From Theobroma cacao (taxonomy: Eukaryota; Streptophyta; Magnoliopsida; Malvales; Malvaceae): DNA of 64,000 bases. Position numbers and translations under genes: made by a program. The notes under the pieces are model-generated. The model saw only the letters and a program-made list of their open reading frames with translations, ran no database searches and was not told the DNA's origin. The DNA is taken from the NCBI RefSeq assembly GCF_000208745.1, contig NC_030854.1, positions 9,882,675 to 9,946,674 on the forward strand, given 5' to 3'. Below, piece after piece: positions 1 to 64,000 of the stretch (within the stretch, counting starts at the first letter, position 1; each line of letters opens with the position of its first letter).

Positions 1-730
1 TTATTTTATTTAATTTTTTTAATTAAAGATGGATAATAATAAAATAGAATATTTATTTAATAAGGAATCATATTTTGACTTGGATAAATAATTATAATTA
101 AATAAATATATTATTTAATTATAATTTTAGGTGGTAAATATTAATTTCATTTTAATTAATTAAATTAAAAAGAGTTTTAAGAGAGAAATATCTCTCTTAT
201 TTTTATAAGGTCAAAAATCACATCATAAATATGTGATTTTGGCCAAAACCCTAGCCACCCTTTTTTAGGATAGAAAAACTCTTCCATCTCTCTCTCTAGG
301 TTTTTTTCTTGCTGTAGTAATTTTCTACAAGCCTCGCACAAAGAAAAATTAACATAGAAGAAATTGAGAGAAAACGATCTAATTACCATCTTGAAAAGTA
401 TTCCACACCTAGCCCATTCTAGGTTCGAGATTGAAAGATTCTTGAAGAATAAGTGGTAATTCAAATTGGTTGAGGATTCCAACAATTGTTGTGGTGGTGA
501 ATTTACTACAATTCACTAGGAAAGAAGAATCAAATATATTCCTAGCACGGAGTAGGTAATATCTCTTATTTTTTATTCTTTTATATTGATGCAAGTATTA
601 TTTAATTTGCATGATGCGTGATTGTGAATTTCTGCTCATGCAAATTGGATAAACTACTTCCATAGCTAGAAAATGTTTGAAATCCATAGGTTACACAATC
701 ACAAACATACACTACGCTCCAAATCCAACA
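1..730 (+). repeat. 5' LTR of element O, right-hand part
   Basis: AT-rich sequence ending in CCAACA just before a tRNA-iMet-type primer-binding site, as expected for the 3' edge of a 5' LTR. It includes a CT-rich stretch with CCCTAG motifs (about 240-310) that resembles a transcribed leader. The 3' LTR copy (62204-63263) is interrupted before the homologous part, so the two LTRs cannot be aligned here. Short open frames in this stretch have no recognisable product. Confidence 0.55.
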
Positions 731-732
731 AC

Positions 733-744
733 TTGTATCAAAGC
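733..744 (+). other. Primer-binding site of element O
   Basis: The sequence ttgtatcaaagc, three bases after the LTR-terminal CA, is a decayed match to the TGGTATCAGAGC primer-binding site complementary to plant initiator-Met tRNA. Confidence 0.6.
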
Positions 745-2773
745 TTTAGGTTGCATGCAAATCTAATTTCTTATATGTTTAAGCATGGTTGGCACCTTTA
801 CATGATTTATTTATATTTGATGCGATCAATATATGATTGAATGCATGGATGGATGTTTAAGGTTTTTGTTACATTAATTGTCCTAGAATTGTTAAAGATT
901 TACTTGTAAACTTTTTCGTTCAGCTATGTTATAAGAAGGGTGGCTTATCATCGCCATGTTTCTTTATTGATTTTCTTTTATTTTTCTTAGATATGATATA
1001 TTTAGGAAAACCCATGTAAATTATGTTTAGTTACGGAATTGGGAGCATGCATAGAAGAAAAGATCGAAGACATTGTGGAAAAACAGGAAAGGTAAATTTT
1101 TGGTCTCTTGATTGAATTAGTTATGACTATCATTTTTTTTTTGGGGTTTGTATTGGGATTTAATTATTATTGAAAAAGAATTTTTCAAATATAAACTTTT
1201 TTTGGAAATTATTATTTATCCTATTTTTTATTTTCCCCAAAACAGCAAAAAGCTAAGATCCAAAGTTCCAAGACTTAAAGAAAGAGAAAGGGTTTGGGCT
1301 CAAATAGGCTGCCAAGCAGCATGCCCCATAAAGGGTGTGCCAAGTAGTAAGCCCAATGGGCAACATATGTGCTACCTAGGCAGCATGTCCCACATGAGAC
1401 ATGTTAGGCAGCACACCTAGTTGCTGCGACAGTAGCCCCATGAGGGCTACTAGATAGTTGGGCCTAACTTTGGGCTATTGGGTGACAACCCATGGGTTGA
1501 GGTAGGCCTTTATATTTTTTATCAAAAAAATAATTTTTAAAAATATTTTCTAAACTAAAATAAAAATAAAATTTTCAAAATTTATTCTTAAAAATTTATT
1601 TTGGAAAATTAATTTAGCCTTGGATTGAAAGTTAAATTTTATTTTGATTTTAATTAATGAGATTAATTAATTGGATGGAATAAAAATTAGTTTTTCAAAT
1701 TGAGTTAAAATTAAAAATAAAATTGGGATTTCAAATAGCCATAAAATTCAAAAGAGTACCAATTTTGGAAGGAGTTCCAAGGAGATAAGTTATAGAAGCA
1801 AAGCAAGATTGAAGATCTTTTATTTTATAAGTTGTAATTTTAAATTTTTTCTAGGATGGACATTAATGTGGTTTATATTTATATTTATTTATAAATATGG
1901 ATGAATGATATGAGATACTGTTTGATTGATAACTTGTCATATAGAATAGGTGCCAACCTCTTAAGGATTGCCATGCATACGGTATGCATTTTAGTTTAAA
2001 AGAGTTTTATGCTATAAGATCATAATGAATGTAGGAAATTAAATCGCATCTACACAAAATGGTAATATGGACTTAGTTATATGCTAAAAGATTTAGTTAA
2101 AGGCATAACCAAGCCCATAATTTGACTTAGGATATTCTAAATATGCATCTAGAAAATCTAGTAAAAAGTCACTAAAAATCCTAAGTATAAAAATATTGAG
2201 TGGGAGAGGACGCTAGTAATCCTAGAGTCCGCAATCTCCATTGTTGGCCAATTGGCATGTGAAACATGTCACTCCCTACAGGTGGGCATGAATCTAGATC
2301 ATGACGGACTGGGTCTCTCGAAGGATAAGTCCTTTTAGATGGATTATGAGGAGAGACCTCCCATAGAGGCTCTTTAAGTAAGAGCTTAAAAGAATGAAAC
2401 AATGGTTGTTACACTCAACATGAATTTACTATTAACCTGCCTACAGTAACTCTGTTAGTAAACTTCATGAACCAGTGGAAAGCACTCTTTAACCATGTTA
2501 AGTATGAAAATACTGGGTAACATAGTTGAGTCCCAGTTTGCCTGGTAGTAAATTCTCATGGCACACAGTCAGTTAATTTATTACAGAAAAGTGAATGATC
2601 GTCAAACTAATAACATAATTTAAAGGGTTTTATATATTATCATCATGCATACATGCATCATCAAATGTTCAAAATGCATACATATAACTAGGATGCTTAC
2701 ATAATTTCAAATGTACTTTCAAAAACATATATGAATCACAAACATCAATCCGTTTTTAATTTTGCTAAACAAA
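745..2773 (+). other. Leader and non-coding region of element O
   Basis: About 2 kb between the primer-binding site and gag without a recognisable coding region. Around 1305-1435 it holds loosely repeated GGCAGCA/TGCTGCC words. Around 2190-2570 is an unrepeated leader-like stretch. Open frames here (for example 1148-1420 +, 2181-2402 -) lack family resemblance. Confidence 0.5.
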
Positions 2774-3411
2774 TGCACTTTGAATGATGATAACTATACT
2801 GAATGGAAAAGAAACCTTAATATCATGCTTAATTATGACAAGATCACATGGGTTCTTTCTGGGCAAGAGCCTAAAGCACTAACTCCCCAATCAACTCCAC
2901 AAGATATTGAATAACATAAGAAGTGGCATGATGCAAAGAAGTTGGCTAAGTACTATATACTAGCCTCTATAAACAATATATTGCAAAATCAGCATGAAGA
3001 CATGGGTAATACTACTAACATAATGGTGCGCCTACATGAGATGGTTGGTATAAAAACAATGTCTGCTAAAGTGAAAGAAATCAATGCTTTTAAAGACCTC
3101 AAGTAAATCTTAGGGAGCCTGTTAAAGATTACATGTTGAAAGTAATCTTTTGCCTTAATGAGGCAAAGCTACATGGTGCTAAGATAAATGTTGATACATA
3201 AATATCAATGACCATTCATACATTAAATTTTTCATTTTCACAATTCAAATTAGAGTATGAACTGCACACTAGGGATTACACCCTAAATGGGCTAATGAAT
3301 GATTTCCAAAATGTGGAGGACGTTCTTGAATTAAAAAAAAAGCCTAAAGCACATGTAGTTTCCACTTCAAAGCCCAAACCTAAGGGTAAAAAAAAGGAAA
3401 GTTGGAAATAA
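2774..3411 (+). pseudogene. Element O gag remnant (UBN2-type copia Gag)
   Basis: Reads a copia-type Gag start (DNYTEWKRNLNIML) from 2774, stops at 2912-2914, then continues through frame changes to a lysine-rich tail (KPKPKGKKKESWK) ending at 3411. Gag would form the cytoplasmic virus-like particle. The N-terminal block with the W of TEWK and downstream spacing match the UBN2 Gag family. At least one in-frame stop and one frame change separate the pieces. No intact CCHC zinc knuckle is visible. Confidence 0.7.
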
Positions 3412-3960
3412 AAAGAGTGCTAAGGGCTTAGTGGGAGCAAAGAAAAAGACAACACCAAGGGAAAACGTTTTTGCTATGGTGAGAAATGACATTAGAAGCA
3501 AAATTGCAATGTTTACCTTGAAATCCAGAAAAAATAAACAAGGTATGGGTTTTGTAAATATATTAGAAGCCTATTTAGTGGTTGATTCTATGGATACTTA
3601 GATAGTAGATTTTAGAGCCATTAACCATGTTAGTAATTCTTTGCAAGGGGTTCAACAAAGGAGAAAACTAAGTAAAAGGTAGTTTCGAATGAGCATGGCA
3701 AAGGGCACCTTCGTTTCAACATTAATAGTGGGAATTGTTATTCTTCAATTTTCTTATGGTCATAGCTTGGTTTTGGAAAATGTTTATTACATTCCAGAAA
3801 GTTATAGAAATTTAATTTATATTTTTTGTTTAATAAAATCTGGATATTTAGTTTACTTTAGTGAAACTCTCACTATTTATTCGAAAAAGGGTTCTATTTG
3901 TTTTGGAATTGGTAGATATAATCTTATTTTATTGAGCCTATGACTTATTCTGCAAATGAT
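3412..3960 (+). pseudogene. Element O protease remnant
   Basis: Around 3603-3650 the frame reads VDFRAINHVSNSLQG, which aligns with the copia aspartic protease active site (D-S-G-A-T/S-x-H-V). The catalytic serine and glycine are replaced (DFRA), so the enzyme would be inactive even without the stop just before it. The 3689-3943 frame (LENVYYIPESYRNLI) corresponds to the conserved segment C-terminal to the protease. Confidence 0.7.
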
Positions 3961-4787
3961 GTATAAGCAATACGATTTAAAACTGAAAGAGTCAAAAAAT
4001 CTAGTATAGATCAAAATTATCTCTAGCATCTATGTTTAGGTCATATCAATCAAAGTAGACTCAATAAGCTTATAAGGGATGGTACTCTACTAGACATGGT
4101 TAAGGGTCCTTTGCCAATATGTGAGTCTTATTGAAGGAAAAATGATCAAAGGGCTTTTCAAGGCAGAAGGTAACAGAATGCTAAACATTTTAAACTTCGT
4201 GCACACAGATGTGGGTGGACCAATGAACATACAAGCTAAAGGAGGTTATGAATATTTCATAACCTTTATTGATGACTACTCAAGAGATAGCTTTATGTAT
4301 TTAATGCACAAAAAAAGTGAATCCTTTTAAAACTTCTAAGAATTCAAAGCCAAAGTTGAAAAGCAACTAGGCAAGCCATTGGAAGAACTTCAATTAGTTC
4401 AAAGTGGTGAGTATTTATCAAGTGAATTTAAACAATATCTCACTAACAATGGGATACCTTCCAATTTGTCAACACCAAGAACACCTTAACATAATGGTGT
4501 AAGTGAAAGAAAAAATAGGACTTTTTTAGAAATGGTTAAATCAATGATGTCCTATGCTATCCTTCCAATCTCGTTCTGGGGATATTGTATCCAAACTGCT
4601 GAGTACTTGTTCAATTTTGACCCATTTAAGGCTGTGCCTAAGACACTAAGAGAGCTTTGGATAAGGTGTAAATCATCTGTACTCATCTACGAACTTGGGG
4701 AGTGTCTTGCACATGTTTTAAAGCTTGAGTCCACAAAGATTAAAGCAAAGACTGAGGTGTGCTTGTTTGTAGGGTATCCAAAAGGAA
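3961..4787 (+). pseudogene. Element O integrase remnant, cut at its 3' end by D
   Basis: Order: a GAG_pre-integrase HHCC finger around 4021-4130 whose leading Trp is a stop and whose second Cys is Tyr; the integrase core with the first Asp (HTDVGGP, about 4200) and the IDDYSR motif (about 4270); and the HNGVSERKNRTF segment carrying the catalytic Glu (about 4495). The second catalytic Asp is not visible (QSGEYLS where SDxGGEY is usual). The frame ends at VGYPKG, where D begins at 4788. Confidence 0.8.
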
Positions 4788-4837
4788 TTCAACACCCCTA
4801 ATTTCAGCATGGCTTATATGGTATAGGGGTTAAGTTA

Positions 4838-5395
4838 TTGAAGAGTAAATTTGAACCCCAATGTGCATGCTTATGGAGTATGCATATAAACTATTATGTG
4901 TAAAGAGGATGATCTTGAAATTTGTTGTATAGTTGGAGACTTATTTGATGATATGTGGATGTGTTAAGTGTGGAAAACATGCCTTACGATACGTAGGCAA
5001 AAATTTTATGAACATATTTGAGGAATCCAAAGGTTTGATGCTTAGATTAGAGTTTTGATCTTATGCTTGAGTATTTTAGTAAAAGATTTGAGTCGTATAT
5101 GAATGGTTTAAGGTTGTGGAAAAGATTTAGAATGGGTTTATGTAATTCCCCTGATTTTTAATATGGCCTAAATGTGATATTGGCCAAGTGATTTGATGAG
5201 TAAATTGAAAACTTGATGTATATGCTTGTGGAGCATGCATATGAGCTATTGTGGCCTATAGAGAAAGACTTTGAATTTCAGTGCACATTGAGGATTCTAA
5301 AAATATGACGAAATAACTAAGCCAATTGATGAGCTAAATTGAACTTTGGTGGATATGACTACACTTATAGGTGTATGACTATGAATATTGGTATA
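4838..5395 (+). repeat. Degenerate tandem duplication in the D LTR start
   Basis: Blocks beginning GA(A/T)GAG-TAAATT recur at about 4840, 5195 and 5328. The first two are followed by a shared GCTTxTGGAGxATGCATA segment. A second LTR-like start (tgtaattcccctga, about 5143) parallels the first at 4788, with an offset of about 355 bp. Confidence 0.6.
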
Positions 5396-5654
5396 AAGGA
5401 AAGTTTTCATTGGAATTGTGCATATGTTTGGCACTTTGACACCTAAATACAACATTAAGGAAAATATCAATAAAAATGAAGAATTAATCCTGTAGCTTGA
5501 GGATTTGACTTAATTTGATGTATATTTGAGAATATATGTATGAAGATTTGACATATCTAAGTTATTTGAGGTATGAGATTAACAAGGAATGGATTTGGCT
5601 GTTAAGTTGGATTTTTGTAAGTTAGAAAAGACTTCAAACTGTCTACAGTGGAAA

Positions 5655-5935
5655 ATGTATCGATACATGCCCTCATGTATCGATACATTCTTGGCATGAA
5701 TAACAATATGAGGTGTTCTAAAGGAATTCTATTGATACATTTAAAGATGTATGGATAGATTTGGAAATTTGATGAACATGTATCGATACATTGTTCAATG
5801 CATAGATACATTTCAAGCAGAGAGCACCTAGGATCATTATGCTTGGAATGTATTGATACATTGCCCCAATGTATCGATACATTTAGTCAAAATATGAGCA
5901 AATTTACCAATACATCGCCAAATGTATCGATACAT
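5655..5935 (+). repeat. Array of paired ATGTATCGATACAT palindromes (D copy 1)
   Basis: Five pairs of a 14-bp palindrome, some degenerate. TCGA-core (or equivalent) starts are 5660/5680, 5732/5752, 5783/5803, 5853/5874 and 5907/5927. Within-pair spacing is 20-21 bp; pair-to-pair spacing is 72, 51, 70 and 54 bp. The spacer in pair 1 is gccctc. Open frames crossing this array are artefacts of the repeat. Confidence 0.9.
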
Positions 5936-6580
5936 CACTGAGGAAAGGCAAAAATAAAAATGGATCTGGGCATCAACCATGCATAAACCCTCTCCTTATT
6001 TTTCTTTCTTTCTCCCTCTACCTTTTTAGAACCCTAAGCACTCAAATAGCATTTGAAGCCTATTTGAGCTAGATCCAAGCTTGGGAAATCGATCCGAAGG
6101 TAAGATAACATGTTTGTACCAATTGATTTTTGATTTAATCGGTTAATAATCTTATATCTAAATATTTTCAAATTTTGTCAAACTCTCTCCCCTTGAGTTT
6201 ATTGGAGATTTGGAGCCTATATTTGGACAACTCAACTTTTTAGGTAAGGATTTAGCTCATTTGTTGGAAGAATGAGCATGTATATTGAATTTAGGTATTT
6301 TTGAAAAGCTAGGATTTTTTTGAAAGCTAGGAAATAAATATTTTTGTGATGTTTTGATGTGTATAAAGAAAAGTTGAAGCTACTTAATGCTATGGTGAGC
6401 CATGGGATGATTGGAGGCCAAGGTATGGAGTTCAAATGTGGGAGTGCCTCTGATTGTCACTATGAGTGGAATTTAATTAAATGCATGTGATGCATCTCAC
6501 ATAATGTATGTGCTGCCATGGTACTTAAATGTTGTGCATATGCCTAGATGAGAATGCCTAGGCTAGAGAATTGATACGTA

Positions 6581-6602
6581 TATGTGTGTGTGTGTGTGCG
6601 CG
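6581..6602 (+). repeat. (TG)n/(CG)n microsatellite
   Basis: A run of TG dinucleotides ends in CGCG inside the D LTR, flanked by repeated TGCCTAG words. Confidence 0.85.
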
Positions 6603-6665
6603 CCTAGAGGTATGTGCCTAACCTAGAGAACAAATATGATTGTATGCCTAGATAAGGATGCCTAG

Positions 6666-9447
6666 TGTAAAACCCGACTCTATAAACACATGTCATGACA
6701 TACATGCACTGAGTAGCATGTTATTACGCTAGGAAAGTTCCTAAAAATAGACGAAACCCGGTATTGTACCTAACGGTACACTTGAGTTGATTTAACCTCG
6801 AACTAGTTCAAATAGGAATCGTAGGATGAAATTTAATATTTTACAGTCCAAGAATGACTAAAAATGATTGTTTGGAGTTCAAGGGTTTATTTGGGGAAAA
6901 ATTGAAAATTTTGTTGTTCAGGGGCAAAATTGTCATTTTGCCATCTAAGATAATAATTTGATCATGGAGTGAAATTTTTGACCAAGATTAACTATTTGGA
7001 GTATAATTTAATGATAGGAAGTGAAAAATTTCAATTTCGGTAATTTTCGAAACATAAAGGTATAACGGTAATTTTGTCGTCTCGGGGTAAAAACCGTAAT
7101 TTTCACCACCCAAAACTTGTCAAAATCATAGGATTTACTTATTTTTGGTATGAATAACTATGGTATGTTAAGTGGTGAAAAATTGAAGTTTAAAGGATGA
7201 AATTTTAAAAATGGGCCAATGGAAAAGTGACACATAGCACTTTTTAATTATTTAATATTATTTTAATGGAAAATCAGCCCATTTAAACCCCACATCAGGT
7301 GATGGCCGGCCATAAGGAGAGAACAAGAGAGAAAATAGAGAGGAAGGAAGAAAAGAGAAAAACCAAAGGAAAACTAGAAAATTCAAAGGGAAAATCACGT
7401 TTTTTGACCGTTTACGCGTCTAACGGTAAGATTTTTCGACTTTAGCTTGATTTCTACCTTTCTTATGCCTTTGTTTCCATTTAGCATGCTTGAGGAGAGA
7501 GATCAAAAAGTACAATCAAGGGCTGGACGAAATTCAAGGGGGATGAATTTGAAATTTTTATGTTTTGATTTTTAGTTAAATTGATCGTTTTAGTTAGTTA
7601 AATGTGTATAGAAATCAAATTGGGCAAGAAAGCATGAAATTTTCACAATACCCACCCTTGGCTGAATGTTAAATGATGTACAATGATGATGAACTGATTT
7701 TTATTCTAAGAGAAATGAAGAGAAAATGATGAAAAATGGTTAAATGTGATAGAAAAACAAAGTGGAAGATTTACCCAATTAATGTCCCATTTTTGATCGA
7801 ATTTTCCAAGGAGGAAAGTGAGCTGATTTTGGTGATTTTAGTGAGTTATTGGCTGATATTTAATGGTTAGAAATGTTGGAGAGAAAATGGGATAATTTAG
7901 AGCTAAAATGGAGTGCGTTAGCAATTTAACTGGTAAAGTGCCAAAAATAGGTTAATACCGCGTTTAAGCCATTTTAGGCTATTGCAATTCATACCATGCA
8001 TTAGTATAGGATTTAAGTCAATTATATCGTGATTTAGCATCAATGTGGTGAATTGTGTAATTTTTTCAATGTGTCTAGGAGGAGAGCCTTTCGGTAAAGG
8101 CAAGGAAGTCGTACCCGACGAACAGTGATCGGGGCACCTAGAAAGCATTTAATTTGTACAAACGGTGAGTAAACCTTTTATTATTATAAATTATCTAGAG
8201 TTTATTTTTAAATGATCTTTATGTATTTTATGAAACGAAAATGAGATTAAAATGGGACTTTTGATGTTTTAGAAATAAATGTGCCAAATAAATTCATTGT
8301 GTTGATTATCTGAAATAAGAAACTTTTAACCATGAAATTGAGTAATTGGAGGCTGCCAATTGTCTTGAAAAATATATTTTCCTATGAATGGCTTATGATA
8401 TATGAGTATATATGTGGCTATATTTGATAATTGCATTGGGAATTTATGTAAGCTGTCTTTTACTATGCAGGCTAGGTAAATAAATAAAAGCCACGTTATA
8501 CTGTCGAAATTTTATTAAAGTTGGTGGGTTTAGTCACTGCAGTGACGAGTTTCCGTGGACTGCCTATTAGAAGGGCATGGTAAACCCGGTTATATAGTTA
8601 CTTCGGTAGTAGATGCGAGGAGGGTAACTCTTGGGGCAGTGTTAGAGTTCACTTCACGTCGAATCCCCACGTGAATGTGTAACTCGGCCAACGCCAAGGA
8701 ACGGCTTGTTTTCAAAACTAACATGTGTTTAACATGTAAATATCTTAACAACCTTGGCGGGCTCGGTTAGATGCCTCGGCCAAGGTATCCCTGAAGATTA
8801 GTTTTTGGCTTGAGCTCTGTTTTTAATAAAAGTCATAAGCCTTAACAACTGTTTTGGTAAACTACAAATATTTTATGGTTTAAGAAATAAATTGAAAATC
8901 TTATGAAATGGTTTGTAATTTGTTGTTTAAACTTGCCTCCATGTTACTCGCCTTTAGATATTTATGATAATGTCTGTTTACTCATTAGGATTGCAAAATC
9001 TCACCCACCTCCTTTCCAAATATTTCAGGCCTGTGGTAGCTTGGAAATACCGATTTTGTCGAGGATTCCAGTTGACCCCTTTATCTAACAAACAGTAGGT
9101 TACTATCACCAACGCTTGGTGTGTATTTACGGGCCACTTGTCATTGCAATTATTATTGTACATTATAACTTTGTAAATTATTGTATGTATGAATTTATTT
9201 TACTTACAAGTGTTTCTATAAATATTGTTTTATATAAAAAGTGCTATATTTTTGTCTTTTGATTTACTTGAGCCGAAAACGACTGGTAATTGTTTAAAAC
9301 AAAATGTTTAAAAACAATTGCTCACAGAAAAGGTAAGAAACTGATATGTAAGCCTTGCGGGGTTCCGATTGGCATTTCGGGCAATGAGTGTCAATCGGGA
9401 CGTCTCGACGGTTGTCATAGGCCCGAGGAAGGTTACGGGTTGTGACA
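6666..9447 (+). repeat. 5' LTR of element A
   Basis: Begins TGTAAAACCCGAC and ends TGTGACA. It matches the 3' LTR at 14378-17141, about mid-90s per cent identical by eye in the stretches I compared, so insertion is moderately old. A CCAAT box lies at 7216-7220 but no clear TATA box follows. Minus-strand frames such as 7918-8148 recur in the other LTR only because the LTRs are copies. Confidence 0.92.
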
Positions 9448-9454
9448 ATTCAGT

Positions 9455-9466
9455 TGGTATCAGAGC
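9455..9466 (+). other. Primer-binding site of element A
   Basis: TGGTATCAGAGC, an exact match to the classical plant initiator-Met tRNA primer site, eight bases after the LTR end. Confidence 0.92.
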
Positions 9467-9646
9467 TTTTGGTTTAAAAACTTATGGTTTTGAAAGAAGT
9501 TTTTGATTTTTAAAGTTCTTGGATTTAAAGTTATTTTAAAATAATTTACAATGTCAGTGTGCCCTAGTTAAGATTAGTTAGTTGCATGTAGTTGCGTATA
9601 GAGTCTTAAGTCGTCTAAACCAATTCCGTTCTTTTTGTAGATCATT

Positions 9647-10980
9647 ATGCCTCCTCGACGTGAGCTACCACCTATCACTAGATCTACTGGTAGGGGAAGA
9701 GGTCGCCCTAGACAGAGTCACCCGAATTTCGTAGAAATGGAGTCGGCTGTGTCTTCTTTTAGAGAAGTTCCTACTCTTGAGTCTACTAACATTCCTGTAC
9801 CTCCTCCACCACTTGTTGCTGCTCTTGGCATACCTGCCAGGTCACCCGAGGCAACTCAAGCATTAGCGACTTTTCTTGCTAATCTTACGGGTCAGGCTCA
9901 GGCTGGTCCAATTCCACTCGCTGTTTTTCCTATAACAGCCCCAGTACCACTACCTCTTATTCCACCCAAACACCGAACGTCTTCATTTCTAAGAAATTGA
10001 AAGAAGCTAGATAGTCAGGTTGCGTCTCATTTACTGGTGAGTTGGATGTGACCGCAGCTAGGGATTGGATTATTCAAGTATCGAAGACACTGACAGATAT
10101 GGGATTAGATGATGAGATGAAATTAAAGGTGGCTACACAGTTATTTGAGAAGAGAGCCCATACTTGGTGGAGTTCAGTAAAGTCTCGCTCTCCTATATCG
10201 TTGGCTTGGACGGATTTCCTCCTAGAGTTCGATGGTCAGTACTACACCTATTTCCATCAGAAAGAGAAAAATAGAGAATTTTTGAGCTTGAAACAAGGGA
10301 ACATGACCATTAAGGAGTATGAAACTTGTTTTAATGAGCTGATGCTTTATGTACCTGAGTTGGTGAGATTGGAGCAAGACCAGGTAAACTATTTTGAGGA
10401 AGGACTCCGTAATGAGATACGGGAGCGTATGATAGTGACCGACAATGAGTCATATAAGAAAGTTGTGCAAATGGCCTTACGAGCTGAGAAGCTCACTACT
10501 GAGAATAGACGGATTTGAGTTGAGTTTGCAAAGAGAAGGAATCCGCCTACGTTCCAAGGTCAGTCATCAAAGAGAGGCAAAGATTCAACATTTACTGCAG
10601 GAAGTACTACCTCAGCGTTTATGGCATCCACTAGACCTCCATCTCAGCAGTCACAGTCGAGATCTTCTAGATTTGATCGGTCAGTGATGAATGGTCAGAG
10701 AGGGACTTCAGGAGGATTGGACAGATGCCGTAATTGCGGAGGATTTCATGTTGGGTCATGTAGAAAGCCTGTAAGATGTTTTCAATGCTACCAATAGGGG
10801 CATATCCAGAGAGATTGTCCTCAGTTGAGACGGGGTATAGTAGCTACTTCTACTCCTCTGACTCATCCTAGTATACCGTGGAGAGACACTTCGGGATCAC
10901 AGTCTAGACAAGGCCCAGTCATACGATCAAGCATGAGGAGTAATACCCCAGAGCAGCCATCTTCTAAACCGTAGCCCTAG
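9647..10980 (+). pseudogene. gag: Element A gag, frameshifted
   Basis: Starts at ATG 9647 with a basic, proline-rich N-terminus (MPPRRELPP). The frame changes near 9975-10040 and then reads a full Retrotrans_gag domain (about 10045-10515; W of ARDWI, TWWSSVK, FYEGLR-like FEEGLRNEI). A stop at 10516 (TGA, expected CGA) precedes a Ser/Gln-rich linker and two zinc knuckles from 10726: the first has the spacing C-x2-C-x3-H-x3-C, the second is a normal C-x2-C-x4-H-x4-C broken by a TAG at 10795. Gag would assemble particles and bind the element RNA. Confidence 0.88.
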
Positions 10981-11334
10981 ATTTCGACCAGGGTTTTTGC
11001 AGTGACTGAGGATGAAGCCCGAGTTCGACCTAGCACAGTGACAGGTACTATGAATGTGTTTGATAAAGATGCACATGTTTTGATAGATTCGGGCTCCGAT
11101 AGATCGTACGTGAGCATATCATTTGCATCATTCTCAGATAGGAACCTATCACCATTAGCGGAAGAGATTGTAGTGCATACTCCTCTAGGTGAGCGGTTAG
11201 TAAGAAATACGTATTATAGAGACTGTGGTATTAAAGTTGGGGAAGAAGAATTTATGGGTGATTTAATCCCTTTGGAGATTCGGGACTTTGATTTGATCTT
11301 GCGTATGGATTGGTTGTCCACTCATTGAGCAAAG
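10981..11334 (+). pseudogene. Element A aspartic protease
   Basis: The frame 11002-11328 contains the retropepsin active site VLIDSGSDRSYVS (about 11075-11115), followed by the LPLGE-like THTPLG-type flap region and the terminal DLILRMDWLSTH block typical of gypsy proteases. The catalytic D-S-G is intact. The frame is the same as gag and continues after one TGA at 11326-11328 (expected CGA/Arg), so Gag and protease were originally one polyprotein. Confidence 0.85.
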
Positions 11335-12998
11335 GTGGATTGTTTTAAGAAAGAAGTGATTCTCCAGAGTTCAGAGGGAGCAGAAATTGTATTTATGGGG
11401 GGGCGTCGACTATTACCGTTTTGTGTAATCTCGACCCTCAAAGCTTTGAAATTGGTGCGAAAGGGATATCTGGTATACTTGGCTCACGTGATTCATATAT
11501 CGAGGGAGGAACCTAAGTTAGAGAATGTCCCCATAGTAAGTGAGTTCTCTGATGTATTTTCTGATGAATTACTGGGACTTCTTCCGATTGTGAGTTCGAA
11601 TTCACCATTGACTTACTTTCGGGTACTGCTCCTATCTCTATTCCTCCATATAGAATGGCTCCGGCAGAGTTGAAGGAGTTGAAAGTACAATTGCAAGAGT
11701 TAGTGGAAAAGGGTTTTATACGCCCTAGTACATCTCCGTGGGGAGCACCGATTTTATTTATGAAAAAGAAAGATGGTACACTTCGGTTATGTATAAATTA
11801 CCGACAGCTTAACAGAATGACCATTAAGAACAAGTATCCGTTGTCGAGGATTGATGAACTTTTTGATCAATTACAGGGAGCTACAGTGTTTTCTAAGGTT
11901 GATTTGAGGTATGGGTATCATTAGTTGAGGATTAAGGAACAGAATGTACCCAAGACAGCGTTCAGGACTCGGTACGGTCATTATGAGTTCTTAGTCATGC
12001 CTTTCAGGTTAACTAACGCACCGGCAGCTTTTATGGATCTCATGAACAGGGTGTTCCACCCTTACTTGGACAAGTTTGTTATTGTGTTTATTGATGATAT
12101 CTTGGTTTACTCGAGAGATAATGATGAGCACGCTACCCACTTGTGTATAGTATTACAGACTTTGCGGGAAAGATAGTTGTATGCAAAGTTTTCGAAGTGT
12201 GAGTTTTGGTTACAGGAAGTGGTATTCTTGGGACACGTAGTATCGGGAGCTGGAATATATGTTGATCCCTAGAAGATAGAGGCAATTTTACAATGGGAGC
12301 AACCTAAGACAGTGATGGAGATTCGTAGTTTCCTCAGATTAGCCGATTATTATCGGAGGTTTGTTCAAGGGTTTTCCTTAATAGCAGCTCTTTTGACCCA
12401 TCTAATTCATAAGGGAGTTAAGTTTGAGTGGGATAATGTTTGTGAGAATCGATTTCAAGAGCTAAAATATCGGTCAACCTTCGATCCCGTTTTAACACTT
12501 CCTGTGAGTTGTAAGGGATTTGTAGTTTATAGTGATGCCTCAAAGTTGGGGTTAGGGTGCGTACTGATGCAGGATGAAAAAGTTATGGCTTATGCTTCTA
12601 GATAGCTAAAGAAGCATGAAGCTAATTACCCTACCCATGATTTAGAGTTAGCAGCTGTGGTGTTTGCTTTAAAAATCTGGAGGCATTACTTGTATGGTGA
12701 GCATTGTCAGATATTTATGGATCAAAAGAGTTTAAAATATTTGCTCACTCAGAAGGAGCTTAATTTGAGGCAAAGGCGATGGTTGGAGTTGATAAAAGAT
12801 TATGACTTGGTGATAGACTATCATCCGGGAAAGGCAAACGTTGTAGTTGATGCCTTAAGTTGTAAGTCTTCATCGTCTTTAGCCGCACTTTCGAGTTGTT
12901 ATTTTCCAGCATTATTAGAGATGAAATCTCTTGGGGTCTAGTTGAGAAATGGTGAGGATGGATCCTTATTGGCAAGCTTCATTGTGCGACCTTCGTTA
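11335..12998 (+). pseudogene. pol: Element A reverse transcriptase and RNase H
   Basis: A frameshift near 11560-11655 leads into the RT domain: the SPWGAPILF motif (about 11735), INYRQLN (about 11795), [13 protein letters not shown] (about 11995) and the catalytic box [10 protein letters not shown] (about 12090). The RNase H part follows ([12 protein letters not shown] about 12525, the [12 protein letters not shown]lu about 12640, DQKSL, and a DALSCK end). TAG stops occur at 11922, 12174, 12270, 12603 and 12939, most at positions where the family has Gln. Catalytic aspartates are retained. It would synthesise element cDNA inside the particle. Confidence 0.9.
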
Positions 12999-14338
12999 CT
13001 AAATCAGATCAAGGACATTTAGAGGTCTGATGAGGTGTAAAGAAAAGAAATTTAAAAATTGACCGATGGGGGAGTCAGTGAGTTCAGATTCAGAGAAGAT
13101 AATGTCTTGGTGTTTAGAGACCGAGTTTGTGTTCTTGAGGGAAACCAACTGAGACAGGCGATCATGGAAGAAGCCCATTCTTCTGTATGCATTACATCTC
13201 GAAAGCGCCAAGATGTATAGGACTATCAGGGAGAATTATTGGTGTCCAGGTATGAAGCGAGACGTAGCAGAATTCGTAGTGAAGTGTCTCGTATGTCAGC
13301 AAGTTAAGGCGGGCATCAGAGGCCAGCAGGTACACTTCAGTCTTTACCTGTTCCTGAGTGGAAATGGGAGCATGTAACTATGGATTTTGTTTTGGGATTG
13401 CCGCGGACACAAAGGGGAAATGATGCAATCTGGGTGATCGTAGATCGGTTGACTAAGTCCGCTCACTTTCTTGCTATCCATAGTACATACTCTATTGAGA
13501 AGCTGGCTCAGCTCTATATAGATGAGATTGTGAGGCTACGTGGAGTTCTAGTTTCTATAGTGTCAGATCGAGATCCTAGATTCACTTCTCGATTCTAGCC
13601 AAAATTTCAAGAAGCTCTCGGAACCAAATTGAAATTTAGCACTACTTTTCACCCACAGACGGATGGTCAGTCAGAGAGGACTATCTAGATTATGGAGGAT
13701 ATGTTGAGGGCCCGTACGAAGCTTTATATGGAAGGAAATGTCGTACTCCACTTTGTTGGGATGAAGTGGGTGAAAGAAAGTTAGTTAGTGTGGAATTGAT
13801 CGATCTAACTAATGACAAGATCAAGGTTATACGAGAAAGGCTGAAAGTAGCCCAGGATAGGCAGAAGAGCTATGCAGATAAATGGAGAAAAGACTTGGAG
13901 TTTGAGATCGATGATAGAGTTTTTCTTAAGGTTTCTTCATGGAAAGGTTTGATTCGATTTGCGAAGCGAGGAAAGCTTAACTCGAGGTATATTGGACCAT
14001 TACGAATCATTGAGAGAATTGGACCAGTGGCTTATCGGTTAGAACTACCTTTGGAGTTAGATCGGATCCACAACGTTTTCTATGTCTCCATGCTTAAGAA
14101 ATATGTACCAGATCCCTCTCACATCCTCAAAGCACCTCTGATCGAGTTGCATGACGATTTAAAGTTTGAGGTGCAACCTGTGAGTATCTTGGATCGAAAG
14201 GATCGAGTATTGAGGAACAAGAGTATTTCAATGGTCAAAGTGTTGTGGAAAAGTGCTCGAATGGAGGAAATGACATGGGAAGTAGAGCATCAGATGAGGA
14301 ACCAATACCCGCATCTATTTGTCGAATCCGGTAAGTGA
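12999..14338 (+). pseudogene. Element A integrase with chromodomain-like tail, internal deletion
   Basis: The N-terminal zinc-binding region is frameshifted (about 13000-13330). The core begins at MDFVLGLPR (13380), includes [10 protein letters not shown] (second Asp, about 13565) and FHPQTDGQSERT (catalytic Glu, about 13650-13680), with stops at 13596 and 13686. At about 13712 the sequence jumps directly to YEALYGRKCRTP, so the segment that normally separates these blocks is missing. The C-terminal frame 13766-14338 reads to the family's end (PVSILDRKDRVLRNK, TWEVEHQMRNQYPHLF), the chromodomain-like targeting module. Confidence 0.88.
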
Positions 14339-14364
14339 AATTTTGAGGTCAAAATTTTATTTTT

Positions 14365-14377
14365 AGGGGGGTAGAAT
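14365..14377 (+). other. Polypurine tract of element A
   Basis: The purine run aggggggtagaa just before the 3' LTR is the expected plus-strand priming site. Confidence 0.8.
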
Positions 14378-17141
14378 TATAAAACCCGACTCTATAAACA
14401 CATGTCATGACATACATGCACTGAGTAGCATGTTATTACGCTAGGAAAGTTTCTAAGAATAGACGAAACCCGGTATTGTACCTTACGGTACACTTGAGTT
14501 GATTAACCTCGAACTAGTTCAAATAGGAATTGTAGGATGAAATTTAATATTTTACAGTCCAGGAATGACTAAAAATGATTGTTTGGAGTTTGAGGGTTCA
14601 TTTGGAGAAAAATTAAAATTTTGATGTTTAGGGCCAAAATTGTCATTTTGCCACCTAAGATAATAATTTGATCATGCAGTCAAATTTTTGATCAAGATTA
14701 ACTATTTGGAGTATAATTTAATGATAGGAAGTGAAAAATTTCAATTTCGGCAATTTTCGAAACATAGGGGCAAAACGGTAATTTTGTCACCTCGGGGTAA
14801 AAACGTAATTTTCACCACCCAAAACTTGTCAAAATCATAGGATTTATTTATTTTTGGTATGAATAACTATGGTATGTTAAGGGGTGAAGAATTGAAGTTT
14901 AAAGGATGAAATTTTAAAAAGGGCCAATGGAAAAGTGACACATAGCACTTTTTAATTATTTAATATTATTTTAATGGAAAATCAGCCCATTTAAACCCCA
15001 CATCAGGTGATGGCCGGCCATAAGGAGAGAACAATAGAGAAAATAGAGAGTAAGGAAGAAAAGAGAAAAACCAAAGGAAAACTAGAAAATTCAAAGGGGA
15101 AATCGCGTTATTCGACCGTTTACGCGTCTAAAGGTAAGATTTTTTACTTTAGCTTGATTTCTACCTTTCTTCTGATTTCCATTTAGCATGCTTGAGGAGA
15201 GAGATCAAAAAGTGATATCAAGGGCTGGACGAAATTCAAGGGGCAGGAATTTAAAATTTTTATGTTTTGATTAAATTGATAGTTTTAGTTAGTTAAATGT
15301 GTATAAAAATCAAATTGGGCAAGAAAGCATGAAATTTTCACAATACCCACCCTTGGTGGAATGTTCAATGATGTACAATGATGATGAACTGATTTTTATT
15401 CTAAGAGAAATAAAGAGAAAATGATGAAAAATGGTTAAATGTGATAGAAAAACAAAGTGGAAGATTTATCGAATTAATGTCCCATTTTTGACCTAATTTT
15501 CCAAGGAGGAAAGTGAGCTGATTTTGGTGATTTTAGTGAGTTATTGGCTGATATTTAATGGTTATAAATGTTGGAGAGAAAATGGGACAATTTAGAGTTA
15601 AAATGGAGCGCGTTAGCAATTTAACGGGGTAAGGTGCCAAAAATAGGTTAATACCGCGTTTAAGCCGTTTTAGGCTATTGCATTTCATACCATGCATTAG
15701 TATCGAATTTAAGTCAATTATATAGTGATTTAGCATCAATGTGGTGAATTGTGTAATTTTTGCAAAGTGTCTAGGAGGAGAACCTTCCGGTAAAGGCAAG
15801 GAAGTCGTACCCGACGAACAGTGATCGGGGCACTTAGAAAGCATTTAATTTGTACAAACGGTAAGTAAACCTATTATTATTGTAAATTATCTAGAGTTTA
15901 TTTTTAAATGATCTTTATGTATTTTATGAAATGAAAATGAGATTAAAATTAGACTTTTGATGTTTTAGAAATAATTGTGCCAAATAAATTCATTGTGTTG
16001 ATTATCTGAAATAAGAAACTTTTAACCATGAAATTGAGTAAATAGAGGCTGCCAATTGTCTTGAAAAATATATTTTCCTATGAATGGCTTATGATATATG
16101 AGTATATATGTGGCTATATTTGATAATTGCATTGAGAATTTATGTAAGCTGTCTTTTACTATGCAAGCTGGGTAAATAAATAAAAGCCACGTTATACTGT
16201 CAAAATTTTATTAAAGTTGGTGGGTTTAGTCACTGCAGTGATGGATTTTCATGGACTGCCTAGTAGAGGGGCACGGTAAATCCAGTTATATAGTTACTCC
16301 GGTAGTAGAGGTGAGGAGGGTAACTCCTGGGATAGTGTTAGAGTTCACTTCACGTCGAACCCCCACGTGAATGTGTAACTTGGCCAATGCCAAGGAACGA
16401 CTTGTTTTCAAAACTAACATGTGTTTAACATGTAAATATCTTAACAACCTTGGTGGACTCGGTTAGATGCCTCGGCCAAGGTATCCCCAAGGATTAGTTT
16501 TTGACTTGAGCCCTGTTTTTAATTAAAGTCATAAGCCTTAACAACTGTTTTGGTAAATTACAAATATTTTATGGTTTAAGAAATAAATTAAAAACCTTAT
16601 GAAATGGTTTATAATTTGTTGTTTAAACTTGCCTCAATGTTACTCGCCTTTAGATATTTATGACAATGTCTGTTTACTCATTGGGATTACAAAATCTCGC
16701 CCACCTCCTTTCCAAATATTTCAGGCCTGTGGTAGGTTGAAGATACCGATTTTGTCGAGGATTCTAGTTGACCCCTTTATCTCACAGAAAGTAGGTTACT
16801 ATCACCAACGCTTGGTGTATTTACGGGCCACTTGTCATTGTAATTATTATTGTACATTATAACTTTGTAAATTATTGTATGTATGAATTTATTTTACTTA
16901 CAAGTGTTTCTATAAATATTGTTTTATATAAAAAATGCTATATTTTTGTCTTTTGATTTACTTGAGCTGGAAACGACTGGTAATTGTTTAAAACGGATTG
17001 TTTAAAAATGATTGCTCACAGAAAAGGCAAGAAACTGATATGTAAGCCTTGCGGGGTTTCGATTGGCATTCCGAGCAATGAGTGTCAATCGGGACTTCGC
17101 GGCAGTTGTCATGGGCCCGAGGGAGGTTCCGGGTCGTGACA
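14378..17141 (+). repeat. 3' LTR of element A
   Basis: Homologous along its length to 6666-9447. The terminal TG has become TA (tataaaacccgac). It ends CGTGACA, followed directly by the target duplication cctag. Confidence 0.92.
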
Positions 17142-17498
17142 CCTAGGCTAATTAGTTATTTGTGATAGGAAATTTATGTTTGTGTGATTTGTGGTGAGCC
17201 ACATGATGGCATTGTGTTGGAATCCCAGGGTATGTAGGACCTAGAGCAAGAGGCCTAGCCATGGAGGGATATGAATTATGGATTAAAGATTGTGCCAAAT
17301 TATGATGAATGAATGGCCTAATTAGGTATATAGGCATTGTATTTATTTACGTTAAAAGTATAGTGGTCGAGCTAATATTAAATATGTGAGGCCAAAAGGC
17401 CATGATTACTTGTGGACATGATATATGTATGAATGCCCACGTATTTGTGGTTGATTTGAGGATATGCATAAGGCTGTTAAGTCATGATTGATTAGATT
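17142..17498 (+). repeat. D LTR copy 1, second segment
   Basis: Resumes after the A target duplication and ends with tcatgattgattagatt (17482-17498), the target duplication of the LINE. No gene is visible. Confidence 0.65.
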
Positions 17499-17508
17499 TT
17501 TTTTTTTT

Positions 17509-17901
17509 ATGATGCTGGAAATTCACGTAGGGCCCAGCTACCCTGTTAAATTTTATTAATGACGAAATAAAAGTACAAAGGAGGGGGGCATAAGTCGTAC
17601 CTCCAAATTACATGATTTTAAGTAAAGTTCATAGAAACACCTAGAGTAAGGAAGATAATTTTACGTGCATATCTTTTGATGCTACAGTAAAACAAATTTT
17701 CCTTACTATTACATGAGAACACTAAACTGGAATGAAATAAAAACAGAAATTGTAAAAAAAAAAAGCACCTAGGATGGGGTGTTTCATTTTATGACCATAT
17801 TTTTACTATCATCATAAAATTGAAACACATCCATTTTACAAAATTCTATTAGATTAACTAGGCAGGAAGAATAAACTAGGAGTACTACTCCTTTACATTC
17901 A
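17509..17901 (-). other. LINE 3' UTR
   Basis: 393 bases between the ORF2 stop and the poly(A) tail, with no coding signal. An A-run (T on the other strand) and a short GC-containing stem near 17520-17545 are visible. Confidence 0.7.
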
Positions 17902-20900
17902 TTAAAAACGAACATAAGGTAAATTAATTCTATCTAATTTGAGAATACCTCTGAGCTGATCTTCTGCTTGTGAGAATACCTTCAGATTTTGGTGCGTATG
18001 CCCCTGATTCGCGAGATGGTCTGCTGCCTGGTTTCCTTCTCTATGGATGTACGAAATCCGAAAAGAGAAACTACTTAAGGATTTACGAATAGAGGCTAGT
18101 AAGTACCGGGTTCTAGATGATCCATGCTGACCCTCTTTAATCATGTGTACCACTACTTTCGCATCCATTTCAATCCATAGTCTCGAAATACTATATTCAG
18201 TACACAACAATAGACCTCTGTGAAGAACCATTAATTCAGCTTGTAAAGAATCACACGATCCAAAATTTTCGGAGAAACCAAAGATCAAAGTACCAGTATG
18301 GCCCCGAAGAAGTCCTCCTCCAACAGCATTCTGAAAATTGTGCTTTGAACTACCATCAACATTCAACTTAAACTCACCTGTTGATGGTTTATGCCAAGAG
18401 AAAATTCTTGGTGGATGTGGGACTGTCTGCTGAAATACAAGACCCCATGTCTGCGCAATCTGAAGATCTCCCCTCCATTGCCACCGTTGGAATTGTCTCC
18501 CATGAAATAGCTGGTGGATGAGCTTGAGTACTCTCCACACCACTCTGTTAGGATACATACCAAGGTTCCTATGTTTTGCATCGTTCCTTTCAACCCATAA
18601 GAACCAAAAAATGAATAAAGGCATTAACGTGCGTATGTGTCCTCTTTTCGTATAATCTCCGGAGTACAGCCATGCCCACATAATTTGATGAACAGTCTGG
18701 GGATGAATAATGTTGATTTGGAAGAATTTCGTGAAATAAATCCAAACCTGTGTGGCAATTGGGCATTCCCACATGACATGCAGGAGAGACTCATCTGAAT
18801 TGCAATGTTGACATTTAGAAGCTAACTGGAAACCCTTGGTTTTCAACCGCAAATCCACTAGGATCCAGTCCTGAAATAACCTCCAAAGGAAGAAAGAGAT
18901 AGTTAGAGGAATGCTTTTATGCCAGATTAAATTAAACACGGGGTTTACCGACTGGCGTTGACGAACTATCTCCCAAGCGGACTTAGAAGTGAATTGCCCA
19001 TCTGAGGTAGGCACCCAAAAAGCCCTATCATTATTAAGAGGATCAATCGGAATGTTTAGAATTTTTGCGACCACTTCCTCTGGCAGCACATTGTTCAGCT
19101 TATCCACGTTCCATGTACCATCATCGTGAAAATAGGAAACTCTCGTCATTGATGATGCAAATACTGGGAAATGAGTGACCAAGGGGGTATCACCCATCCA
19201 ACAATCATGCCAAAAGAATAACTCTCCCTTACCAATCCGCCACCTAATGTAATTCTCTGCGGTTGAACAGCTGGCAAGCATTCGTTTCCATGTTTGTGAA
19301 TCATGGAGTTTCGCCTGGACGTACCTCAAAATTTGGGCCGTACAATATTTAGTCCGCATAAATCGCGTCCAAATGCTGTTACAAGACACATACCTCCACC
19401 AAAGCTTCATGCTAAAGGCCTCAAACACATCACCTAATCCTCGGATGCCTAATCCTCCCTCACTGGATGGAAATGTGATCTTTTTCCACGCACTCCAATG
19501 AATGTGTCTAGTGCCTGCTGAACCTCCCCATAAGAAGTTGTTGAACATTCTGTCAATTTTCTCAATCACACATATAGGGGGCTGAAGGACTTGGAGCAAA
19601 TAGATAGGTAAGGAAGACAGAACACTCCTTAATAAGGTAATTCGCCCACCCGAGGATAGAATTTTATTGTCCCATCCTTCTATGCGCTCCCGAATCTTTT
19701 CCACCAGATCATCAAACAACATTACCTTTTTCGGACCTTTATACAGCGGCACCCCCAAATATGTGACAGGCAAGCATTTATGGGTGAAGCCGGTGGCTTG
19801 AGAGATTATCTGTTTGCGCGAAGTTGCCACATTCCGATGAGTGATGAAGTAACTTTTAGAGTGGTTTATTCGTTGTCCAGAAATCTCCTCATAATCTTGC
19901 AAGATTGTAAGAATTTTCTACAAGGAGGATTTGGCGCCATTGGTGAATATTAGGATATCATCTGCAAATGCCAAGTGGCTGATTGACATGGAGCAATCTG
20001 AAGCATAGTGAAGAGATGGATATTGAGTAAAGAGTGCATTTAATCCTCGGGAAAGATAATCGACAGCCAGGATGAATAAAAGAGGAGAGATGGAGTCGCC
20101 CTGTCTGAGTCCTCTTTCTGACTTGAAATATCCCACAGCACCACCATTAATCAGCAAAGAGAACCAGCAATTTGATATGCAACGACGGATCATGCAAATC
20201 CATTGAGAATTAAATCCGAACTGCTCTAGCATTTTGAAAAGGAAATCCCATTCAAGTCTGTCATATGCCTTCATCATGTCCAACTTGAGAGCTATATTTC
20301 CACCTTTTGACTTTCGATCAATCTTCCCAATAAGTTCTTGTGCAAGTAGGATGTTGTCGCTAATCAATCTCCCCCCTACCAAGCCACTCTGATTATCTGA
20401 AATGATGGAAGGAAGCACCTTTGCAAGCCGATTAGCTAAGATTTTAGTAATGATTTTATTCAAGACATTGCAAAGACTTATCGGTCTGAAATCACTCCAT
20501 GTCGATGCATTGTGCTTTTTGGGCAGCAGCACAATTGTTGTGGACGTGATTCCCCTTGGAAGGTCAACTCCATGAAAAAAGTCAACTACTGCGTCGAGGA
20601 GGTCATTAGCAACTATGTCCCAACATTGTTGGTAAAAATAAGAAGAGAAACCGTCAGGACCAGCAACACTATCCTTATCAATATTAAAAACTGCTGCTTT
20701 CAGCTCCTCCTTGGATGGCTCTCCACATAAACTCAGATTATCGTTATCAAAGATTATAGCAGGAATCAATGAAGCATCAAACCTGGACATATTACACGGT
20801 TCCTTCTTCATGAGAGAGGAAAAGAATTCCACTGCAGATGATTTAACTGCATTCGGTTCTTTAATCCAACTGCCATCTGAATTTTGAATCTTGAATATGT

Positions 20901-22002
20901 GGCTTTTGATTCTTTTCTTCTTGACTCGCATGTGGAAAAACTTGGTGTTGCGCTCACCCTCCATAAGCCATTTAATACCAGATTTCTGCTTCCAAAATAA
21001 TTCTTCAGCACTCAGATAAAGGTTAAGCTGGGCATATGCTTTGTTCATTGTTGCCCGATTCTCAATGGATTGTTCCTGTTGGAAAATTAATTCACAGTCT
21101 GCCGTTCTTTGTTCTGCCACCTTCAAATTGTGGAATATGTCTCCAAATACCTCCTTATTCCACCTTTTCAGTGACTGTTTTAACCGGCGTTGCTTCCCCA
21201 AAAAAGCCTGTAAGCCTGTACCAATGAAGGGAAGATTCCAATTCTGTTCCACAAATTTTTTGAACCCATGATGCAGAACCTAAGCGTGTAGGAATCGAAA
21301 GGAAGATGGTACTTTGTCTTGGTTTTTTGAGCAGAAGATCAGTAATGGGCAGTGGTCCAATCCGTCCCTGTTTAGGTGCTGTATTCGTGTGGATGAAAAC
21401 AATTCTGCCCAATAATGGTTATAAACTATTCTATCTAACCTTTGAAACATACGATTATTGGTCCAAGTGAATGAGTTTCCTTCATACCCGCCATCAATTA
21501 ATCCACAATCGAGTAAGGCTGTAGCGAAATCTTCCATTGAACCACCATGCGGCACAGCACCATTTAATCGTTCCCCACTGTTAGCTATGACATTAAAATC
21601 ACCCCCTGCTATCCATAGTGTATGAATATTAGCTGACAAGCTTCTCATGCAGTCCCACAGCAATGACCTTTCCGACCTGGTACATTTGGCATAAACAAAA
21701 GAAGCCAACAAGGGGATCTCCAACCATGGTATGATGAGCTTGACATGGAGACATTGTACATGGTCAAGCAGCACTTCACAGTTTAAATCTGCAGCATGAA
21801 ACAACCATATTTTCTGAGAGCAATTCATCAAGACTTTTTCAAAACCCAGTTTTCTTCTTATATACTCAGCTCTAGTAGCATCAACCATGGGTTCCAAAAT
21901 CACTAAAATTTTTATCTTATGTGCTAGCTGCAATTTCTTGATCCTTCTTTGCACTGCTGCGCTTGAAATACCTCTCACATTCCATACTAGTGCACTAATC
22001 AT
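17902..22002 (-). pseudogene. LINE ORF2: endonuclease, reverse transcriptase, zf-RVT and RNase H
   Basis: One frame of 1366 codons from ATG at 22002 to the stop at 17902, broken only by TAG at 21280 (where Trp is expected) and TAG at 19918. Residues 1-240: APE-type endonuclease (WNVRGI at the start, GGDFNVI, FTWTNN, RLDRIV, DHCPL). About 490-700: RT (DFRPISLCN, DMMKAYDRLEWDF, LRQGDSISPLLF, catalytic FADDILIF near 19965). About 1000-1110: zf-RVT (SDGQFTSKSAW, CQHCNSDESLLHVMWEC). About 1220-1350: RNase H with its acidic residues (NVDGS, LQAEL, EMDA) and HREGNQAADHLA. The start overlaps the ORF1 stop as ATGA. The product would nick target DNA and prime reverse transcription there. Confidence 0.93.
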
Positions 22003-25000
22003 GATCGGGTTCTGGCTGCATAACTTACCGAGATGGAATCATCATCAGAGATTCCATCATTTTCTCCCATTTCCATGGCTTCCTCCGATGCCAGACTGGT
22101 TATTTTTCCAATTGAAACTGTCGTGTCTGAATTCCTTCTACGTCGCACTAATGGGTGGACTTCCATCTCAACAGAGTGAGTTCCTGAAAGTGAAGGGATG
22201 GCACTTATTTCTTTCTTGTACAAGCACTTACCTGAAGCTGATTCTGAAGTAGGGGGGTTAACATCATCGTCTCCCTTCCTTGCCTTAGATCTGGTTAACT
22301 TGGAAGCAGTCTGATTATGACTATCTTGGCTCCACATCTGACTTGCACCATTACCTTCTGTTGGATTGTGCTCGCCACTTCCTTCTATAGTGTCAACTAC
22401 CGTATTTGGACCCCCTGGTACACTTTCTGTAAGCTGGTGTCCGTCCTTCTGCCATAAAGTCATTGTGTTTCCTGCTTCTTGTTTCCTCTCTCCTGTTTGA
22501 TCTCCTTGCATATGAAGGAATGGCTGTGTAGCAGCGTCTCCTACCGTTGGACTTTCTGCTGGTCCATCACACGTGTCACATTTTTTGTTAACTGCCTCAA
22601 CTGCCTCCCTTGAATCTGTTGATTTTTTAAATTGCATCCCTTTGTTTCCGCTTTGTTGGACTTCCGCTTGGTCAAGAACTGTTACACTTGTTGTTTGATT
22701 CTTGCAAGAGTCCTTTGTTATTTTCCCACTTGCACTTGGTTGCCTAAAATTGTACGTCAACCTCCCATCACTTGGAATATGCATTGAATTCTCTTCTTTT
22801 TCTCCCATGTCTGCACGTTTTGGGCCCCGTGGGTTAGCACATGCAGCAGAACTTTCAACTGGAGACGCCAAAATTCCTTCATAGCCCCCACGAGTTGTCA
22901 CGTCCATAGGCTCACTGTGAGGGGGCCCCGCTGACACCAACCCATTCTCTCCCTGTCGGCTGCAGTACGCTTCCTGGGCATTCTCGCCCCGCTCCACCGA
23001 GTCGGTCAACACGCCCGAAATGTGTTCTTCACGACCGGGGTTAATACCCCCATTTTTTCCATGCGTGTTAAAAAATTGTTTTACCTGGTGCTGTTCATTA
23101 TTTCTTTTTTTCCTTGCAGTTCTCTTCGTTCCATCCGTCAGTCGGTCCTCTTGTGCCAAGGTGGATTTTTGACCGTTCTTTGTGAGAGCTACTTTCTTCC
23201 CTGTTTTCTTGTCAGTATCTTTTTCAACTATCGACTGCTGTTGGTTTTCCACTTCACTTCTCCCTCGATTGTCCTTCTCTTGTTTTGTCATTGCTTCTTG
23301 GTGCAGAGTAGTAGCTGCCCTATTTTCACCCCCTGCTTCGTTTTCTGCCATAATTTGACCGTTGTCAGGCATTGCATATGCTTCTTGCATTAGGTTTCTC
23401 AAGAGGCAAAAATTTGAATTCCCGCTTGGAGCCTTATTGCCTGAATTGTTGGTTTTTTGCTGTGCTGTGTCCGCGTCCTCTTCCTTTTCATTCCTATCTC
23501 GTTGTTGTTGGTTGGCTGAAGGCTACTCGAGTGGGCTCACTGTCCCTTTTATCAGTTGTCCCATCTCTTGCTGAAAAGCTGTTATTTGCCCTCTTGAGGA
23601 AGTAAAAAGATTTCCAGTATTTTGTCTTGCTGCCATATCAACCAAACCTTGCATTGACGTTCGTTGACCCTCCGCTGTTGTTGAAGAAATTTTTTCCTTT
23701 TCACTCATGCTTTTTTCCATGCAAACTTGATCCCCATGCACGTAAAAGGAAGGACATGAAGAAAGCCCATTTGCTGCTAATGTTTTCTTTCCCTCGATAA
23801 GCGTTGATACCTTGGTATCCCTCATGTTCGCATGTCTCCGTACACCATGCACATGACTATCACGTGTGTCATTTTTTGACGACTGAGACTGCACTGCTAT
23901 CACCGTCTTCTCTCCTCCTGTCGTCGGAGCGTCGTTCGTTTGTTGGTCCTCTATCACCTCCCGATGTGCGTCCTTTCTCCCTACTTCTGCTTCCTGTTGC
24001 TGTTCACCTTCTTCTCTTTCCGATATTACCTGAAATCGATTCATAACTGGAACCCTGATGTCCTTTAAAGTATTTTGTGTATCCTTTTCCTTGCCCTGCG
24101 CGTCCTTCACCCCACTGGGACCTGCTCTATTTACAGCTTGCCACTTCTGTTGTTGTTTCCCTGATTCATTCCCAACTCCTGCCACAGTGTTCGCATCCTT
24201 CTCCGTAGTCGACGGAATGACAGTTCCAGCATTGCTCCTAACTTGTACCTTACCAGACCCAAATGGTTTGGGTCTATTTCCCAATACTATACAGTTAACT
24301 TCACGGTGTCCTACGTGACAGCAGTGGTGACAATAGTCCGGCAGTGATGAAAATTCTACCCTCTGTGAATACCCACTACTGACCTCACCAGTATCTCGAT
24401 TCTGTACCATAATCCATACCTAATCGACTGGTTGCTTTCGGCAGTCAAACTCAACACAAACTCTTGCCACACTTGGGCGGGAACCTTTGGCTATGGCCTC
24501 ATCTACCATCAGTGGTCTCCCAACCGTTTTAGCTATTAATAACAAAGCAGACTTGTCATATAAATGTGCCTTCAGATTTGGGAACGAGATCCACACTGGA
24601 ACAATCGGAGACTCCTTTTCTGCTTCAAACTCCGGACACCATTTGAAAACTCGCATTTTCTGGCTTGCGATAAACCAATTTTGCTTAGTCCAAAGCTGGT
24701 TAAAGTCCTGTTCATTTGAGAGATGGATAAGAACATGCTTGTAATCCAACCACCTAATCTCGTAAGCCCCTGCCACCCTATTCCTCTGAACGCCGCTCTA
24801 ACCTCTTCCAACTTCGGCATGCGGGTGAACTTCCCTATGAGTGAGAGCTTGAGAGGTTGTGCTAAAGTTTGGATCTCGTCTTCAAAAAATACTGCTGCTG
24901 GCCGATCCTTATACACAACTGGGTCACGGTGATTGGGATTATTGGGGGCTTTTCACCGGTTGCAATAGTTAGGAATGATTTTTTCTGAAACCTTGGGGAC

Positions 25001-25167
25001 GGTGGTGTTTGTTTCTGGGTAGGTACAACTTGCAGAACTCCTTGGGGGGCTTGCGACAGTGAAGGCTTCTCCACTGCCAAGCTTGGACTTGCTACCGGCA
25101 GCCATGGGGAGGTTGCTGCCGTCGATGGTTGTGGGTTTGGTGGGTCCGGCAGCCTACCAGCCGCCAT
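21999..25167 (-). pseudogene. LINE ORF1: DUF4283 and CCHC zinc-knuckle RNA-binding protein, frameshifted
   Basis: The probable start is ATG 25167 (MAAGRLPDPP), although an in-frame ATG at 25221 is possible. Frame changes near 24920 and 24780 break the N-terminal third. The DUF4283-like domain follows (LKLSLIGKF, EIRWLDYKHVLIHL, ESPIVPVWISFPNL). After a stop at 24420 comes a C-x2-C-x4-H-x4-C knuckle (CHHCCHVGHREVNC, about 24292-24336), then a very long, charged, low-complexity tail with one more stop at 23523. It ends at TGA 22001-21999. It would coat LINE RNA. The tail of about 770 residues is long for the family. Confidence 0.85.
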
Positions 25168-25259
25168 AGCATGGGTTTGGGGAAGGAGGGGGAAGTGTAC
25201 TAAGTTGAGAGAGTTTTCCACTTTTTTTTTTTTTGGTTTTGTGGTTTAGGGTTTGGTTT

Positions 25260-25320
25260 TCATGATTGATTAGATTGAATATGATGAAAACACATGTGGG
25301 CTTAAAGGCATGAGGGCATG
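25260..25320 (+). repeat. D LTR copy 1, third short segment
   Basis: The LINE target duplication (25260-25276) plus 44 bases of D sequence before element C starts at 25321. The last five bases, gcatg, are not repeated to the right of C. Confidence 0.6.
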
Positions 25321-25558
25321 TGTTGGCCCTAAATAAATGTGCTAAAGGGGGGGTGAATAGCACTTTTTGGATCTCACTAAACTTAATTTTTACTTTGAGG
25401 CAAATTGAAGGTCAATGATGAGAAATTTGATGCAAAATGAAGGAATGATTTAAGAATGAATAAAAATGAAAAATAAAACAGAGCAGACAATACACAAAGA
25501 TTTATAGTGGTTCGATCAAAGACTTATGTCCACTACCTTGATTGTTCAACCAAGGATT
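25321..25558 (-). repeat. Element C left LTR, outer part
   Basis: Aligns with the right LTR start at 52197 (tgttg-ccc-aaataaatgtgcta). It is interrupted at ggatt (25554-25558) by element B and resumes at 40983. Confidence 0.88.
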
Positions 25559-26146
25559 TGTTGGTCCCTATAATATGTGCTAGAAGAGGGTGAATAGCAC
25601 AATTTGACTCTTAACAATATTGGAAACTAATTTCCAGAACTTAAGAAAATAAAAACAGAGTTTTATATGCACAACAATTTAAAGTGGTTTGGTTCAAGAC
25701 CTATATCCACTACCTTAATTATCCAACCAAGGATTTTCCCACAAATCTACTATGAACTGGTGAAATTCACAAGCTTTCACCAAGCTTTACAATGGCTTTT
25801 ACCAGGCTCAGCCAAAACCTTTTACACTAGTTTTTCACAGGCTCAACTAAAACCCCAAGGTAGTTTTCCAAGGCTCAACCACAACCTACAACAATCAAGC
25901 TATCCCAAGCTTGAATAACCCCTTAGAGTGACTTCCTCACTTGAACAATACAAGAGAAGTAGTAAAAGAAAGTACCTATGATCACTGGATGATCTGATTG
26001 GTACAAGATTAAGTGCTAAATACAAATGAAAAGAGTAGGCGTTTAAGTGCAGACAAGTGCAGTGAAGCTTTTCTGGTTTTTCTACTTTCTATAACTCAAA
26101 TCTCATTCAAGGCTTGAAAAAACTTGTTTCTCAATGTTGGAAGACC

Positions 26147-26154
26147 CTTTTATA
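26147..26154 (-). promoter_or_regulatory. Putative TATA box, element B left LTR
   Basis: TATAAAAG on the minus strand, conserved in the other B LTR at 40510-40517 and lying 120-210 bp downstream of the GTCGAC palindrome units. Confidence 0.6.
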
Positions 26155-26274
26155 CTTGAAGATGCAACTCTGATGGCAGTTTGACAGTTTATGGCCGTTG
26201 GAAACAGTTGAGGATGAGTTCTAGCAGTTAATCTGTCTTGTAGTGCTCTAGTTCAAATTGTAGACAGAGAGCTC

Positions 26275-26365
26275 TTAGTCGACTGACTTGGTTGACTAAG
26301 TTGATTCTGTTTCTGGTTTGCAGATCTTGGTAGAGAGCAATTAGTCGACTGTCTTGGTCAACTAA
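26275..26365 (-). repeat. GTCGAC palindrome pairs, element B left LTR
   Basis: Two pairs of TTAGTCGACT-like sites, with cores at 26279/26292 and 26345/26358. The within-pair spacing is 13 bp and the pair-to-pair spacing is 66 bp. They are upstream of the TATA box. The geometry differs from the 21-bp spacing in element C. Confidence 0.8.
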
Positions 26366-27121
26366 GTTGATTCTGTTTCTCAAACTCTTCAACCCTCCAT
26401 TTCTCCAATTTGAAACTTTGATCAACCAACATTCTTCCTTGTTTCACCAATAAGCTTCCTCTTTGTTAGACAGTTACATCTTGTTGATTTTTGTCACGAC
26501 CCAAATTTCGGGCCATGATCGGCGCATGGGCCCAATTGACATAGTCCACTAAGCCCAAGCAAGCTTATCAATCTAACATGTTCATCATTCCATCATAAAC
26601 TACTAAGTCACATTTCATAACTTAGGATCAAAGTAATATTAAACAATGCCAACTCATACTGGCATACCAATTAAGTGTACATTATCTACAACATGTATCT
26701 TAATAATTTACATCAAGTTTGTCTATACATCTAAAAAAGAAGACTCAATTTCTAGAGGAGGGACTCGGATGAATGTACAGCTACTAAATGCCGAGACACC
26801 TACCAAAAGATGGATACAAGTCTACAAGGACACCTTGTCTTAGTTACCGGCTGTCTCATGATCTGAAAACATGAAGTTGAAAACGGTGAGTATAAACCCA
26901 GTAAGTGAACAAGAAAAGGAAGAAGCAACAACAAGGGAGAATTTAAAATCATGATGCACTTGTTTCAAAACAATGCAATTTAGTTCCATTCATATTAAAA
27001 ACCCTTCATCAAGCCCGAGAGTGACTAATCATTTGAAAATCATGAATCTATACATAACAAACCATTTGAAGAATGAAAGCTTCAATGGTACGCAAGCAAG
27101 TCAAATATGACAACGAATCTT

Positions 27122-27534
27122 CGCTGCAACGGAAAGGCATTCTCGCTGCAGCGACGTTGGGATTAAGTTATTAGCCGAACGAGGGTTTTTTAACTGGCCA
27201 AGGGTTTCTCACTAAACTTCCTCATTTTAAACTTAACTCATCTAGTCCTTAATGTTGGAAGTCCATGCTCAAATAGGGTAGCAAAGAAGTTAAAAATAGG
27301 GCAGCAATTGGACAAGGTAGGAGACAAAACAGAAAGTTTTTCACTGCAGCGAAATTATGACCCAGAAACAGAATGATTCTCGCTACAACAAAATTTTAAC
27401 CTAGAAACAAAAAGTTTCTCACTACAGTGAGAATAAATTTCGCTGCAGAGAGAAGCTACAGTGTCATTCTCGCTGCAGCGAGTTTTCGACCAGTCTACAC
27501 CTCTAAACCCGAGAGTTTCTCGCTGCAGCGAGAA
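27122..27534 (-). repeat. Array of TCGCTGCAGCGA palindromes in S1
   Basis: CTGCAG-type cores at 27124, 27146, 27344, 27383, 27422, 27443, 27473 and 27523, several flanked by TCTCG...CGAGA arms. The spacings include 22 and 21 bp but also 39, 30 and 50 bp, so the pairing is less regular than in D and C. Confidence 0.8.
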
Positions 27535-27780
27535 ACAGGGCACCAATGAAAAATTTACCCTTCTTCCCAAAGAAAAACCACCCTACTAAAGTGTCCAAAC
27601 CAATATGAAACGCATAACAATTTTCCACAGTTTAACATGTCAAGTTTCACATGCATTACAACCATATACCTTTACTTATTAATTTCCTATATCACACATA
27701 TTTACATATGTATATATGTATACGTATACCCATCATCATCATGCACACCATCCCATCATCATCATCACCAGCTAATGCTC

Positions 27781-27892
27781 ATTCCCTGCTCGCACATGGC
27801 TGGGTCATTACTGGGTTATGCGCACTTCCTACTCGCACATAACCGGGTCATCCTCGGCTTATGCGCACTCCCTACTCGCACATAGCCGAGTC
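27781..27892 (+). repeat. 43-bp tandem repeat with an internal stem in S1
   Basis: Three copies of CTCGCACAT, at 27789, 27832 and 27875, mark a 43-bp period. The middle unit contains an imperfect hairpin (CATAACCG / CGGCTTATG, loop about 9-10 bases). A CAT-repeat stretch precedes it at about 27731-27770. Confidence 0.85.
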
Positions 27893-28719
27893 AATATAAT
27901 TACACAACATTATATTCAAACATATATGTATATCAACATAATGCAGCCGCATAGAAATCCATAATAACCACATGTCATAACATAAACCATTTCTCAAGAG
28001 CTTGTTCCCAAGGCATTCATTTTTGAGAAAAGTTGTATAAAATCATTCAAACACTTTGTACAAAACAGTCACATTTCCAAAATGATTTTGATAGGTAGTC
28101 CACTCACTGGTATATTGTTGAGCCTTTAGATGACTCCAATTCCCCTAATTGTCCAAATGGGATGATGGGGCTTCCTTGAAACCTACCATCACATTACCAT
28201 CACCATTATGTTAATTAACATATTATAAACCCTAAAAACTATCTCTTAACTAGCCTTCAATTGCCACTTTAAATGGCTATCTATGTTCACTATCTAAATC
28301 ACTATAAAATGAATGAACATCCTCAACAATAAAACAGCTCATAATCCCAATTACTAGCCATTATTCATAGCTAAAAATCCAGCTTAATTCATCACTTACC
28401 CTAGGGTTCCTTTGTAGTCAAATTCTCTTCCAATTGCTTCTAAATCAATGGGGTAATTCTTTTTTTCTCTTTCTAAAATGCCCAACTAGTGAGAGAAAGT
28501 ATGGAAATAAGATTTTTTAAGAGTTTTAAGGAGAGAGAGTGGAAGAATACAAGGGTTCTAGTCATAAGGGCTCAAAGGTATGAAAACTAGAGCTAGAGAG
28601 AGAAAATCATGCAAGCTCCATATCAAGCTTCAATGGAAGTTTTAAAGAAACGTGAGAGGGAAGAAGGAAGAAGATGACAAGCTACTGGAAAATGAGAGAA
28701 GAAGCTATTGGAAGAAGGA

Positions 28720-28727
28720 TATTTATA
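28720..28727 (-). promoter_or_regulatory. Putative TATA box of S1
   Basis: CCTATAAATATCC on the minus strand, about 390 bp from the LTR 5' end, a normal place for an LTR promoter. Confidence 0.6.
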
Positions 28728-29264
28728 GGCCAAACTTATCCATTCCCTTAAAATTACGAAAATGCCCTTGACTAGTTAGCTTATTCTCATGCAACCCTTT
28801 GTGCAACCTTTTTACTCCTTTGACACTGAGACAAGGTCCATAATGGTCTAGACATACTCGGGTTCATGAAAACTTAAAATTTTAACCTGATGTGAAAAAT
28901 GACCATTTTGCCCCTACCGTGAAAATCACTAAAATTTTTGTTTCATTTCCATTTTACCCTTAATTTCACCATCCATTTATGCCTTAGGCCTACTTAGGCC
29001 ATAATATTGTTTAACAATCTTACTTTTATGGGTTTGGTAAGGAAATGACGAAATTACCCCTGATCAGGGATATCGCGTATACCTTCCTTTACGAGTCTAT
29101 AAAGGTAAAGGTCTCATAATTTTGTCCCTCTTTTTCTTTCAAGAATACTCTTTGAAGAGTTAATAAATTAATTTCATATATTAATTTCCTACACACTCAA
29201 GTAAAGGTATTAGACACACATAAATGGAATGTTTTATTATCATCAAAAATTAATAGAGCCAATA

Positions 29265-29282
29265 ATCTCTCCCTTTTTTATG
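29265..29282 (-). other. Polypurine tract of element B
   Basis: AAAAAAGGGAGAGAT on the minus strand, directly next to the LTR. Confidence 0.8.
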
Positions 29283-30182
29283 ATGACAAAACATTCCTTG
29301 ATCAACAACATAGTATCTTTTTAATTCTTTTTAGTTTTTTGCATAAAATGAGGATTGCTCCCCCTAAGTATAAGCTCCCCCTTAGTGTGTGCATATTTTA
29401 CTTATTTTATTTCAGCCAATTTTATTCTCGTCATATAGAAAATGATATTGTACATTTAGAGTATACATATGTGCAGCAATGTAGAGTGATTTGCAGCAAG
29501 TAAGTATCAGTAGATCATCATTAAACTTTCAACATTAAGTGTTGACAGATTTTCATCAATGTTCCAGCAGTTGTCAACAGTTTATTGATTTCAGATTTTG
29601 TCCACATCATTCATGTTTCAATTGATATACTATACACACCATCTATATCTATTTACAAAAAGAAGTTATCCACAATGCCATAACAAAAATCATTTATCAG
29701 CATCAATATCAGCAAAGCATCAGTAGATTTTGTTCATGATAGTAAAAACACCAAAATATCAGCAGACTTCAATTTGTAGCAGTTAAGCATCATTGTCATA
29801 TCAGCATTCATATTTCACATACAACCATATAAACAACAAAATTAAAACTGAGTGTTTAAGTGCCACCATGGCACAAATAGCAGTTAATAAAAAAGTATTT
29901 CGGAATTGCCCTTGGACAGTTTTGCTTTCTATCTCTTATTTTTCTAAGTTCCTTCTCTTGATTCTGCTTTCTTTTCTTTCCTAAGTTCTTGGTTCCTCCA
30001 CCCTAACATTTTTTTTAATTCTTGCACCCATTTTTTGGTTCTTGCATCCATTCTACTCCCCCTTTTTGTCAACATCAAAGGAAGGGGCTTCTGTTCATCT
30101 GATGTGTCAGAGGGTGAGGATTAGTGTCATAGAAAGGGTTTAGGGGAAAAGGAGAGGGCTCTAGGAGAGGTGAATGTTCTGG
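29283..30182 (-). other. Element B non-coding stretch between extra ORF and polypurine tract
   Basis: No gene. On the minus strand it is rich in dispersed TGCTGATA/TGCTG/ACTGATG words between about 29460 and 29820. A shorter, weaker version occurs in element C at 42150-42440. Confidence 0.5.
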
Positions 30183-32063
30183 TCAGGACTTATTTGAGAC
30201 AAGGATTGGATTCTGAGGAGAAGAGGCTAAAACTGGTCTGGATTTCTCTACCAACCTGGAAGACTTTCTTCTTTTGAGAAAAGCTGTCTTGGTGGCCATA
30301 GTCTTTCTGCCTTTGGTTGGTGGTTTTGCCTCAATTGGTGGTGCTGTAGTGGCTTTGGCTTTTTTTGCTTTTGCCTTTACCTTGGTAGCTGATGCTGGCT
30401 TCTTCCCTTTTTCTACATCTCCACCATCTTTTTGAGTTTCTATCTTGATAGTGTCTTTTTTAGCTTGTCCTTCTTTAACCATTTGATGGAAGACATCCAT
30501 AATGGAAATTTCCTCTGAATTTGGAAGAGAGGCCTAATGTTTCTCTGTCCATGAACCAACCACTTCTGTCCCTTGTTTTGAATCATTTTTGCTTTAAGGC
30601 TCAAGAGAGAATGTCTTGGTTGGCTGATCAACCCGTTGAGGAGAGTCCTCAGTTTACAAAACAGGACTGGCAGACTTATGGGTGGAACCTTCAGCTTGAA
30701 TGCCAGAACTTCCAACATAAGGAGCAGATTTTTCTACTGACTTGGCTGAACCTTCAGCACCTTGCTGTGCTAATGCAGTGCTAGATGTTACAGAGTTGTC
30801 TGTAGCCACTAGTTCAGATGGCATGCTTTCCTTCTCCTTCAGCTTGTTTTCTAACTCAATGATTTTCTTTTTAACTTTCTGTAGCTTTTCTCCTTGATTA
30901 GTCAGCTTACCATCAATCCTTATGAGCAAATTAAAAATTACTTCATTTGAGAATCTAGAAGAGGCTCCTTTAGATTGAGCAGGTAGGTTGTGTTCTTTTC
31001 TTGGACCAGTCTTGGAGGTTTTAATGAACCTTTCTCCATCAAGTACATACCCCATTTTAACCAAGCTACCATAATGAATAGCTTGATCTCTGCTTTTTAC
31101 GAAGTCCATATCATACCGCTTTGCCCATATTCCCTTCTTCTGTACAAAGGATGTAATCACATTCCCATACGGCAAATTTACCTTATTAAGTCTGCAGGCA
31201 CTCATCATTTTTTCAATCATTTATCTTCCCATATTTAGAGATACCCCATTAAAAGCATGCTCCATCAACCAGAGGTTTTGGAGGCTGATGTAGCTAAGGC
31301 TTCCACTTCTACCCCATATATTTGCTGCTATGAAATAGTGTAGAATTCTAATATGAAGGCTGGTTATTAAACCAGAATTACTCTTTGAGAAATATTTTTC
31401 TTTTCTCCTAATGATGATCTCCCACAATGAGGACGGATCATATTTTTCAGAAAGCTTAAATTTTCCTTCTTTACATTCTATTTTCAGCAGGTTCCCTAAA
31501 TCTTCAGCAATCACAACAAACTCTTTTCCATTCAAATATACATTTAATCCATCTTCCACATAGTAATCAGAATCTATTATTTTCTTTCCTTTCAAAGTAA
31601 TACCATAATAGAATTCTTTAACCGGACTTAGACTATAAGACCTATTTTTAAAGGTGCTATAACCTTTTAGTTCTAGTTCATCAAAGTACTCAAATAAACT
31701 AGTTTGGATTTCAACATTTTCCTCAAAACTCTTCAAATCAATAAATTTTCCACAAGAGATTGGTGCATTCTCGATATTCTTGAACCTATATTCATGCAAC
31801 TTATTCCTAAACTTTGAAAAAGAAGAACTAGTACCTTTGTGGAGTGAGCATTTTGTATCTTTCTTCTTCTCAATTTTCTGCTTCTTTTCTCTTAGTTTCT
31901 CGAATATTTCTTTCACTAAACCAGACATGATTTTCAATTTTTTCTTCAGATTTTTCGTTCCTATTCCTTCCTCCATTGGCCTTTTCCCTTTCTTTTTCTT
32001 TGATATCTCTTTACCTTGAGATGTTTTAGCCGTATTGGTTCCAGAAATTTCTAAGGGTTTAAG
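30183..32063 (-). pseudogene. Element B extra ORF downstream of pol (Sirevirus env-like position; putative plant transposon protein domain)
   Basis: The frame opens after a stop near 32064. The codon matching the ATG of the C copy is ACG here (32033-32031), so translation could start only at ATG 31976. The frame runs to TAA at 31221-31223, where C reads Phe, and continues in phase to 30654. A frame change leads to the C-terminal frame 30500-30183. Features: a Lys-rich N-terminus; a globular domain (APISCGKFIDL, YSLSPVKEFYYGI, GLNVYLNGKEFVV, DPSSLWEIII, LPYGNVITSFVQKKGIW); a short coiled coil (KLQKVKKKIIELENKL); and a basic tail (GRKTMATKTAFLKRRKSS). No signal peptide or membrane segment is visible. 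I recognise the domain only as a plant transposon-associated family, and the function is unknown. Confidence 0.75.
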
Positions 32064-32429
32064 TCAGTTTCAGAGGTAAACATGAAGATTTAGGTTTTTG
32101 TTTTTAGAGAAATCGGTTTCAGGGGAAAGGAAAAAAGAGGTAGTCAGTAGTTATTACTCAGAAAAACTGCTCACCTTCCCTTAAGTACTACCCTACTTTT
32201 ATTTCTTCATAATTTTAAATTTCCCTATAAAAGTTTGGTTATTTACCTTTGGTAGTATTTCTTCATTCTTTGGGTACCCGGTAAATCCAAAATTTTACCC
32301 CTTTTTACTCTTCTTTCTCCAAACTCATTGAGTCTTATTATTTAAAGCTGTCAGACCACTCTTAGTTGACTAAGAAATCCTTAGTCGACTAAATGTATTC
32401 TATTTTCTATGTGAAAGTCAAAGGTTTTT
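32064..32429 (-). other. Element B spacer between RNase H and the extra ORF
   Basis: A non-coding, AT-rich stretch. It contains one pair of TTAGTTGACTAA / TTAGTCGACTAA palindromes (about 32361-32392, cores 19 bp apart), the same site type as the Sirevirus LTR arrays. Confidence 0.6.
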
Positions 32430-33221
32430 TTACAATTCCTTCACACTAATCATCCCTAAATTTCTTCTAATCTCACAGAATCTATCTTCATTCAAAGGTT
32501 TAGTAAAAATGTTTTCTAATTGATGTAAAGTATTCACAAATTCTATCTTAATGTCGTTTTTCACTACATGGTCTCTAATAAAATGGTGTCTAATTTCAAT
32601 GTGCTTTGTCCTAGAGTGTTGCACAGGGTTTTTTGATATATTGATTGCACTTGTGTTATCACAGTATATTGGTACATTATGCATAATTATTCCATAGTCT
32701 TTTAATTGTTGCTTGATCCAAAGAATTTGTGCATAGCAACTTCCTAATGATACATATTCAGCCTCTGTTGTAGATAGTGCCACTGAATTTTGCTTCTTGC
32801 TAGACCAAGATACAAGCATGCTTTCTAAAAATTGGCATGTTCCACTAGTGCTTTTCCTATCAGTTTTGTTGCCAGCAAAGTCAACATCTGAATATCCAAC
32901 TAAGCTAAGAGTTGAGTATCTAGAGTACCATATTCCTAGTCCTTGAGTGTCTATGAGGTATCAAAAATTTCTCTTAACAGTTGCTAGGTGTGTTTCTTTA
33001 GGTTGTGACTGAAATCTAGCACACAAGCACACACTAAACTAAATATCTGGTCTACTTGTTGTTAAGTAGAGAAGAGAGCTGATCATACCTTTATAAAGCT
33101 TTTAATCTACATCCTTACCTTTTTCATCTAAGTCGAGTTTGGTGGATGGAGTCATTGGTGTGGAAATTGATTTCAGCTTTAGCATATCAAATTTCTTTAG
33201 CATATCATGAGTGTATCTTTC
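32430..33221 (-). pseudogene. Element B RT C-terminus and RNase H
   Basis: Continues from RT after a TAA at 33222 (Gln in element C). It then reads the connection (STPMTPSTKLD) and an intact RNase H frame, 32819-32430: SWSSKKQNSVALSTTEAEY, YCDNTSAI, and HIEIRHHFIRD. The Asp and Glu residues of RNase H are retained. It would degrade the RNA strand during reverse transcription. Confidence 0.88.
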
Positions 33222-34189
33222 TTAGTTGATGAAGATTCCTTCCTCACTTTGTTTGATTTGAAGACCAAGGAAGTACTTCAGCTCTCCCATCATGCTCATT
33301 TCAAATTCACCCTGCATTTTCTTAGCAAAGTTCTTGCATAAAGCCTCATTAGTTGCACCAAATACAATGTCATCCACATATATTTGCACAATAATTAAAT
33401 CATTTAGATATCTTTTTATGAACAATGTAGTATCGATGTTGCCTCTATCATACCCTTTTTCAACTAGAAATTTTGAAAGCCTTTCATACCAAGCTCTAGA
33501 AGATTGTTTCAATCCATACAAGGCTTTATGAAGTTTGAAAACATGATCAAATTTTTCAAAGTCTTCAAAACCAGGTGGTTGTTCTACATACACTTCCTCT
33601 TGAATTAATCCATTTAAGAATGCACTTTTTACATCCATTTGGAACAGTTTAAAATTCATGAAACATGCAAAAGCTAGCAACAACCTTATGGCTTAAATTC
33701 TAGCAACTGGAGCAAAGGTTTCATCATAATCTATTCCTTGTTCTTGGTTGTATCCTTTTGCTACCAACCTAGCTTTATTTCTAACTACATTTTCTTGCTC
33801 ATCTACCTTATTTCTAAATACCCATTTAGTACCAACAATAGGGTGATTTGAAGGCCTAGGTACCAATGACCATACACAACTCCTTATGAATTGATCAAGT
33901 TCTTCTTGCATGGCCATTATCCAACTTTCCTTTTTTCAACTTATTCAAAGTTTTTAGGTTCAATTTGAGATATAAAAGCTGAAAACTCACAAGTTTCTCT
34001 AGTTGCTTTCCTAGTTTTAACTCCTTGTGAAATGTCACCTATTACTTGGTCTTATGGGTGATCTCTTACAAATCTCCAACTCCTTAGTAGATCATCATGC
34101 TGATTTTCTGCTCTTTGCAGATTTTCTAGAGGTGGAGTTTCATTTTCTCTTCTAGGTTAGCTTTCTTCATTATTTTTATTGTTTTCTAA
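33222..34189 (-). pseudogene. Element B reverse transcriptase (RVT_2), N-terminal part
   Basis: Reads the RVT_2 start ([57 protein letters not shown]) at 33917-33693. A TAA follows where C has Glu, and then 33683-33222 with FQMDVKSAFLNG and the intact catalytic box IYVDDIVFG. The region upstream of 33917 is the linker, cut at 34189 by the solo LTR S2. Confidence 0.9.
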
Positions 34190-36813
34190 TGTAAAGCCCG
34201 ACCTTATAAAATACTTTTCATGACATACATGTGATGGATAGCATGTTTACATACTAGGAGAGCCTCGAAAAATAAAAAAAAGTTGGCACTATACCTAAAG
34301 GTACAATAAAGTTGATCTAAGTCTCGAACTAGGTCAAATAGGGATTTTTAAGCTGAAATTCAAAATTTTACAGTTCAGGAATGACTTAAAATGGTGATTC
34401 AGAGTTCGAGGATCAATTCAGAGTCAAATCGAAATTTTCACTATCTAAGGGTAAAATGGTAATTTTGCCACCTCGAGGGTAAATTGGTAAATTTTTACCC
34501 CCGACACTTGTCAAGACCAAGGGATTTTATTCATCATGGAAATGGATAAATATGAGCAAATGTGTGGTGGAGAATTAAAGAATTAAAAGAAAAATATTTA
34601 AAGTGTGGACCAATCACAAAATGCCACGTGTCAAGCTTTATTATCTTATTATTAAGCTATAAAAATCAGCATAGAATCAGCCCATTCTCACCATAAGAGT
34701 TGGCCAAGCAAGAAAACAAGAGAGGAAAGAAAGAAAATAAGGAAAACAAACCCTAGCCAAGGAAAATTCAAGTGAAAGTGTGAAAATCCAAGAATTAAGC
34801 AAGGTAAAGTGAAAATTCTTTATTTTTACTTGAGATTTACATTACCCATGCTTTATTTTCTTATTTCTATGGTTGAGAAGTATGATTTCATAGTGAATAA
34901 GTGGTAGGCCGAATGGGTATGGTAAGAGAAATGATGTTGGAATTGTTTGATTTTAAGTTATGTTAGTGATTAAGGTTAGTTTAGGATATTTAGAAGCAAA
35001 ACAACAAGAAAAGAATCCATTTTGCCTAAGAATCTTCATTGGCCAAATCTTCCTTGATGTGTGTGGGTGATGGATTGTTATTATTTCAAGAGAAATGGCT
35101 TAGAAAATGATGAATAATGGTGAGAAAATTAAGTAGGAAAAATCACAATGTTAGTGCACTGTAATGGCCAAATTTTTCCATGAAGAAATGGGAAGGTTTT
35201 GATGTTGAAATTGGTGTTATTTGAGTAATGTTTGGTGAATTGAGGTATTAGAAAAGAAATGGAGTAATTTGAGATTAAATTGGATGCGTCAGTAATTTAA
35301 TCAGGTGATAGGTCAAATTAGGTCAACATCGTGTTTAAGCGGTTGACCGAGCATTCCATGCATTCATTTAGATTTAGAGGGCTTGAAATAGTTTATGACA
35401 AATTGACACAAATTATTGAATTTTGCGTCATGTGTGATGTATAGGTGGTGAGCTATTTGATAAGGACAAAGAGATTACACCAAAGACCGGGACTAGGAGT
35501 ATTTCTACTCCTGATACTGTGAGTAACCTTACTATCATCTTAATTATCTAGAGTGGTTTTTATCTGATTTTGTGATTTTATGGAAAATGAGTTAAATGGT
35601 AAATCCTTATGTTTTATAAGTAATATGTGTTTAAATAAATTGATTTCATAAATTGTTTTGAAATTGAATTATGGTTTTGAAAATAGAGTAATTGGAGACC
35701 ACTTGATGTGTTGTAAATTTATGGTTTTAAATTGAATGGCTTATGACAATATATGAGCATGAATGGCTAAACTGATTTTTGGTGTTAGAATTATTTGTAC
35801 TGTGTATTCAGCCTTGAGAGGCTACGTTGCGATAAATTGCCATGTCATGCAGATAAAAATTTTATAAATCAGGTGGTAAATAAAATAATCCATAATTCCT
35901 GCAGTGGAGGTTCTGTGGACCAATCTAAGAGAAGGGGCACAGAATCAGATGTACCTTACCTCGATCGGAGAGCTGTGTGGAGGGTGTGTTTGGAGGTAAA
36001 GATTTAAGTGCACTTCACATGGACCACCGCGTGAGAGTGAGACTCAGCCAACGTCAAGGCATGGCTAGATTTTCAAATGTAAAAATATGTTCATGTGTGT
36101 ACTACACTAAACAGCCTTGGCGGTCTCGATCAGATGCCTAGGCCAAGGCATCCCCGGGAATGATTTTGGCAGGAGCCAAGTTTTGTGAAATACATAAGCC
36201 AAGTTGATTATTTGAGTAAATTGATTATTGATGTTATGAAAAACATACTAGAATGGAATATCTTACTTGTCTCCATTTACTCGACTTTAGATGGTTTAGA
36301 TGGTATCTGTTTACTCACTGGGATTTTATAATCTCACCACCCTCAATTCCCCACATTTTAGGCTCGGGATAGCCGGTAGATAGGCGATTGCGTCAAGGAC
36401 TTCAGTTAGCCTTGCATCGACAAAATTGTAAGTTCACAAACTTCTACCTTATTAGTTTAGTTGAGGGCCCACATGTTATTGTAAAAGTAATTTTATACTT
36501 TAGTTATCTGCTTTAAAGTACATATGAATATATTTAGCTTTTACACACCATGTTTTTGGCTAGTTTCGGTATTTTCGAGAAAAAATGACGAAAATGCCCC
36601 TATGAGCCAAAAAATAATATTATATTGTTTTGATTTGGAAATGACTTATGATTTCTTGAAATGCAAGATTTAATAACTGTCACTCACCGAGGAGATGCAA
36701 AAGCTGATGTTAAGCCTTGCGGGTTTCCGATCAGCATTCCGAGTAATGAGTGCTTATCGGGACATCGCGACGATTGGTTGTCATGGGCTCGATGGGAGTT
36801 CCGGGTTGTGACA
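34190..36813 (+). mobile_element. Solo LTR S2 (gypsy/chromovirus type) in element B
   Basis: 2624 bp with a perfect target duplication, tctaa at 34185-34189 and 36814-36818. It starts TGTAAAGCCCGACC and ends GGTTGTGACA, recognisably related to the A LTR. The undisturbed insertion site is visible in element C near 46630. No internal domain is present. Confidence 0.9.
34610..34665 (+). promoter_or_regulatory. S2 promoter: CCAAT, G-box and TATA
   Basis: CCAAT at 34610-34614, CACGTG at 34625-34630 and TATAAAAA at 34658-34665, about 470 bp into the LTR. The same order with similar spacing occurs in S4, and with a decayed G-box in S3. Confidence 0.65.
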
Positions 36814-36818
36814 TCTAA

Positions 36819-37660
36819 GCTCATTTCCTCCATTTGTTTTTCTAGGACTTCTACATCATCATCATCATCATCATCATGAACTTCTTTTTGTAAAGCATTT
36901 GACTTATCAAAAACTACATGAATTGATTCTTCAACAGTCAAGGTCCTTTTGTTAAAAACTTTATAGGCCTTTGAGTTTAAAGTATATCCTTAAAATATTG
37001 CTTCATCACTCTTTGCATCAAACTTCCCTAAGGGCTGTTTTCCATTGTTCAATACAAAGCATTTACAGCTAAAACTCCTAAGGTGAGAAATATTTGGTTT
37101 CCTACCTTTATAAAGTTCATATGGAGTCTTTGAAATCAAGGGTCTTATTGAGACTCTAATAAGAATATAAGCTGTTGTATTTACTGCCTCATCCCAAAGA
37201 TATTTAGGTAGGCTGTTCTCACATAGCATGGCCCTAGGTATTTCTTTCAAGGTTCGGTTTTTCCTCTCTACAACTCCATTTTGCTAGGGTGTCCTAGGTG
37301 TAGAAAAATTGTGATCCAACCTCTTTTCATTGCAAAATTTTTCAAACTCATCATTTTCAAATTCTCTTCCATGATCACTTCTTATGTTAACTATGGCTAG
37401 TCCTTTTTCATTTTCTACTTTCTTACAATGACTTAAGAATGCTTGAAGAGAATCATTCTTATGAGCAAGAAAATAAACCCAAGTATATCTAGAATAGTCA
37501 TCAACTATCACAAAGCCATAAGATTTTCCTCCTAAGCTAGTTATGCTTATTGGACCAAATAGATCAATGTGTAACAATTCAAGAGGTCTTGATGTTGACA
37601 CTATCTTCTTAGTCTTAAAGGATGTCTTAACTTGTTTTCCTAGTTGGCAAGCATCACATA
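36819..37660 (-). pseudogene. Element B integrase and downstream linker
   Basis: Core: HIDLFGPISITSLGGKS (first Asp, about 37575), IVDDYSRYTW, NIRSDHGREFEN (second Asp, about 37375) and QNGVVERKNRT (Glu, about 37260), with a TAG between PRTP and QNG where Gln is expected. Then LWDEAVNTTAYIL, TPYELYKGRKPN and LRSFSCKCFV. A stop at 36990 precedes the linker, which holds a run of seven Asp codons encoded by a (CAT)8 tract at 36854-36877, next to the S2 insertion point. Confidence 0.88.
36854..36877 (+). repeat. (CAT)8 microsatellite in element B pol linker
   Basis: Eight perfect CAT units coding poly-Asp on the minus strand. Element C has only a short NDADD-like segment here. Confidence 0.9.
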
Positions 37661-38165
37661 TCCTATCATTTTCAAATTTTAACTCGGCAGTCCAGCAACA
37701 AGATTTTTCTTAATTAATTTTGACATAGTATGCATGCTCACATGTCCTAATCTCCTATGCCATAGCCAACTATCATTTTCAGCATTTGCAACAAGACATA
37801 CTTCACTATTTACTTCAAGATCTTCAAGAAAAATCACATACATATTTTTCAAACTTTTTCCTATAAATGAGATTTTATTTGTACTCATATCTATCACTTA
37901 ACACTTAGTTGAATCAAAACATACCTTAAATCCTTTATCAAATAATTGACTAATACTTAGTAAATTATGCTTTAAGCCTTTAACCAAAAACACATGACTG
38001 ATTTGAGTCTGGAAATTCTTACCAACTGTACCTATACCATAGATTCTACCTTTTGAATCATCTCTAAAGGATACGGTTCCTCATTTTCTCTTATCCAGCT
38101 GAGTAAACAGCATTTCATGTCCTGTCATGTGCCGTGAATAGCCACTGTCCAAGTACTAAGGCTGT
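37661..38165 (-). pseudogene. Element B protease and GAG_pre-integrase finger
   Basis: The protease active site is LDSGYSRHMTG (about 38150-38115) with D-S-G intact. Then comes SFRDDSKG, the C-terminal protease block, and the HHCC finger: LWHRRLGHVSM (about 37765) and ICDACQLGKQ (about 37650). Stops at about 38090 and 37898 break the frame. Protease would mature the polyprotein; the finger aids integrase. Confidence 0.85.
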
Positions 38166-39863
38166 TTCTTCTTGAGTTGAGCTCTTGAACATGTCTCCTT
38201 TAAGTCCAGCTCAACCTACAAAACAGAATTTCAATTTTTCTTTATAGGTACGTATACTTTGATGGGTCCTTGAGTGTTAGTTGCAACAAAGGATCCCTTA
38301 GGAACCCAGATTTTCTTAACTTTTTGCACTATTTTTTTCTTAAAACACTCATATGATAAATGACCATGTTTACCATAATTATAACATCTAGGTAATGCTT
38401 TAGCTGAATTTTTATTATGGTATACATTTCTTTTTGAAGATTCATCTTTCAGACATTTAAGAGCTGTGTTTTCATCATGAATTATTTGCAATGCTTCAAA
38501 CTTATTTTCTAGCTCTTGTTTTAAAACCTCAAAGTCTATTTTTGAGTGTTCTAACTCAACTTGCAAAATATTTCGTTGCTCAAAAACAGAAGTAAATTCT
38601 TGTTTGATTTGTTACAAATCATTTTCAAGTAATGTAGCCTTTTTCTTCAATGATTTGTATTTTGAAAAAGTTTTTCAAATTCATCATAAAGGCACTCATA
38701 CTCATCTTGTAAATCATCATAAAACTTAATGCAAGGGGATAAGGATACCTCTGTTTCATCCTCTTGTGGCATTAAATAGATGTATGCGCTTTCCTAAGAT
38801 TTTTCATCATCAGTTTCAGAGCTTGATGTGTCACTGTCCGACCATGTAGCTGCCAACATTGTTTTCTTGGATTCTTATTTTTCTTGGGAGTTTCATCTTT
38901 CAGCAATGGACACTCGGACTTGAAGTGACTAGGTTTCTTACACTCGTAGCAGATGAGCTCCTCCTTTTTGTTGGAGTCAATTTTGTTTTTGTTTTTCCAC
39001 GAGGCACCTTGGTCTTTCCTGAAACCTCTTCTAACTAGCCTTCAGTTTCTTCTGCTCATTAGCTTTCTGAATTTTCTTGCAACCAGAGCTAATTCTTCAT
39101 CATCATCATAGGAAAGCTCTTTTAGATCTTCTTCAAGGATGCTGGCTTTAAGTGCAATACTCTTTTTCTTTTCTTTTGCTTCATTTCGATTTTTTTTTCT
39201 TCTTCCTTAAGCTCCAGCTCATGAGTGAGAAGAGAACCACAAATCTCATCAAGTGTGATGATTTTCAGATCTTTAGCTTTTTTAATGGTAGTCACTTTAG
39301 GCTTCCAGTTTTTTGGTAGACTCCTAAGCAATCATTTTTACTAATTCATGTTCAGGGATAGGCTTGCGTAGCTGACTTAATTTATTTGTGATGTTTGTAA
39401 ACCTATCAAACATGCTGGTGATGTCTTCACCAGGCTCCATTTTGAACATTTTATAATTATGTGTCAGCAGAGAAATTTTGGTCTCTTTTACCTGAGAAGT
39501 CCCTTCATGAATTATTCTAAGTTTTTCCCACACTTGCTTAGCTATTGTACAGCTTGAGACTTTGTTAAATTCAGTGGGGGTTAATGCACAATGCAAAGTG
39601 TTGATGGCCTTAAAATTTATTTGAACTTTTTTAGTTTTAGCCTCAGTCCATTCAGACCTTGGCTTGGGCATCAACTCATTTGTCACTACATTCACAGTTG
39701 AGGGCATAAAGGGTCCATCAGTTATGACATCCCACATTTCATAGTCTATAGCCCTAATATAGATTAACATTCTTTTTCTCCAATAAAGGTAATTAGAGCC
39801 ATCAAAAAGAGGTGGTTTGTTTGTTGATTGACCCTCAGTAACTACTAATTTTTAAAGAGCCAT
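38166..39863 (-). pseudogene. Element B gag (UBN2-type, coiled coil, CCHC)
   Basis: The start at ATG 39863 matches the C start, but codon 4 is TAA where C has CAA. The UBN2 domain follows (FDGSNYLYW, YEMWDVITDGP, VWEKLRIIHEGTSQVKE, MFKMEPGEDITSMFDRF). After a frame change comes a Lys/Glu-rich helix (about 39250-39150). A complete CCHC knuckle (CYECKKPSHFKSEC) lies near 38910-38956, then a coiled coil (about 38650-38450), then a second knuckle whose second Cys is Tyr (CYNYGKHGHLSYEC, about 38345-38390). The long Gag with helical C-terminus fits Sireviruses. Confidence 0.85.
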
Positions 39864-39907
39864 ATGGATCCTTCCTAAGGATGTTAAGCCTTAAAAACAG
39901 GGAACTA

Positions 39908-39919
39908 GCTTTGATACCA
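39908..39919 (-). other. Primer-binding site of element B
   Basis: TGGTATCAAAGC on the minus strand, two bases inside the LTR: initiator-Met type with one change. Confidence 0.85.
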
Positions 39920-39921
39920 AT

Positions 39922-40982
39922 TGTTGGTCCCTATAATATGTGCTAGAGGGAGGGTTAATAGCACAATTTGGCTCTTAACAATATTGGAAACAAATTTTTA
40001 GAACTTAAGAAAATAAAAACAGAGTATAAGATGCATAACAATTTAGAGTGGTTCGGTCAAAGACCTACATCTACTACCTTGATTATCCAACCAAGGATTT
40101 TCTCACAAATCCACTATGAACAGGTGAAATTCACAAGCTCTCACCAAGCTTTAAAATAGCTTTTACCAGGCTCAACCAAAACCTTTTACACTAGTTTTTC
40201 ACGAGCTAAACTAAAACCCCAAGGTGGTGTTCCAAGGCTTAACCACAACCTACAACAATCAAGTTATCCCAAGCTTGAATAACCCCTTAGAGTGACTTTC
40301 TCACTCTAAGAATACAAGAGAAGTAGTAAAAGAAAGTACCTATGATCACTGGATGATCTGATTGGTACAAGATTGAGTGCTAAATACAAATGCAAAGAGT
40401 AGGCAATTAAGTGCAGACAAGTGCAATGAAGTTTTTCTGGTTTTTCTACCTTCTATAGCTCAAATCTCATTCAAGGCTTCAAAAACTTGTTTCTCATTGT
40501 TGGAAGACCCTTTTATACTTGGAGATGCAACTCTGATGGCAGTTTGACAGTTATGGCTGTTGAAAATAGTAGAGGATGAGTTCTAGCCGTTAATCTGTCT
40601 TGTAGTGCTCTGGTTTAAATTGCAGATAGAGAGCTCTTAGTCGACTGACTTGGTCGACTAAGTTGATTATGTTTCTGGTTTACAGATCTTAGTATAGAGC
40701 AGTTAGTCGACTAAGTTGATTCTGTTTCTCAAACTCTTCAGCCCGTCATTTCTCCAATTTGAAACTTTAATCAACCAACATTTTTCCTTGTTTCACCAAT
40801 AAGCTTCCTCTTTGTTAGACAATAACATCTTATTGATTTTATCCCTCTTTTTTTTTCAAGAATACTCTTTGAAGAGTTAATAAATTAATTTCATATATTA
40901 ATTTCCTGCACACTCAAGTAAAGGTATTAGACACACATAAATGGGAATGTTTTATTATCATCAAAAACTAATGGAGCCAACA
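39922..40982 (-). repeat. Element B right LTR (5' LTR of the element)
   Basis: 1061 bp, starting TGTTGGTCCC and ending GCCAACA on the plus strand, followed by the target duplication ggatt. TATAAAAG is at 40510-40517 (minus). GTCGAC sites are at 40641/40654, with a lone site at 40707. Compared with the left LTR, the second partner of pair 2 is deleted. Confidence 0.92.
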
Positions 40983-41951
40983 GGATTTTCCAAACCAAAT
41001 AACTATAAACAGCGGAATTCCTAAGCTCCCACCAAGCTTTTACAATAGCTTTTCACAAGCTTAGCCACAACCTTTAATAATGGTTTTTCTTGGGATCAAC
41101 CAAAACCCAAAACTAACTTTTCCTAGGCTGAGTTAGAACCTATACACTTAATCAAGCTAACCCAAGCTTGATCAATCCCTTTAGAGTAACTCGCTCACTC
41201 TAAGTAATTAAGGAGAACAGAAATAAAGAAGTATCTATGATCACTAACCTAATCTGAATGGTACAAGATGAAGTGTTTAACTCTATTACAAGGATTGGAG
41301 TGAAGTGCAAAAAGTATGTAGAGAATTTTTTCTATTTTTGAGCTCTTTTTTATCTTGGAAGCATCTAATAATGTTCTTAGCCGTTGGAAGTGCCTTATAC
41401 ACTTGAAAAACTAATTCAAATGGATGTTTGATAGTTTTTGACCGTTGGGAAACAGTTTGGAGTCAATTCTAGCTGTTAATCTGTCTTCTAGCATTCAAAT
41501 TCAAATCTTCAAACAGAATGCTCTTTGTCGACTAACTATGCTTCTTAGTCGATTAAGTCGTCTTTGTCATTGAACCCAGTTTCTAGCAGTAAGCTCTTAG
41601 TCGACTAACTATGCTTCTTAGTCGACTAAATCATCTCTATCTCTAAACTCAATTTCTGGCAGTAAGCTCTTAGTCGATTAACTAAGCTTCTTAGTCAATT
41701 AGGTCATCTTTGTCTCTGAACCCAGTTTTTTCACTTTTGAGTTTTAGTTGACTAACTCCCTTGGTTATCTAACTAAGAGGCTTCTGTTTTGTGGCTCAAT
41801 TATAGCTCCTCATTCTTATGAGTTTTAACATTTGGTTTTTAGTGATTAATTCATTTTTGACATACATTTTCATCCTGCACACTTAAGTAGTTTGGTTAGA
41901 CATAAATTAGTGGGAATGTTTTATTATCATCAAAAACTAATGGAGCCAACA
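40983..41951 (-). repeat. Element C left LTR, inner part
   Basis: Resumes after B with ggattttccaaacc, as in the right LTR near 52432, and ends GAGCCAACA. It contains a putative TATA (TATAAG, minus, 41394-41399). Confidence 0.9.
41524..41776 (-). repeat. Array of paired TTAGTCGACTAA palindromes, element C left LTR
   Basis: Four pairs with core starts at 41528/41549, 41601/41622, 41674/41695 and 41748/41769. Every within-pair spacing is 21 bp, and pair-to-pair spacing is 73, 73 and 74 bp. The array sits 130-380 bp upstream of the putative TATA on the minus strand. The right LTR has three pairs with the same 21-bp spacing. Confidence 0.92.
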
Positions 41952-41967
41952 ATCTCCCCTTTTTTTA
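41952..41967 (-). other. Polypurine tract of element C
   Basis: TAAAAAAAGGGGAGAT on the minus strand, directly next to the LTR. Confidence 0.8.
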
Positions 41968-42569
41968 TGATGACAAAACATTCCTTGATTAATAGCACAA
42001 TGTCTATTAGTTCCTTTTTGTTCTGCATAAAATGAGGATTTTCTCCCCTGAATGTGTGCTCCCCCTTAATGTATGGATGATTTTATTATTCAATTTAGCA
42101 AGTTTTTATCTATCTCTTAAAGAAAATAACAATTATAGATTCTGACATTTAACAGAATATTTTTGTACAGCCTTACAGAATAATCAGCTATAGGTGATAG
42201 AAATATCATTCATTGTCATCAGCATATTTTCAACAAATCATATCCTTTCCAAAAATAAATGCCATTAACCATCCAACAGAAATATCATATATCATAAAAG
42301 CACAAGTAGCATCCATTTTCATTTTAAAAATAGTTTCCATTCACAATTCAACAGAACAACCATTAAAATAAGTTATCAACAAGTTATCAACATCCAATTT
42401 TCAACCATCAGCACCAAAATAACATAAACAACCCAATATCGTCAGAGTCAGATTTAGATTCCTAAATTACCCCTAAATTACTTTTACTTTCTCCTTACTT
42501 TCTATCTCCCTTTTTGCTTTCTATTTCTCCCTTTTTTTGTCATCAGCAAAACAAGGGTGGTCTACTAGT
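41968..42569 (-). other. Element C 3' non-coding stretch
   Basis: No gene is visible. AT-rich, with scattered CAGCA words on the plus strand like the matching region of B. Confidence 0.5.
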
Positions 42570-44457
42570 TTAGGAAGAGTCAGAGGGGGTGGACTCATCA
42601 GTTCCAAAATAGATATTGAGGGGTTCAAGAGATGGCACAGGTGAGGATTTTTGTGGGGAGGAATCAGAAGAAGATGAGTATGAAACTTGGAGTGGATCTT
42701 GAACAGAAGACTTGACTGAAGGTTTGGCTTTGTTAGCTAATATGGAAGATTTTCTCCTCTTAAGGAACTTGGACTTTGTTGCCATAATCTTTCTGCCTTT
42801 TTCAGTCGACTTGGGCTCATCTTGTGCAGATGCAGCGACTTTCCCTTTTTCTTTGCCAGTTTGTTCATTCTTCCCTAAGGTATGAACTGATTCAGGGGAT
42901 GCTTTTATAGATTTTGGTTTCTCTGCTCTACTCTTGGCTGCTTCCTTTTCAGCTTCTTCTTCCCTTACCATCTAATGAAAGACATCCATGATTAGAATTT
43001 ACTCAGAGTTTGTAGGGGATGGTTTATCTGTCTGTGCCTCATCATGCTGAGGAAAACTGTCAGTAAACGATCCTATCACTTCAGTACCTTCATTGGATTC
43101 TTTTTTATTTTTAGGTTCAGGGGTAGGTGATTTTCTTACTGGACTAGATTCTGGTTCATCACCTTCAGCTTGGAAAGTAAGATTTCAACAGCTTGTCCTG
43201 CTAGTGATAGACTTAGTGTTGCAGAAGTGTCTTCAGCTGCAAGACTAGAAGGTGATTTTCCTTTTTCTTTCATCACATTTTCCAACTCTTCTAACTTATC
43301 TTCAATTTTCTGTATCCTTGTAGACTGGTCAGTGAGTTTCCCATCAATCCTCATTAGCAAATTTAGAATCATTTCATTTGAAATCTGGGAAGAAGCTATC
43401 TGTGTAGGGATGGAATGCTCATCCCTTAGAGTAATTTTGAGGGTCTTGACAAACTTTTCTCTTTCTAGCTTGTACCCCATTTTTGGCAAACTTCCTAGAT
43501 AGATTGCTAGATCCCTACTCTTAACTTGGTCATTCTCAAATCTAGAACTCCATATCCCTTTTTTCTTTACTAGAGAAGTGATCAAATTTCCATAGGGCAG
43601 ATTAACTTTGTCAACCCGACAGATTCTTTTCATTCTCTCAATCATGAATCTTCCTAAATTGAGAAGAATAGCATTAAAAGCATGCTCCATTAGCCATATA
43701 TCTTGAAGGCTTACGTAGCTATAGCTACCGCTTCTTCCATGAATTGTTGAGGCTATAAAATAGTGCAGGATCCTAATTTTTGGACTTTTGATAAGCTTGC
43801 ATAGCTTTTACAAGAGTATTTTTCCTTTTGCCCAATGATTATTTCCCACAGAGATGATGGGTCATGATCCTCAAGAATTTCATACTCTCGCTCATTACAC
43901 TCAATTTTGAGCAAATTTCCCAAATCAGTGGTAGTGACCACAAACTTCTTTCCATTTAGAAACACATTCAGACCATCATCAACAAAATCCTCACGGTCAT
44001 CAAGTTCAGTCTCATCCAGTGCAATACTATCATAGAATTCTTTCACAAGGCTGGCACTATAGGTTCTGTTCTTAAAAACACTCAATTTCTTCAATTTTAT
44101 TTCTTCAAAGTAATCTGATAAACTCTCTTTAATTTTTGGAACCTCTTTAAAGCTCTCCCAATCAATATATTTCCCACATGAAATGGGTGCATTCTCTATC
44201 TTCCTAAATCTATACTTATGAGTTTTATTTCTAAATTTAATGGATGGAGGATTACCGTTTCTGATGAATTTTTCTTTTTCCTTTTTTTTCTCTAATTTTT
44301 GTTCTTTCTATTTTTGTTTCTTCCTAGTTTTCTCTGTCACTGAAGCTAACTCATCCTTTTTTCTTTTCTTTTGAATTTCAGATGGTGGACTCTCCTCCAT
44401 GGGTTGTTTTCCTTTCTTCTTTTCCAAAACATTAATGGGTAATGTGGATTTGGCCAT
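42570..44457 (-). pseudogene. Element C extra ORF downstream of pol (homologue of the B extra ORF)
   Basis: Starts at ATG 44457 (MAKSTLPINVLEKKKGK) with a strongly basic N-terminus, and is interrupted by TAG after about 49 codons (about 44310). The central domain follows (APISCGKYIDWESF, YSASLVKEFYDSI, GLNVFLNGKKFVV, DPSSLWEIIIG). A frame change near 43750 leads to 43690-43136, reading LNLGRFMIERMKRICRVDK, LPYGNLITSLVKKKGIW and a coiled coil. The tail 42971-42570 holds a basic motif (GRKIMATKSKFLKRRKSS) and a Ser-rich, acidic end. The protein differs at many positions from B, but motif order and frame are kept. No membrane segment is visible. Confidence 0.75.
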
Positions 44458-44939
44458 CGATTTTGAGCAATTTCAAACTTAGGGTTTTAAGAGTTTGAGA
44501 GGAAAAGGGTTTTGGTTTTGAGAGGTGTGGCTTCTGATGTGAGAAAATGAGGGGAGAAAGTGAGAAGTTAAGAGTGGTTTTTCTTCTTTAAAACCATCAG
44601 GCTCCCCCTTTTAAATGCTGTTAGTTACCCCCATTTTCAAAATTAAAAAATTTACCTCTCTTTTTAGTTTTAGTTTAGTAATTTTTCCTTTTCTCTTTCA
44701 CCAGTATGCTTGTCCTTTTCCTTAAATTTTGTCATTTTTATTTCAGTTTCTTAATTAACTAAGTTTTGCTCTTATCCGACTAAGTCTATTAACAAAAAGA
44801 ACCAGCATGCTCTTAGTTGGTTAAGCAATTCTCTTAACTAACTAAGTACTGTCCTATGAATGAAAAGCTCATAAATTTTCCTAAAGCTCCTGTACATTAA
44901 CCATTCTTAGATTTCTCCTAATTTCACAGAATCTTTCCT
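44458..44939 (-). other. Element C spacer between RNase H and the extra ORF
   Basis: Non-coding. It includes decayed TTAACTAACTAA/TTAGTTGGTTAA sites near 44755-44850, like the palindromes of the LTR array. Confidence 0.5.
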
Positions 44940-46380
44940 CATCAGGGGCTTAGTGAATATATCAGCTAATTGTTGCAAAGTGTTAACAACTCAATCTTAA
45001 TGTCTCCTTTCATCACATAGTCTCTAATAAAGTGATGTCTAATTTCAATATATTTGGTCTTAGAGTACTGAACCGGATTCTTTGAGATGTTTATGGCACT
45101 TGTGTTATCACAAAATATTGGTACATTATGCATGGCTACTCTAAAGTCTTTTAATTGTTGTTTAATCCATAAAATATGAGTACAGCAACTACGTAAGGAG
45201 ATGTATTCAGCTTTTGCTGTGGAAAGTGCAACAGAGTTTTGTTTCTTACTTGACCAAGATACAACCATGTTTCCTAAAAGCTAACAAGTGCAACTAGTAC
45301 TTTTTCTATCTATTTTACTTCCTGCAAAGTCAACATCAGAATGTCCAATGAGCTCAAAAGATGATCCTCTTGGATATTATAGTCCTAGACTTTGTGTGTC
45401 CAATAGGTACCTAAAGATTCTTTTTACTGCAGTTAAGTGTGACTCTTTAGGTTGTGATTGAAACCGTGCACACAAGCATACACTAAATTGAATATCAGGT
45501 CTGCTAGCAATTAAGTAAAGCAAAGATCCAATCATACCTCTATAAAGATTTTAATCAACGCTCTTCCCTTTTTCATCTTTATCAAGCTTCGTAGAAGGAC
45601 TGATTGGAGTGCCGATTGACTTTAGCTTCAGCATATCAAACCTTTTCAGCATGTCTTGAATGTATCTTTCTTGGTTGATAAAGATGCCATCCTTGCATTG
45701 CTTGATTTGAAGGCCAAGAAAAAATTTCAGTTCACCCATCATGCTCATTTCGAACTGACCTTGCATTTCTTCAGAAAAGTTCTTGCACAAAGCCTCATTA
45801 GTAACACCAAACACAATATCATCCACATATATTTGAACCATAATTAAATTAGTCAAGTATTTCTTAATGAATAATGTTGTATCTATACTTCCTCTAATAT
45901 ACCCTTTTTCAACTAAGAACTTTGAGAGCCTTTCATACCAAGCTCTAGGAGCTTGTTTTAATCCATATAAAGCCTTATGCAATTTGAAAACATAATCAAG
46001 TTTTTCAAAGTCCTCAAATCCATGGGGTTGTTTGACATCGACTTTTTCTTGAAGAAAACCATTTAAAAATGCATTTTTCACATGCATTTGAAATAATTTG
46101 AAGTTCATGAAATATGCAAATGCAAGCAATAATCTTATGGCTTCTATCCTAGCAACAGGAGCAAATGTTTCATCATAGTCAATGCCTTCTTCTTGGTTAT
46201 ATCCTTGAGCCACTTACCTAGCTTTGTTTCCAATAACATTACCTTGTTCATCTACCTTATTTTTGAACACTCACTTTGTGCCAACAATTGGGTGATTGAA
46301 TGGCCTAGAAACTAGTGTCCATACCCGGTTTCTTTCAAATTTTTCAAGTTCTTCTTGCATGGCCTATATCCAACTTTCTT
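44940..46380 (-). pseudogene. Element C reverse transcriptase and RNase H
   Basis: The RVT_2 start is frameshifted or stopped near 46215 (AR-stop-VAQGYNQ). The long frame 46213-45551 reads [44 protein letters not shown] and the intact catalytic IYVDDIVFG, then INQERYIQDMLKRF. After a stop and further breaks comes the RNase H frame 45268-44966: SWSSKKQNSVALSTAKAEY, FCDNTSAI and HIEIRHHFIRDYV-like end. It is less broken than O but not functional. Confidence 0.88.
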
Positions 46381-47520
46381 TTTTTGCTACCTTTTCAAAG
46401 TTTTTAGCCTCGATTTGTGAGATGAAGGCTGAGAATTCACATGTTTCTCTAGTTCTTCTTTTGGTTTTAACACCTTTTAAAGGACCACTAGTAATGAGTT
46501 CTTATGGGTGATCTTTGGAATATTTCTAGCTCTTTGGAAAGTCATTGTGTTGACTTTCAGTCTTTTGTAGATTTTCTAAGGGTGGAACTTCTGCTTCTCT
46601 TCCAAAAGAATTTTCTTCACTGCTTTTCTTATTTTCTAAGCTCATTTCTTCCATTTGTCTCTCAAGGTCATCTGCATCATTTTAATCAACAAGAGCTTTA
46701 TTTTGCAAGGCATTAGATTCATCAAAAACTACATGGATAGACTCTTCAACTGTTAAGGTTCTTTTGTTAAAAACTCTATAAGCTTTTGAGTTTAATGCAT
46801 ATCCTAAAAATATTGCCTCATCACTCTTAGCATCAAACTTTCCAAGAGAATGTTTTCTATTGTTCAATACAAAGCATTTACAGCCAAAACTTCTAAAATG
46901 AGAAATGTTTGGTTTTCTACCTTTGTACAATTCATAAGGGGTTTTAGAAATCATGGCCCTTGTAAAAACTCTATTAAGAATGTAGGCTATTATGTTGACA
47001 ACTTCTACCCAAAAGTACTTTGGTAGATTGTTTTCACAAAGCATGGTTCTATCCATTTTTTTTAAAGTTCGATTCTTCCTTTCTACAATCCCATTTTTTT
47101 GAGGTGTTTTAAGTATAGAAAAGTTGTGATCTAAACCCTTTTCATTACAAAAATGTTCAAAATCATCTCCTTCAAACTCACCTCCATGATCACTTTTAAT
47201 ACTAACAATGACAAGTCTTTTTTCATTCTAAACCTTCTTACAATTATTTGCAAATACAGGTAATGCATCATTTTTATGAGCAAAGGAAGTAGATCCAATT
47301 TTACCTAGAGTAGTCATCAACTATCACAAAACCATATGATTTGCCTCCTAAGCTAGTTATGTTGATTGGACCAAATAAATCAATATGCAGCAATTCAAGA
47401 GGTCTAGAGGTTGAAATAATCTTCTTGGTTTTGAAGGAAGTTCTAACTTGTTTACCTAATTGACAAGCATCACAAATCTGATCATTCTCAAATTTAAGTT
47501 CAGACAATCCTATAACCAGT
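46381..47520 (-). pseudogene. Element C integrase and linker
   Basis: ICDACQLGKQVRTSF ends the zinc finger, then HIDLFGPINITSLGGKS and IVDDYSR (47507-47301). Breaks near 47300 and 47100 surround the second Asp and Glu blocks. Frame 47056-46682 reads LPKYFWVEVVNIIAYIL, TPYELYKGRKPN and FGCKCFV through to the linker (TVEESIHVVFDESNAL). It would insert element cDNA in the nucleus. Confidence 0.85.
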
Positions 47521-48060
47521 TTTTTCTAATCAATTTTGATATGGTATGCATGCTTACATGTCTAAGTCTTCTATGCCATAACTAGTTATCATTTCCATCA
47601 TTTTCCATAAAACATATTTCATAATTTAATTCAAGATCTTCAAGAAATATGACATACATGTTTTTTATTCTATTTCCCATGAATGGAATTTTGTTAGTAC
47701 TAATATCTATGACTTAACATTTATGTGAATCAAAACATACCTTAAACCCTTTTTCACATAGTTGACTGTTGCCTAAGAGATTGTGCTTTAATCCTTTAAC
47801 AAACAACACATGATTAATTTGAGCATGAGAGTTCTTTCCAACATTTTCTATACCATAAATTTTGCCTTTTGAATCATCTCCAAAAGATACAATACCTCCA
47901 TTTTTCTTGTCCAGCTGAGCAAACAACATTTCGTTTCCAATCATATGTCTTGAGTAGCCACTATCCATGTACCATGGTTGCGTTTCTTTCAGTTGAGCTC
48001 TTGAACATATGTCTTCTCGGTTTGGCTCGACCTGCAAGACAGATTTTTAGTTTTTCTTAA
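47521..48060 (-). pseudogene. Element C protease and GAG_pre-integrase region
   Basis: Frame 48037-47714 contains WYMDSGYSRHMIGNEMLF with an intact D-S-G, then SFGDDSKGKIYG and KGLKHNLL. Stops follow. The HHCC finger is degraded (about 47600-47520). Confidence 0.82.
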
Positions 48061-49411
48061 TCGGTACCCATACTACCCATACCTTGATGGGTCCTTAAAG
48101 GTTAGCTGCTACATAGGATCCTTTTGGAGCCTAAATCTTTTTTGTTTTCTACATGCTTCTTCTTATATAATAGTCATAAGATAGATGACCAAGTTTATCA
48201 CAAAACATAACATCTAGATAAGAAATTATCAGAATTTTTCTTAAAGTATGTGTTTCTTCTTGATGTTTCTTTTTTCAAACTCTTAAGAGTAGTATTTTCA
48301 TCAATTGCTTTTTGTAAAGCTTCAATTCTATTATCCAATTCCAATTTCAGAACTTCAAAATCTATTTTTGAATGTTCTAATTCAGTTTGAAGAAAATTTC
48401 TTTGTTCAAAAATAGAGTTGAACTCATGTCTTATCTTTTCCAAATTATTTTCAAAAGATGTAGTCTTTCTTTTAAAAGCTTTATATTTTGATGCCTTTTT
48501 TTCAAATTCATCATAAAGACATTCATATTCTTCTTGAATTTAATCAATTGAAATATCACAAGGAGCAGAAGATACCTCGGATTCATCATCTCTGGCCATC
48601 AAACATAAGTTTGTTTTTTCCTCTACTTTCTTTTCTTCAACATCTGAACTTGAAACATCACTATCCGACCAAGTTGCAGCCACCATAGCCTTTTTTGATT
48701 TTTTATTTTTCTTGGTAGTTTCCTGCTTTAGCATGGGGCATTCTGATCTGAAGTGTCCAGGCTTCTTTCATTCATAACAAATGACATCTTCCTTCTTGTT
48801 GGATTCATTTTTACTTTTGTTTTTCCATGAAGAACTTTGTTCTCTTCTATAACCTTTCTTAGCCAACCTTCTATCTCTTTGTCCCATAAGTTTTCTGAAT
48901 CTTCTTGCTACCATAGCTAATTCTTCATCATCATCACATGATAAGTTATCCAATTCTTCTTCAAGAGTACTTGCTTTTAAGGTAGTGCTTTTCTTCCTTT
49001 CTTTTTCTTTTCCCTTGTCTTTTTCTTCTTCTTTCAGCTTTAGCTCATCAGTAAGAAGAGACTCGTATAGTTCATCAAATGTGATGACATTTAAATCCTT
49101 AGCTTCTCTAATGGCAGTCACTTTTGGCTTTCAAGTTTTAGGTAGGCTTCTAAGAAGTCTTTTTACTAGTTCATGTTCAAGGAATGGCTTCCCTAACTAA
49201 CTAAGTTTATTGGTAATGTTTGTGAACCTATCAAGCATGCTAGTGATGTCCTCACCAGGTTTCATTTTGAACATTTCATAATTATGAGTTAGAAGAGCTA
49301 TTTTGGATTCCTTGACTTGTGAAGTCCCTTCATGGATAACTCTAAGTTTGTCCCACACTTGTTTAGTAGTGGTATAGCTTGACACTTTGTTAAACTTATT
49401 AAGAGTTAAAG
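48061..49411 (-). pseudogene. Element C gag, 3' part
   Basis: After S3 the frame reads FNKVSSYTTTKQVWDKLRVI, MFKMKPGEDITSMLDRF, then a Lys/Glu-rich helix and a CCHC knuckle whose second Cys is a stop (CYE-stop-KKPGHFRSEC, about 48750-48785). It continues into an acidic Ser/Asp segment (WSDSDVSSSDVEE) and a coiled coil (about 48530-48250). Very similar to B by eye across the UBN2 domain. Confidence 0.82.
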
Positions 49412-51857
49412 TGTCACGACCCGAAACTCCTATCAGGCCCGTGATAACCACCACGAAATCTCATTAGACATTCTTTACCCCGAATACTGACCGAAACCTC
49501 GCAAGGCTTTCGTATCAGTTTTCTTACCTCCCCTGTGATCGACAGTAACTAAAATCGTGTTTTGAAACGATATGGACCATTTTCCCATCCAAAAACAATG
49601 AAAATTTATTTCTGTCTCATAGGGGTATTTTAGTTATTTTTTTTAAAATACCTAAACCCAAAAAAACATGGTGTAAAAGCTAAATATGTTCATATATACT
49701 TTAAATCAAATAACTGAAGTATAAAATTACTTTTACAGTGACATGTGGGCCTCTAGCTGTCCAAGAAGGTGTAGGGCTACGAACCCTTACTTTCTAGGAT
49801 GCAACTTCGAGATTAATTCTTGTCTTAATCAATTATCAACAAACTGTCCTAGCTTGAAAAATGGATAAGATGAGGGGTGAGATTACATAATCCTAGTGAG
49901 TAAACAATTACCATCAAAAGCATCTAAAGCCGAGTAGACGGAGATAATATAAAAATATTATATCTCAATAATGTTCATAACGCAAAATTCGTTTCAATCT
50001 ATACCAGAATCATAACTTGGCCCCTGCCAGAATCATTCTCACGGGTACCTTCGTCAAGGTATCCCACTGAGACCGCCAAGGCTGTTAAATGTCCCATACC
50101 CATAAACATGTTTTCACATCTGACACATAGTCATTCCTTGGCGTTGACTGAGTCTCACTCTCACGTGGTAGCTTAACGTGAGGTGCACTCAAATCTTACC
50201 TCAGGAGATACTTTATCCAACATTTCCCCCCGGAGGTAAGTATATAATTGGGTTACCGTGCCCCTCTTACAGGCAGTCCATGGAAACCCCCACCACTACA
50301 GTGACTGTTTAATATACCACCAGACTCATAAAATTTTCAATAGCATAATACGGCGAATAAAATTGAATCCAGTCTACCGAGACCAATCCAAAACTGTTCA
50401 TATATTTCATGCCAACCCCAAAAATTTAGCCATCATGCCATCACAGTGTCATAAGCCACAATTTCAATAACATATAAAATCATAAATTCAACACAATCTC
50501 CATATACTCAATTTTCCCAAAACAATATTTGATTTCAAAACCAGTATAAATCCCATTTTTATTAAAAAATATTTTAATTGGAAAACATAATATTTTATAA
50601 TTTAAACTCACCATTCAATAAAAGCATCAAACAAGTATAATTACTTTAGATATTTAAGACGATAAATTGTCCACTCACAGTATTAGGAGTAGAAATACTC
50701 CTATTTTCAGTCTGCGGGTACAGTCCTTTACCCGTATCCAATGGCTCACCACCTAGCCATAATTCATGACACATATTCCAATTAAATTGTGTCTAACAGT
50801 CATAAGCTATTTCAGGCTCGATATATATATGCGTGATATGAAATGAAAAATGCACGGGTAGCCATCTAGACTCGGTATTGGCCTAAGTCGATTTTTCATC
50901 CGATAAATTGGCCAATCCGTCCAATTTCACTCCAACTTGCTCCATTTCTTTTCCAATTCCTCAATTCACCAAAAACTATTATTTCTTAATCAAATCACCT
51001 AGAATAACATCCCATTCTTCCTCATTATTCACTTAGAGAATTCGGCTTTTGATGGGCACCAAACCTTTGGTGGTTTTCTTCACTTGTTTTCATGCTACAC
51101 ATCATTAATCACCTAAAAACACTAACATACCTAAAAATCAAACCAATCCAAGATCATTCTCTCTCCATACCCATTTTGACTAGCCATGAATTCACCATGA
51201 AAGCATGCTTTTCAACCATGGAAATTAAGGGAAAATGCATAGGAAAAATAGTTCATAAACTAAAATCAAGAAATTTAACCTTTTTTCACTTGATTTTCTT
51301 GAAAATCCACACTTTTCTCTTGAATTTCTTTCCACCTAGGGTTTGTTCTTCTTTTTCCTTTGTTTTCTTGCCAAAGCCGACCCTTATGAGAGAGAAATGG
51401 TGGTGTGGGTTGATTTTTATAGTTAAATAATATAATAATTTAAACTTGCCACATGGCATTCCATGATTGGTCCATTTTTTTAAATTCTTATCTTTTAAGC
51501 TTTAAATCTCCACCACACATTATTCAAGGGTCAAAAATGATGATGGGTGAATACCTTATGCTGAAAAAATGCTCTAGGAGTGCAAAATTACCATTTTGCC
51601 TTTAGATAGTGAAAATTTCAATTTGATTCCAAATTGATCCTCGAACTCCGAATGACCATTTTGAGTCATCCCTGGATTATGAAACTCTTAATTTCACCTT
51701 AAAATTCCTATTTGAACTAGTTCGAGGCTTAATCGACTTAATGGTACCATTAGGGGTAATATCGTCTTTTAATGATTTCTCAAACTTCCTAAATATGCAA
51801 ACATTCTATTGAGCATGTAACTGACGTCGTAATTATTTGATATAACAGGGTTTGACA
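49412..51857 (-). mobile_element. Solo LTR S3 (gypsy/chromovirus type) in element C gag
   Basis: 2446 bp with a perfect target duplication, taaag at 49407-49411 and 51858-51862. On the plus strand it starts TGTCACGACCCG and ends GTTTGACA. Only LTR sequence is present. Read on the minus strand it has CCAAT (51466-51470), a decayed G-box CATGTG (51450-51455) and TATAAAA (51415-51421). Confidence 0.9.
51415..51470 (-). promoter_or_regulatory. S3 promoter: CCAAT, decayed G-box and TATA
   Basis: The order and spacing match S2 and S4. The central CpG of CACGTG has become CATGTG. Confidence 0.55.
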
Positions 51858-52138
51858 TAAAGCACAATGCAAAGTGTTTATTGCCTTAAAATTTGTTTGG
51901 ACCTTTTTGATTTCAGCTTCAGTCCATTCAGACTTTGGCTTAGGAATCGTTTCATTGGTAACTACATTTATGGTTGAGCGAATGAAGGTCCATCCGTGAT
52001 GACATCCCACATCTCATAATCTATTGCCCTTATATAGATTGACATTCTAGTGTTCCAATAGGGGTAATTTGAGCCATCAAACAGAGGTGGTCTGTTTGTG
52101 GACTGTCCTTCAGCAACTACTAATTTTTGGAAAGTCAT
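51858..52138 (-). pseudogene. Element C gag, 5' part
   Basis: ATG at 52138 starts MTFQKLVVAEGQSTNRPPL, then FDGSNYPYW and YEMWDVITDGP. A small indel near 51980 shifts the frame before NVVTNETIPKPKSEW. Cut by S3 in the middle of the UBN2 domain. Confidence 0.82.
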
Positions 52139-52181
52139 TAGGATTTTCCTTCAGATGTTAAGCCTTGAGAAAGAGGGATAG

Positions 52182-52194
52182 GCTCTGATACCAC
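52182..52194 (-). other. Primer-binding site of element C
   Basis: TGGTATCAGAGCC on the minus strand, two bases inside the LTR: an exact initiator-Met type site. Confidence 0.9.
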
Positions 52195-53008
52195 TTGTTG
52201 ATCCCAAATAAATGTGCTAGAGCGGGTGAATAGCACTTTTCGATTCTCACTAAACTTGATTTCTAATTGGAGGCAAATTGAAGGTCAATTATGAGAAATT
52301 TGATGCAAGGTAAAGAAATGATTTAAAAAATAATGAATGTGAAAAATAAAACAGAGCAGATAATACACAAAGATTTATAGTGGTTCTGTCAAAGACCTAC
52401 ATGCACTACCTTGATTGTTCAACCAAGGATTTTCCAAACCAAATAACTATAAACGGTGGAATTCCCAAGCTCCCATCAAGCTTTTACAATGGCTTGTCAT
52501 AGGCTCAGCCACAACATTTAATAATAATTTTTCCCAAGATCAACCAAAACCCAAAACTAACTTTTCCTAGGCTGAGTTAGAACCTATACACCTAATCAAG
52601 CTAACCCAAGCTTGATCAATCCCCTTAGAGTGACTTGTACACTTTAAGTAATCAAGGAGAACATAAATAAAGAAGTACCTGTGATCACTAACCTAATCTG
52701 AATGGTACAAGATGAAGTGCTTAACTTTATTACAAGAATTGGAGTGAAGTGCAGAAAGTATGTAGAGAGTTTTTACTATTTTTTAGCTCTTTTTTATCTT
52801 GGAAGCATCTAATAATGTTCTTAGCCATTGGAAGTGCCTTATATACTTGAAAAACCAATTCTGATGGATGTTTGATAGTTTATGACCGTTGGGAAACAAT
52901 TTAAAGTCAGTTATAGCCGTTAATCTGTGTTTTAGTATTCAAATTCAAATCTTCAGATAGAATGCTCTTAGTCCACTAACTATGCTTCTTTGTCGATTAA
53001 GTCGTCTC

Positions 53009-56000
53009 TGTCAAGTCTAGCTCTATTATATACTTGCCATGTCATTCATGTACTTGATAGCATGTTTGCATACTTGGATGCCTCGAAAAATCGTTAAAAG
53101 TTGGTATCGTACCTAGTGGTATAATTAAGTCGATTAAAACCTTGAACTAGTCTAAATAGAGACTTTAGGATGTATTTGAGAGTTATTGAACCTTAGAATG
53201 TCATAAAATGGTGATTCGGAGTTTGAGGATTAATTTGGAATCCAATCGAGAATTTTTATAACTTAGGGGCAAAATTATCATTTTGTCACCCGAGGGCAAA
53301 AATTAGAATGTTGGATGAGATTTTTGACCAAGTTTGACTATTTGGAGCATAATTTGAAATTGAGAAGTGAAAAATTCCAATTTCGACATTTTTCCGAGCA
53401 TAAGGGCAAACCGATCATTTCACATGTCCATGAGGACATAATTAGAATTTTTGAAATTTTACACCACCGTGACACTTGTCAAGCCCATGAATTTCACTAT
53501 TGTCGTTTTTATACTTTGGATAATTAAGGTATTATATGTGGTGGTAAGAAAATGCTTAATAGTTAAGTTTTAACCATGAACCATTCACACGTTGACACGT
53601 GTCAAGCTTGAATTCTTTTATAATTTTCTTTATAAACCAACATAAACCTCTCCCAATTCTTCTTTCATTGCCATGCAAGCCAAAGAAAAGGGGGAAAGAA
53701 TAAAAACAACCCTTGAGGAAGAAAATTCAAGAGAAAATCATCGGTTATAAAAAAACGAAGCGATCTGAGGTAAGATTTCACGATTTTAGCTTAAGATTCA
53801 CCTTTCCCATGCTTTCTTTTACATTTTCTATGGTTGAAACCCAAACTTTCATGAAGGAAGTCATGTTGGCCGAATCAAAGGGGGGAGTTTTTGATAATGG
53901 TTTTTGTTAGATTTCATACTATCTAGGTGTTTTTAGTTGTTCTGTGATATTCAGTATGAAAAGCAAGCAAGAGAACCACATGTCCTTCACTAAACCCTCA
54001 TTGGCCGAATTTAATAGGGGAAATATTGATGATGAATTTTGTTATATTTCATATTATTTAGCTCGTATTTGATGATTTATGGTGTCAGATATCGACAATG
54101 GTTATCGAAAAGTATAGTGCCTTTAGTAACGACTTGAATGACCGAGAAAATCATGGTAAATGGACTTGAATTTGATTTCTAATGATATATATGGACTTAT
54201 TGGACTGTGTTGACATTGATTAGCACATTAGTTCGAAATCGAAATGAGTTTCGGATGTGATCATTTAAGTCACAATCAAGTTCATTGAAGTACTTTGGGT
54301 GTATTTGGAGTACCGAAAGTGCAATGAATCTATTTGGAGTTGAATCGGATGTTTTGGCTAATTAAACAGTGTATAGTGCGAGTTAGGTCGAATACCATTT
54401 CAGTCCAATAACAATTGAACCTACGTAGAACACCATTTTTAAGTGATTATTCGAACATTTCTCATTCAATTTCTTGCATTCATATAGAGCCTGAAATAGT
54501 TTTATAACAGTTTGGCACAAATGTATTGAATTACTTGTTGTGTATTAGGTATAAGTGGTGAGCCCTCTGGTAAGGGTAAGGATATCGTACCCGAGGACCA
54601 GAATTAGGAGTACTTCCGTTATTGTGAGTAATCATACTATCATCTTAACTATCTAAAGTAGTTTATACTCATTTTTATGATTTTAAAGAATAATGACTTA
54701 AATTGTAAACTATTATGTTTTATAACTGAAGTGTTGGTTAAATGAAAGGAGATTCATAATTTGGTTTGAAATTGAATCCTGGTTTTGGAAATTGAGTAAG
54801 CGGAGACTATATACTTGTGTTATATAAATGTTTTGACTATTGTTAGTTCTGCTGACCCGGCTTTGTAATAAATGTATCGGCATAACGGGATTTGTAATTG
54901 ACATATGGTTTGAATTGATGGCTTATGACAATGTGATGGCATGAATGGCTAGATCTGTGTTTGTGTGGAATGTATGAACTGTTTTGTTTTATCTGGACAG
55001 GTTGAGTAATATCATATTAGCCATGTCATGTTGCCGAAATTTTTATTAATTTGGTGGGGTAATTGATTAGCTTACTGCAATGGGCGAGTTTCTGTGGACC
55101 GACCTATTAGAGGGGCATTGTAAACCCCATCATATTTTACCTTAGTATGAGAGGCGCGGAGGCTATCTCCTAAGCTAGTTTAGAGTTCACTTCATGCCGA
55201 ACCACCACGTGAGGGTGAAACTCAGCCAACGCCAAGGAACGGTTGTGTTTTTAAACGTAAAAACATGTTTTATGTGTATATGTTATTTTAACAACCTTGG
55301 CGGACTCGGTTGATGCCTTGTGCAAGGTGCCACCGCGTACAAGTTTTGGCACGAGCCAAGTTTTTAAAAGAGTCATAAGCCTTGTTGATTTTTTTTATGA
55401 AATGTAACTGTTTTATATGGGTTGAAATGAGTTTTAATGTTATGAATCATATTATGATGTGATTTTTAATTGTCTCAATTTACTCGGCTTTAGATGTTAT
55501 AGATGATCTTTGCTTACTCACTGGGTTTATAAAAACTCACCACCCTTCTTTCAACCATTTCAAGCTCAGGGCAGTCTGTAGACCGCTGATTTTGTCGAGG
55601 GTTTGCTTTTTGATTCTCACCCTTAGAAATCGTAGGTTTACAGTCGTGTTTATTTTTGTTATTTTAGGGCTCACATGTCATTGTAGAATATTTTTGTATA
55701 CCTTAGCGCAATGTGCTATTATATATACGAATTTATTTTGTTATTACTTTTCGTTAACTGTTTACGTATAATTTTATAAATATTATTTTATATGAAAATG
55801 GAATATTTTATTCAATATTTTTATTTAGTTTGATTAACTATAATTTCACTTTAAATGGATGATTTAGATACCTAAATTTATTTTTAGATATGAAATGTAT
55901 ATTTTTCATTTATATATTATATTTTTAACAGGTTTCGAAAATTTTGGATAAAATGACCAAAATACCCCTGTGCGGTAGAAATTACTTTTTGATTGACTTT

Positions 56001-56178
56001 GATTTGAAAATAGTCTATATTCCTTTAAAATATAATATTTAGTAACTGCTGGTCATAAGGGAGGGGGAGAACTGATGCTAGAGCCTTGCGAGGTTTCGGT
56101 TGACATTCCGAGTAAGGTATGTCTATCGGGACATCGCGACGGTTGTCACGGACTCGAAGAGAATACTGGGTCGTGACA
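53009..56178 (+). mobile_element. Solo LTR S4 (gypsy/chromovirus type) in the C right LTR
   Basis: 3170 bp. Target duplication gtctc (53004-53008) and gtctt (56179-56183), one mismatch. It starts TGTCAAGTC and ends GGTCGTGACA. It is related to the A, S2 and S3 LTRs (shared ACCxCGTGA, CTCAGCCAACGCCAAGG and ACAACCTTGGCGG segments). It falls inside a palindrome array. No internal domain is present. Confidence 0.88.
53581..53636 (+). promoter_or_regulatory. S4 promoter: CCATT, G-box and TATA
   Basis: CCATT at 53581-53585 (a decayed CCAAT), CACGTG at 53596-53601 and TATAAA at 53631-53636. Confidence 0.6.
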
Positions 56179-56497
56179 GTCTTTGTCTCTGAACTTGATT
56201 TCTAGCAGTAAGCTCTTAGTCGACTAAGTATACTTCTAAGTCGATTAAGTTGTCTCTGTCTTTGAACCCGATTTCTTCACTTTTGAGTTTTAGTTTACTA
56301 ACTCCCTTAGTTATCTGACTAAGAGGCTTTTGTTTTGTGGCTCAATTGTAACTCCTCATTCTTATGAGCTTTAACATTTGCTTTTTAGTGATTAATTCAT
56401 TTTTGACATACATTTTCATCTTGCACACTCAAGTAGTATGGTTAAACATAAATGAGTGGGAATGTTTTATTATCATCAAAAACTAATGGAGCTAACA

Positions 56498-57900
56498 ACC
56501 TCTAGATTGATTATGTTCTGTTGATAGTGCCTTAGAAACTTGAAGGCATGTAGAACTATACTGAGCTTAGAGATGACTAAAGCTTGTTGAATTTGAATAT
56601 GATTTGATGTGGACATATGGAATGTCACAGACATGATGGCTTGATTTGTGGCTATGTGTTCCGTCTGAAGGATGAATTTCGAACGTTGATATGATTTCTA
56701 GTTAAGTGGAGTCCCACGCCTTGTGACCTTTGTGTGCCTGCAAAGATGGTGGTAAGCAAGGACAGTGGTATTAGTCCTGCCGTAGTGCTTTGATGCCACC
56801 CATCCAAGATTACTTTAGGTGATGCCGACCATCTGAGATTACTCTAGTCGATGACTTTGCTGTTTCGCTAGTTGCTTTGGTGATATGCGTGATTTGATTG
56901 TATGCCTGTTGCTTCTGCAAGCGTGTGATTTGTTCTCCACCAACAGTTGTGCTTTGTTTGTGATTTGTTTCTCAATCGATTAGCCACCATGCATGATTTG
57001 ACCATGTCCAAGGCAGGACCACTCATTTGATTTCATTTGACTATGATGACATGCATCGGGCTTGGCATGATTTGATTTCAATATGAAATTGTGGTGACTG
57101 ATTATGAACGATATTTGTTGAAAAGCTTGAGAAAAGCAATTTATATGTGAACAAAATTTAAGGTTGGGTTCAGCAACTAGGGTGTGCCTATGAAGCCTAG
57201 TTTCATGATAATGGCTTTAAAGCTAAGCCTTGAATTGATATGATTTGATGTGAGGACATAGAACGTGGAAATTGTGGATATGATACGTCATTGAAATGTG
57301 ATCTAATAAAACTTAATATGATGAGTTGTGCATGTAGGATATTAGGATGATCCGCACACCTTTGGAAATGTTTGAATACGAAAGTCTTATGGCTATATAA
57401 GCCTAAATATATTTTATATGTAAAATTATAATGCTATGATAGCATCCCTCACTGAGTATTAGATGACACACCCCTCTATTGTACCATGTGCAAAAAAGAG
57501 AAGCTATAGGGTTATGTGGCAAGTGTCATCGATTGGACGAACACATAATTGGCATTTGGTAGGTCTCCTTCCCATTGTGTCACTCCGCTGAGTCTATATA
57601 GGCCTCCCGCCTTCCATTTTGGTTAGCTTGTAAAATATGTCAAGCACGATGTGCCATTTGAATTGTATAATGGTTGTTATGTACAAACCTGATTTGATGG
57701 CCAATGTATGGCCTTTGAATACTTGTATGGATTGTGAGCTAGGGATAATGTAATATATCTGAATTTTATTATGGCTATTTGCTTATTAAATCCCTTGGTA
57801 TTTATGTTGCATGATTTTGGATTCTAAGGATTGCTCGGGTTTAGTGGGCTTGCTTGCTGGGCTCGTGCACCGGTCATAGACCCTGGGTTGGGTCATGACA
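56498..57900 (+). repeat. D LTR copy 1, final segment
   Basis: Follows element C and matches the end of D copy 2 (for example GGATGAATTTCG-ACGTTGAT near 56680 and 59185, and GCTCGGGTTTAGTG-GCTTGC near 57834 and 60234). It ends GGGTCATGACA at 57900. Divergence between the copies is roughly a fifth by eye. No gene. Confidence 0.65.
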
Positions 57901-57946
57901 GTTTAGGCTTTAAAAGGAACAATTTTTACAAATCTATACCTAAGAA

Positions 57947-58238
57947 GTCGACCTTAGTGCATAAAGGGTTGACCTTGTGAAGTAAAAAGCAAGGGAAGTC
58001 TTGCATTTTGGTCCAAGATCGACTATATGCCCTCTATAGTCGATCTTAGGAAGGAAAAATGGGAGAAATGTAAACCTTCTGGTCCAAAATTGACTATAGA
58101 CCCTCCAAAGTCGATCATATGAAGAAAATTCTAGTCCAAGATCGACTATAAACCCTCCATAGTTGATCTTGAGAAAAGGAAATGGGTGAAACATAAAATC
58201 TTCAAGTCCAAGATCAATTACTGACCCTTCATAGTCAA
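57947..58238 (+). repeat. Array of paired GATCGACTATA-type palindromes (D copy 2)
   Basis: Five pairs with core starts at 57948/57969, 58019/58040, 58090/58111, 58142/58163 and 58214/58235. All pairs are 21 bp apart. Pair-to-pair spacings are 71, 71, 52 and 72 bp. The second pair is AAGATCGACTATA and TATAGTCGATCTT around tgccctc. The other spacers are gaccctcc, aaccctcc and gacccttc. Confidence 0.92.
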
Positions 58239-59813
58239 TCCTAGGTTACCCAGTCAGCCTAAAACCCAAAATTTTTTTCATTTCTCTCCTATTCCTTTGT
58301 TCTTCCATCTTTTTCTCTAAAATTTCACACCCATCAAAACCTTCGAACCCCAACAACAAATCTTGGATTCTAAGTGTTAAAGGTAAGGATTTTCACTCCC
58401 AAAAGCTTGATTTTCATGATTTTTGTTTTCTCTCTCAAAAAGCTAAGAATTTTTCTAGGTTTTCAAGATTTGGCTAAATCCTTCTTTGAAGTTCACCAAG
58501 GAGGAAAAATAGGTAAAATGAGTTTATTACTTAATGGGTATGAGGTTTAGATGAAAGTTTGGTAGAAATAAATGGAAATAAGTGAAGATTAAATAAGGTT
58601 ACAAAAGCTAGCATTTTTTCAAAGCTAGGATTTAATTAATAATTTGATGTTTTGATGTGTTTAAGGGAAGATTAAGCAATTAAGATGCATTTGTGAGCCG
58701 AAAGAAAATTGAGAGGATAAGGATCAAAGCTTGGCTATGGAACACCTTTAATTTGTTAATGTGAATGAGTTAAATTAAATGCATGTGATACATAACGCTT
58801 GTTAGAGGCGCTACCTTGGTAGTAGATTAAACTATATATGTAAATGTATATGAGTGCCTATATCCATGTGCCTAGGCTAGAAAAAAAATGTGGATTTGTG
58901 TGTGATTACTTATTTAGTGCAAGCCACGTAGGTGGTCAAAGTTGTGTAAGCCTAGACTTGGATGTCTAAAGGCTATGATGAACCCTTAGGCGTAGATTAC
59001 CTTAGGCGAATGATATGTTAAGAGAATTTGATCAAATGAAGCCTTAGAGATATAAAGGCACTTAGAACCTTAAACAAACTTATAGACGATTAAACCTCGA
59101 TAAATGTGATTTACGATATGTCATGGATACATGGAAAGATAAAGGCTTGATGGCCTCATTGTGGATTTGTGTTCTGTTCAAGGGATGAATTTCGGACGTT
59201 GATTTGACTTGTGGTTAAGTGGAATCCCGTCCCCTTGTGACCTTTTTATGCTTGTAGGGATGGTCATAAGCAAGGATAGTGGCACTAGTCCCACCCGTGA
59301 TTCCCACCTATGGTGCTTTGATGCCACCCATTTGAGAATACTCTGGGTGATGCTGACCATTGGGAGATTACTCCGGTTAATGATTTGATTTCTTCGCCAA
59401 CTGCTCTGATGTTGTGTGTGATTTGTTCTCCCCTCATATCTTCAGCAGGTGCGTGATTTGTTTCTTCACCAATAACTTTGCTTTGAGCATGATTTGATTT
59501 TCCACCGATTGGTCACCAAGCATGATTTAGCTATGTTTGGGCAAAGACCACTCGATGATTTGATTCTATGTGTGTGTATGATATGAGATAAAGTTCGAAA
59601 GGCTTAGATAAATTTGATTTCAAATTGATGAAAAACCCCGACAATTAGAGTGTGCCATGAAGAATGACTTGAACGACTTTGAATGGCTTAGATGATAAGC
59701 CTAATGATTGAGTGATGATATTTGGAGACATTAGGGATGATGGTATGCCTCTATATTGGGATATGTCTATTAGAATATGTGTATGCACCGATACTGCAAT
59801 ATCTTTTATATGT

Positions 59814-59832
59814 TATATATATATATATATAT
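59814..59832 (+). repeat. (AT)n microsatellite
   Basis: Perfect TA/AT alternation in D copy 2. Confidence 0.85.
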
Positions 59833-60301
59833 GATTTTGTTATCTGTACCACTCATTGAGTATTAGAGTACTCACCCATTTATGTACCATGTACAGATTC
59901 ATAGACCACAAGTCTGCATGGTAAAGGTAGTCTAGTGACGGATTGATTTTGGCATCCGATAGGTCACTCCTCATGTTCACTTTGCTACGTCAGTCACAAG
60001 CTTCCACTTTGTGTTTAGTTTGTTGTATATGTAGGCATGCTGTGCCATACAAACTTATGTAAAGGTTGATATGTACAAACCCACCTTGGATGGCCAATGT
60101 GTGGCCTTATGGATATTTCTATGAATTATGTGTTAGGGATAATGTAATATGTTGAACTTAAAGTTTATTTATGAATATTTGGTTATGAACTCCCTTAGCT
60201 ATGTGTTACATGATTTTGAACTCTAAGCCTTGCTCGGGTTTAGTGAGCTTGCCTACTAGGCTCGTACATCGGTCACCCCTAGGCTGAGTCGTGACAAAGA
60301 A

Positions 60302-62013
60302 CAAAAGGCTATTACTTCTATAGTCCTCAAGATAAGAAAGCTTTCGTTAGTGCGAATGCCACTTTCTTAAAGGAAAAGTTTGTGAGAAATCACAAACCTA
60401 AAAGTAAAATTGTCTTAGAAGAATTGTCTGATCCTTCAAACTTAGGAGTTAATTTTAAAGATATCAGAACACAGTTTTGATTTAAGGATTGAAACAAAAA
60501 CACAACTTGAACATCAAATAGTGGTGCTTAGATGTAGTGGGAGGGTTATGAGACAACTAGAGAGACACATGGGTTTGGGAGAAAACATGATTTCACTATC
60601 AAATGAACATGAATCTGACCCTATTACTTAAAAGGCAGCTCTTAATAATGTAAATGCTAAGGAATGGCATAACAATGAAACCTAAGTTAGACTCCATGGA
60701 TTCCAACAAAGTCTGGACTTTAGTAAATTCACCTGAAGGGATAAAACCCATAAGATGCAAATGGATTTACAAAAGAAAAAGAGGAAGCGATGGGAAAGTG
60801 GAGACCTTCAAGGCTAGACTAGTGGCCAAGGGTTTTATTCGAAAATAAGAGATTGACTATTAGGAAACCTTCTTGTCGATTACTATGCTTAAAATCCATC
60901 AGGATCCTTTTGACCATAGCTACACATCTTGATTATGAGATATGGTATATTGCTGTCAAGATCACATTTTTAAATGGGGATCTTGAATAACGCATTTATA
61001 TGGCTTAACCAAAAGGTTTCATTAAAAAAGTTCACGAGCATAAAGTTTGTGAATTACATAAGTCCGTATATGGACTCTAGCAAGCATCTAGGTCTTGGAC
61101 CATAAGATTTGATACTACTATCAAATCATATGGTTTCCAACAAAATGTTGATGAACCTAGTGTCTATAAAAGGATACAGGATGAAAAGGTTATTTTCTTG
61201 GTTTTTTATGTTGACATTTTACTCATTGGGAATGATGTAGGACTATTGTCAATAGTCAAAAGTTGGTTGAACTAACAATTTAATAAGAAGGATTTTGGAG
61301 AAGTTAGCTATGTTTTAGGGATCAAACTTATAAGGGATCGTAGGAACAAACAGACAGCATTATCACAAGCATCCTACATAGACAAGATTTTGGCCAAGTT
61401 TGCTATGCAAGATTCCAAGAAAGGTTTTACGCCCTCTCAACATGGAATCAAACTTTTTAAAGAGATGTCACCTAAAACTCTATAGGAAGTTGAAAACATG
61501 AGACGGATTCCATATGCATCTGTTGTTGGAAGTCTCATGTATGTTATGTTGTGTAGTACGCTAGATATTTGCTATGTAATTGGATTGGTTAGCATATTTC
61601 AATCTAACCCAAGCACGAAGCACTAGACTGTGGTCAAGCGCAATCTTAAATATCTCCGTAGAATAAAGAATTACATGCTTGTATATTCTAAAAGTGACCT
61701 TGTGGCAACAGGGTACACTGATTCAAATTTTTAGTTTGATGTTGATTTTAGGAAATTGACATCAAGATCTATTTTCACCTTAAGAAGAGGAGCCATAGTT
61801 TGGACAAGTGTAAAGCAATCTTGTATTGTGAACTGTACTATGAAGGCAAAGTATGTTGCAGCTTATGAAGCTGCAAAGGAAGCTGTATGGCTCCATAAAT
61901 TCCTTTTCAACTTTGAAGTAATTCTAGATGTGGACAAGCCCATTACACTCTATTGTGATAACAATGGAGCATGGATAACTGAAAAATACCATGAAATCAT
62001 AGAGTAGCAAAAC
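60302..62013 (+). pseudogene. Element O reverse transcriptase and RNase H
   Basis: Resumes the O pol frame with KGYYFYSPQDKKAF, through the linker to RVT_2 ([38 protein letters not shown] about 60690-60848). The catalytic box is altered (FYVDILLIGND near 61208; YVDD expected). Then KKDFGEVSYVLGIKLI, DICYVIGLVS and RNase H, 61756-62013 (VKQSCIVNCTMKAKYVAAYEA, YCDNNGAW). Several stops are present. It would have copied element O RNA. Confidence 0.88.
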
Positions 62014-62203
62014 ATATTGAGATGAAGTATCATCTCATTTGAGAGATCATACAATGTGGAGAAGTACTTGTAAAGAAAATTCCAACAGAACAGAACCTTG
62101 ATGATCCATTCATAGAAAATCTAACACAAAAGAGTTTCAAAGGTCACTTAGAAGGTCTCACAATGAAGGATATGTCATACTTGCTTGAGGGCACGTAGGA
62201 GAT
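62014..62203 (+). other. Element O pol tail and polypurine tract
   Basis: Remnant of the C-terminal RNase H sequence, then the purine-rich gcacgtaggagat at 62191-62203 just before the LTR. Confidence 0.65.
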
Positions 62204-63263
62204 TGTTAAGAATTTGAGAATATGGAGCCTCGGAAAACAAGTATATTTTCCTAGTCATTTCCATTTTTTTTATTTGTAATGAAAGTACATTTGATAATAA
62301 GACGAAAAACAAATTCCCTGATGCTTGTCAAGGTAAGCATTTATTATCTAGTTATAAAGATGCCAAGTCTCTAATGAAGAATTAAAATATATTTGTGTGA
62401 AAAGGCATACATAGGAGACATGTATTTTAATAGAATCTAATATTGTTCACAGTTGAATAATAAAGCTAGTCATTTTATTACGTTAAGACTATAGTGTCTA
62501 GATTACTTCTAATAAAAAAAATGTGATTCACTTCTAGGGAATGATGAGTCTCAAATCATCGGAGAAGTTGACTTTGAATAATGACATTATAAAGTGAACT
62601 GGAATCACATGAGACCTAAGTTTAAGTTAGGCCATTTGCTTAAATTTTAATCTCACACTTATGCATTCGCTTATGGTAAAACTGTATTCCTTATGGATAG
62701 TGGACTTATGTTTTATCTCCTTATAATCTTTGATATACCATAGGCACTATCATTTTACTACATTGATCTAGACTTTGTATGTTAGAATTATAATTGAGGT
62801 GAGCATCTGGTAATATATATCCAAATATTGGAGTTCATAGTATTAACATCACTTTTAGTGGTTTCAAAAAGATTGGTGATTTATTCTAGGCCAAGTAGAT
62901 TGATGAATTAGTTACTCATCACATCTTAATACTCAAAAGATTAGATCTCAAGTATTGGATCACCAATTAGATGAAATTTGGGACTAAGGACAAAATTTAC
63001 ATAACGGGTAAAATAATAAATTCACCTTTTGTCATTGAATGGCTATGAAGGTTCGCGACATAAGGTTTGTCATTGGACAAACCAATATTAAATCTTACAT
63101 ATTGGGTATTTGTGAAACCCATAGTTTCCATTGCTGGTTAAATTAGACAATTAACTTGGTGAGCTTAGGAAACACAAGGACTAGCCAAAGAACCTTAATT
63201 CATCATTGAGAATTCACAACAAAAGGTTATGGAAGTCGTGGAAGGGAATTAGAATGGAAGTAA
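62204..63263 (+). repeat. 3' LTR of element O, left-hand part
   Basis: Starts TGTTAAGAATTTG directly after the polypurine tract. Sequence continues without coding potential until it is cut at about 63263. The missing right-hand part would correspond to 1-730. Confidence 0.6.
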
Positions 63264-63356
63264 GCCTTAAAAGGAACAATTTTTGCAAATTTGGACCTAA
63301 AAAGTCGACCCTAGTGCATAGAAAGTCGACCTTGTGAAGCAAAAACAGGGGAAGTG
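63264..63356 (+). repeat. Fragment of the D LTR family
   Basis: A 93-bp stretch matching 57907-58000 (about 84 per cent by eye), including one 21-bp-spaced GTCGAC pair (cores 63305/63326). It stops abruptly where a new LTR-like start begins. Confidence 0.8.
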
Positions 63357-64000
63357 TGTAACACCCCGTACCCTTGTATAGAAGCCAATAAGATCTTATC
63401 AATGAGCCAAGCAATCAATTGACATAAATTTAAGTGCCAAAGAGTGGTAACAGGTGAAAAAAATATTTTGAAATAAAATGATATTTTGTTAATAAAATAA
63501 TATTAAAATATTAATATTTTATCAATTGTTGAGATTAGTCATGGAGGAGGATTATATGACTAATCTAAGTAGGAGAGAAGAAGTAAGAAAGAATTTGGAA
63601 GAAAAACGACATTAGTGAGATCCTCTTGTCTTTATTAAATAAAGCTAAAGCAAGTAAGTATGTATTTAAATATTATGGTGATACTTTGGTGAAGTGCAAA
63701 TTTTATATTTTGTTTGTACACGTGTAAAGAAAAGAAAATAAGAGGAAATTGGCATTAAAGAAATGTTGGAAGGACCAAATTGTAAAGGATGAAAAGTTTG
63801 GAGTGGCATATGGTAAATAAGGAAAAGTTTGAGGACTTACGTGCAATTTCAACATTTGAAGTTAAATGTGAATTTACTAACCAAGGGAAGTTAGATTATG
63901 TGCGATATGAGATGTACATGTGAATTCACTATTACATGCAAATTATAACATGCAAAAAGAAGAAGTTAGTCGAGAACATGTGGGACCTTTACCATGTGAA
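63357..64000 (+). repeat. Start of another LTR-like sequence, truncated by the window end
   Basis: Begins TGTAACACCCCGTACCC, the kind of start seen in plant Ty3/gypsy LTRs and in decayed form at the D left end. The rest is AT-rich and non-coding. Confidence 0.5.

Follow-up and report, generated by a model that had tools for sequence, protein, structure and literature searches.

Helix-phased arrays of paired dyad sites in Sirevirus-like and other LTR retrotransposons of Theobroma cacao

LTR retrotransposons of Theobroma cacao carry arrays of 12–16 bp sites in which either the single site or the pair has dyad symmetry, and at least four different site sequences are found in one architecture, in Sirevirus-like LTRs and in other, probably Ty3/gypsy, LTRs. 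A pair of sites 19–22 bp apart, about two helix turns, is present in all 10 linker-homology clusters, and among the other site distances whole turns, from 3 to 8, are favoured; the sites would therefore lie on one side of the DNA. The best reading, to which a fair probability is given, is that of a helix-phased enhancer platform for a putative dimeric DNA-binding protein, swapped as U3 modules. The arrays were located in a window of 64,000 nucleotides (NC_030854.1, positions 9,882,675 to 9,946,674; Table 1). Three palindromes occur 2991, 1828 and 2244 times in the genome of the window, versus 27, 53 and 0 times for the reversed controls.

Table 1. Arrays, pairs and associated LTR parts in the window (positions are those of the window)
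Feature	Position	Strand	Description
D LTR 1, 5' part with D1 array	4790..6666	+	read by eye
D1 array	5655..5935	+	five pairs of TGTATCGATACA-type sites, within-pair distance 20–21 bp
C1 other LTR	26275..26365	-	two pairs of 13 bp at a distance of 66 bp; departs from the geometry
D3 array	27119..27533	-	TCTCGCTGCAGCGAGA type, inside solo LTR 26492–29118
C1 linker pair TTAGTTGACTAA/TTAGTCGACTAA	32362..32392	-	19 bp, between pol and env-like ORF
C1 LTR sites	40637..40714	-	13-bp pair, exception to the geometry
C2 (Sirevirus-like) LTR array	41524..41776	-	TTAGTCGACTAA type, four pairs
C2 second LTR, one further pair	52968..53000	-	21 bp; cut off by nested LTR
C2 second LTR, array remainder	56216..56322	-	two pairs, 21 bp
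D2 array	57944..58240	+	five inverted pairs, 21 bp each; first GAAGTCGACCTT-like, then AAGATCGACTATA/TATAGTCGATCTT
D2 leader	58400..58595	+	FA-type, 86–87% identity to 11 FA loci
D2 LTR body	58600..60296	+	FB-type; LTR end GTCGTGACA at 60296

The palindrome arrays described in the earlier note are real and lie where it had placed them, but single D2 sites (GATCGACTATA) are not palindromic, the inverted repeat being formed by the D2 pair only. An exact search combined with a site scan found exact D1 cores (ATGTATCGATACAT) at 5655, 5675, 5778, 5869 and 5922, with five more, degenerate sites, giving within-pair distances of 20, 20, 20, 21 and 20 bp and pair-to-pair steps of 72, 51, 70 and 54 bp. 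The TCGA-type centres of D2 lie at 57949.5/57970.5, 58020.5/58041.5, 58091.5/58112.5, 58143.5/58164.5 and 58215.5/58236.5 (58091.5 and the last pair being read by eye), 21 bp apart in five of five pairs, with steps of 71, 71, 52 and 72 bp. Both geometries are those first reported. The same note gave 21 bp for every pair of element C, which holds for the three clear pairs of C2 (17 or 21 bp in the fourth, depending on register; steps 73, 73 and 74 bp) but fails in the sister element C1, whose pairs are centred at 40642.5/40655.5, 26280.5/26293.5 and 26346.5/26359.5, with the next site 53 bp away. Site distances in D3 are 50, 30, 21, 39, 39, 198 and 22 bp, and a fourth, unrelated palindrome, CTCGCTGCAGCGAG, likewise forms pairs of 21–22 bp. 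Judged by eye, the D3 array seems to follow a TATA-like box, sitting in the leader or an intron, and not to precede it.

Helical phasing was analysed in 66 arrays of at least three sites, taken from 71 locus entries and grouped by linker homology into the 10 clusters. Deletions between identical sites hand down the geometry, and distances within a cluster are thus not independent. The 92 cluster-unique distances give a Rayleigh R of 0.55 at 10.2 bp, against a maximum of 0.338 in 3000 draws from a null of unclumped integers, which is too lenient; for the 64 distances of at least 25 bp, a comparison of all periods between 5 and 25 bp puts the best one at 10.35–10.45. A stricter test, in which neighbouring values are merged and the null comes from uniform draws, leaves only 23–47 values. 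R is then 0.545 at 10.1 bp with all merged values (n = 47; reached in 0 of 4000 draws), 0.505 at 10.0 bp for elementary distances of at most 65 bp (n = 39; fraction 0.00025) and 0.586 at 10.85 bp for those of 25–65 bp only (n = 23; fraction 0.002). The best period varies from 10.0 to 10.85 bp by subset and from 9.65 to 10.65 bp by family, and the D3 family alone gives a fraction of 0.084. Hold-out coordinates form small sets with a weaker signal (fractions 0.22, n = 8, and 0.025, n = 12); a hold-out D3 list gives 0.015 (n = 7), three of its six places overlapping loci already fetched. Off-phase distances exist (13, 14, 16, 35, 37, 44 and 47 bp). In the Sirevirus-type arrays (24 loci), 62 of the 122 distances of at most 130 bp between neighbouring sites are 19–21 bp, 33 are 52–53 bp and 12 are 62–63 bp. 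The proposed phasing thus survives the collapse of homologous arrays into clusters, beyond the random null, and it favours a protein on one face of the DNA over RNA structure alone.

Why the sites differ between families is partly explained by the exchange of whole control regions. The matches of D2 in the genome fall in two classes (40 of 600 candidates scored), FA and FB, and the bodies of FA LTRs do not match FB bodies. On sequence comparison D2 is a mosaic of an FA array and leader on an FB body, with the junction near 58595–58605; its array shares 72–74% identity with the modules of two FA-family loci, L030 and L023. FA-type 5' ends on FB bodies are also found in L007 and L008, with different breakpoints; in all three loci, the 5' and 3' parts of the LTR come from different families, the array having moved between LTR families within a 5' module (U3 and leader). 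Eight FB-family LTRs have the site type of D1, and the D1 array stretch is 66–75% identical to them (the FB tally leaves out L012, an FB-type locus with a match starting at query 368). D1 and D2 had been taken for one LTR family with coordinated replacement of the site. Their likeness is confined to the 3' part (6235–6590 versus 58529–58904, 64%), whereas arrays and leaders come from different modules, and replacement in place was therefore rejected in favour of exchange of the 5' module by recombination. Drift from one to the other of the types TCTATCGATAGA and TTTATCGATAAA, a slower process, does seem to take place in related members (L015, L019). Another candidate, a swap across superfamilies in L029 (FB body with a Sirevirus array), was rejected as a nested insertion, because its 5' part, 83.5% identical over 747 bp to the TTAGTCGACTAA locus L036, stops at a Sirevirus-like LTR end. 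D LTR 1 has a degenerate start, presumed to lie inside a Ty1/copia integrase gene, and by eye this start is paired with 60297–60301 through TSD-like AGGAA/AAGAA.

Element C agrees with the repeated motif described for Sireviruses and is Sirevirus-like in its make-up. Its gag is of copia type in C1 (Retrotran_gag_2, 1.8e-20), env-like ORFs occur in C1 and C2, and the two elements are 76–77% alike across long internal stretches. In Sireviruses, the palindrome recurs in many copies along the upper LTR half and varies between elements, and extra copies precede the env-like gene (Bousios et al. 2010, PMC2829016). Such extra copies are present in C1, where the linker pair (32362/32381) sits between the ORF 32430–32960 and the env-like ORF 31221–32063; the C2 linker holds degenerate sites only, for example 44751/44772. 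In C2, whose LTR of about 980 bp starts near 41956, the sites lie about 180–430 bp into the LTR, beginning slightly under the published range. The motif has been called Sirevirus-specific, with a CGG-CCG core in all elements but Tnd-1 (PMC2829016); the core of element C is GTCGAC, and Tnd-1 (ACAATCGATTGT) has a TCGA core like the sites described here. The carriers of D1, D2 and D3 are of another kind: their LTR stretches gave no match to the C LTRs and the 24 TTAGTCGACTAA loci, save one of 65 bp in L035, which carries FA-type LTR sequence too. On this comparison they are not Sireviruses, and their LTR ends, the one feature placing them in Ty3/gypsy, resemble those of the chromodomain element E. 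A CCCTC-like word, formerly thought to be common to the spacers, is found in 12 of 38 FA-type and 3 of 43 FB pairs and in none of the Sirevirus-type (0/65), other-LTR (0/33) and D3-type (0/43) pairs, and these counts, which like the arm-complementarity test below leave out the C1 LTRs, led to its rejection.

The geometry could also stem from neutral tandem-repeat dynamics, in which an ancestral pair is duplicated and deletions between identical sites keep few distances, no phase being selected. The C2 array is indeed a clean 73-bp tandem repeat (83% match), the indels that distinguish FB members measure, as seen by eye, about 21, 53 and 72 bp, sizes that recombination between sites would produce, and two big clusters take in 51 of the 66 arrays. 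Yet the seven clusters beyond these two and D3 (sizes 4, 2 and five singles, of TGTATCGATACA type, L068 giving arrays to two) have no detected linker homology to each other, and all seven have the 19–22 bp distance, several also 29, 39–41 or 49–52 bp, plus some off-phase values. Odd and even turns both occur, so that the distances are not merely multiples of one 20.5-bp unit. Sites also outdo linkers in conservation: in nine FB LTRs, mean identity is 0.896 in non-CpG site columns (inflated, as these were picked by resemblance to the site) and 0.710 in within-array linkers. Neutral dynamics are considered unlikely.

A hairpin reading like that put forward for maize Sireviruses, in which each pair would form an RNA or DNA stem-loop that serves, or is recognised by, the small-RNA machinery, appears distinctly unlikely. 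In its favour, five of six folded window stretches have z-scores between -2.89 and -8.51 (-1.03 in the sixth), the D2 sites are inverted as pairs and not singly, and a small-RNA excess is reported at maize Sirevirus palindromes (PMC10760457). Arms match those of their own pair better than those of other pairs in the same array in G (9.69 versus 9.27) and A (7.98 versus 7.22), with 0 of 2000 permutations reaching this in each, but G and A arrays share ancestry and the result thus counts few events. The co-variation of arms that the earlier note wished to see tested is confined to these two, since in T (fraction 0.525) and D3 (0.29) complementarity is not specific to the pair; doubly decayed cores are complementary in 17 cases and not in 18, and whole-turn spacing between pairs is needless for a hairpin. 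The earlier alternative of a dimeric protein or a structured RNA thus tilts, through the phasing, towards a DNA-bound protein, stem-loops as sole explanation being unsupported in T and D3. A further scheme, in which an element-encoded protein would bind the arrays and remove DNA methylation, site and protein co-evolving, is modelled on VANC proteins, which bind short motifs in the noncoding tandem repeats of VANDAL elements (PMC5735166). The arrays are repeated and lineage-specific like VANDAL motifs, TGTATCGATACA arrays are carried by FB LTRs and also by loci for which no homology to these LTRs was detected, and the central CpG of FB sites decays fast (mean identity 0.531), which suggests that sites are methylated when silent. 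Against this, no encoded binder was identified. The env-like ORFs have Transposase_32 as their sole match, under the cut-off of that model, and in L073, the single FB internal candidate that was read, no stop-to-stop ORF exceeds 107 aa. The passages used of PMC5735166 describe neither pairing nor phasing of VANC motifs. Such a VANC-like system is very doubtful here.

Palindromic motifs in Sirevirus LTRs were known, as the earlier note said, from the 2010 report (PMC2829016), whose authors could identify no common site for a single binding factor and left the role of the palindromes open. Because differences of palindrome between Sireviruses were published there, part of the novelty claimed for a conserved geometry with changing sequence falls. 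What is left is a like architecture in non-Sirevirus LTRs, with other cores, for which no report was found among the matches listed in open-licence literature, and the phasing, since the sections and passages of the main text of PMC2829016 mention neither pairing nor helical phase. In maize, Sirevirus LTR palindromes are small-RNA hotspots (Bousios 2016, via PMC5311732 and PMC10760457), set as here in a palindrome-rich, fast-evolving cis-region of the LTR; they are explained there by secondary structure, whereas the whole-turn spacing seen here points to a DNA-bound protein, and maize Ty3 elements are generally without an obvious peak of such structures (PMC10760457). VANDAL elements resemble the present case in having short motif arrays that change between related elements, one motif being common to an unrelated element, but they are DNA transposons with an encoded binder and a non-palindromic motif (PMC5735166). 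Several different U3 regions within one LTR family are described in Tnt1/Retrolyc1 (PMC1838419) and in crapaud (PMC10787394), where template-switch recombination is discussed as the cause. This modularity resembles FA/FB, with no palindromic array kept across the swap as far as these sources go, and the word for palindrome is absent from both main texts. Three other papers with 'palindrom' in their text (PMC10167742, PMC12016029, PMC11302176) do not, in the parts concerned, deal with LTR palindromes. The only listed open-licence match to TGTATCGATACA concerns a nematode protein, and an exact scan of viral contigs with the D1-type pair (33 letters) gave no match.

On balance, the arrays are probably cis-regulatory platforms in LTR control regions, for a putative dimeric or tetrameric binder, exchanged as U3 modules. 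Such a DNA-binding protein, host- or element-encoded, would occupy paired sites cooperatively and drive or de-silence the LTR promoter, and different site sequences could correspond to different members of one protein family. Families would switch site by acquiring the U3 of another family, most simply when reverse transcription of two co-packaged RNAs involves strand transfer from one to the other, and symmetric drift of sites may offer a second route. A bolder view, rather unlikely as it stands, is that LTR retrotransposons of different superfamilies depend on one fast-evolving family of dimeric DNA-binding proteins reading dyad pairs two turns apart; the geometry would be the conserved interface and the letters a changeable lock, with platform swaps allowing escape from silencing or competition. 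The phasing common to Sirevirus-like and non-Sirevirus LTRs suggests that spacing is the conserved feature, and thousands of sites represent a large genomic load of ready-made putative binding platforms.

The window consists of LTR elements nested in one another, and an exact search together with a site scan placed the arrays of paired sites where the earlier note had read them (further features are listed in the table). The geometry it described held for both arrays of the D LTRs, with sites 20-21 bp apart within pairs and steps between pairs of 72, 51, 70 and 54 bp in D1, and with 21 bp and steps of 71, 71, 52 and 72 bp in D2. The 21-bp pairs attributed to element C were recovered in one sister element, C2 (steps of 73, 73 and 74 bp), where a fourth pair measures 17 or 21 bp according to register, but not in its Sirevirus-like sister C1, which has pairs at 13 bp and the next site at 53 bp.

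Features of the nest and its arrays (window positions)
Feature	Positions	Strand	Remarks
D3 array, palindrome TCTCGCTGCAGCGAGA	27119-27533	minus	in solo LTR D3
Tandem repeat of 43 bp	27771-27893		in D3 LTR, adjoining palindrome array
Third copy of first D2 pair	63261-63355		84% to 57904-57999; AAAGTCGACCTT-type sites, 21 bp apart; truncated by LTR beginning near 63357
Linker between two D1 pairs	5770-5890		partly inverted, giving a single long hairpin fold, z -8.51
Nest, 55 kb	4789/60302		apparently within one Ty1/copia integrase gene; reading ends at VGYPKG on left, picks up at TKGYYFYSP on right; flanked by 5-bp near-repeat AGGAA/AAGAA
Two D LTRs	57901-60296 and 4790-57900		seemingly adjoining, without internal region between; 57900 is a GTCATGACA end, start at 57901 not LTR-like
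Element E	6667-17141		Ty3-type gag and integrase C-terminal part; chromodomain match below its cut-off
LINE-like	17902-24419	minus	within nest; ORFs resembling endonuclease, RT and RNase H, read by eye

A copia gag was found in C1, to which C2 is 76-77% alike across long internal stretches; both carry env-like ORFs, with a Transposase_32 match below its cut-off. One C1 site pair sits between the pol-end ORF and the env-like ORF, and the placement of sites in LTR and linker is that of the Sirevirus repeated motif (RM) in the passages of PMC2829016 that describe it. C1 and C2 are here termed Sirevirus-like. The D LTRs have GTCGTGACA or GTCATGACA as their last bases, resembling the ends of element E, and we infer the D superfamily from these ends only. 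Compared with the C LTRs, the D1, D2 and D3 stretches gave no match.

Throughout the genome (324,851,811 bases, 431 contigs), TTAGTCGACTAA occurs 2991 times, TGTATCGATACA 1828 times and CTCGCTGCAGCGAG 2244 times, versus 27, 53 and 0 for the reversed controls. Loci taken from the motif searches were those first listed, all on the contig labelled C1, and form a non-random sample. Among 24 Sirevirus-type loci, adjacent distances up to 130 bp fall at 19-21 bp (62/122), 52-53 bp (33/122) and 62-63 bp (12/122). The TGTATCGATACA loci (15, of which 11 distinct, three regions having been fetched repeatedly) show distances mostly of 19-22, 29, 39-41, 49-52, 59-61 or 71 bp, and a few at 14, 35, 37, 43, 44 or 47 bp.

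For the phase test, arrays of fewer than three sites were dropped, leaving 66 from 71 locus entries; with sites masked, these were grouped by linker homology into 10 clusters (sizes 27, 24, 4, 4, 2 and five of one array each), and a distance of 19-22 bp occurs in every one. Counted once per cluster, the distances (n=92) gave a Rayleigh value of 0.55 for a period of 10.2 bp, against at most 0.338 among 3000 null draws, and the 64 of at least 25 bp a best period of 10.35-10.45 bp within the 5-25 bp tried. In a stricter version, with neighbouring distance values merged, 0 of 4000 null draws reached the observed value for all distances (n=47, 10.1 bp) or for those of at least 25 bp (n=31, 10.35 bp), and the fraction was 0.00025 up to 65 bp (n=39, 10.0 bp) and 0.002 at 25-65 bp (n=23, 10.85 bp). 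The proposal that sites stand at whole helix turns is supported by pooled and merged distances, and by array families T (0.0006), G (0.0068) and A (0.0022) tested singly on unique distances before the linker-homology collapse, but not by D3 alone (0.084; 22 of 24 D3-type loci lie in one cluster). Hold-out coordinates were weaker, giving 0.22 (n=8), 0.025 (n=12) and 0.015 (n=7), the last set partly overlapping fetched loci and so not wholly independent.

The pairs might act as stem-loops or as protein-binding sites. RNA folds beat shuffles in five of six window stretches (z below -2.8), and arms of a pair complement each other better than those of other pairs of the same array in G and A (0/2000 permutations each), but not in T (0.525) or D3 (0.29). 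Hairpins give no reason for whole-turn spacing between pairs, and protein binding is therefore favoured: the sites would be putative protein targets retaining pair-level symmetry. Several FB-family members, which share ancestry, have some G pairs with symmetric outer variants (TCT far left, AGA far right). Doubly decayed cores numbered 17 complementary and 18 non-complementary among those listed, a weak test because post-insertion decay is neutral. Across nine FB LTRs, mean identity was 0.896 in non-CpG site columns and 0.710 in within-array linkers, a contrast inflated by selecting site columns for site resemblance, and 0.531 at the central CpG; such fast CpG decay suggests that silent copies are methylated.

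A genome search with D2 sequence 58400-59040 (40/600 candidates scored) gave at least 42 matches, which outside the window form two classes, at query ~1-206 (family FA) and ~200-640 (FB). L007 and L008, to which two short matches belong, are, like D2, FB bodies bearing FA-type arrays and leaders, and they switch to FB earlier than D2. With at least two breakpoints, the 5' module has therefore been exchanged, and this, instead of the coordinated site replacement put forward before, accounts for the D1/D2 difference. L015 and L019 are 75% identical, and their TCTA and mostly TTTA sites, respectively, look like drift in place. Among 17 of 18 FB loci (L012 excluded), sites are TGTATCGATACA in eight, TCTATCGATAGA in two, mixed TTTATCGATAAA/TCTA in two, AAGATCGACTAT-like in two, TTAGTCGACTAA in one and none clear in two. 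The TTAGTCGACTAA (TTAG) array was rejected as a swap, being a nested Sirevirus-like LTR. TGTA and TCTA/TTTA groups have the FB body in common; under forced alignment their array stretches, sites included, are 42-57% identical, versus 61-84% within TGTA and 57-75% within TCTA/TTTA, which may reflect either exchange or long divergence. Modular U3s are already described, in passages of PMC1838419 for Tnt1 and of PMC10787394 for crapaud.

In open-licence literature, no report was found of phasing in this architecture, of its presence in non-Sirevirus LTRs, or of its passing between families by module exchange. The paired-site architecture is already known in part, as the Sirevirus RM, and it is real and widespread.
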